Source: Treponema sp.
GTDB lineage: Bacteria; Spirochaetota; Spirochaetia; Treponematales; Breznakiellaceae
Reading direction: 5' to 3'
Assembly: GCA_031255615.1 (NCBI GenBank)
Contig: JAIRSD010000138.1
Span: forward strand, 1 to 30,338
Length of the DNA stretch: 30,338 bases
Below, in pieces: positions 1 to 30,338 of this stretch (the first letter of the stretch is position 1; each line of letters starts with the position of its first letter). Both the position numbers and the translations under genes were made by a program. The notes beneath the pieces were generated by a model that saw nothing but the letters and a program-made list of their open reading frames with translations, was not told where the DNA came from and ran no database searches.

Positions 1-28
1 TGGGGGGGGAAGTCTCCCCCCTGCCTCC

Positions 29-61
29 ATAACAACGCCGCCGGGGCGGCGGCATTGTTAT
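29..61. repeat. Strong inverted repeat (hairpin) at window start
   Basis: The arms ATAACAACGCCGCC (29-42) and GGCGGCATTGTTAT (48-61) pair over 14 bp with a single G-T wobble around a 5-nt GC-rich loop. A second small hairpin follows at 80-95 (TGGGGC, TCC, GCCCCA). On the plus strand there is no uninterrupted T-run directly after the first stem, so I cannot call it a terminator. It may be a transcription end for a gene left of the window or a boundary of the adjacent array. Confidence 0.5.
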
Positions 62-450
62 TCCGTCACCCCCCTCTCCTGGGGCTCCGCCCCAAACCCC
101 GCCCATCCGCTGGGCGGCGTATGGAGTGGCAGGGCGGGCGGGAACCTGCCCCCAAGGCGGCGCACCCGCAGGACGGTGCGCCCGCTGGGCGGCGCACAGG
201 GTGGTCGCGTGGCGAAATCTACCCCAAGGAGGCACACCTACCGCCGAGCGGCGCATAGAGCCCGGCTGGGCGGGTGGGAAATCTGCCCCAAGGCGACACA
301 CCACTCGCAGGGCAGGCGAAATCCGCTCCTGGACGGCGCACTCGCTGGGCAACACATAAGACGGCTGGGTGGCACATCTACCCAAAGGCGGCGCACTTAC
401 CGCAGGGCGGCGCATAAAGCGGCAAGGCAGACGGAACCCGCCCCCAGGAC

Positions 451-540
451 GGCGGCGCATAAGACGACTGGGCGGCATGCCTATCGTTGCGTGGCATACT
501 CCACTCGCAGGGCGGACGAAATCCGCCGCAGGGCGGCGCA
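451..540 (+). repeat. 90-bp block duplicated inside the array (first copy)
   Basis: This block, spanning five array units, recurs at 1721-1810 with a single C/T difference that I can see (in the ATCCGCCG(C/T)AGGG stretch). The 1270-bp offset is far larger than the unit length, so whole runs of units were copied together. Confidence 0.85.
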
Positions 541-670
541 TAGGGGGGGGGGCCGTGCGACGAGATCCACCCCCAAGGCGGCGCACCCCGCTGGGCAGTA
601 CACGCACCCGTTAGGTGGCACACCTACCGCCAGGCGGCCTCCTGCCCACTGGACGACATACGCACCGCTG

Positions 671-771
671 GGTGGCACATCTACCCCAAGGCGGCGCAAT
701 TACCGCAGGGTGGCGCATAAAGCGGCAGGACGGCACACACGCCGCCGAGCGGCGCATAGAGCTGGCTGGAC
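671..771 (+). repeat. ~100-bp block duplicated inside the array (first copy)
   Basis: The run of units from GGTGGCACATCTACCCCAA through CGGCGCATAGAG recurs almost identically at about 1227-1327, an offset of 556 bp. The flanking units differ in the two places, so the block was moved or copied as a cassette. Confidence 0.85.
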
Positions 772-1042
772 ACGGCACATAAGACGGCTAGGCGACGCAC
801 CTACCGCAGGGTGGCGCATAAAGCAGCCACGCGGTGAAATTCGCCCCCGGCCAGCATACGCGCCAGGTGGCACATCTGCCTCCAGATGGCGCACCCGCTG
901 GATTTGGCATACGCACCGCTGGGCAGCACATAAGACGACTGGGCGGCATGCCTACCGTTGCGTGGCACACTCACTCGCAGGGCGGACGAAACCCGCCGCA
1001 GGGCGGCATACACCCTGCTGGGCAGTACACGCACCCTTTAGG

Positions 1043-1148
1043 CAGCACATAAGACGGCTAGGCGGCATACCCGCTGGGTGGTACATCTACTCCCGGGGCG
1101 GCACACCCGCTGGGCGGCATGCCTACCGTTGCGTGGCATACTCACTCG
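1043..1148 (+). repeat. ~105-bp block duplicated inside the array (first copy)
   Basis: The run beginning CAGCACATAAGACGGCTAGG and including the unit GGTACATCTACTCCCGG recurs at about 2051-2156, an offset of 1008 bp, with a few A/G and C/T differences. A third, more diverged version of the same unit order starts at about 2240. Confidence 0.8.
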
Positions 1149-2415
1149 CAGGGTAGGCGAAATCCGCTCCCAGGCCAGCACACCCGCTAGGCAGCACACA
1201 AGGCGGCTAGGGCGGCACACCCGCTGGGTGGCACATCTACCCCAAGGCGGCGCAATTACCGCAGGGTGGCGCATAAAGCGGCAGGACGGCACACACGCCG
1301 CCGAGCGGCGCATAGAGCCGGCTGGCAGTACACGCACCCGTTAGGTGGCACACCTACCGCCAGACGAACTGCTACCCGCAGGGCGGCGCACTTACTGCTG
1401 AGTAGTGCACACGCCGCCGAGCGCATAGAGTGGCTGGGCGGACGGAACCCGCCCCCATGACGGCGCGCCCGCTGGGCAGCATACCTACCGTTGCGTGGCA
1501 TACTCACTCGCAGGGCAGGCGAAATCCGCCGCAGGGCGGCGCACCCGCTGGGTAGTAACGCACCTGTTAGGTGGCACACCTACCGCCAGGCGACCTGTTA
1601 CCCGCAGGGCAGCGCACTTACCGCTGGGTAGCGCACTTACCGCCGAGCGGCGCATAGAGCCGGCTGGGCGGCACACCCACTGGGTGGCACACCTACCCCA
1701 AGGCGGCGTATTTACTGCCAGGCGGCGCATAAGACGACTGGGCGGCATGCCTATCGTTGCGTGGCATACTCCACTCGCAGGGCGGACGAAATCCGCCGTA
1801 GGGCGGCGCACCCCGCTGGGTGGTACATCTACTCCCGGGGCGGCGCACCTGCTGGGTGGCACATCTACCCCAGGGCAGCGCACTTACCACTGAGTGGTGC
1901 ACACGCCGCCGAGCGGCGCATAAGACGACTGGGCGGCATGCCTACCGTTGCGTGTGGCATACTCACTCGCAGGACAGGCGAAATCCGTCGCAGGGCGGCG
2001 CACTCGCCGGACGGCATACGCCCTGCTGGGCAGTACACGCACCCGTTAAGCAGCACATAAGACGGCTAGGCGGCATACCCGCTGGGTGGTACATCTACTC
2101 CCGGGGCGGCGCACCCGCTGGGCGGCATACCTACCGTTGCGTGGCACACTCACTCGCAGGGCGGGCGAAATCCGCTCCTGGACGGCGCAATCGCCGGACG
2201 GCATACACCCTGCTGGGCCGTACACGCACCCGTTAGGCAGCACATAAGACGGCCAGACGGCATACCCGCTGGGTGGTACAGCTACCCCAAGGCAGCGCAC
2301 TTACCGCTGAGTGGTGCACACGCCGCCGAGAGGCGCATAGAGCCGGCTGGGCGGCGCACCTACCCCAAGGCGGCACATAAGACGGCTAGGCAGCACACAC
2401 ACCGCTGGGCCGATG

Positions 2416-2741
2416 CAGAATCCGTTCCATTACAGAGGCTCAAAAAAAGGGCCGTCAAACCGCCCGCGTTTTGGCGGTCGGCGCATTCAGTTTTTCGATG
2501 TTTCGCAAAGTGAGAATCCACAGGCCGAAGAAACTCCATTGAGGACTCGCACCGCAAGCGCGCCGCAGCGGAGGGCGGAAGCACGGCCACAGCAGCCGGA
2601 GGGACGCCTTGACAGCCCGGTTTTTCGCGCGGCAAAAAACACGCCTGAAAAGCATGCGGCATGCCGCCCATCCCCCTTTTTGGGGGTCCCCCTTAACACA
2701 GCATTCCGCTTGCTCTCCTCCAGGGCCGGAGACAGCGGAGC
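2416..2741. other. Gene-free stretch between the array and luxS
   Basis: I see no supportable gene here. The segment contains small inverted repeats: ACCGCC/GGCGGT near 2459-2480, the palindrome GCGGCATGCCGC near 2655, and CCCCC-TTTTT-GGGGG at 2672-2686. The last lies about 55 bp past the luxS stop codon on the minus strand but is not followed by a T-run in that direction, so it is at best a weak transcription end. Open frames exist on both strands, but they are short, mutually overlapping, and match no family I recognise. Confidence 0.5.
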
Positions 2742-3218
2742 TTAGGCTGGGTAGTTTAGATTTTCGCTCCGGGGGTTCCGGACAACCGCGGCCCAGCGGC
2801 GGCATTCCCATTTGGCCATGTCCAGATTCTGTTCAGACCAGTTGCCGCACTCTGCGGGATGGGCGCCGGGGATGGGGCCGGAAAATGATTCGATCCAATC
2901 GAGCATATCCCCAAGAAGCGGCAGGATGTCCTGGGGGCCCAAGTCCCCGGAAAAGATGGCGTAGAATCCCGTGCGGCAACCCATGGGGCCGAAGTACACG
3001 GTTTTGGCGGCCCAGTCTTTGTGGGAACGGAGGAAGGTGGCGCCCAGGTGTTCGATGGTATGGAGGGCGGGGTTGTCGATGACCGGTTCTTTGTTTGGTT
3101 CCTTGAAACGCAGGTCGAAGGTGGTAACTACTTCGGAACCGACCCGATCCTTGCGGGATACATAGACACCCGGCTTAAGGCGCAGATGATCAACTTGAAA
3201 ACTGGCGATTTTTTCCAT
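2742..3218 (-). CDS. luxS: S-ribosylhomocysteine lyase LuxS (AI-2 synthesis)
   Basis: LuxS cleaves S-ribosylhomocysteine to homocysteine and DPD, the precursor of autoinducer-2, in the cytoplasm. The 158-residue protein is the normal family length. The metal-binding HTIEH motif gives His53, Glu56 and His57. The motif GPMGCRTGFY carries the catalytic Cys81, and PAECGNW carries the third metal ligand, Cys124. I chose the ATG at 3216-3218 because a GGGGAGC ribosome-binding site lies just upstream and the protein then begins with the conserved MEKIASFQVDH start. A longer in-frame extension to 3278 has no such support. It lies downstream of mtnN, whose enzyme makes the LuxS substrate, but a terminator-like hairpin sits between the two, so luxS may have its own promoter. 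The 5' leader also has an ACCGGCG/CGCCGGT inverted repeat at 3247-3274. Confidence 0.97.
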   Translation of the reverse strand: MEKIASFQVDHLRLKPGVYVSRKDRVGSEVVTTFDLRFKEPNKEPVIDNPALHTIEHLGATFLRSHKDWAAKTVYFGPMGCRTGFYAIFSGDLGPQDILPLLGDMLDWIESFSGPIPGAHPAECGNWSEQNLDMAKWECRRWAAVVRNPRSENLNYPA

Positions 3219-3290
3219 AATATGCTCCCCACGATTGCGCCGAATGACCGGCGGTTTCTGACGATTTCGCCGGTTCAACGGTTTCGTCGT

Positions 3291-3333
3291 TTGTCAAAAA
3301 TAAGTTGTTCGAAAACTTCGGTTTCCGAACAAC
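3291..3333 (-). terminator. Rho-independent terminator-like hairpin after mtnN
   Basis: Read on the minus strand, the arms GTTGTTCGGAAAC and GTTTTCGAACAAC form a 13-bp stem with one G-U wobble and a CGAA tetraloop (3304-3333). TTATTTTT follows directly. The stem belongs to a small family that recurs at 4107-4128 and 14252-14281. It lies between the mtnN stop and the luxS start and would separate their transcripts. Confidence 0.65.
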
Positions 3334-3365
3334 AACCGCTTAAAAAACCAATAGCAAAATCCGCG

Positions 3366-4076
3366 TTAAAGATCCGTTACAATCCGGCGGACAATTTCCG
3401 CGGAGTGTTTGGCGGCGGCGGGAAGAAATTGTTCAAAGGCAACCGGGGATTCCCTGCCGGCGATATCCGAAAGGGAACGGATGATCAAAAAGGGAACGGA
3501 AAAGAGGGCGCATGTATGGGCGACGGCGGCCCCTTCCATTTCCACCGCCCGGACTTCGGGGAAGGTCCCCCGTACAAGATCGATTCGTCCCGGATCCCGC
3601 ATAAAAACGTCTCCGCTGGCGATGATTCCCCGGACGTGGTTGAAGGATTCCGGCAGCAGGCCCTCGGCCTTTAATTCCCCGACCGCCCTTTCCGCCCGGT
3701 CTATCAGGGATTCCTCCACGGGGAAAACGGCGGGCTGCCCCGGAATTTGTCCGGGGGCGTAATGAAAGCCGGTTACGTCCACATCGTGGTAGCAAAGGCC
3801 GGTAGAAATAACAGCGTCCCCGAATGTGAGGCTCCGGTCTATGCCTCCGGCGGAACCGGTATTGATAACCATGCCGGGTTTGCAGCGGTCGATAAGCAGG
3901 GCGCAGCCCACCGCCGCGTTCACCTTGCCGATGCCGCAGCGCAGCAATACTACCGGTTTCCCTTCCAGGGTCCCCTTGAAAAACTCGAAGCCGCCAATCC
4001 GGAAAGTTTCGATCCAGTCCATCCAGCTTTTAAGCAGGACGACTTCATCCTCCATGGCGCCTATTATGCCTGTCAT
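3366..4076 (-). CDS. mtnN: 5'-methylthioadenosine/S-adenosylhomocysteine nucleosidase
   Basis: This enzyme (also called Pfs) hydrolyses S-adenosylhomocysteine and methylthioadenosine, releasing adenine. From S-adenosylhomocysteine it makes the S-ribosylhomocysteine used by LuxS, whose gene is next downstream. The 236-residue product begins MTGIIGAMEDEV, the usual family start, with Glu9 matching the known active-site glutamate. VEMEGAA gives Met180 and Glu181, and RSLSDIA gives Asp204, matching the known catalytic and substrate-binding residues. The ATG at 4074-4076 has GGGAGA a few bases upstream, so I prefer it to an in-frame ATG 12 bp earlier and to the long extension reaching 4271, which would overlap the upstream cyclase gene. 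The gap to that gene is about 85 bp and contains a hairpin of the GTTCAGAAAC family. Confidence 0.96.
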   Translation of the reverse strand: MTGIIGAMEDEVVLLKSWMDWIETFRIGGFEFFKGTLEGKPVVLLRCGIGKVNAAVGCALLIDRCKPGMVINTGSAGGIDRSLTFGDAVISTGLCYHDVDVTGFHYAPGQIPGQPAVFPVEESLIDRAERAVGELKAEGLLPESFNHVRGIIASGDVFMRDPGRIDLVRGTFPEVRAVEMEGAAVAHTCALFSVPFLIIRSLSDIAGRESPVAFEQFLPAAAKHSAEIVRRIVTDL

Positions 4077-4106
4077 CTTTTCTCCCATTTTTCTTTCGTT
4101 AGAGTA

Positions 4107-4128
4107 TTCAGAAACTTCAGTTTCTGAA
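4107..4128. repeat. GTTCAGAAAC-family hairpin, copy 2
   Basis: The arms TTCAGAAAC and GTTTCTGAA form a perfect 9-bp inverted repeat around TTCA. The following 15 bp (ACAACCGCTTAAAAA) are shared with the copy at 3304-3349. Unlike that copy, no T-run follows on the minus strand, so it does not look like a working terminator. It sits about 30 bp upstream of mtnN, just after the cyclase gene. Confidence 0.65.
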
Positions 4129-4161
4129 CAACAACCGCTTAAAAACGCCGCTCCGCCGACG

Positions 4162-5343
4162 TCAACCCTCGACATGCCCCATACTGGGGTTCCAGACGGT
4201 CGAGCGGTTGCGGCCCTGCCGCTTGGACACATAAAGGGCCGCGTCGGCCCGCAGGATGATGCCGTCGGCATTTAACTGTTCCCGGTGATCGAAGCTGCAA
4301 ATTCCCAGGCTGATCGTCACCTGGGGAAGGGGGGGATCCCAGGGGACCCGCATCGCCGCCGCCAGGTTCCGCAGCCGCTCCGACAAACGCCATGCCCCGT
4401 CGCTGCCGGATTCGGGCAGCAGCGCGGTGAACTCCTCGCCGCCGAAACGGGAAATAACATCCTCGCTGCGGACCGCCTGTTTGAGGGTGATTGCCAGGGT
4501 TTCCAACACCTTGTCCCCCGCCAAATGCCCAAAGGAATCGTTGAAGTTTTTGAATTTATCCACATCCATCACTATCACCGAAGAAGCGTAAGCGCCGCGC
4601 CGGGTCCGGGCGATTTCCTCGGTCAGCCGGTGGATAAAAAATCCGTGGTTGTAGAGTCCGGTCTTTACGTCCCGCAGGGAGTACTGGTAGTTCAGGTAAT
4701 TCATGATCGCCTGAGCCACAAAGACCATAAGCCGGTCGATAAAAAGAATTTCCCCGCGGGTAAAATCCCGCCCCTGTTTCTTACGCCCCATAAGGATAAT
4801 GCCGTAGAGTCCGAATCCTCCCACAATGGGAACAACAATGCCGGGATCAAGTTTGTCCAGGACCGCCAGGACATCGTTGTTTTCAAATTCCGCGGCAAGC
4901 AGGGAGTAGGCAATGGGCCGGGGATGGCTGCGGAAGAAGGATTCAAAGGGGGCGATGCTGTGCAGCCGGATTCCCAGATCGACGGGCTGGTAGTTCTGAT
5001 AGCTTTTGATGGTTATTTCATCCCTTGTCTGGACGGGTTTCCAAAGGAAGGTGATAAACGAAGGCAAAAAACGGTCGGAAATTCGGAGCACCGCGGCGTT
5101 CATAATGGCGTCCAGAGAAGTACGGTTGATAATATCAAGCCCGGCGGAGACCAGATCGCGGTAATCGTGAATCTCTTTCTTCAGACCGTCGATCTGACGA
5201 AAGACCCCAATATCCCGCAACAGGGCGGAATGTTCCAAAATCCTCGGATCGGAATAAAAATCATCCGGAACTTCGGCTTTTCGTTCTTCTCCATACCCCG
5301 CGTCTTCGGGCAAGGGCGGCTGCGCCGCGTCGATTTCTTTCAT
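4162..5343 (-). CDS. GAF-GGDEF diguanylate cyclase
   Basis: The 393-residue protein is a probable cytoplasmic diguanylate cyclase making c-di-GMP from two GTP. A GAF-like sensory domain covers roughly residues 70-215. A GGDEF domain follows (about 225-380) with the intact active-site motif GGEEF at 301-305 and an RxxD inhibitory site (RSED, 292-295) five residues before it, so both catalysis and product inhibition are expected. The segment DVKTGLYNHGFF marks the domain start. I see no signal peptide or membrane segment. The start codon is immediately next to the stop of the upstream unknown gene (5344), so the two are probably co-translated. The same gene cluster encodes an HD-GYP protein, a candidate opposing activity. 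The ligand of the GAF-like domain cannot be read from sequence. Confidence 0.9.
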   Translation of the reverse strand: MKEIDAAQPPLPEDAGYGEERKAEVPDDFYSDPRILEHSALLRDIGVFRQIDGLKKEIHDYRDLVSAGLDIINRTSLDAIMNAAVLRISDRFLPSFITFLWKPVQTRDEITIKSYQNYQPVDLGIRLHSIAPFESFFRSHPRPIAYSLLAAEFENNDVLAVLDKLDPGIVVPIVGGFGLYGIILMGRKKQGRDFTRGEILFIDRLMVFVAQAIMNYLNYQYSLRDVKTGLYNHGFFIHRLTEEIARTRRGAYASSVIVMDVDKFKNFNDSFGHLAGDKVLETLAITLKQAVRSEDVISRFGGEEFTALLPESGSDGAWRLSERLRNLAAAMRVPWDPPLPQVTISLGICSFDHREQLNADGIILRADAALYVSKRQGRNRSTVWNPSMGHVEG

Positions 5344-6021
5344 TCAGACCACGGAAAAATGATCCTCAATATCTTTTCGCCAAAGAGCACGGTTTTCCTT
5401 GTCTTCCCACTCAAAAATTTTTTTGATGCGGAAATCCCGGGTGTCGTAGTCGTCGCCGTTTCTGCGCCCCTGTAAGGAGTCCCGGACCATCCCCGGAAAA
5501 TGAACAATCCCGAATCTCCCCCCTCCAATATAAACCACCGCGTCCCCGCTTTCCAGGGTTTCGGCCCCGATAATCCGGGCGATGACGCAATCGAAGTGGA
5601 CGGGCTGGCCCGTGATCTTATCGGTCATGGCGGCGGCTATATCCTTGATGGGTTTGCCGCAGTAGGGACAGACGGGGTGGGGGAGCGGTTCGATGGAAGG
5701 GGTGGGGGCCTTCCATTTGGGGCGGTCGTAGGAAGGGCCGCCCTTTTCCGGGCCCCCGAACAGAAGCCCTGAAAGTTTGTCCACCCGTTTCCGGGAGGAA
5801 AGGTTTGACGAATTTTCCCGCGCCCCCTCGTTTGATCCCCGGCGGGATTCCTTTGGCGGGCGGCCTCCCTGCCTGGTTCCCGGGGAACGGCCCGTGGATT
5901 TTTCCCCGGCGGGGAAAGATTTACCGGATTCCGGGGATTGGCCGTGCCGGGACTCCGCGTCCCTCCCCCGGCGCCTGGAGGATCTTCCCCAATTATTTCC
6001 TTCTTTTCCGCTGCCGCTCAT
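5344..6021 (-). CDS. Conserved-type unknown protein with disordered N-terminus and CxxC/HxxC motif
   Basis: I do not recognise this 225-residue protein. Residues 1 to about 110 are low complexity and very rich in Arg, Ser, Gly and Pro, suggesting disorder and possible nucleic-acid or acidic-partner binding. Residues from about 115 contain CPYCGKPIKD followed by HFDC, a CxxC...HxxC arrangement that could hold zinc. A compact globular stretch follows (DAVVYIGGGRFGIVHF) and the end is charged. The ATG at 6019-6021 has a GGGGGAG ribosome-binding site, which supports this start even though it overlaps the preceding small gene by 29 bp. It is tightly packed between a small unknown gene and the cyclase gene, consistent with one operon. 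Confidence 0.75.
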   Translation of the reverse strand: MSGSGKEGNNWGRSSRRRGRDAESRHGQSPESGKSFPAGEKSTGRSPGTRQGGRPPKESRRGSNEGARENSSNLSSRKRVDKLSGLLFGGPEKGGPSYDRPKWKAPTPSIEPLPHPVCPYCGKPIKDIAAAMTDKITGQPVHFDCVIARIIGAETLESGDAVVYIGGGRFGIVHFPGMVRDSLQGRRNGDDYDTRDFRIKKIFEWEDKENRALWRKDIEDHFSVV

Positions 6022-6202
6022 AAATTCTCCCCCGGGATACCTTTAGAATTTCATTACTCAACACCTGGGCAATCCGCTGGACTGCTTCGTAGATATACTC
6101 TTCGTTATTGATTTTTTGACGAAGCCTTTCCGGATTAAAAACTTCTCCCGACCGATCCGGAAGAAGGAACCCTATATCCCTTTCGCCCGAAAAATTCGTC
6201 AT
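5993..6202 (-). CDS. Small unknown protein (69 aa), coupled to yraN
   Basis: The 69-residue product starts MTNFSGERDIGFLLPD and ends in a strongly basic tail (SRGRIYERQRKRRK). The middle (residues about 20-50) is predicted helical. I recognise no family. The ATG at 6200-6202 overlaps the TGA of yraN in an ATGA arrangement, a sign of translational coupling, so I prefer it to an in-frame upstream start at 6235. Its own end overlaps the next gene's start by 29 bp. The tight packing on both sides is the main evidence that it is expressed. Confidence 0.7.
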   Translation of the reverse strand: MTNFSGERDIGFLLPDRSGEVFNPERLRQKINNEEYIYEAVQRIAQVLSNEILKVSRGRIYERQRKRRK

Positions 6203-6585
6203 ACATACTCCATAAAGGCGGAGGCAAGATGGCAAATTTCGGGACCCCGCTGGGGCAGCGCCGCCGGGCAGGGTATTCCCTCAACTAAAACCACGTCAAA
6301 ACGAACCGTCATCCCATTATATTCTCGATGAACCATAAGAAAATACTTAGCTGTTTCTATGATTCGCTGCTGTTTTTTATGGCCAATCCCGTATTCCAAA
6401 TCGAAGATACCCTGTTTTGCCCATGTCTTGACCTCGATAAAAACAATGGTATCCCCATCCTGGGCCACCAGATCCACCTCCCCGGCGGGGGAACGAAAAT
6501 TGGAGGCCAGGATACGCATTCCCGCCTTCTCCAGCACCTGGGCGGCGTATTGTTCCCCCGCCCGGCCCTTCCCGGTTTTATGCAT
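6199..6585 (-). CDS. yraN: YraN / UPF0102 family nuclease-like protein
   Basis: The 128-residue protein matches the UPF0102 (YraN) family in length and motifs. The N-terminus is GKGRAGEQYAAQVLEKAG, then SNFRSPAGEVDLVAQDGDTIVFIEVKTW. The GExDL...FxEVK pattern is the restriction-endonuclease-fold signature (Glu, Asp, Glu, Lys), so a DNA-acting nuclease-like role is plausible, but the family's biological function is not settled. Its start overlaps the end of the upstream HD-GYP gene by 8 bp, and its stop overlaps the start of the next small gene (ATGA). Confidence 0.93.
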   Translation of the reverse strand: MHKTGKGRAGEQYAAQVLEKAGMRILASNFRSPAGEVDLVAQDGDTIVFIEVKTWAKQGIFDLEYGIGHKKQQRIIETAKYFLMVHREYNGMTVRFDVVLVEGIPCPAALPQRGPEICHLASAFMEYV

Positions 6586-7867
6586 CCCGATTCGCCGCGG
6601 GCTTAAGGACCCGGGATATGAAGTATTGCTGTTCGGCCAGGAGGTTAATTTCCATCCCGTTCTGTTCTTTCCTGCCGGACGGGTCCATAAGCACCTGCAC
6701 CGTCGGCCTCAGGGGGGCGGCGGGCTGGACCTTCGTCACCCTGGCCACGGCCTTGTTGTTAAGGACCACCATGGATCCAATGGGATAAATCCCCATGATG
6801 GCGACAAAGGCCTTAAGTATATCCGGGTCAAAGCGGCTTCGGTTATCGGCCAGGAGGGCCTGCATGGCCTCGTAACTCACCATGGAATTCCGGTAGGGTT
6901 TTTGGCTGACCATGGCCTCAAAGGAATCGGCCACCGAGAGAATCCGGGCGCCAATATCAATGTTCAGACCGGCAATTTTGGAAGGATACCCCCGTCCGTC
7001 CCAGCGTTCATGGTGCTGTAGGGCCACATAGCCCACCGAATCCGGGTAATTAAGCTCCTTTGAGATGAGTTGGTAGCTGTACAGAGGATGGGTGTGCATG
7101 ATCCGGATTTCGTTCTGGGAAAGCCCGCCCCGTTTCGCCAAAATTTCCTTGGGCAGCCGGAACATTCCCACATCATGGAGCAGGGCGCCGATGACGATCT
7201 GTATGATCCGGTGGGAAGGCTGCGTAAACTCCTGGGCGAGCATGGCGGAAAGGATGGCCGAATTGATCGAACTTTTCGCCGCCTCGCATCCTTTTATTTT
7301 TCCCCCCAGGATATACCCCAAAAAACGGCTCCGTTCTCCCTGGATGGCGTTAAACAGCCGCTTGGCAAGCCCGTTAATGACCGATGCGTCCAGGGATTTG
7401 CCGGTGGAGGCATTGGAGAATACCCTGTCCAGTTGCTGGATAAAGGCCGTGTACTCCTGGTAGCCGCCCTTGTTCTCCTCCAACGCTTCCGCGTCCCTCT
7501 TGGATTCAGCGGGTTTATTCGGTTTATGCGGTTCCTTCCCCGGTTCGGCCCTGCCGGTTTTCGAATTCTTATTCGCGGCGTTTTTCACGACGCTCTTAAT
7601 ATGACTCTGTTTTGCCACCGCGTCGGCAACGGCCTCAGGGGTTTTTGCCAGCCTTCCTCTGGTCTTTACCGAGTTGACGCCCCAGGCGGCAAGCCGGGCC
7701 AGATCCCTCTGTTTGATGGCGATTCCCGGGGGGACCAGGAAATTATCATCATCGATGTATACCGCCTCGGTAAAGATCATCCCCGGCTTCAGAACGTTGA
7801 CGGGAATTTCCTTCGCTTCAATTACTATTTCGGTTATTTCAGTCCCCTGACTGCCCTGATTCTTCAT
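6578..7867 (-). CDS. HD-GYP domain protein (possible c-di-GMP phosphodiesterase)
   Basis: The 429-residue protein has a small N-terminal domain (about 20-75, IPVNVLKPGMIFTEAVY), a charged linker, and a C-terminal HD-GYP domain (about 190-410). ALLHDVG gives the HD pair (231-232). HTHP, the HHERWDGRGYP signature (from 285) and VADSFEAM follow, so most metal-binding and GYP residues are present. The first helix reads KSSINSAIL where active members usually have a glutamate/histidine pair before SINV, so one metal ligand may be missing. I chose the ATG at 7865-7867, which has GGAG five bases upstream. A TTG at 7921 would extend it by 18 residues but lies deeper in the upstream gene. It overlaps the FlhB-like gene by 29 bp and yraN by 8 bp, so one operon is likely. 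Confidence 0.9.
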   Translation of the reverse strand: MKNQGSQGTEITEIVIEAKEIPVNVLKPGMIFTEAVYIDDDNFLVPPGIAIKQRDLARLAAWGVNSVKTRGRLAKTPEAVADAVAKQSHIKSVVKNAANKNSKTGRAEPGKEPHKPNKPAESKRDAEALEENKGGYQEYTAFIQQLDRVFSNASTGKSLDASVINGLAKRLFNAIQGERSRFLGYILGGKIKGCEAAKSSINSAILSAMLAQEFTQPSHRIIQIVIGALLHDVGMFRLPKEILAKRGGLSQNEIRIMHTHPLYSYQLISKELNYPDSVGYVALQHHERWDGRGYPSKIAGLNIDIGARILSVADSFEAMVSQKPYRNSMVSYEAMQALLADNRSRFDPDILKAFVAIMGIYPIGSMVVLNNKAVARVTKVQPAAPLRPTVQVLMDPSGRKEQNGMEINLLAEQQYFISRVLKPAANRDA

Positions 7868-8168
7868 GACGCTCCATCTTGGATTGGCTTCGATCCGCCT
7901 TTCCGGCCCGGTTTCGGACAAAGGCGATAGCCTTTGCCGCCGCTTCCCAACACCAGACCGGTATTATATCGCCCTCCCGCCCCCCCGCGTCCAGCAAGAC
8001 CGCCAGGGAGGGGTCTTCGACTACCTGGACCCCCGCTTCCCGGGCCAGAGAAACAATCCGTTCCGCCCCGGGGCCGCGCCCCCGGACCAGAAGGCGGGGC
8101 CCGGCATCCCGGGGATCATAGCCGATGGCGGAAGCAACCTGCCTTTCTTTGATCTTACACCTCCTCAT
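7839..8168 (-). CDS. FlhB C-terminal-domain-like protein (flagellar export family)
   Basis: The product of about 105-109 residues resembles the free-standing cytoplasmic domain of FlhB/YscU, the substrate-specificity switch of flagellar type III export. KERQVASAIGYDPRDAGPRLLVRGRGPGAERIVSLA is the conserved opening, followed by GVQVVEDPSLAVLLDAG and GDIIPVWCWEAAAKAI. Full-length FlhB carries an NPTH autocleavage motif, absent here as usual in stand-alone copies. The start is unclear. The ATG at 8166-8168 lies in the upstream gene and has no ribosome-binding site. An in-frame ATC at 8151-8153 sits six bases after a perfect AGGAGG and directly before KERQ, where homologues, as I remember them, begin with Met. 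The charged tail (RAGKADRSQSKMERHEESGQSGD) is variable. It overlaps the HD-GYP gene by 29 bp. Confidence 0.82.
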   Translation of the reverse strand: MRRCKIKERQVASAIGYDPRDAGPRLLVRGRGPGAERIVSLAREAGVQVVEDPSLAVLLDAGGREGDIIPVWCWEAAAKAIAFVRNRAGKADRSQSKMERHEESGQSGD

Positions 8169-9258
8169 TTACGGAAAGCAAGGTCCAATCCCGGCTTTCC
8201 GCAAAGGAAAGCAGCGCCTCCTGCCGGACTTCGGCGGCTGGAAGCCCCAGAAGATCCGCCAGTTCCCGTTCCAGGCCCCCGGTCCGGGGCTGTCCGGGGG
8301 CCGGATGCCAGGAGAACTTGAGGGAGAGGGGCGGCATTTTTTCTCCCCGCCCCCCACCGAGGCCGGGATGAAAGGCAAAACGCCAGGATTCTTCCCCGTT
8401 CCTTATATCCAGCCCCATCTGTTCGACCCGCCAGGAACCGCCGGAGCTTCCGCCGGGAGGGGCCAAGAGTATCCGAAGGCACATATCCAGTTCCTCCAGG
8501 GAAAAGGGCAGCACGATCCAGCGTTTCCCGTCCTTCCCCGGCAGCCGGTTCAGGATAGCGAGGAGGGGCCCTTGGGCCGCCAGCGCCGATTCCCGGAGGC
8601 CGGACGCATCCAGGCGCCTTTCCGCCGCCCCCGCCTTTGAGGAACCGGCCTGGGCCGGGAATCGGCCTTCGTTGCCGGGCCTCTCTTTTCCGGGGGAGCC
8701 GCCGCCTTCCCGGTCCGGGGCCCCCCGTTCCGGCATGCCGCCGGAACGGTCATCCGCCGAATCTCCGGCGGCCCCTTCTTCCCCGGAATTTTCCTTCCCC
8801 TGAACGCCCGCGGCCCGCTCTCCATGGGGAGCGTCCCCGCCGTGGAGAAGGGCCCCGGCGTAGCGGGCCAGGGCTTCCGGGCTGAGTTCCAGCCCCTTGG
8901 AGGCGGCGGCCAGGGCGCCCAGGGCCAGGGCCTCCCGGAACCGGGGGCTTCGGGAATCCTCCCCCGGACCGGGGGAAGATTCCGCGCCGCCCCCACCTGC
9001 CAGCGCCGCCTGACGAATATTCCCCAGGAACGAAGGGTCCAGAGGGAGGGAGAAAAATTTCGCAAAGGACAGAATCGAAGTGGAAAGCCCGCCGGGCGGA
9101 AGTTTAAGGGAAGCGAGGAGGGAGCTGATATGTCCGGTAGAAAGGGGAAGGCCGCGCCGGGAATTGAGGGATCCGGCGGTGGGGGAATCCAACCGGACCG
9201 GGGCCGTTTTTTCTTTCGCCAACCCTTCCAGGCCCCCCGGCCGGCCCTGAAGATGCAT
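8155..9258 (-). CDS. Unknown Pro/Gly-rich protein upstream of the FlhB-like gene
   Basis: I cannot assign this 367-residue protein. The N-terminal third (about 35-130) is leucine/alanine-rich and helical. Residues about 140-225 are low complexity, rich in Gly, Glu and Ser, and probably disordered. The C-terminal part (about 230-367) looks folded: KDGKRWIVLPFSLEELDMCLRIL, then WRVEQMGLDIRNGEESWRFAFHPG. Treponemes, from memory, have an unknown gene in the same place between rplS and the FlhB-like gene, and the FliK hook-length proteins have a similar plan of disordered middle and folded C-terminus, so a flagellar export role is a reasonable guess only. The ATG at 9256-9258 lacks a strong ribosome-binding site, so the start is uncertain. 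Its stop lies inside the ribosome-binding region of the next gene. Confidence 0.78.
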   Translation of the reverse strand: MHLQGRPGGLEGLAKEKTAPVRLDSPTAGSLNSRRGLPLSTGHISSLLASLKLPPGGLSTSILSFAKFFSLPLDPSFLGNIRQAALAGGGGAESSPGPGEDSRSPRFREALALGALAAASKGLELSPEALARYAGALLHGGDAPHGERAAGVQGKENSGEEGAAGDSADDRSGGMPERGAPDREGGGSPGKERPGNEGRFPAQAGSSKAGAAERRLDASGLRESALAAQGPLLAILNRLPGKDGKRWIVLPFSLEELDMCLRILLAPPGGSSGGSWRVEQMGLDIRNGEESWRFAFHPGLGGGRGEKMPPLSLKFSWHPAPGQPRTGGLERELADLLGLPAAEVRQEALLSFAESRDWTLLSVNEEV

Positions 9259-9320
9259 GAAATCCGCCCGCCGGCCCGCAGCGCCGGCGGGGTCAATGTT
9301 TGAGGAGATCCCTCCGGCCC

Positions 9321-9719
9321 CTAGCTCTGTGAAGTCGGGCTTTCGGGGGGGGCCGCCTTGGGCCGGGCGTCCTTTCTCACGATGCGCTCCCGAATCTTGG
9401 CGCTTTTACCGATCTTGCTCCGGATGTAGTACAGTTTAGCCCGCCGCACCCTGCCGGGACGGACCAACTCCACCTTGGCGACCCGGGGCGAATGGAGGGG
9501 GAAGATCCGCTCCACCCCGACGCCGTAGGAATTTTTCCGCACCGTAAATGTTTTGCCCACCCGGGAATTCTTTATAGCGATGACCAAACCTTCGTAGATC
9601 TGGATTCGCTGGTTCTTTCCTTCGACAATTCTGAAATGCACCTTTACGGTGTCCCCAACGCTCACCTGGTCCGGTTCTTTCTTCATCTGGTCGGCTTCGA
9701 TGGCCCGAATCTCATTCAT
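9321..9719 (-). CDS. rplS: 50S ribosomal protein L19
   Basis: This 132-residue protein is L19, located at the 30S-50S interface. [60 protein letters not shown] and RRAKLYYIR are family hallmarks. The C-terminal tail (about 112-132, [18 protein letters not shown]) is longer than the common L19 of about 115 residues and is probably flexible. The ATG at 9717-9719 overlaps the trmD stop (ATGA) and has GGAGATG about eight bases upstream. The trmD-rplS order is widely conserved. Confidence 0.97.
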
Positions 9720-10531
9720 GGTTCTTGCATCTCCTGTATAATTTTGCGGGTTTCCCCGTCAAAAAGCCCAAGTTCCAGGCCCCGGCGTATAAGATCCGGC
9801 CGGAGGGCGCAGGTTTTTTCCACCCGTCTGCGAAGCCGCCAGCGTCGAATATGCTCATGGTGGCCGGAAAGCAATACTTCGGGAACCTGAAGCGTATCAT
9901 AAAGTTCGGGCCGTGTATACTGGGGATACTCCAAAAGCCCCCCGGAAAAGGTCTCCTCCCTCAGGGATTCGGGGGTGATGACCTGGTCCACCAGCCGGTA
10001 GGTCGCGTCGATGAGAACCAGGGCCGCGGTTTCCCCGGAGGACAGCACGTAATCCCCCACGGAAATTTCATCGTCGATGTATAAATCGATGATCCGCTGG
10101 TCGATCCCCTCGTAACGGCCGCAGAGCAGGACAAGCTCCCTACAGGAGGCCAGCTCCCCGGCCAGAGTCTGGGTAAAGGGCCGCCCCGAGGGGGAAAGGT
10201 AGATCACTCGGCGTTCCGCCGTAGGGCCTTCCGCCGCGGGGCCTTCCTCTGCCGCCGAAACCGCGGCCGGATCTATCCCGGTGTTCTGTTTTTTCTCCAC
10301 CCCCGCCGCTTCCAGGGCCCGGCCCAGGGGCTCGGGGAGCATCAGCATCCCCGGACCGCCGCCGTAGGGGGCGTCGTCGCAGGTCCGGTGCCTGTCGAGG
10401 GCGAAGTCCCTGATATTGAAGGCCCGGTAGCCCACGATCCCCCGCTCCACCGCCCTGGCCATGATGGAGGCGGCAAAATATGCGTCGATGATGTCGGGAA
10501 ATAAGGTCAAGACGGTGTAGACGATGCTCAT
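9716..10531 (-). CDS. trmD: tRNA (guanine-N1)-methyltransferase TrmD
   Basis: TrmD methylates G37 in tRNAs with a G36G37 sequence using S-adenosylmethionine, keeping the reading frame. The 271-residue product starts [16 protein letters not shown] and contains [29 protein letters not shown], and [27 protein letters not shown], the knotted SAM-binding region. Between the PLGRAL segment and [13 protein letters not shown] there is a run of about 27 Glu/Ala/Gly/Pro-rich residues ([20 protein letters not shown] and on), longer than in the E. coli enzyme as I remember it and probably an exposed loop. Its ATG overlaps the TGA of rimM, and its TGA overlaps the ATG of rplS. Confidence 0.97.
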
Positions 10532-11028
10532 TCAAGGATCCAGCGGCAGAGAAGCGGGGCCCGCCTCCCCGCGAGATCGATATCTCCAAAAAATTCGTCC
10601 CGGAAGGGCACCAGCCGGGTTTCCCCGTTTTTAAGCCGCAGCTCAACCAGGCTGCCGCCGCCCCCTTCCAGAACATCGGTTATCAAACCCAGGGCCTCCG
10701 CCCCTTCCCAGACTTCCAGGCCCTTGAGATCTTCGATGTAGTACTCCCCCCGCCGCAGGGGGGCGGCCTCCTCCCGGCTGACCAGAAGCTCCGCCCCCGT
10801 CAGGACCCTGGCGGCCTCCGGGCTGTTAAAACCCCGAAATTTCATTATCAGGGAGGGCCCCCCCGCCGCCGCCTCGATTTCCCGGAGCTGCTCCCGGCCC
10901 CCCTGCCGGAGGACCGCCTGTTTTAATGTAAGGAGATGTTCAAACTCCCCGGAAAGGGAACGGATCTTCACAAAGCCCTTTAAGCCAAAGGGTGGGCCCA
11001 CCAGGGCCGCCGTAAAGCGTTCTACCAT
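10528..11028 (-). CDS. rimM: Ribosome maturation factor RimM
   Basis: RimM binds S19 and assists assembly of the 30S head. The 166-residue protein starts ERFTAALVGPPFGLKGFVKIRSLSGEFEHLL, the typical RimM N-terminal barrel with the GxxGLKGxVK signature. The second domain includes YYIEDLKGLEVWEGAEALGLITDVLEGGGGSLVELRLKNGETRLVPFRDEFFGDIDL, the PRC-barrel part. Its stop overlaps the trmD start (ATGA). It begins about 50 bp after khpA. Confidence 0.96.
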   Translation of the reverse strand: MVERFTAALVGPPFGLKGFVKIRSLSGEFEHLLTLKQAVLRQGGREQLREIEAAAGGPSLIMKFRGFNSPEAARVLTGAELLVSREEAAPLRRGEYYIEDLKGLEVWEGAEALGLITDVLEGGGGSLVELRLKNGETRLVPFRDEFFGDIDLAGRRAPLLCRWILE

Positions 11029-11077
11029 GCCGGATTGCGGATCTTATCCGCCGCTTTTTCCCGCCGTCCCCAGAGAC

Positions 11078-11311
11078 CTAGTCCAGGATTTCCAGGACCG
11101 TGTGCTTCCCGGTTCTGGCGGTAGCCGCCTGAAGAACGGTTCTGATAGCCTTGGCGATGCGGCCGTGCTTGCCGATCACCTTGCCGATGTCGGCCGATGC
11201 GACCCGCAGTTCCAGAATTGTGGACTTTTCCCCTTCCACCACGCTCACCTGCACCTGGGAAGCGTCGTCCACCAGAGACTTTACGATATATTCAACCAGA
11301 TCTTTTTCCAT
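11078..11311 (-). CDS. khpA: KH-domain RNA-binding protein KhpA
   Basis: The 77-residue protein is a single type II KH domain: EYIVKSLVDDASQVQVSVVEGEKSTILELRV, then GKVIGKHGRIAKAIRTVLQAA with the GKHG RNA-binding loop. Members bind many RNAs and, in some bacteria, pair with a larger KH/Jag protein to affect cell-wall growth. The position between rpsP and rimM is conserved in many bacteria. A nested hairpin lies between rpsP and this gene. Confidence 0.95.
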   Translation of the reverse strand: MEKDLVEYIVKSLVDDASQVQVSVVEGEKSTILELRVASADIGKVIGKHGRIAKAIRTVLQAATARTGKHTVLEILD

Positions 11312-11349
11312 TACTTCACCTTTGATTCAAGAATGTCCCATAAAAGACA

Positions 11350-11401
11350 AAGGGGGAATCAAGGACGGAACTCTCCGATGGAGGTTTCGCAATCCCCCCT
11401 T
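11350..11401 (-). promoter_or_regulatory. Nested hairpin between rpsP and khpA (possible attenuator)
   Basis: On the minus strand the outer arms AAGGGGGGA and TCCCCCTT enclose a smaller CTCC-ATC-GGAG hairpin. The outer stem starts inside the rpsP stop codon, and the sequence after it is TGTCTTTTAT, a broken T-run. This could lower readthrough into khpA-rimM-trmD-rplS relative to rpsP or stabilise the rpsP 3' end. The call is structural only. Confidence 0.4.
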
Positions 11402-11648
11402 AGAGGGAGATGTTCTTCTTATTCAGTATTCGGCGGACCGTATCGCTTACCGTCGCGCCGTTGCCCAGCCAAACCTTTACCTTGTCCTCCGCGATCTTAA
11501 CCTGCCGGTCCTCCGCCTCGATGGGGTGGTAATAGCCAAGTTCCTCGATAGTCTTCCCGTCCCGGGGAGCCCGCTGGTCCATGACCACGATACGGTAATA
11601 GGGGCGTTTCTTCGTTCCGAATTTTTTTAGCCGAATTCTGGCGCTCAT
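11400..11648 (-). CDS. rpsP: 30S ribosomal protein S16
   Basis: The 82-residue protein is S16: SARIRLKKFGTKKRPYYRIVVMDQRAPRDGKTIEELGYYHP, then DKVKVWLGNGATVSDTVRRILNK, the full family profile at normal length. The ATG at 11646-11648 follows AGGAGGACCCT, an excellent ribosome-binding site. A much longer open frame running upstream to 12317 is an artefact crossing a hairpin element. It is the first gene of the rpsP-khpA-rimM-trmD-rplS block. Confidence 0.97.
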   Translation of the reverse strand: MSARIRLKKFGTKKRPYYRIVVMDQRAPRDGKTIEELGYYHPIEAEDRQVKIAEDKVKVWLGNGATVSDTVRRILNKKNISL

Positions 11649-11862
11649 AGGGTCCTCCTCACAATACTCCGCCCGCGGCGGAAGATCCGGCATGATGTAT
11701 CCCGCCCGGGGGCCCGGACCGTTCCCCGGCAGGTAAAATTGACGACACAGCCGTCCGCCCGCTGGCGGATCTGGGCAGAACCCATAAGGCCGAAACCTAT
11801 CAATAACCGATTCTCCGCGGATGATCAAGGGGGGACTCCGCCGCGCTTCCCCGTTTAGAGCA
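11649..11862. other. rpsP upstream region, no clear promoter
   Basis: This is the leader of the ribosomal-protein operon on the minus strand. I could not find a convincing -35/-10 pair; the best candidate (TTGATC, 17-bp spacer, TATTGA) is weak. The stretch separates the rpsP ribosome-binding site from modular hairpin element copy A. Confidence 0.3.
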
Positions 11863-12068
11863 TGCCGCGCATCGAGAGTAGGTTGGGCGCATTTTTTGCG
11901 GCCCGCCGCAGGCGGGCCGTAAAAAACCGGGCTATCCGCTCCAATTCCCCGCCCCCGCCGGGGGCGGGGAATTCCGCTTCTATCCCTTGCGCGGGTAACG
12001 CTAAGCCGGCGCGGGAACCGCGCCGGCGTTTTGCCGCCTTGTGGAAAATCCGCGTTCCCGCGGATTTT
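11863..12068 (-). ncRNA. Modular hairpin element, copy A (Flavo-1-like core)
   Basis: In minus orientation this copy reads: hairpin AAAATCCGCG / CGCGGATTTT (12045-12068), a GC-rich hairpin CCGGCGCGG / CCGCGCCGG near 12006-12027, the linker GCAAGGGATAGAAGCGGAA, a 15-bp perfect inverted repeat AATTCCCCGCCCCCG (11943-11973), the linker GAGCGGATAGCCCGGT, a hairpin with T6/A6 ends and a 9-bp CGGCCCGCC core (11892-11926), then ATGCGCCC. The flank after it (GCGCCCAAC, then TCGATGCGCGGC) is also shared with copy B. It lies between the ffh 3' end and rpsP. The core resembles the Flavo-1 RNA motif as I remember it; I could not run a covariance search. It could equally be a non-transcribed repeat. Confidence 0.55.
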
Positions 12069-12226
12069 CAGCTTCCGGGATTCCCCGGGGTAAAACCCAG
12101 GCCCCCCCGGTGTCATGGACGGCCCGCCGGGAAGATCCCCCCACACCCTGCGGCGAAGGTACCCAAAGGAGACTCGGCATGCGGCTGCTTGGCCTAAAAG
12201 ACCGGATATGCGGGCGGAAGAAATTG

Positions 12227-12311
12227 ACCACGAAGGCGAAGAAGGCGCACGAAGACCGGGGATTGGAGGAGCTTTTTCATTCCTTCGTGTTCCTTGGTGC
12301 CCCTTCGTGGT
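12227..12311. repeat. Imperfect inverted repeat ACCACGAAGG / CCTTCGTGGT
   Basis: The outer arms ACCACGAAGG (12227-12236) and CCTTCGTGGT (12302-12311) are perfect complements, and further CACGAAG / CTTCGTG matches lie inside. Sequences of this kind (CCTTCGTG words in opposite orientation) are, from memory, common dispersed intergenic repeats in many phyla. It sits about 60 bp past the ffh stop and could act as a transcription end there. Confidence 0.6.
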
Positions 12312-12367
12312 TAACATTCTCGTTCCCGGTCGTTTCGCTTATCCGGTGGTTTAGTGTAAGCAAGGTA

Positions 12368-13723
12368 CTAGCGGCCCATCCGGCTCATCATTTTTTGGAG
12401 GGCCGGGCCTTGCAGGGCCTGGTTTTTCCCCATTTTGCTCATTTTTTTCATAAGAGTCCGCATTTTTTCAAAGCGTTTGAGGAGCCGGGCGACCTCCGCC
12501 ACGGAGGAACCGGAGCCCCGGGCGATTCGGGAGCGGCGGGAGGGGCCGATGATGAGGTGGTTGGCCCTTTCTTTCCGGGTCATGGAGGACAGGATGGCTT
12601 CCTGGGCTTTCAGCTCCGCCTTGTCGATGTCTTCTTCGCTTATCTGGCCCGCCATGCCGGGGATCATGTCCAGCATGGATTTGAGGGAGCCCATTTTTTT
12701 TACCGACCGGAGCTGGGAGAGCCAGTCCTCTAGGGTAAAACTTTCCTTCTCCATTTTTTTCTGGATTTCCTGGGCTTCTTTTTGATCGATGACCTGCTGG
12801 GCCTTCTCCACGAGGCTGACCACGTCCCCCATGCCCAGGATGCGGCCCGCCATCCGTTCCGGGTGGAAAGGCTCAAAGTCCTCCGGTTTTTCCCCGGTTC
12901 CCACGAATTTGAGGGCCTTGCCGGTGATGGTTTTTAGGGAGAGGGCGGCGCCGCCCCTGGTGTCGGAGTCGAATTTGGTAAGGATCACCCCGCTGAGGCC
13001 GATCTGCGCGTCGAAGGCTTTGGCGATGTCCACCGCCGCCTGGCCGGTCATGGAATCCGCCACCAGGAGGAGTTCGTCGGGGCGGGCCGCTTCTTTCAGC
13101 CGGACAAGCTCCGCCATCATGGCATCGTCTATTTGCAGCCGCCCCGCGGTGTCGATGATCAGGGTGTCCGCCATGGTCCTGCGGGCGTAATTTTCGGCCC
13201 CCCGGTACACCTTTACCACGTCGTCGGCGCCTTCCTCTTTGTAGACGGGGATCCCAACCTGGGCCCCCAGGATGGAAAGCTGTTCCATCGCGCCGGGCCG
13301 GACCAGGTCGCAGGCCGCGAGCAGGGGTTTCCGGCCTTCTTTTTTAAGGCGCAGCGCCAGTTTGGCGGCGCTGGTGGTTTTCCCGGAGCCCTGGAGCCCC
13401 AGCATAAGTATCGGGGAAATGACATCCGGCCCCCGCAGTTTCAGGCCCCCCCCGGATTCGGTCCCCAGGAAGGAGACCAGTTTATCGTGGACGATCTTGA
13501 CGAACTGCTGGTCCGGGTCTACTGAACGGAGGACCCGTTCCCCCTTGGCCTCCTCGATGGTGGCGTTCACGAAGCGGCGCACCACCCGGAGGTTCACGTC
13601 CGCCTCCAGAAGGGCCATCTTGATGGCCTCCACCGCGTCGTCGATGTTTTTTTCGGTGATCGTGGATTTCCCCGCCACAAAGCGCAGGGCATCCGAAACT
13701 TTCTGGGTTAATTTGTCGAACAT
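12368..13723 (-). CDS. ffh: Signal recognition particle protein Ffh (SRP54)
   Basis: Ffh binds signal sequences of nascent membrane proteins and 4.5S RNA and delivers ribosomes to FtsY. The 451-residue protein has the N domain (1 to about 95), the GTPase G domain with GLQGSGKTT (109-117), DTAGRLQID and TKFDSDTRGGAALS, and a C-terminal methionine-rich M domain (about 305-451) with the RNA-binding stretch GPSRRSRIARGSGSSVAEV and many methionines at the end (MRTLMKKMSKMGKNQ). It follows ndk by 27 bp on the same strand and is probably co-transcribed with it. The SRP RNA gene is not in this window as far as I can see. Confidence 0.98.
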   Translation of the reverse strand: MFDKLTQKVSDALRFVAGKSTITEKNIDDAVEAIKMALLEADVNLRVVRRFVNATIEEAKGERVLRSVDPDQQFVKIVHDKLVSFLGTESGGGLKLRGPDVISPILMLGLQGSGKTTSAAKLALRLKKEGRKPLLAACDLVRPGAMEQLSILGAQVGIPVYKEEGADDVVKVYRGAENYARRTMADTLIIDTAGRLQIDDAMMAELVRLKEAARPDELLLVADSMTGQAAVDIAKAFDAQIGLSGVILTKFDSDTRGGAALSLKTITGKALKFVGTGEKPEDFEPFHPERMAGRILGMGDVVSLVEKAQQVIDQKEAQEIQKKMEKESFTLEDWLSQLRSVKKMGSLKSMLDMIPGMAGQISEEDIDKAELKAQEAILSSMTRKERANHLIIGPSRRSRIARGSGSSVAEVARLLKRFEKMRTLMKKMSKMGKNQALQGPALQKMMSRMGR

Positions 13724-13750
13724 GGCCCTATAGTATCCCCAATGCCGGGA

Positions 13751-14194
13751 CTAGAACCAGTCCCGGTTGCCGTCCTCCCAAGGGCAGTATTCCTCGGGGC
13801 GGAAAAACAGGGCGGCCTCCCGTTCCGCGGCGGCGGGGGAATCGGAGGCGTGGACGATGTTCAGCCGGGTTTGGGCCGCGTAGTCCCCCCGGATGGTTCC
13901 CGCCGGGGCCTCCATCAGGTTGGTGGGGCCTATCATGCGGCGGACGACGGCGACCGCCTCCTCCCCTTCCAGGACCATGGCGATCACCGGGCCGGAAAGG
14001 GTGTAGTCCACCAGTTTTTCATAAAAATCCCGGCCTTTATGCGCGGCGTAGTGGGATTCCACCGTCTCCCGGCTTAAGCGCAGGAGTTTAAGGGCCGTGA
14101 TTTTCAGGCCCTTTCGTTCAAAGCGGTTCAGCACTTCTCCCGCAATCCGGCGGGGCAGGACTCCGGGTTTCAGCATGACGAAGGTCTTTTCCAT
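13751..14194 (-). CDS. ndk: Nucleoside diphosphate kinase
   Basis: Ndk transfers the gamma-phosphate of ATP to nucleoside diphosphates through a phosphohistidine. The 147-residue product starts EKTFVMLKPGVLPRRIAGEVLNRFERKG and has RMIGPTNLMEAPAGTIRGDYA followed by NIVHASDS, where His115 is the phosphorylated residue. The length fits the family. No ribosome-binding site precedes the ATG at 14192-14194; a promoter -10 box ends only 7 bp before it, so the message may be leaderless. ffh follows after 27 bp. Confidence 0.97.
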   Translation of the reverse strand: MEKTFVMLKPGVLPRRIAGEVLNRFERKGLKITALKLLRLSRETVESHYAAHKGRDFYEKLVDYTLSGPVIAMVLEGEEAVAVVRRMIGPTNLMEAPAGTIRGDYAAQTRLNIVHASDSPAAAEREAALFFRPEEYCPWEDGNRDWF

Positions 14195-14201
14195 GGGCTT
14201 T

Positions 14202-14230
14202 ATTATACCACAGGAATTTTCCCATGACTA
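14202..14230 (-). promoter_or_regulatory. Sigma-70-type promoter of ndk, very close to the ATG
   Basis: On the minus strand TAGTCA (14230-14225), a 17-bp spacer and TATAAT (14207-14202) form a promoter, with TG one base before the -10 (extended -10). Transcription would begin about 6-7 bp after the -10, at or next to the ndk start codon (14194). Confidence 0.7.
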
Positions 14231-14251
14231 ACTGAATGGTCGTTCAATAGT

Positions 14252-14281
14252 GTTGTTCAGAAACTTCAGTTTCTGGATAAC
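14252..14281 (+). repeat. GTTCAGAAAC-family hairpin, copy 3
   Basis: The arms GTTGTTCAGAAAC and GTTTCTGGATAAC pair over 13 positions on the plus strand if two G-U wobbles are allowed, around TTCA. It is related to the copies at 3304-3333 and 4107-4128. It lies upstream of the ndk promoter and just before hairpin element copy B, with no T-run after it. Confidence 0.6.
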
Positions 14282-14296
14282 GCTATTCATCGGGTT

Positions 14297-14806
14297 TTGG
14301 CGCGGGGCGTAAAAATCCGGAAGCCGCGAATCCGCAGGGACGCGCCGGCAGGGATGCCGAACCAAAAGGCTTGCGCCTTTTGGTTTTGCGGAGTTCACGG
14401 GGCGCTGCCCCACGAACTCCATACAGCGAAGGCGCAAAACGGCAGGGATGCCGGCATGGAGGCCGGTTGCATCCCACCATACAGGGGTTGGTGCGCGGAG
14501 CGCGCCAACCCCGAAGGCGCGAAACGGCAGGGACGCGCCGGCATGGAGGCCGGCTGTATCCACCATACCAGGAGTTGGTACGCGGAGTGCACCGACTCCG
14601 AAGGCGAACATCCGCAGGGATGCCGGCATGGAGGCCGGTTGCATCCCACCATACAGGGGTTGGTGCGTGGAGCGCACCAACCCCGAAGGCGCAAAACGGC
14701 AGGGATGCGCCGGCATGGATGCCGGCTGTATCCACCATACCAGGAGTTGGTGCGCAGAGCGCGCCGACTCCGAAGGCGAACATCCGCAGGGATGCGGATG
14801 TTCGCC
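14297..14806 (+). repeat. Hairpin string of element copy B, with a 172-bp tandem duplication
   Basis: A run of strong hairpins precedes the core of copy B. Examples are AACCAAAAGGC / GCCTTTTGGTT (14360-14385), GGAGTTC / GAACTCC around a GGGGC/GCCCC stem (near 14390-14420), GGGGTTGGTGCG-type stems, GGAGTTGG / CCGACTCC-type stems, and CGAACATCCGCA / TGCGGATGTTCG (14777-14804). About 14439-14610 is repeated at about 14611-14782 (period 172 bp). The two repeats differ inside stems in ways that largely keep base pairing. The linkers GCAGGGATGCCGAACC, GGTTTTGCGGAGTT and AACTCCATACAG also occur, with small changes, in copy C. Open frames on both strands here are by-products of the GC-rich repeats. 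Confidence 0.7.
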
Positions 14807-14917
14807 CGCGCAAGGGATAGGAGCGGAATTTTTGCGAAGCAAAAATTGGAGCGGATAGCCCGGTTTTTTGCGGCGGAGCCGCAAAAAATGCGCCCAACAT
14901 ATATTCGATGCGCGGCG
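14807..14917 (+). ncRNA. Modular hairpin element, copy B core (Flavo-1-like)
   Basis: The order is the linker GCAAGGGATAGGAGCGGAA, hairpin AATTTTTGC-GAA-GCAAAAATT (14827-14847), linker GGAGCGGATAGCCCGG, hairpin TTTTTTGCGGC-GGA-GCCGCAAAAAA (14864-14888), then TGCGCCC and the shared flank ending TCGATGCGCGGC. Linkers match copies A, C, D and E closely while the stems do not. It ends about 180 bp upstream of the PTS operon promoter and is oriented with that operon. The RNA-family call is from memory of Flavo-1. Confidence 0.58.
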
Positions 14918-15010
14918 TTTTCCCAACCGGGATGAGGATGGACAGGGCGCGGTATCCTGTTGTACGATAAAGTGCTAAAAAACCCTGAGAAATCCGCGTT
15001 TTTCCCGGTA

Positions 15011-15057
15011 CTTGTTCAATAATCGGCCCGTTTTGAACAAGCGGGTTATTGATTTTT
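15011..15057 (+). promoter_or_regulatory. Overlapping alternative inverted repeats upstream of the PTS promoter
   Basis: CTTGTTCAA (15011-15019) and TTGAACAAG (15033-15041) are perfect complements. TCAATAA..CCCG (15016-15030) and CGGGTTATTGA (15042-15052) form a second stem that shares bases with the first and is followed by TTTTT. The two cannot form together. This could be an upstream terminator with an alternative fold, or a dyad operator for the regulator encoded in the operon. It lies about 40 bp upstream of the promoter, so it does not lie in the operon's own transcript. Confidence 0.4.
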
Positions 15058-15095
15058 GGCACAGGGCGGATATGCCAATTCAGTATATGTTTTTC

Positions 15096-15124
15096 TTGCG
15101 CCCCCTATGACCCGCCCGTATAAT
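15096..15124 (+). promoter_or_regulatory. Sigma-70-type promoter of the PTS operon
   Basis: TTGCGC (15096-15101), a 17-bp spacer and a perfect TATAAT (15119-15124) precede the first operon gene by about 50 bp. The leader then carries AGGAGG (15163-15168), five bases before the ATG at 15174. Confidence 0.75.
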
Positions 15125-15173
15125 GACCCCGATATTGTTTCAACATTCTGGTAAAAGTAAGTAGGAGGAAAAC

Positions 15174-16565
15174 ATGAAGCAAACGGTCCAGAGAGTGGGG
15201 CGGGCGCTTTCCGCCATGGTCATGCCCAATTTGGGCGCCTTTATCGCCTGGGGGCTTATTACGGCCTTATTTATCCCCACCGGCTGGCTGCCCAATGAAA
15301 AATTGGGAAACATGGTCGGTCCCATGCTGAGCTATCTCTTGCCGCTCCTTATCGGTTATACCGGAGGCAAGTTGACGGGCGGCGGGGTCCGGGGCGGCGT
15401 AGTCGGTTCAATCGCTACTATAGGCGTTATCATGGGGGCGAGCATCCCCATGTTCCTGGGCGCCATGATAGCGGGCCCCCTGGGCGGTATCTGCATCAAG
15501 AAATTTGACGAAGCGGTAGAAGGCAAGGTTCCCGCCGGTTTCGAGATGCTGGTAAACAATTTTTCCGCGGGGATCATCGGTTGTATCCTTTCGATTATCT
15601 GCTATCTGGGTATCGGCCCGGTGGCGGAAGGAATCACCAACGCCTTCGGCGCCGGGGTCGGCTGGCTTGTCAGCCACAAATTGCTCCCCTTCGCATCGAT
15701 TATTGTTGAACCGGCGAAGGTCCTCTTCCTGAACAACGCGATTAACCACGGCGTCTTTACCCCCCTCGGCACCCAGCAGGCCCAGGAAATCGGGCGGTCG
15801 ATTTATTACATGATTGAATCGAACCCCGGCCCTGGTCTTGGTCTGTTGTTCGCCTATTGTCTGGTGGGAAAAGGCAGCGCCAAGAGCAGCGCGCCCGGCG
15901 CGGCGATCATCCACTTCCTCGGCGGCATCCACGAGATTTATTTCCCCTATGTGCTGATGAATCCTGTTCTGATTCTCGCCATGATGGGCGGCGGTTTTAC
16001 CGGCGTTCTGGTGTTGAGCATTTTCGGCGGCGGACTTATCGCCCCGGCTTCTCCGGGTTCCATTTTTGCCGAGCTGATGATGACCCCCAGGGGCGCGTAC
16101 ATTCCCAACATTTTGGGTATCCTGGCGGGGGGCGGCGTGTCGTTCTTCCTGTCAATGATCCTGCTTAAGGCTTTTGGAAAGGACGATGCGGATCTTGAAT
16201 CGGCCCAGGCTCAAACCAGGGCGAACAAGGCTGAATCCAAGGGTACTTCCGTGGAAGATACAAAGGCCGCCTGGGATTCTTCCTCCTCGGTAAAGAAGAT
16301 CATCTTTGCCTGCGACGCCGGCATGGGTTCGAGCGCCATGGGGGCTACCAAGCTGCGGAAGAAGATACTGGCCGCGGGGATTACGAATATTACCGTTATC
16401 CATTCGCCGGTGAACGAAGTGCCCGCCGATGCGGACGTTATAGTCTGCCATAAAGAGCTGGGGGCCCGGGCCCATGACGCCAATCCCCGTGCCCGTCTTG
16501 TTACGATAACGGATTTCCTGAACGCGCCGGAATACGATGAGTTGGTTTCCAAGCTGAAAAAATGA
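15174..16565 (+). CDS. mtlA: PTS mannitol-type transporter, EIICB component
   Basis: This 463-residue membrane protein imports and phosphorylates a hexitol, probably mannitol. The IIC part (about 1-345) is strongly hydrophobic with family signatures NNAINHGVFTPLG (187-199) and GGIHEIYFPYV (250-260). A charged linker (about 346-372) leads to a IIB domain with the phosphorylation site KKIIFACDAGMGSSAMGA, Cys380. There is no fused IIA domain; that is encoded separately downstream. AGGAGG precedes the ATG with ideal spacing. It opens an operon with its own HPr, regulator, EIIA, kinase, dehydrogenase and Enzyme I. The substrate could be another hexitol, because the cluster lacks mannitol-1-phosphate 5-dehydrogenase. 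Confidence 0.94.
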   Translation: MKQTVQRVGRALSAMVMPNLGAFIAWGLITALFIPTGWLPNEKLGNMVGPMLSYLLPLLIGYTGGKLTGGGVRGGVVGSIATIGVIMGASIPMFLGAMIAGPLGGICIKKFDEAVEGKVPAGFEMLVNNFSAGIIGCILSIICYLGIGPVAEGITNAFGAGVGWLVSHKLLPFASIIVEPAKVLFLNNAINHGVFTPLGTQQAQEIGRSIYYMIESNPGPGLGLLFAYCLVGKGSAKSSAPGAAIIHFLGGIHEIYFPYVLMNPVLILAMMGGGFTGVLVLSIFGGGLIAPASPGSIFAELMMTPRGAYIPNILGILAGGGVSFFLSMILLKAFGKDDADLESAQAQTRANKAESKGTSVEDTKAAWDSSSSVKKIIFACDAGMGSSAMGATKLRKKILAAGITNITVIHSPVNEVPADADVIVCHKELGARAHDANPRARLVTITDFLNAPEYDELVSKLKK

Positions 16566-16575
16566 GGGGGCGCTT

Positions 16576-16833
16576 GTGCAGGAATTTTCGTATACGATAA
16601 CGGATCCGAACGGGATCCATGCGCGGCCTGCGGGATTGTTCGTGCAGAAGATGCAGGAATTTAAAAGCAGCGTCATGGTGAACCGGGATGATCAAAGCGC
16701 GGATGCCAAGAAGCTGATCGCCTTGATGAAGCTGCGTCTTAAATGCGGACAGACTTTTACGGTAAAGGCTGAAGGCGAAGATGAGGCGGCGGCTATTGAG
16801 GCTGCACGGGATTTCCTAACCGCAAACCTGTAG
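16576..16833 (+). CDS. ptsH: HPr phosphocarrier protein
   Basis: The 85-residue protein carries phosphate from Enzyme I to EIIA. NGIHARPAG places the phosphorylated His15 at the canonical position. The residue equivalent to the regulatory Ser46 of Gram-positive HPr is Lys46 (ADAKKLIALM), so phosphorylation by an HPr kinase is not expected. The start is a GTG at 16576-16578, five bases after GAGGGGG, and the gene begins 10 bp after the EIICB stop. Placement inside a single hexitol operon suggests a dedicated carrier, but it could also be the cell's only HPr. Confidence 0.93.
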   Translation: MQEFSYTITDPNGIHARPAGLFVQKMQEFKSSVMVNRDDQSADAKKLIALMKLRLKCGQTFTVKAEGEDEAAAIEAARDFLTANL

Positions 16834-16858
16834 CGTTCTGCGAAGGGGGGCGGCGGCG

Positions 16859-18901
16859 GTGTGCGGTAATGTGCCGATGCGAAATCTCTCTCCCCGGCTC
16901 TTGCGGATACTTGACCTGTTGGTCCATTCCCCTGAGCCGTTGAAGATTGATGTCCTGTCGGCGGCATTGAACACAAGCCGCCGGACCGTTTTTCGCGAAC
17001 TGGAAAACGCCGGTCCGGTATTGGCCGAGTTTCAAACGTCCTTGATTTCCATCCCCGGAAAGGGCATAAGTTTTTCCGGGGACGGGAAATCCCGTCAAAA
17101 ACTGTGTGAATCTCTGGCCGGCTACAGCCAGCCGCCCGTTTCCAGGCGGGAACGCCTGCTCCGTCTGCTGATTGAATGTATCGCCAATGCCGGCAAAGTT
17201 AAAAAACTGTTTTATTACGCGAATGTTCTGGGGGTAAGCGAATCCACGGTAAGCAATGATCTTGGGGAACTTGAGGCATGGCTTTCCGGGCGGGGCGTTA
17301 CCGTTACCCGTAAAAGCGGTTTGGGCGTTTCCTGCGCCGGAACCGAGGAGGCCCTGCGTACCGCCCTGGTAAGCCGGTTCATGCTCGACGGGGATACCGG
17401 CGGAAAATCGTATACCGCCGTGTTTGATTTTCCCGGCGAGGACATAGAAACGGGGGTGCGGGAAATGCTGCGCAGGAAGGCCGGCGTGATTGACTGGATG
17501 ACCCCCGAATCGTTTTGCCTGATTACCGTTTATCTTATCGTAACGGCGGATCGCTTGAGACGGGGAAAGGTTATTAGCGGCGGCGACAGGCCGGTGGGGG
17601 AGTTCCAAAGGGCCGTGGCCGAAGAACTGGCGGGGGAGATGAAAAACCGGTTTTCCCTCCTCATGCCGGAACCGGAACGGCAGGCCCTCGCGTTGTGGAT
17701 TCAGTCCTGCCGCTCGAAACAGGAAAGCCCGCTCGAACCGGTGTCGGCGGATCAGCAGAAGCTCATCGCGCATCTTACCAATCAGATGATAGATCGCTTT
17801 GATCCTCCCGCCGCCGCCATTCTTAAAACCAACGAGCAATTGACGCGCCTGTTATCCCGGCATTTGGAATCGGCGATTCCCCGGATGAAAAGCGGGATAG
17901 AACTTCCCAATCCCCTTGAGGCGGAACTTATAAAAAACTATCCGGAGGAATACGAAAAGACCCTTGGGGCGGTAACGGTCCTTGAGGATTATGTGGGAGT
18001 CCCCGTGTCGTCGAACGAGATTTCGTTTATTATGATACATTTCCTGGCGGCCCTTGCCGTTCTGGGGGATCAAAACACCAGGCGGCGGGTGCTGCGGGCG
18101 GGCATCGTGTGCATGCTCGGTATCGGGACCTCCTATATGCTGGCGTACCAGGTGCGCAAGCGTTTTAAGGGGGAACTGGAAGTCGAAGTATCCGGCTGCG
18201 ACGACCAGGATTCGTGGACCAATGTCGATTTTCTTATTTCCACCATCCCGCTGGAGGAAACGGATAAACCCTTTGTCTGGGTACAGACCCTGTTGGGAGA
18301 AGATGATTATCGTAAAATCCAGGAAACCATCGACAACTTCGCCTTTACCAAACGGGACGCGGAACAGCCGGTCCGCTCGGTTCCCCTGGAAAAACGTCTT
18401 GACATCCTTGTCGAACTATTCACCCAATCCCGATCCCTGCTGGACAGCTTCGCCGTTGAAACGGTCAAGGCGGACTGCTCTTTTGAGGAGCTTGTCCGTT
18501 TTGCCGCTCTGCGCTTTGCGCCTGAAAACCCGGAGTCGGTCCGCCGCGCCCTTACGGCCAGAGAAGCCGTTGTGAGCCAGGTTATCGGCGAAATGGGGAT
18601 AGTCCTGCTGCATACGCGGGCGGCCGGCAGTACGGCCCCGGTGTTCGCGGTAATCGTCCCGAAGGGAGGGGAATTTACCCAGACATATTTTAAAAACACA
18701 AAAAGCTGCGTGCTTATGATATTGCCCGAGAAGGCCCCCCGGGAAATATCCGAATTGATGGGGGGAATTTCCAGCGCGTTAATCGATCTGCCCCTTTTTC
18801 TTGAGTCGATTCGCGTTGGAAACCGGGAGCTTATACAGGCGTTTCTTGAAAGAGAAATCTCGGAAATTCTCGCCTTGTGCAGCGGCGAGAAATTAACATA
18901 A
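16859..18901 (+). CDS. PRD-containing transcription regulator (MtlR/BglG-type activator)
   Basis: The 680-residue protein has two helix-turn-helix regions (about 10-60 and 105-140, the latter VLGVSESTVSNDLGELE), then PRD1 (about 195-290), PRD2 (about 295-405), an EIIB-like domain (about 412-495, GIVCMLGIGTS with Cys418) and an EIIA-like domain (about 510-680, LLHTRAAGS with His585). This is the layout of MtlR-type activators controlled by PTS phosphorylation. PRD1 has Tyr and Trp where conserved histidines normally sit, while PRD2 keeps His335 and His394, so control probably acts through PRD2 and the EII-like domains. The start may be the GTG at 16859, nine bases after GAAGGGGGG, or the ATG at 16877. 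It lies between the HPr and EIIA genes and probably activates this operon. Confidence 0.92.
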   Translation: MCGNVPMRNLSPRLLRILDLLVHSPEPLKIDVLSAALNTSRRTVFRELENAGPVLAEFQTSLISIPGKGISFSGDGKSRQKLCESLAGYSQPPVSRRERLLRLLIECIANAGKVKKLFYYANVLGVSESTVSNDLGELEAWLSGRGVTVTRKSGLGVSCAGTEEALRTALVSRFMLDGDTGGKSYTAVFDFPGEDIETGVREMLRRKAGVIDWMTPESFCLITVYLIVTADRLRRGKVISGGDRPVGEFQRAVAEELAGEMKNRFSLLMPEPERQALALWIQSCRSKQESPLEPVSADQQKLIAHLTNQMIDRFDPPAAAILKTNEQLTRLLSRHLESAIPRMKSGIELPNPLEAELIKNYPEEYEKTLGAVTVLEDYVGVPVSSNEISFIMIHFLAALAVLGDQNTRRRVLRAGIVCMLGIGTSYMLAYQVRKRFKGELEVEVSGCDDQDSWTNVDFLISTIPLEETDKPFVWVQTLLGEDDYRKIQETIDNFAFTKRDAEQPVRSVPLEKRLDILVELFTQSRSLLDSFAVETVKADCSFEELVRFAALRFAPENPESVRRALTAREAVVSQVIGEMGIVLLHTRAAGSTAPVFAVIVPKGGEFTQTYFKNTKSCVLMILPEKAPREISELMGGISSALIDLPLFLESIRVGNRELIQAFLEREISEILALCSGEKLT

Positions 18902-18921
18902 TTTAAGGTAAGGAGTACAAT

Positions 18922-19362
18922 ATGGCGGACTCGTCTATCCTCAAAAAGAAAAACATCATTCTGAACCAGCCCCCGGCGGACCGGGAAGAGGTCATACGGC
19001 GCTGCGGCCGCATGCTGGTTGATTCGGGCTATGCCACCGAGCATTACATCGAGGGCATGATTAAGCGGGATAACTCCTTTAGTACGGGCATCGGTAATTT
19101 TATCGCCATTCCCCACGGCGAGGAGGCCTTCAAAAAGGACATTCTCAGCACCGGTCTTGTGGTGCTGACCTACCCCGAGGGGGTGGACTGGCACGGATCG
19201 CCGGTGTACCTCGTGATCGGAATCGCCGCCAAGGGGGATGAACATCTGGACATCATGGGGAACGTGGTGGACCACCTGGAAACCGGGGATGATACGATAA
19301 AACTTGTTAAAACCGCCGGAGTCGACGAGATCTACAAGATGTTGAGCGGCGAGGATGCATGA
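18922..19362 (+). CDS. mtlF: PTS mannitol-type EIIA component
   Basis: The 146-residue cytoplasmic protein passes phosphate from HPr to the IIB domain of the transporter. GIGNFIAIPHGE is the family active-site motif with His65. GVDWHGSPVYLVIGIAAKGDEHLDIM is also typical. GGAG precedes the ATG, and the stop overlaps the next gene's ATG (ATGA), indicating coupling. Confidence 0.95.
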   Translation: MADSSILKKKNIILNQPPADREEVIRRCGRMLVDSGYATEHYIEGMIKRDNSFSTGIGNFIAIPHGEEAFKKDILSTGLVVLTYPEGVDWHGSPVYLVIGIAAKGDEHLDIMGNVVDHLETGDDTIKLVKTAGVDEIYKMLSGEDA

Positions 19363-20309
19363 TCATCACCCTGACCCTTAATCCCGCGCTGGATAAAACG
19401 GCGCGGGTGGATGTTATGAAGCCCAACGCATTGAACCGCCTGCGGGACTTAACGCTCAACGCCGGGGGAAAGGGGGTCAACGTTTCCGCGATGATCCACT
19501 CCCTGGGGGCTGAAAGCATCGCGGTGGGTTTCGCGGGCGGCGGCGCGGGGGAAGAACTGCTGTCCCTCATCGCCAAAAAGGGACTCCGCGCCGATTTTGT
19601 GCCTATCGCCGCCATAACCAGAACCAATTTGAAGGTGATAGACAATGACGGCGCCCTGACCGAACTCAACGAACCGGGGCCCCGCGTCAGCGTCGATGAA
19701 TGGGCCGCCCTGGAACGGAAACTTGCGGGCTTGGCGGAGAAGGGCTGCACCGTCGTGATGTCGGGAAGCCTCCCCGCGGGGCTCGGCAAGGATACGTACC
19801 AGAAACTTTCCGCCATGCTGCGCCGAATGGGGGCGGCGGTGTTTTTGGACGCCGACGGCGAGGCGCTCAAGCTGGCCCTTGAAAACGGGCCCGGCGCCAT
19901 TCCCAACTACATCAAGCCGAATCGTTTTGAGCTGCTCCAGTATTTCGGGGCCGCCGATGATGATCGTGTAGATGAAGCAAAACTCATTGAACTTTGCCGC
20001 TCCCTGCTTGACAAGGGCATTGAACTGGTCGCCCTTTCAATGGGCGGCGAAGGGGCAATTTTTACCAATAAGAACGGCGTCTGGCGCGCCCCGGCGGTTC
20101 CGGTGGAGCTCCGTTCAACCGTGGGCGCCGGGGACAGCATGACCGGCGCGCTGGTCTACGGCTTCGCCAACGCCCTGCCGGAGGAACAGTGCTTCGCCCT
20201 GGCGATGGCCGCTTCCGCCGGGGCCTGCACCACCGAGGGAACCAATCCGCCGGATCGCGCCCTGGTTGACGAGCTTTTAAAACAGGCGCGGATAGAAAAA
20301 ATCGTATAA
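19359..20309 (+). CDS. fruK: 1-phosphofructokinase-like hexose-phosphate kinase (PfkB family)
   Basis: The 316-residue protein is a PfkB-family sugar-phosphate kinase of the 1-phosphofructokinase/tagatose-6-phosphate kinase branch. It starts MIITLTLNPALDKTARVD, followed by NAGGKGVNVS (34-43), MSGSLPAG (134-141), YIKPNRFE, and STVGAGDSMTGALV, where Asp259 is the catalytic base. The likely reaction is ketose-1-phosphate plus ATP to the 1,6-bisphosphate. A tagatose-6-phosphate kinase activity cannot be excluded from sequence. Its ATG overlaps the EIIA stop. In this operon it would receive the product of the SorE-like dehydrogenase. Confidence 0.88.
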   Translation: MIITLTLNPALDKTARVDVMKPNALNRLRDLTLNAGGKGVNVSAMIHSLGAESIAVGFAGGGAGEELLSLIAKKGLRADFVPIAAITRTNLKVIDNDGALTELNEPGPRVSVDEWAALERKLAGLAEKGCTVVMSGSLPAGLGKDTYQKLSAMLRRMGAAVFLDADGEALKLALENGPGAIPNYIKPNRFELLQYFGAADDDRVDEAKLIELCRSLLDKGIELVALSMGGEGAIFTNKNGVWRAPAVPVELRSTVGAGDSMTGALVYGFANALPEEQCFALAMAASAGACTTEGTNPPDRALVDELLKQARIEKIV

Positions 20310-20330
20310 CAGCACAAAGAGGAGTTATCC

Positions 20331-21602
20331 ATGGGTCAGAGAACAAAAGCTGTACGGCTTTATGGGGCCGATGATTTACGGCTGGAGGAATTTGAGCTTC
20401 CTGAAATCAAGGACGATGAGATTCTCGTCAAAGTGGTGAGCGACAGTATTTGTATGTCCACCTACAAACTTTTGAAACAGGGAAAAAAGCACAAACGCTG
20501 CCCGCAAAACGTTGACACCAACCCCATCATCATCGGCCACGAATTCGCCGGGGATATTGTCAAAGTGGGGGCGAAGTGGCAGGGTGAATTCAGGGCCGGT
20601 GAAAAATTCGCCCAGCAGCCCGCCCTTAACTACAAAGGCAGCCTCGCCTCCCCCGGCTATTCCTATGAATTTTTCGGCGGGGACGCGACCTACTGCGTCC
20701 TTCCCCACGAGGTGATGGAACTCGGCTGCCTCCTGCACTACGACGGGGACTCTTATTTTTACGCTTCCCTGGCGGAACCGGTAAGCTGCATCATCGGCGG
20801 GTACCATCAGATGTACCACACCAACAAGCAGAACTACGATCACGCCATGGACATCAAGGCGGGCGGCAGCGTGCTTATCCTGGGAGGGGCGGGCCCCATG
20901 GGACTCGGCGCGGTCGAGTACCCCCTCTGCGGCGGCAACCGCCCTGCCCGCATTGTCGTTACCGACGTGGACGACGGCAGGCTGCGCCGGGCGGAACAGC
21001 TTATCAGCCCCGAACTGGCAAAGAAGCAGGGGGTGGAGCTGCGCTATATCAATCCCCGGAACTGCGCCGACCAGTACGCCGCCCTTATGGAAATAACCGG
21101 CGGCGCGGGTTACGACGACGTATTTGTCTACGCCCCCATTCGGGAACTCGCCGAATTGGGGGACCGGCTCATGGCCTTTGACGGCTGCCTCAACTTTTTC
21201 GCCGGGCCGGAGGACAAGAATTTTTCCGCCATGATGAACCTTTACAACTGCCACTACACCAGTACCCATATTCTGGGAAGCACCGGCGGCAACACCGACG
21301 ATCTTAAGGAGGCGCTGCGGCTTTCTTCGGAAAAAAAACTGCGGCCGGCGGTAATGGTGACCCATATCTGCGGCCTTAACGCCGTCGCGGAATCGGTGGC
21401 GAATCTGCCGGGGCTGCGGGCGGGGAAGATACTTACCTACACCCACATCGATCTGCCCTTGACCGCTTTGGCCGATTTTGAAGAACTGGGAACCCGGGAT
21501 TCCCTTTTCGCGAAACTCCACCAAAGCTGCAAGGCCCACCAGGGGCTGTGGAACGCCGAAGCGGAATCTCTGCTTTTGGACCATTTTGGAGTAAGCAAAT
21601 GA
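20331..21602 (+). CDS. Zinc-dependent dehydrogenase similar to L-sorbose-1-phosphate reductase (SorE)
   Basis: The 423-residue protein is a medium-chain zinc dehydrogenase. The N-terminal region RLYGADDLRLEEFELPEIKDDEILVKVVSDSICMSTYK closely resembles SorE as I remember it. Cys41, His70-Glu71 (IIIGHE) and Glu149 (SLAEP) are the expected catalytic zinc ligands. GGAGPMGLGA (185-194) is the NAD(P)-binding loop. The usual four-cysteine structural zinc site is not evident. SorE reduces L-sorbose-1-phosphate at the carbonyl next to the phosphorylated carbon. By analogy this enzyme may interconvert a hexitol-1-phosphate and a ketose-1-phosphate, which would feed the adjacent 1-phosphofructokinase. 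The substrate is inferred. GAGGAG precedes the ATG, and the stop overlaps the Enzyme I start. Confidence 0.86.
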   Translation: MGQRTKAVRLYGADDLRLEEFELPEIKDDEILVKVVSDSICMSTYKLLKQGKKHKRCPQNVDTNPIIIGHEFAGDIVKVGAKWQGEFRAGEKFAQQPALNYKGSLASPGYSYEFFGGDATYCVLPHEVMELGCLLHYDGDSYFYASLAEPVSCIIGGYHQMYHTNKQNYDHAMDIKAGGSVLILGGAGPMGLGAVEYPLCGGNRPARIVVTDVDDGRLRRAEQLISPELAKKQGVELRYINPRNCADQYAALMEITGGAGYDDVFVYAPIRELAELGDRLMAFDGCLNFFAGPEDKNFSAMMNLYNCHYTSTHILGSTGGNTDDLKEALRLSSEKKLRPAVMVTHICGLNAVAESVANLPGLRAGKILTYTHIDLPLTALADFEELGTRDSLFAKLHQSCKAHQGLWNAEAESLLLDHFGVSK

Positions 21603-23218
21603 TTACCATACAAGGCAAAGGCGTAAGCGCCGGCATAGCCAGAGGCCGGTTGTCGTTCATCAGCCGGCAAAGTCTTTTTGTCGAGAAACGCCCCATTGAC
21701 GACCCGGAAAAAGAAATTGAACGTTTCAACGCGGCCAGAAGGCTCGCGGCGGATCAGCTTGACAAGTTGTCCACGGAGATGGTGGATAAAATCGGGGAAG
21801 AAAACGCCCTGCTCTTTGAGATCCACCGGATGATGCTGGAAGACACCGATTACTGCGATCCGGTTATCGAGATCATCACGAAGGAAAAGGTCTGCGCCGA
21901 GTACGCCGTCAACACCGCCGGTTCCCGGCTGGCCCAGGATTTCGCCGAAATGGACGACGAGTACATGAAAGCCCGGGCCATCGACGTGTACGACGTTTCC
22001 AAACGGGTAATAGAAATAATGTCCGGCGGCGGACAGTCCATCGGACGGAGCGATGAACCGGTGATCCTCGCCGCCGACGATTTTACCCCCAGCGAGACCG
22101 CCCAGCTTGACCGGAGCAAGGTGCTTGCCCTGGTGTCCCGGCAGGGGGCGGCCAACTCCCACACGGCGATTTTCGCCCGCACCATGGGAATCCCGGCGAT
22201 CATCGGCTTCGGCGCCTTCCTTACCGGCGACCTTGCCGGCAAAGAAGCGATGGTGGACGGCGACACCGGAATTTTGTACGCGGATCCGGACAAGGAAACG
22301 ATACGGGTCCTGGAAGAAAAAAACAAAGATCTGCTGAAAGAAAAAGAAAAATTAGAAAAACTGCGGGGCCAGCCCACCCGCACCGCCGACGGCAGATCGA
22401 TAAAACTCTTTGCCAACATCGGATCGGTGAGCGATACCGACGCCGCCCGCGCCGGGGACGCCGAAGGGGTTGGCCTTTTCCGCAGCGAGTTTCTTTATTT
22501 GGGCAGGAACGATTATCCCGACGAGGAGACTCAGTACGAGAGCTACCGGAAGGCGCTCGAAAAAATGGGAGGCCGGCAGGTGGTCATCCGTACGCTGGAC
22601 ATCGGGGCCGACAAACAGGCGGATTACTTTAATCTGCCGAAGGAGGAAAACCCCGCCATGGGTATGCGGGCGATACGGATCTGCCTTACCCGCCCGGACA
22701 TTTTCAAAACCCAGCTGCGCGCCATCTACCGGGCTTCGGCCCACGGCAACGCCGCCATCATGTTCCCCATGATAACCTCCCTCGACGAACTGCGGCGGGC
22801 GAAGGAAACGGCGCGGCAGGTCCGCGAGTCATTGGCGGAAGAAAAAATCCCCTTTAACGCCGCCGTCCCCATCGGCATCATGATTGAAACCCCCGCGTCG
22901 GCGGTCATCAGCGACCTGCTGGCGGCGGAGTCCGATTTCTTCAGCATCGGCACCAACGACCTGACCCAATACACCCTCGCCATCGACCGGCAGAACGATG
23001 CAATCGCCGCCTTCTGCGACACCCACCACGAAGCGATACTGCGGCTCATCAAACTGGCCTGCGACAACGCCCACAAAGCGGGTATCTGGTGCGGCATCTG
23101 CGGCAGCCTGGGCGCGGACCCCGAACTGACCAAAACTTTTGTTGACATGGGCATTGATGAACTGTCGGTGGAACCGTCCCGTATACTAAAACTGCGGTCC
23201 ATTATCGCCGAATCTTAG
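21599..23218 (+). CDS. ptsI: PTS Enzyme I (phosphoenolpyruvate-protein phosphotransferase)
   Basis: Enzyme I takes phosphate from PEP and gives it to HPr. The 539-residue protein starts MITIQGKGVSAGIARGR. The phosphohistidine motif GAANSHTAIFART gives His188. The PEP-binding barrel has GLFRSEFLYLGR, RTLDIGADKQADYF, NPAMGMRAIR, and the C-terminal CGICGSLGADPELT and SIGTNDLTQY motifs. I start it at the ATG at 21599, which overlaps the upstream stop codon (ATGA); an extension to 21548 would lie inside the dehydrogenase gene. It is the last gene of the PTS operon. About 30 charged residues near 235-270 (EEKNKDLLKEKEKLEKLRG) form a helical linker. Confidence 0.97.
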   Translation: MITIQGKGVSAGIARGRLSFISRQSLFVEKRPIDDPEKEIERFNAARRLAADQLDKLSTEMVDKIGEENALLFEIHRMMLEDTDYCDPVIEIITKEKVCAEYAVNTAGSRLAQDFAEMDDEYMKARAIDVYDVSKRVIEIMSGGGQSIGRSDEPVILAADDFTPSETAQLDRSKVLALVSRQGAANSHTAIFARTMGIPAIIGFGAFLTGDLAGKEAMVDGDTGILYADPDKETIRVLEEKNKDLLKEKEKLEKLRGQPTRTADGRSIKLFANIGSVSDTDAARAGDAEGVGLFRSEFLYLGRNDYPDEETQYESYRKALEKMGGRQVVIRTLDIGADKQADYFNLPKEENPAMGMRAIRICLTRPDIFKTQLRAIYRASAHGNAAIMFPMITSLDELRRAKETARQVRESLAEEKIPFNAAVPIGIMIETPASAVISDLLAAESDFFSIGTNDLTQYTLAIDRQNDAIAAFCDTHHEAILRLIKLACDNAHKAGIWCGICGSLGADPELTKTFVDMGIDELSVEPSRILKLRSIIAES

Positions 23219-23255
23219 GGGACTAAAACACAGCAACGCTGTTTCGCCGTTTTTT

Positions 23256-23320
23256 CAGGGGCCTGTTTTTCAACCAGCCGGGTTGAGGAACAGGCCCCTT
23301 CCGTATGCCGAATTTTTTTT
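23256..23320 (+). terminator. Candidate terminator after ptsI
   Basis: GGGGCCTGTT (23258-23267) plus TTTCAACC and GGTTGAGG plus AACAGGCCCC (to 23298) form an 18-bp stem with two G-U pairs. The T8 run does not follow directly but comes 14 bp later (23313-23320). A weaker ACAGC-AAC-GCTGT hairpin precedes it at 23230-23242. The position after the last PTS gene is right for a transcription end. Confidence 0.45.
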
Positions 23321-23413
23321 GGGCGCATCCCCGCCTCCGGCGGGGACCGGGCTATCCGCTCCAATTCCCCGCCCCCGCCGGGGGCGGGGAATTCCGCTTC
23401 TATCCCTTGCGCG
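23321..23413 (-). ncRNA. Modular hairpin element, copy C core (Flavo-1-like)
   Basis: In minus orientation this copy reads the linker GCAAGGGATAGAAGCGGAA, an AATTCCCCGCCCCCG inverted repeat (about 23363-23393) identical to that of copy A, the linker GAGCGGATAGCCCGGT, a short hairpin CCCCGCC-GGA-GGCGGGG (23329-23345), then ATGCGCCC. The second stem is unrelated in sequence to that of A, B or E. It points towards the 3' end of the PTS operon. Confidence 0.57.
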
Positions 23414-23585
23414 GGCTACGCCCCTGAGTTGCCGCGCTCCGCGCGGCAACTTGATGGATGCCGCTCCCTGTACGGAGTTTCGCGGCCTGCCGCGAAACTC
23501 CGCAAAACCGCAACGCCCGGGCGTTGCGGTTCGGCGTCCCTGCCCTCTTCGCGGACTTGTGAGTTTTGGCGCTTCCCGCCAAAAC
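23414..23585 (-). repeat. Hairpin string of element copy C
   Basis: Four strong inverted repeats follow one another: GTTGCCGCGC / GCGCGGCAAC (23428-23450), GGAGTTTCGCGGC / GCCGCGAAACTCC (23474-23501), the 26-bp perfect palindrome with arms AACCGCAACGCCC and GGGCGTTGCGGTT (23506-23531), and GTTTTGGCG / CGCCAAAAC (23563-23585). In minus orientation the linkers GCAGGGACGCCGAACC, GGTTTTGCGGAGTT and AACTCCGTACAG match those of copy B although the stems are different. Confidence 0.65.
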
Positions 23586-23665
23586 ACAGGGAACGTACCC
23601 CTGCCGGCGCGGCTTCCTCCTTCCCTGCTCCCCGCCCGGGACGGACCGGGGCCGTGCCGGGAACC

Positions 23666-23693
23666 GCCGGGCTGTCCGCTAAAATCCCTCCCC
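23666..23693 (-). repeat. Degenerate remnant of the modular element core (C')
   Basis: The plus-strand text CCGGGCTGTCCGCTAAAATCC matches the core linker read on this strand (CCGGGCTATCCGCT) with one change, but the flanking hairpins are eroded. Directly after it are two 13-bp tandem units GGCAAAAATGCCC and GGCAAAAATGCCT (23705-23730), each a small GGCA/TGCC hairpin. The rest of the stretch up to 23810 shows nothing further except the next gene's ribosome-binding site (GGGGAGG). Confidence 0.45.
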
Positions 23694-23810
23694 GGCAAAG
23701 GCCTGGCAAAAATGCCCGGCAAAAATGCCTGGTAAAACGGGGGAAACCAGGTTATGCTGGCCCATACAGAGCCGCCGTAGGGCCGGCGATCATACCGCGG
23801 GGAGGCGTTC

Positions 23811-24548
23811 ATGGATATTTCGTTGCAGCTTTATTCGATTAAGGAAGAGGCCCAGGAGAATTTTGAACAGGCCCTGGCATTGACCCGGCAGGCCGGGTAC
23901 CAGGGGGTGGAATTCGCCGGGTACTTCGGCAAAAGCCCGGACCAGATGAAGGCCCTGCTGGACCGGCGCCAGCTTAAGCCGGTAAGCACCCACCTGGGGA
24001 TCCCCCGGCTGAAGGAAGCCCTGGACGAGGAAATCGCCTACGCCAGGGCCCTGGGTTACGGGCTTTTAGTCTGCCCCTTCCTGAAGGGGGACAGCGAGGC
24101 GGATTATATCGAGGGGGCCCGGTTCCTGGAAGAATGCGCCCAAAAGGCCGCCCAGGCGGGGCTGGGCTTTGGCTACCACAACCACGCCCACGAATTTGTC
24201 AAATACGGCGGCAGATACGCCCAGGACATCATCCTGGAACAGGCCCCCACCGTGAAATTTGAACCGGACCTGTTCTGGATAGCCCTGGGCGGGGTAGATC
24301 CCCTTGCCTACCTGGAACCCCTGGCAAAGGCCGGTCGGATCTGCGCCGTCCACGCCAAGGAATTGGCAAAAACGGGGAAGGAAAACGTCTATGTGGGGGA
24401 AGGGAAGATCGACTTTGCCGCCATTGCCAAACTCTGCCCCCCCGACCGGTACCCCTGGATCGTCGAGCAGGAGGAGTACCACAGCGATCACCTGGACGGC
24501 ATCTCCAAAAGTTACCGGGGCCTGCGGGGGATCTTCGATTCCCTGTAG
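23811..24548 (+). CDS. Sugar phosphate isomerase/epimerase-like TIM-barrel protein
   Basis: The 245-residue protein belongs to the xylose isomerase-like / AP endonuclease 2 TIM-barrel superfamily. It starts MDISLQLYSIKEEAQENFEQAL, with GYQGVEFAGYFGKSPDQMKALL and VSTHLGI. The probable metal ligands lie in GYHNHAHEF, KFEPDLFWIALGG, CAVHAKE and WIVEQEEY (Glu, Asp, His, Glu). Such proteins isomerise or epimerise keto-sugars or inositol-type substrates; the substrate cannot be told. GGGGAGG precedes the ATG. It converges on the xylanase gene with a 12-bp gap, so the pair need not be functionally linked, although both suit plant-polysaccharide sugars. Confidence 0.87.
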   Translation: MDISLQLYSIKEEAQENFEQALALTRQAGYQGVEFAGYFGKSPDQMKALLDRRQLKPVSTHLGIPRLKEALDEEIAYARALGYGLLVCPFLKGDSEADYIEGARFLEECAQKAAQAGLGFGYHNHAHEFVKYGGRYAQDIILEQAPTVKFEPDLFWIALGGVDPLAYLEPLAKAGRICAVHAKELAKTGKENVYVGEGKIDFAAIAKLCPPDRYPWIVEQEEYHSDHLDGISKSYRGLRGIFDSL

Positions 24549-24560
24549 CCCCGGCGGTTC

Positions 24561-26090
24561 CTAGAATCTAAAGCCCCAGCTTTCCTCCAGACGGCGGAGC
24601 CGCTGGACTCCTTCCTTGGGCGTTAGATCCCGGTGGACAATGCCGGCGGCGGGAACGTAGCTGGCGTTGTCCCAGACGCTCCACCAGGTAAGGGCCTCCA
24701 CCTCCGGGCGGGCGTAGCTGAGGGTGTAAAAATCCTCGATCCAGTCCGCCTGGACCCGCTCGCTCCAGTCCATCTCGTGCCAAAGGCCCTTGTACATATA
24801 GCGGAGGCAGTAGATGTCCCCCTCCGTGGTGGAGGGGAGCAGATCCTGCTCGTGGGAGGGGACTCCCAGTTCCGTGATGTGGTAGGGCTTTCCAAAGACC
24901 TTAAAGCGGTCGTAGAGCTTGTCGATGGCCAGCATATCCCGGGAGGGGCAGTACAACTGCATACCGATAATGTCGTAATCGCAGCGGGCCTCCTCCAGCC
25001 TCCTGATGTAGGAGTAGGGGACCATGTTCCGCTCATTCACCAGCCCCCACTGGACCCGGCCGTCGGCGGCGTTTTCCCCGAACATGAAGCAGGTGTTCAC
25101 CACGGTCTTGCAGTCCGGCCCGGCGTCGCGGACCGCCCGGGCGCAGGCGGAGGTCATGGCGATAAGCTCCTCCTGTTTCATCATCCAGATATTGCACCAG
25201 TCATGGGCCTCGTTGATGATGTCGTAGCGCTGGATTCGCCCGGCAAAATGCCGCACCCGGTCGCCGATCACCCGGTCTATCTCCCGGCGCATGCTGCCGT
25301 CCCCCCATTTCAGGTCCGCCGCCCAGGGGGGCATCCCCGCGGTATGGGCCCACCACAGGGGGTGTCCCTTGGTAGCAATGCCGGACTCCTCAAAGGCCCC
25401 CTGGAGTCTTTCCAGGGTGGGGTAATCGGGCTTTCCCTTTTCCGGTTCCACCCGGGCCAGGTAGAAGGGGAGGGTGGCGTAGTTAAAGAGCCGGTCGAAG
25501 ATTTCCTTTAGGCCCGGCTGTTCCCTGTAGGGGTACTCAACGCCCGCGCAGCCAAAGAGGAAGCCCTCCCGTTTACCCTGCTCCGCGATACGGGCCCGGG
25601 CCCGCTCCACCACCGCCAGGTCCCCGGCCCAGAGCCCCGCCGCCAGGGCGGTGAGGTTCAGCTCCGCCGCCTTTGCGGGCCCCGCCCGTTCCGCCAGGCC
25701 CAGCAGGGCGGCGGCGTCCGCCAGCATAGACTGGGTCTTTACCGAGGGGCTGAATCCCCCGGCCTTCCCCGCGCTCCCCCCGATAAGCTCCTCCACGTCC
25801 CGCAGGCGGCACTCCGCCGCCTCCCGGACAAAGTCGATGGTTCCCCCTTCCGAGTAGCCCCGGCCCTTGTTGTCCGCGCTGACCCACACGAAGCCGTAGC
25901 CGGGGACCGCCAGTTTGGCCTGGAGAACCACCCGATCTCCGGGGATGTTCATGGACACCAGACCCTCCCGGGAAACGGTGTTGTTCCGGCGGTAGGGCAC
26001 ATAGTCCTGGTCCGCGGCAAAGAGGGTGGCAATCTCATCCCGGCTTACCGGGCCGCCCTGGGGATTCAGAATCCGCACCTTCACATTCAT
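24561..26090 (-). CDS. GH10 endo-1,4-beta-xylanase without signal peptide
   Basis: The 509-residue protein has an N-terminal beta-rich domain (1 to about 90), a helical stretch (about 90-175) and a glycoside hydrolase family 10 domain (about 180-500). Signatures are KGHPLWWAHT, RYDIINEAHDW with the acid/base Glu294, and YHITELGVPS with the nucleophile Glu407, plus the substrate-binding WWSVWDNASYV. The enzyme should cleave beta-1,4-xylan or xylo-oligosaccharides. I chose the ATG at 26088-26090 because AGGAGG lies just upstream. The protein then starts MNVKVRILNPQGG, with no signal peptide or lipobox, so it is probably cytoplasmic and acts on imported oligosaccharides. The longer in-frame extension to 26405 runs through a hairpin element and is not real coding sequence. 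Confidence 0.93.
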   Translation of the reverse strand: MNVKVRILNPQGGPVSRDEIATLFAADQDYVPYRRNNTVSREGLVSMNIPGDRVVLQAKLAVPGYGFVWVSADNKGRGYSEGGTIDFVREAAECRLRDVEELIGGSAGKAGGFSPSVKTQSMLADAAALLGLAERAGPAKAAELNLTALAAGLWAGDLAVVERARARIAEQGKREGFLFGCAGVEYPYREQPGLKEIFDRLFNYATLPFYLARVEPEKGKPDYPTLERLQGAFEESGIATKGHPLWWAHTAGMPPWAADLKWGDGSMRREIDRVIGDRVRHFAGRIQRYDIINEAHDWCNIWMMKQEELIAMTSACARAVRDAGPDCKTVVNTCFMFGENAADGRVQWGLVNERNMVPYSYIRRLEEARCDYDIIGMQLYCPSRDMLAIDKLYDRFKVFGKPYHITELGVPSHEQDLLPSTTEGDIYCLRYMYKGLWHEMDWSERVQADWIEDFYTLSYARPEVEALTWWSVWDNASYVPAAGIVHRDLTPKEGVQRLRRLEESWGFRF

Positions 26091-26166
26091 AAGACCTCCT
26101 CGTCTCTCCGGGCCCCGCGTCCACCGGGGCCTTGCCGTCAGGATACACCGGAATTCGCCGGCGGTG

Positions 26167-26333
26167 AACCGAAGGGCCGGCCCAAAACGCTTCGCGTTTT
26201 GGTTTTTTCGGTCTTTGAGGCGAAGCCCCAAAGACCCGCCCGGCCGGGCCGGCAGGAGGCCGGCTGTTTCCAAATATGAGTTTTGCGCGGCAAAACTCAT
26301 AGGCTGAACATCCGCATCCATGCGGATGTTCAG
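26167..26333 (+). repeat. Hairpin string of element copy D
   Basis: Consecutive hairpins are CCAAAACGC-TTC-GCGTTTTGG (26182-26202), GTCTTTGAGGC / GCCCCAAAGAC (26211-26235, one mismatch), a GGCCGG-rich stem near 26240-26262, ATGAGTTTTGC-GCG-GCAAAACTCAT (26276-26300) and TGAACATCCGCA / TGCGGATGTTCA (26305-26332). The last has the same stem as copy B apart from its terminal pair, and a different loop. The upstream part of this intergenic region (26091-26166) shows nothing clear. Confidence 0.65.
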
Positions 26334-26424
26334 CCGCGCAAGGGATAGGAGCGGAATAAAAACCCGCAGGGTTTTTGTTAGAGCGGATAGCCCGGTCCCC
26401 GGCATGGATGCCGGGGATGCGCCC
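26334..26424 (+). ncRNA. Modular hairpin element, copy D core (Flavo-1-like)
   Basis: The order is the linker GCAAGGGATAGGAGCGGAA, hairpin AAAAACCC-GCA-GGGTTTTT (26358-26376), linker GAGCGGATAGCCCGGT, hairpin CCCCGGCA-TGGA-TGCCGGGG (26397-26416), then ATGCGCCC. Both stems differ from those of copies A-C, while the first matches the stem of the truncated copy E. It ends 100 bp upstream of the chemotaxis receptor gene, in the same orientation. The remaining 100 bp has AT-rich sequence that may hold the receptor promoter, but I cannot fix one. Confidence 0.57.
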
Positions 26425-26524
26425 TTAAAATTCGCTTTTACCCCTTTATTTTACACTTTCTATCGAAAAGAATTTCCTTACGAACGCTGGAAACGGTTGC
26501 CTGAATTCAGGTAAAATAATACCT

Positions 26525-28441
26525 ATGAAAGCCGAGAAGTCGCCCCTTCCTTCGGCGGGTTCGCCCCCTCTGCCGGGCGCCCGGGGGGGCCGGAAGGACG
26601 GGGCTGAGCGGAGTCTGCCCTTTTCCCGGTCGCTGAAGGCCAGGTTTCTTGTTTTCTTCATACTTTTTATTGCCGGGCTGCTGGCTTTAATCACCTTTCT
26701 GAATATTTCCAGGACGATACATATCACTACCGCCATGTTTGCCGAACAGGGGATCGGGATTGTGCGGCAGGCGCAGGAGATAGTGGCGGACGGGGACCGC
26801 TTTGAAAGGCTGGCCGGCAGTCTGGACCCGGAGGACCCCTATTACGAGGAAACCCGGCGGCGGCTTCTGGAATTGAAGGAGAATACGGTCGCGCTTTATC
26901 TGTACACCATGTCCGTGGTGGAGGGTTCGACTTCCCTTTTTATCATTGACGGCAGCGCCCCGCCGGACGACGAGGAGCTTTTTTCCCCGCTGGGCTCGAT
27001 GGAGGACGTTTCCGGCTACGATTCGGCCTTTATGGAGACCTGGCGGGCCGGGGAGATTCGGGCGAGCGATCTTGTGTTCCAGGACGGCTGGGGCTGGCTG
27101 GTGTCGATCTACGGGCCGATACTGAACTCCCGGGGGGAGATGGTAGGGATTATCGGCTGCGATTTCGGCGCCCAGCGGCTTTTTGACGAGCTGCGGGAGG
27201 AGGTTGTCCGCCAGGTTCTTCTGGACCTGGCGCTTATCGTCCTGGGCTGCTTCTTTGTGCTGTTCTTTATGCGGATGATCTTTTCCCGCCTTGCCGGGAT
27301 TGGCGTGATTCTGAAGGAAATTTCCGAAGGGGAGGGGGATCTGACTACCCGCATCCAGATTGCCAGGATGGATGAGATCGGCGTCATGGCCCACTACTTC
27401 AACCTGGCGCTGGATAAAATAAAGAGTCTGGTGATCACCATTAGGGAAGAGAGCATCAAGCTCTACGGCATTGGGAACGATCTTATGGGCAACATGATCG
27501 AAACCGCTTCGGCGATGGAACAGATCACCGGCAATATCCAGCGGATGAAGGCGCAGACCCTTAAGCAGAACGCCAGCGTTGCCGAAACCTCCGCCACCAT
27601 GGATCAGCTTTCCCAAAGCATCCTCCGGTTGAACGGCTATGTGGAAAGCCAGGCGGAGAGTATGTCCCAGTCCTCCAGCGCCATCGAGGAAATGCTGGCC
27701 AATATCGAGAGCGTTACGACGACCCTGGTCAGGAACGGGGAGAACATGGGAAATCTGACCGTCGCGTCGGAGATTGGCCGCGCGAGTCTGGGGACGGTGA
27801 CCACCGACGTGCGGGAGATCGCCCAGGAGTCCGAGGGCTTGATGGAGATTAACCTGGTCATCCAGACGATTGCGGCCCAGACGAATCTTTTGGCCATGAA
27901 CGCCGCCATAGAGGCGGCCCACGCCGGGGACGCGGGGAGGGGTTTCGCCGTGGTGGCGGACGAGATTCGTAAATTGGCGGAAAACGCCGGGGCGCAGTCC
28001 AAAACCATTGGGGAGGTGCTGAAAAAGATCAAGGCCTCCATAAACAAGATTACCAATTCGGCGAACACGGTATTGGAAAAATTCCAGGCTATAGACGATT
28101 CGGTGCAGACCGTGTCGGAGCAGGCGGCGGATATCCGGCTGGCCATGGAGGAGCAGGGGGAGGGGAGCAAGCAGATACTGGAAGCCATCGCGCGGCTTAA
28201 CGAGGTAACCCAGCATGTGAAACAGGGTTCCCTGGAAATGAACGAGGACAGCCGGCAGGTAATCCAGGAAAGCAAGAATCTTGAGATAGTGGCCCAGGAA
28301 GTTGCCAAAGAAATGGATGAAATGGCCGAGGGGGCGGATCTGGTCAACACGGCGGTAGACCGGGTAAACGGTATATCCGCCGAAAACAGGGAACTCTTGG
28401 GAACTTTGGTGGAAGCTGTATCCAAATTTAAAGTAGAATAA
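26525..28441 (+). CDS. Methyl-accepting chemotaxis protein
   Basis: The 638-residue receptor has a 39-residue basic cytoplasmic N-terminus, a transmembrane helix (about 40-61), a periplasmic sensor domain of about 170 residues (probably Cache-like, LNSRGEMVGIIGCDFG near its end), a second transmembrane helix (about 231-253), a HAMP domain (about 253-305) and a long signalling coiled coil. The conserved tip is IAAQTNLLAMNAAIEAAHAGDAGRGFAVVADEIRKLAENA, where CheA and CheW bind. There is no C-terminal pentapeptide tether for CheR/CheB; the end is SKFKVE. The ATG has no good ribosome-binding site; a short inverted repeat AGGTA/TACCT lies directly before it. The ligand cannot be read from sequence. 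Confidence 0.95.
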   Translation: MKAEKSPLPSAGSPPLPGARGGRKDGAERSLPFSRSLKARFLVFFILFIAGLLALITFLNISRTIHITTAMFAEQGIGIVRQAQEIVADGDRFERLAGSLDPEDPYYEETRRRLLELKENTVALYLYTMSVVEGSTSLFIIDGSAPPDDEELFSPLGSMEDVSGYDSAFMETWRAGEIRASDLVFQDGWGWLVSIYGPILNSRGEMVGIIGCDFGAQRLFDELREEVVRQVLLDLALIVLGCFFVLFFMRMIFSRLAGIGVILKEISEGEGDLTTRIQIARMDEIGVMAHYFNLALDKIKSLVITIREESIKLYGIGNDLMGNMIETASAMEQITGNIQRMKAQTLKQNASVAETSATMDQLSQSILRLNGYVESQAESMSQSSSAIEEMLANIESVTTTLVRNGENMGNLTVASEIGRASLGTVTTDVREIAQESEGLMEINLVIQTIAAQTNLLAMNAAIEAAHAGDAGRGFAVVADEIRKLAENAGAQSKTIGEVLKKIKASINKITNSANTVLEKFQAIDDSVQTVSEQAADIRLAMEEQGEGSKQILEAIARLNEVTQHVKQGSLEMNEDSRQVIQESKNLEIVAQEVAKEMDEMAEGADLVNTAVDRVNGISAENRELLGTLVEAVSKFKVE

Positions 28442-28537
28442 ATTTACCTGCCGCATCCGCCGGCGGTTTGAGGGCCGGTCGATGTTCCGGGGTCGCCGGG
28501 ACGGCGGGGGAATTCTGGTTAAAGGACGGTGAACGGA

Positions 28538-30202
28538 ATGGCTGACATGGTATTACAGGACGGGTTGGACCCCGAATTAGCCGCCATATTAAAAACCAGC
28601 GAGCTGAAGAATTCGGAGGAGATGCCGGATTTTTCCACTCTTTTCGGAGAGGAAGGCGGGGCGCCGGAGGTTCCGGGCAAGGGGGATGGGGAGGAGAATT
28701 CCCCGCCGGAGGGAGAGGCCCTGGGGGGCAGTTTCCCGGAAATAACCAAGAAATTCGAAACAACCCCCCATGCCTTTTTTACGGACCCCAATTACTATAA
28801 AGCCGCCCTTTCCGGCGAGGGGGACAGCGCCACCCGGATTCATGGCATTCTCCAGAAATACCTGAACTGCAAGGATCCCAAGGATCGGAGCGTGTTCCGC
28901 CAGCAGTTCATTACCGCCTATTGGGATTTCCTGGGCAGCGTGGCAAGAAAATCCGGGGGAAAGCTGCCCTCCGCCAAACGTTTCCTCCTCCGTTTCGGCA
29001 TCCTCCATCCCGTCTTCCTTGGCCAGGATACCAGGGATTTCTTTTCCAAACTGGTGGTGGAAGACGAATTGGGGCAGCCCATATACTATCTGGACGAATG
29101 GCTTAAAAACGTGGGGCTTGGCAGCATCCAGCCCTCCACCACCGACGAAGCGCCGGCGGCCAAGGGCAACAACAGCGCCCGGTTCCAGCAGCTTCTGGAA
29201 CGGGCCAAGGGAAAGCTGGAAGGAAACACGGGGATCCTCAAGGCGAAAGTCAGCCAGCGGCAGGAAATGGAGCGGCTTTTGAAGGACAAGGTGGATATTC
29301 TTTTAACCCACGATTCCGTGGAAAGCGGGCTGCATATCAGCTCCGTCTACAACGAAGGCCAGAAAAGGGCCTGCCAGGATATCCAGGAATTGCTTAAGGG
29401 CCTGTTGAGGACGGACAGGGAACTTGAAATTTCCCTGCGGGATTACCGCCAGGCGGAAGATGATGTAAAAAGTATCCAGAGCAAAATGGCGGAGGAAGGG
29501 AACGCCGCGTCGGTGGACACCGGGGCCATGGGCGCCGAATTCGACACCATCCGCCAGATGGTAAAGATGACCGTGGGCCGCAAGGGCAACCACTTTCCGA
29601 TGCTTACCAGCGAATATTTTCACAGCGGCCCCAACGACACCGGTTTTCGGGAAAACGTCGTCTCCATCCTGACGGAAATCGAAAAAATCGACCCGGAGTG
29701 CTTTTACCGGGTCTACAAAAACCGGAACAACCGGATCGTCCCCTACGTGATCCTTATCCCCAGTTACGGGGACATCGGCTTCTGCTGGGAACCCTTTTCC
29801 CGCCACAACCGCGCCACCAGCCGGGGCCGGATCGTCATCCCCATGTACCCCCGGAATCTCCATATCGCCGTCCTCTCCGCCGTGGGGGACCTGCGCTGGC
29901 AGGTCGCCAAAGAAAAAGCCTCCTACTACTGGATGGAGGAGGGCCTCACGGGGAATTACTACCAATGGTTCCAAAAAATGAAACTCAAAGGCAACATCAA
30001 AGACTTCTTTGTCCAGGATTACATCCAGTGGATGACCAAGGAAAGCGAAGGCACCCAAAAACTGCACAAGGAAATCCGGGGCGTCTTCTGGCGCTTCATG
30101 CCCTTCGCCCAGCCCGTCAAGGAAAAGCTGAAAAACCGCAACCTGATTTACCAGGAACTGTACCAGCGGGATCTCAACCGCGCCATGTCCGACGGGTATT
30201 GA
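28538..30202 (+). CDS. Large unknown cytoplasmic protein (554 aa)
   Basis: I do not recognise a family. Residues about 1-75 are acidic and low complexity, probably disordered. A helical segment (about 80-175) contains FFTDPNYYKAALSG and FRQQFITAYWDFLGSVARKSG. A coiled-coil-like region (about 205-325) has LLERAKGKLEGNTGILKAKVSQRQEMERLLKDK. The C-terminal part (about 340-554) looks globular and aromatic-rich: YRVYKNRNNRIVPYVILIPSYGDIGFCWEPF, RGRIVIPMYPRNLHIAVLSAVGDLRWQVAKEKASYYWMEEG. I see no signal peptide or membrane helix. The start may be the ATG at 28538 or the in-frame GTG at 28529; AAAGGA lies upstream of both. It follows the chemotaxis receptor by about 100 bp on the same strand. The even codon use and the length leave little doubt that it is a real gene. 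Confidence 0.85.
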   Translation: MADMVLQDGLDPELAAILKTSELKNSEEMPDFSTLFGEEGGAPEVPGKGDGEENSPPEGEALGGSFPEITKKFETTPHAFFTDPNYYKAALSGEGDSATRIHGILQKYLNCKDPKDRSVFRQQFITAYWDFLGSVARKSGGKLPSAKRFLLRFGILHPVFLGQDTRDFFSKLVVEDELGQPIYYLDEWLKNVGLGSIQPSTTDEAPAAKGNNSARFQQLLERAKGKLEGNTGILKAKVSQRQEMERLLKDKVDILLTHDSVESGLHISSVYNEGQKRACQDIQELLKGLLRTDRELEISLRDYRQAEDDVKSIQSKMAEEGNAASVDTGAMGAEFDTIRQMVKMTVGRKGNHFPMLTSEYFHSGPNDTGFRENVVSILTEIEKIDPECFYRVYKNRNNRIVPYVILIPSYGDIGFCWEPFSRHNRATSRGRIVIPMYPRNLHIAVLSAVGDLRWQVAKEKASYYWMEEGLTGNYYQWFQKMKLKGNIKDFFVQDYIQWMTKESEGTQKLHKEIRGVFWRFMPFAQPVKEKLKNRNLIYQELYQRDLNRAMSDGY

Positions 30203-30219
30203 GCCCCAGGCCGCGTAAA

Positions 30220-30269
30220 AAAAGGACCCGGAAAAAGGAGCGTCATAACCCTGCGCCGGGTTTCCTTTT
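30220..30269 (+). terminator. Terminator-like hairpin after the last gene
   Basis: AAAAGGACCCGG (30220-30231) pairs with CCGGGTTTCCTTTT (30256-30269) with a 2-nt bulge, and the 3' arm ends in TTTT. It lies 18 bp past the stop codon. Confidence 0.5.
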
Positions 30270-30338
30270 GGGCGCATTTTTTGCGGCTGCGCCGCAAAAA
30301 ACCGGGCTATCCGCTCTAACAAAAACCCTGCGGGTTTT
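30270..30338 (-). ncRNA. Modular hairpin element, copy E (truncated by window end)
   Basis: Read on the plus strand it shows GGGCGCAT, hairpin TTTTTTGCGGC-TGC-GCCGCAAAAAA (30277-30301), the linker ACCGGGCTATCCGCTCTAAC, and the first part of an AAAAACCC / GGGTTTT hairpin, where the window ends. It is therefore a minus-strand copy of the same core. Its first stem is close to that of copy B and its second to that of copy D, so stem sequences are reassorted between copies. Confidence 0.55.

Follow-up and report, generated by a model that had tools for sequence, protein, structure and literature searches.

The core of a Flavo-1-like element dispersed in treponemes is shared with the transferred strand of conjugative plasmids and may act as folded single-stranded DNA

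Copies of the element in the window

The window (the whole 30,338-nucleotide stretch of Treponema sp. DNA that was analysed) contains four full copies of a Flavo-1-like element, A to D, and a fifth, E, that is cut by the window end. An initial annotation of this DNA had described five cores with shared linkers, and all five were found. Their coordinates were refined by cmsearch with a covariance model, R1, built from 35 treponeme copies. The copies and the features next to them are:

11885-11992, minus strand: copy A (R1 65.2 bits, E 5e-12, outside the training set); closing helix, linker 1, stem 1 (that of copy C), linker 2, stem 2, closing helix and CC
14427-14796, no strand given: array of TD-2-like units of ~87 bp in which the linkers are fixed and the stems vary (period 87 and 4.3 copies by Tandem Repeats Finder)
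14808-14895, plus strand: copy B (R1 73.6 bits, member of the R1 training set)
23321-23412, minus strand: copy C (R1 71.8 bits, E 2e-13, outside the training set)
26248-26339, plus strand: match to the TD-2 RNA family (RF03162; 60.5 bits, cut-off 48.7)
26336-26424, plus strand: copy D (R1 71.8 bits, member of the R1 training set)
30270-30338, minus strand: copy E, 5' part cut off by the window end (R1 27.2 bits as a 5'-truncated match, E 4.8e-4, outside the training set)

The copies have the fixed words GCGCAAGGGATAGRAGCGG, AGCGGATAGCCCGG and ATGCGCCC in common. Their hairpins had been described as different in sequence yet near-perfect, and DNA folding bore this out. The linker strand of each of copies A-D (E was left out) folded better than 200 of 200 shuffled sequences (z -4.6 to -5.0). 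As is inevitable for inverted repeats, the complementary strands likewise outdid every shuffle (z -4.2 to -5.6). The proposed reassortment of stems holds as well: A and C have an identical stem 1 and a different stem 2. In copy E, of which the remainder of stem 1, linker 2, stem 2 and the 3' end are visible, stem 1 is as in D and stem 2 has the base of B's with another loop.

Membership in the Flavo-1 group had been suggested in the initial annotation, with the right accession (RF01705), and is supported here. In a search with Rfam, copy A matches Flavo-1 at 11921-12000 with 42.1 bits (gathering cut-off 42); copies B-E are absent from the Flavo-1 listing at the cut-off. A control with the reversed pattern gave 0-1 matches per strand in 15 genomes, indicating that the pattern of the element is not due to chance.

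The TD-2 match lies upstream of copy D, and its 3' end overlaps only the first bases of D. The element itself fails the TD-2 cut-off; only this adjoining match passes. The TD-2-like array lies upstream of copy B, which directly follows the perfect hairpin that ends it. Its likeness to TD-2 was judged by eye, and Rfam at cut-off does not list it as TD-2.

A covarying core and freely varying stems

We found that the linkers build one structure. The ends of the element pair (GCGCA with TGCGC), a feature missed in the initial annotation, and the entire element is therefore a single closed structure. It has a closing helix (GCGNN/NNCGC), the GGG/CCC pairing that had been predicted between the linkers and is supported here, two pairs that covary, and internal loops rich in purines. 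This internal-loop core, GAUNGNAGCGG / AGCGGANAGC, closed by a variable helix, is present in 136 distinct treponeme copies. In those copies the linker pair x:y is A:T in 88, T:A in 46, C:G in 1, G:C in 1 and unpaired in 0. A wider set of 223 has 5 unpaired and 3 T.G. Six loci on viral contigs are above the Rfam Flavo-1 cut-off; R1 matches five of them at E <= 1.3e-7 and the sixth, L254, at just 0.086.

The core covaries strongly. Among 51 distinct, hand-curated cores, 98.8% of 510 cells were paired, compared to a shuffled mean of 84.2, and no shuffle equalled this value. Cells altered on both sides numbered 61 in these cores versus 13.4 after shuffling. For the phage and plasmid relatives (23 distinct rows, in an alignment fitted to the model), both-side changes were 53 versus 14.7. 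These results agree with the earlier proposal of strong structural and little sequence constraint in the stems.

Strong covariation of the core would also be expected if the element were a structured RNA, either a small RNA or a cis element whose transcripts fold and bind protein or ligand. Flavo-1, listed in 2010 in the excerpted text of PMC2864571, has been regarded ever since as an RNA without known function and is filed by Rfam as a structured RNA. Internal loops rich in purines, as found here, occur in many RNAs. Covariation alone, however, does not prove an RNA.

The stems vary freely in sequence between copies, by eye without fixed -10 or -35 boxes. Isolated mismatches are rare (85 in 3788 stem pairs), and G.T exceeds A.C among them by 27 to 12 (one-sided p 0.012, with stems that are not independent): 11 versus 7 in stem 1 and 16 versus 5 in stem 2. 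This excess suggests selection acting on a single folded strand, not the blind copying of either arm from its partner. It is compatible with an RNA too, but G.T accounts for just 0.7% of the 3788 stem pairs, a share that would generally be small for an RNA.

The alternative offered in the initial annotation was a repeat that spreads by a mechanism that rewrites its stems. Template switching from arm to arm could do so at the DNA level, and compensation would then arise without structural selection. The scarcity of isolated mismatches fits this idea, as does the way in which stem tips switch in blocks while stem bases stay constant; the elements of a duplicated pair in one genome (G111, loci L057 and L128) are identical save for the tip of stem 2. 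However, the linker pairs, which are flanked by fixed unpaired purines, also covary, and arm copying would hardly act pair by pair. Given also the excess of G.T over A.C, we regard template switching as very improbable. Of the earlier proposal, the dispersed repeat stands; for the rewriting of stems, the mismatches point to strand selection instead, yet the small G.T share given above leaves some room for rewriting of the arms.

Dispersal among treponeme genomes

We found that the element is patchily present in related genomes (59/145), with up to 338 copies in one genome. Rfam Flavo-1 matches above the cut-off occur in 40 of the 145. Copy number is high and the flanks of the copies are unrelated. 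Orientation relative to neighbouring genes is approximately 50:50 (+46/-47 for the upstream gene and +61/-57 for the downstream gene). In the excerpted text of PMC9723704, Flavo-1 matches are sense or antisense to transcribed regions and many lie beyond them. The lack of orientation relative to genes, the patchy presence and the hundreds of copies all argue against a structured RNA, as does the position of the plasmid fold, on the strand opposite the mRNAs of the leading genes (see below). The RNA branch of the initial annotation thus went unsupported, although not refuted, and we consider a structured RNA quite unlikely.

Nothing in the treponeme contigs demonstrates a single-strand role, since the element has no strand bias when set against GC skew (27 same, 23 opposite) and the complements of A-D fold nearly as well as the linker strands.

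The dispersal at high copy number into unrelated flanks is what might be expected of a non-autonomous mobile repeat of the REP/MITE type, in which the folded strand would be recognised by a transposase and the structure maintained for mobility alone. Chains with TD-2 hairpins fit such a repeat, as does one congeneric locus where both the element and its neighbours are missing (26 bp versus 782 bp between matched parts). However, Y1 transposases do not clearly track the element. PF01797 was found in 24 of 35 carriers tested (of the 59) and in 11 of 23 non-carriers tested, and was absent at E <= 0.001 from two genomes with many copies (G067 and G025); a RAYT/Y1 transposase was therefore rejected as partner. 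We also set aside a transposon with Flavo-1 ends: judged by gene layout, ordinary-looking genes or spacers lie between close inverted pairs, and no obvious transposase was seen between neighbouring copies. Phages and conjugative plasmids carry the same core, which rather suggests contact with a conserved host protein. Structure kept for mobility alone is, in our judgement, unlikely.

Neighbouring copies in the window alternate in orientation (A-, B+, C-, D+, E-), and alternation as a rule was likewise rejected. On long contigs, many of them chosen for such pairs, 30 full-copy pairs were opposite and 10 the same, while pairs not viewed beforehand (sorted by hand) gave 11 or 12 opposite and 9 the same. 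The excess of opposite pairs arises because contigs were selected and because assemblies break 5' of the element.

Relatives on phages and plasmids and a proposed function

A blastn search of plasmids and phages with one treponeme copy gave no match, and covariance models were therefore required. R1 found the core on both phages and in 7 of 17 plasmid loci, with E values down to 1e-6 for the phages and of 7e-4 to 0.03 for 15 plasmid matches. It found nothing in the other 10 loci at E <= 1 and no match in R46, F or R388 at E <= 2. A second model, R2, built from the R1-type phage and plasmid hits, matches all 17 plasmid loci plus F, R46 and R388. The assignments of those 10 loci, R46, F and R388 come from R2, which was itself trained on the first hits. 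R2 also recovers window copies A-D (E 2e-7 to 5e-5), and in a control of 18 loci not fetched for the element it gave one match, at E 0.32, in 155,760 bases. The copies in R46 are without the GGGAT part (E 0.0002 to 0.18). Full-text searches of the literature surfaced no description of this core on plasmids; a search for four 13-letter core words gave a lone match, which in its excerpted text concerns Helicobacter PCR.

The plasmid core is consistent in strand. In the 20 plasmid loci examined, the 44 R2 matches (E <= 0.5) lie on a single strand per locus. In 17 of the 17 loci that show leading-region landmark genes, the core is opposite these genes, i.e., on the transferred strand; no such genes were seen in L292, L295 and L302. 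This count is inflated by shared descent, since 14 of the 17 informative loci had been turned to make the query match plus and several of the plasmids are related (IncN types). Free tests of strand come from extra copies on the same plasmids and from F, R388 and R46. The leading regions of L291 (typed only as mobilizable) and L301 (non-mobilizable) are assigned from genes alone.

On the F plasmid, the core is present in both copies of a duplicated 559-bp segment (89% identical) whose location agrees with the described positions of Frpo1 and Frpo2; the core sits at the gene-distal end of the segment. The two F elements, of 82 nt each, are at 58091-58172 and 63479-63560. On the transferred strand, the F copy folds with z -2.6 (2/200 shuffles as good), the other strand with z -0.1. 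Copies occur on either strand of the Microcystis phage. In the Sphingopyxis phage, one strand carries two copies and the opposite strand a weak partial match (E 0.17).

Treponeme and phage copies contain the word AAGCGG, which presumably recalls primosome (PriA-type) sites. The word is absent from the plasmid form, and we dropped this link as evidence; full-text searches surfaced no paper on AAGCGG as a PriA-type word.

Because the core of the Flavo-1-like element is common to a transferred-strand structure of conjugative plasmids, the element may well work as folded single-stranded DNA. The evidence here favours DNA over the filing of Flavo-1 as RNA. We suggest, as something close to an even call, that the element functions as a folded single-stranded DNA site, perhaps in priming or protein loading, and that it is a dispersed repeat in treponemes. 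The active form would be the folded strand that carries the linkers. These build a rod from GCGNN/NNCGC, GGG/CCC, a U-A pair and a W-W pair; in its symmetric internal loops G faces A, and the rod would probably be recognised by a putative cellular protein. Stems 1 and 2 would need only to close, and their sequence would therefore drift. On conjugative plasmids the site is on the strand that enters the recipient, adjoining, on F, the single-strand promoters of the leading region. Its likeliest job there would be the loading of a protein of replication or transcription and assistance in starting complementary-strand synthesis, as in single-strand initiation. In treponemes, and in Bacteroidetes by the Rfam record, the same site would have turned into a dispersed multi-copy repeat, probably spreading through single-stranded intermediates; the window copies may share the plasmid role.

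A broader version seems to us plausible but somewhat harder to sustain. Flavo-1 as a whole would be a cross-phylum single-strand DNA fold and not an RNA; its internal-loop core would be invariant, its stems free, and a conserved host protein would read it. Conjugative plasmids (F included) and phages would employ it on single strands that are entering a cell or being replicated, and spirochaetes would hold hundreds of dispersed copies. The link between the core and a site of fixed strand next to the Frpo regions of F brings the question into a tractable laboratory system and suggests a single-strand DNA signal common to spirochaetes, Bacteroidetes, proteobacterial plasmids and phages.

The element resembles several known systems and differs from each. 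It agrees with Flavo-1 (RF01705) in its linker words, in the layout of its internal loops and in where stem 1 lies, but the 76-position Rfam model ends before stem 2 and the closing helix. Like TD-2 RNA (RF03162), which in treponemes is chained to its 5' end, it combines fixed linkers with variable hairpins; the TD-2 linkers are different and most copies have no adjoining TD-2 match. REP and REPIN sequences are dispersed intergenic hairpin repeats, as is the element, which differs in having no clear link to Y1 (RAYT-type) transposases. Integron attC sites keep structure with free sequence and are used as one folded strand. The element also keeps structure with free sequence, but its closing helix varies. 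Its plasmid relatives resemble Frpo and ssi sites in that their fold is formed by the transferred strand within the leading region. In the excerpted text of PMC9849209, Frpo is a stem-loop that rebuilds -10 and -35 boxes (we took the position of the promoter from its description), whereas in the element the stem sequences are free and the internal-loop core is conserved.

The element in the window and in related treponemes

We found that one element is present in five copies within the window. These were located with R1, a covariance model trained on 35 rows of treponeme copies, copies B and D included. At Rfam cut-offs, Flavo-1 (RF01705) was detected in the window in copy A only (42.1 bits vs 42).

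Copies of the element and an adjoining Rfam match
11885-11992, minus strand: copy A, found with R1
14808-14895, plus strand: copy B, found with R1 (row of its training set)
23321-23412, minus strand: copy C, found with R1
26336-26424, plus strand: copy D, found with R1 (row of its training set)
30270-30338, minus strand: copy E, found with R1, cut at the window end
26248-26339: match to the hairpin repeat TD-2 (RF03162) at the Rfam cut-off, running into copy D

The closest TrmD relatives of the window (9 loci) are from MAGs of Treponema, Spirochaetaceae and Spirochaetia, which we take from the isolate names to be termite-gut bacteria. The window also contains GC-rich tandem repeats at 1929-2300 and over ~1-2300 (a 187-bp unit in 2.0 copies, and 19- and 36-bp units), where several long open frames overlap. 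A ACCACGAAGGCGAAGAAGG-type inverted repeat is located at 12225-12320, and CACGAAG/CTTCGTG repeats resembling it were seen in another treponeme (L072, 440-1040).

With up to 30 candidates per genome scored, RF01705 matched at least 59 of 145 genomes of the G005 family at E ≤ 0.001 and at least 40 of the 145 over the cut-off. Sites matching the linker-1 pattern with up to 2 mismatches were counted in individual genomes (G054, 338; G056, 238; G025, 141; G147, 60; G139, 56; G052, 41; G111, 40; G018, 37; G084, 28; G135, 27; G075, 24; G042, 15; G128, 11; G080, 9; G076, 6). As a control, the reversed pattern gave 0-1 matches per strand. On the long contigs retrieved for G054, G056 and G139, all linker-1 sites (58/58) were followed by a linker-2-like word.

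The consensus order is GCGCAAGGGATWGNAGCGG - stem 1 - AGCGGAWAGCCCGG - stem 2 - ATGCGCCC. The base of stem 1 is lineage-specific and kept and its tip is variable; stem 2 is more variable. Contigs of G147 (e.g., L190 at 2080) have the linker variant GATTGGAGGGG and a long, branched stem 1, and one copy in L167 (G005) has an extra hairpin in place of the stem 1 foot.

A paired core in treponemes, phages and plasmids

Two pattern scans of IMG/VR contigs yielded 16 and 21 stretches, of which many matched the short patterns by chance. Six of 14 IMG/VR loci scanned passed the Flavo-1 cut-off. Other viral-contig loci had either a stem 1 of ~100-300 nt, as judged by eye, or, on GC-rich contigs, a shorter form. 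In four viral contigs (L249, L250, L255 and L257, the last in partial view) stem 1 is much longer than 100 nt, with a common inner hairpin GAATACTATTGACA...TGTCAATTGTATTG. The shorter form matches plasmids: one query gave 184 records, and a second gave 1574, of which 1390 were predicted conjugative.

Over the phage and plasmid loci (314,987 bases), the treponeme-only model R1 matched each of the two annotated phages, with E as low as 1e-6. It also gave 15 matches on plasmids (E 7e-4 to 0.03), spread over 7 of the 17 loci, and none at E ≤ 1 on the other 10. R2, a model trained on 25 hits from plasmids, phages and phage-like contigs, recovered window copies A-D (E 2e-7 to 5e-5) and gave one match (E 0.32) in 18 control loci fetched for other reasons. 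No Rfam family reached its cut-off in six plasmid loci.

The linkers covary. In 136 distinct copies, linker position x was always paired with its partner (A:T 88, T:A 46, C:G 1, G:C 1). Joint changes were also found in a second linker pair (C:G to T:A in 3, with T.G in 2 and C.A in 0), in a linker G:C pair (to A:T in 1) and in the GGG/CCC helix (G:C to C:G in 3). Exceptions in the wider 223 copies were 5 unpaired and 3 T.G at x:y, 10 unpaired (one of them C.A) and 3 T.G at C16, and 6 unpaired at G7. Both sides of the closing helix were changed in viral-contig copies (GCGTG/CACGC, GCGAT/ATCGC, GCGAC/GTCGC and GCGTT/AACGC).

In 51 distinct 33-nt cores, curated by hand, with treponeme rows found by patterns tolerating few changes only and one set of plasmid rows selected for closing-helix pairing, 98.8% of cells were paired vs 84.2% (sd 0.9) in shuffles, and 61 were changed on both sides vs 13.4 (sd 2.7). 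Shifting the partner by 1-3 columns abolished the signal. A second plasmid set, chosen without the closing-helix requirement and with some false picks excluded, gave identical pairs. We conclude firmly that the structure and core are common to treponemes and plasmids/phages.

Dispersal and neighbouring repeats

The element disperses in treponemes, because the flanks differ in most pairs of copies compared. A congeneric locus (L169, genome G021) is without the element and the neighbouring repeats, with 26 bp vs 782 bp between matched parts; it does not represent a clean empty site for the element alone. G021 gave no Flavo-1 match in the RF01705 survey.

In 59/216 copies, the 5' end of the element has a near-perfect hairpin ending no more than 4 nt away, compared to 5/207 at a control position and 3/195 directly downstream. 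Besides its contact with copy D, TD-2 directly adjoins the element in 5 of the 20 loci scanned, and the two therefore form composites. Neither a comparison of carriers and non-carriers of the element for Y1 transposases (PF01797) nor the gene layout between neighbouring copies pointed to a transposase partner. In L011, L022, L024, L133 and L114, a further module lies directly 3' of the element, behind a hairpin such as ATCTCCGTATGGAGAT; the module has a tail common to copies, which in L024 and L133 follows the pattern GCGTAYAACC...CCTTACAGCA.

The folded strand and the plasmid leading region

Orientation relative to genes was not seen in 136 treponeme copies (simple calls of open reading frames ≥120 aa within 500 bp; upstream, 46 plus and 47 minus; downstream, 61 and 57). 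The two flanking genes were ++ in 23, -- in 25, +- in 18 and -+ in 14. In the published Flavobacterium psychrophilum transcriptome, some Flavo-1 matches are sense or antisense to transcribed regions and many others fall elsewhere (PMC9723704).

Isolated stem mismatches with paired neighbours, from distinct but mutually non-independent stems (3788 pairs), were G.T in 27, A.C in 12 and other in 46 (G.T to A.C, 11 to 7 in stem 1 and 16 to 5 in stem 2). This excess of G.T suggests that the linker-carrying strand is the folded one, whether as RNA or as single-stranded DNA. G.T made up 0.7% of the stem pairs, by general expectation a low share for an RNA.

Our plasmid sample was 17 loci from the 184- and 1574-record sets plus R46, F and R388. 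At E ≤ 0.5, R2 gave 44 matches over the plasmid loci, 42 on the plus strand and 2 on the minus strand. The first 17 loci had been oriented with the query match on plus, so strand was free to vary only in R46, F and R388 and in the additional copies that these 17 plasmids carry; every one of these additional copies has the orientation of the query match. Leading-region landmarks (ssb, psiB, ardA or antirestriction, DUF932, radC, TrfB) were opposite to the element in 17/17 loci showing any, where we infer a leading region for L291 (typed mobilizable) and L301 (typed non-mobilizable); none was seen in L292, L295 and L302. F is the most informative case, with both elements on minus and the leading genes on plus.

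F leading genes except ygfA are described as expressed from the incoming strand, the implied template (PMC9849209). For families of anti-defence, methyltransferase and SSB genes in leading regions, no other orientation than this is reported (PMC11541004). The folded form is thus on the incoming strand. Folded as DNA, the F element adjoining ssb had z -2.6 on the incoming strand, and its complement had z -0.1.

A function as single-stranded DNA is well supported for the plasmid sites, and by extension the window copies would act likewise. As a whole, a site acting as folded single-stranded DNA is our best explanation, held tentatively and a shade short of evenly balanced; our confidence is slightly lowered by two results: in the window copies the strands complementary to the linkers fold nearly as well as the linker strands, and R1 alone misses 10/17 plasmid loci.

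In R46 (L304), two copies of the core, at 23791-23880 and 26296-26385, are degenerate in the GGGAT part. They lie within repeats of 655 bp (87% identical) of the IncN leading region, perhaps the CUP repeats. Both F sites are within a 559-bp duplicated segment (89% identical) that lies upstream of ssb in one case and of ygeA/ygeB-type genes in the other, where the single-strand promoters Frpo2 and Frpo1 have been described. The most likely role of the element is putatively priming or loading of replication proteins. Frpo is described as a 328-bp region from which RNA primers are made and which initiates synthesis of the complementary strand in vitro (PMC7690428).
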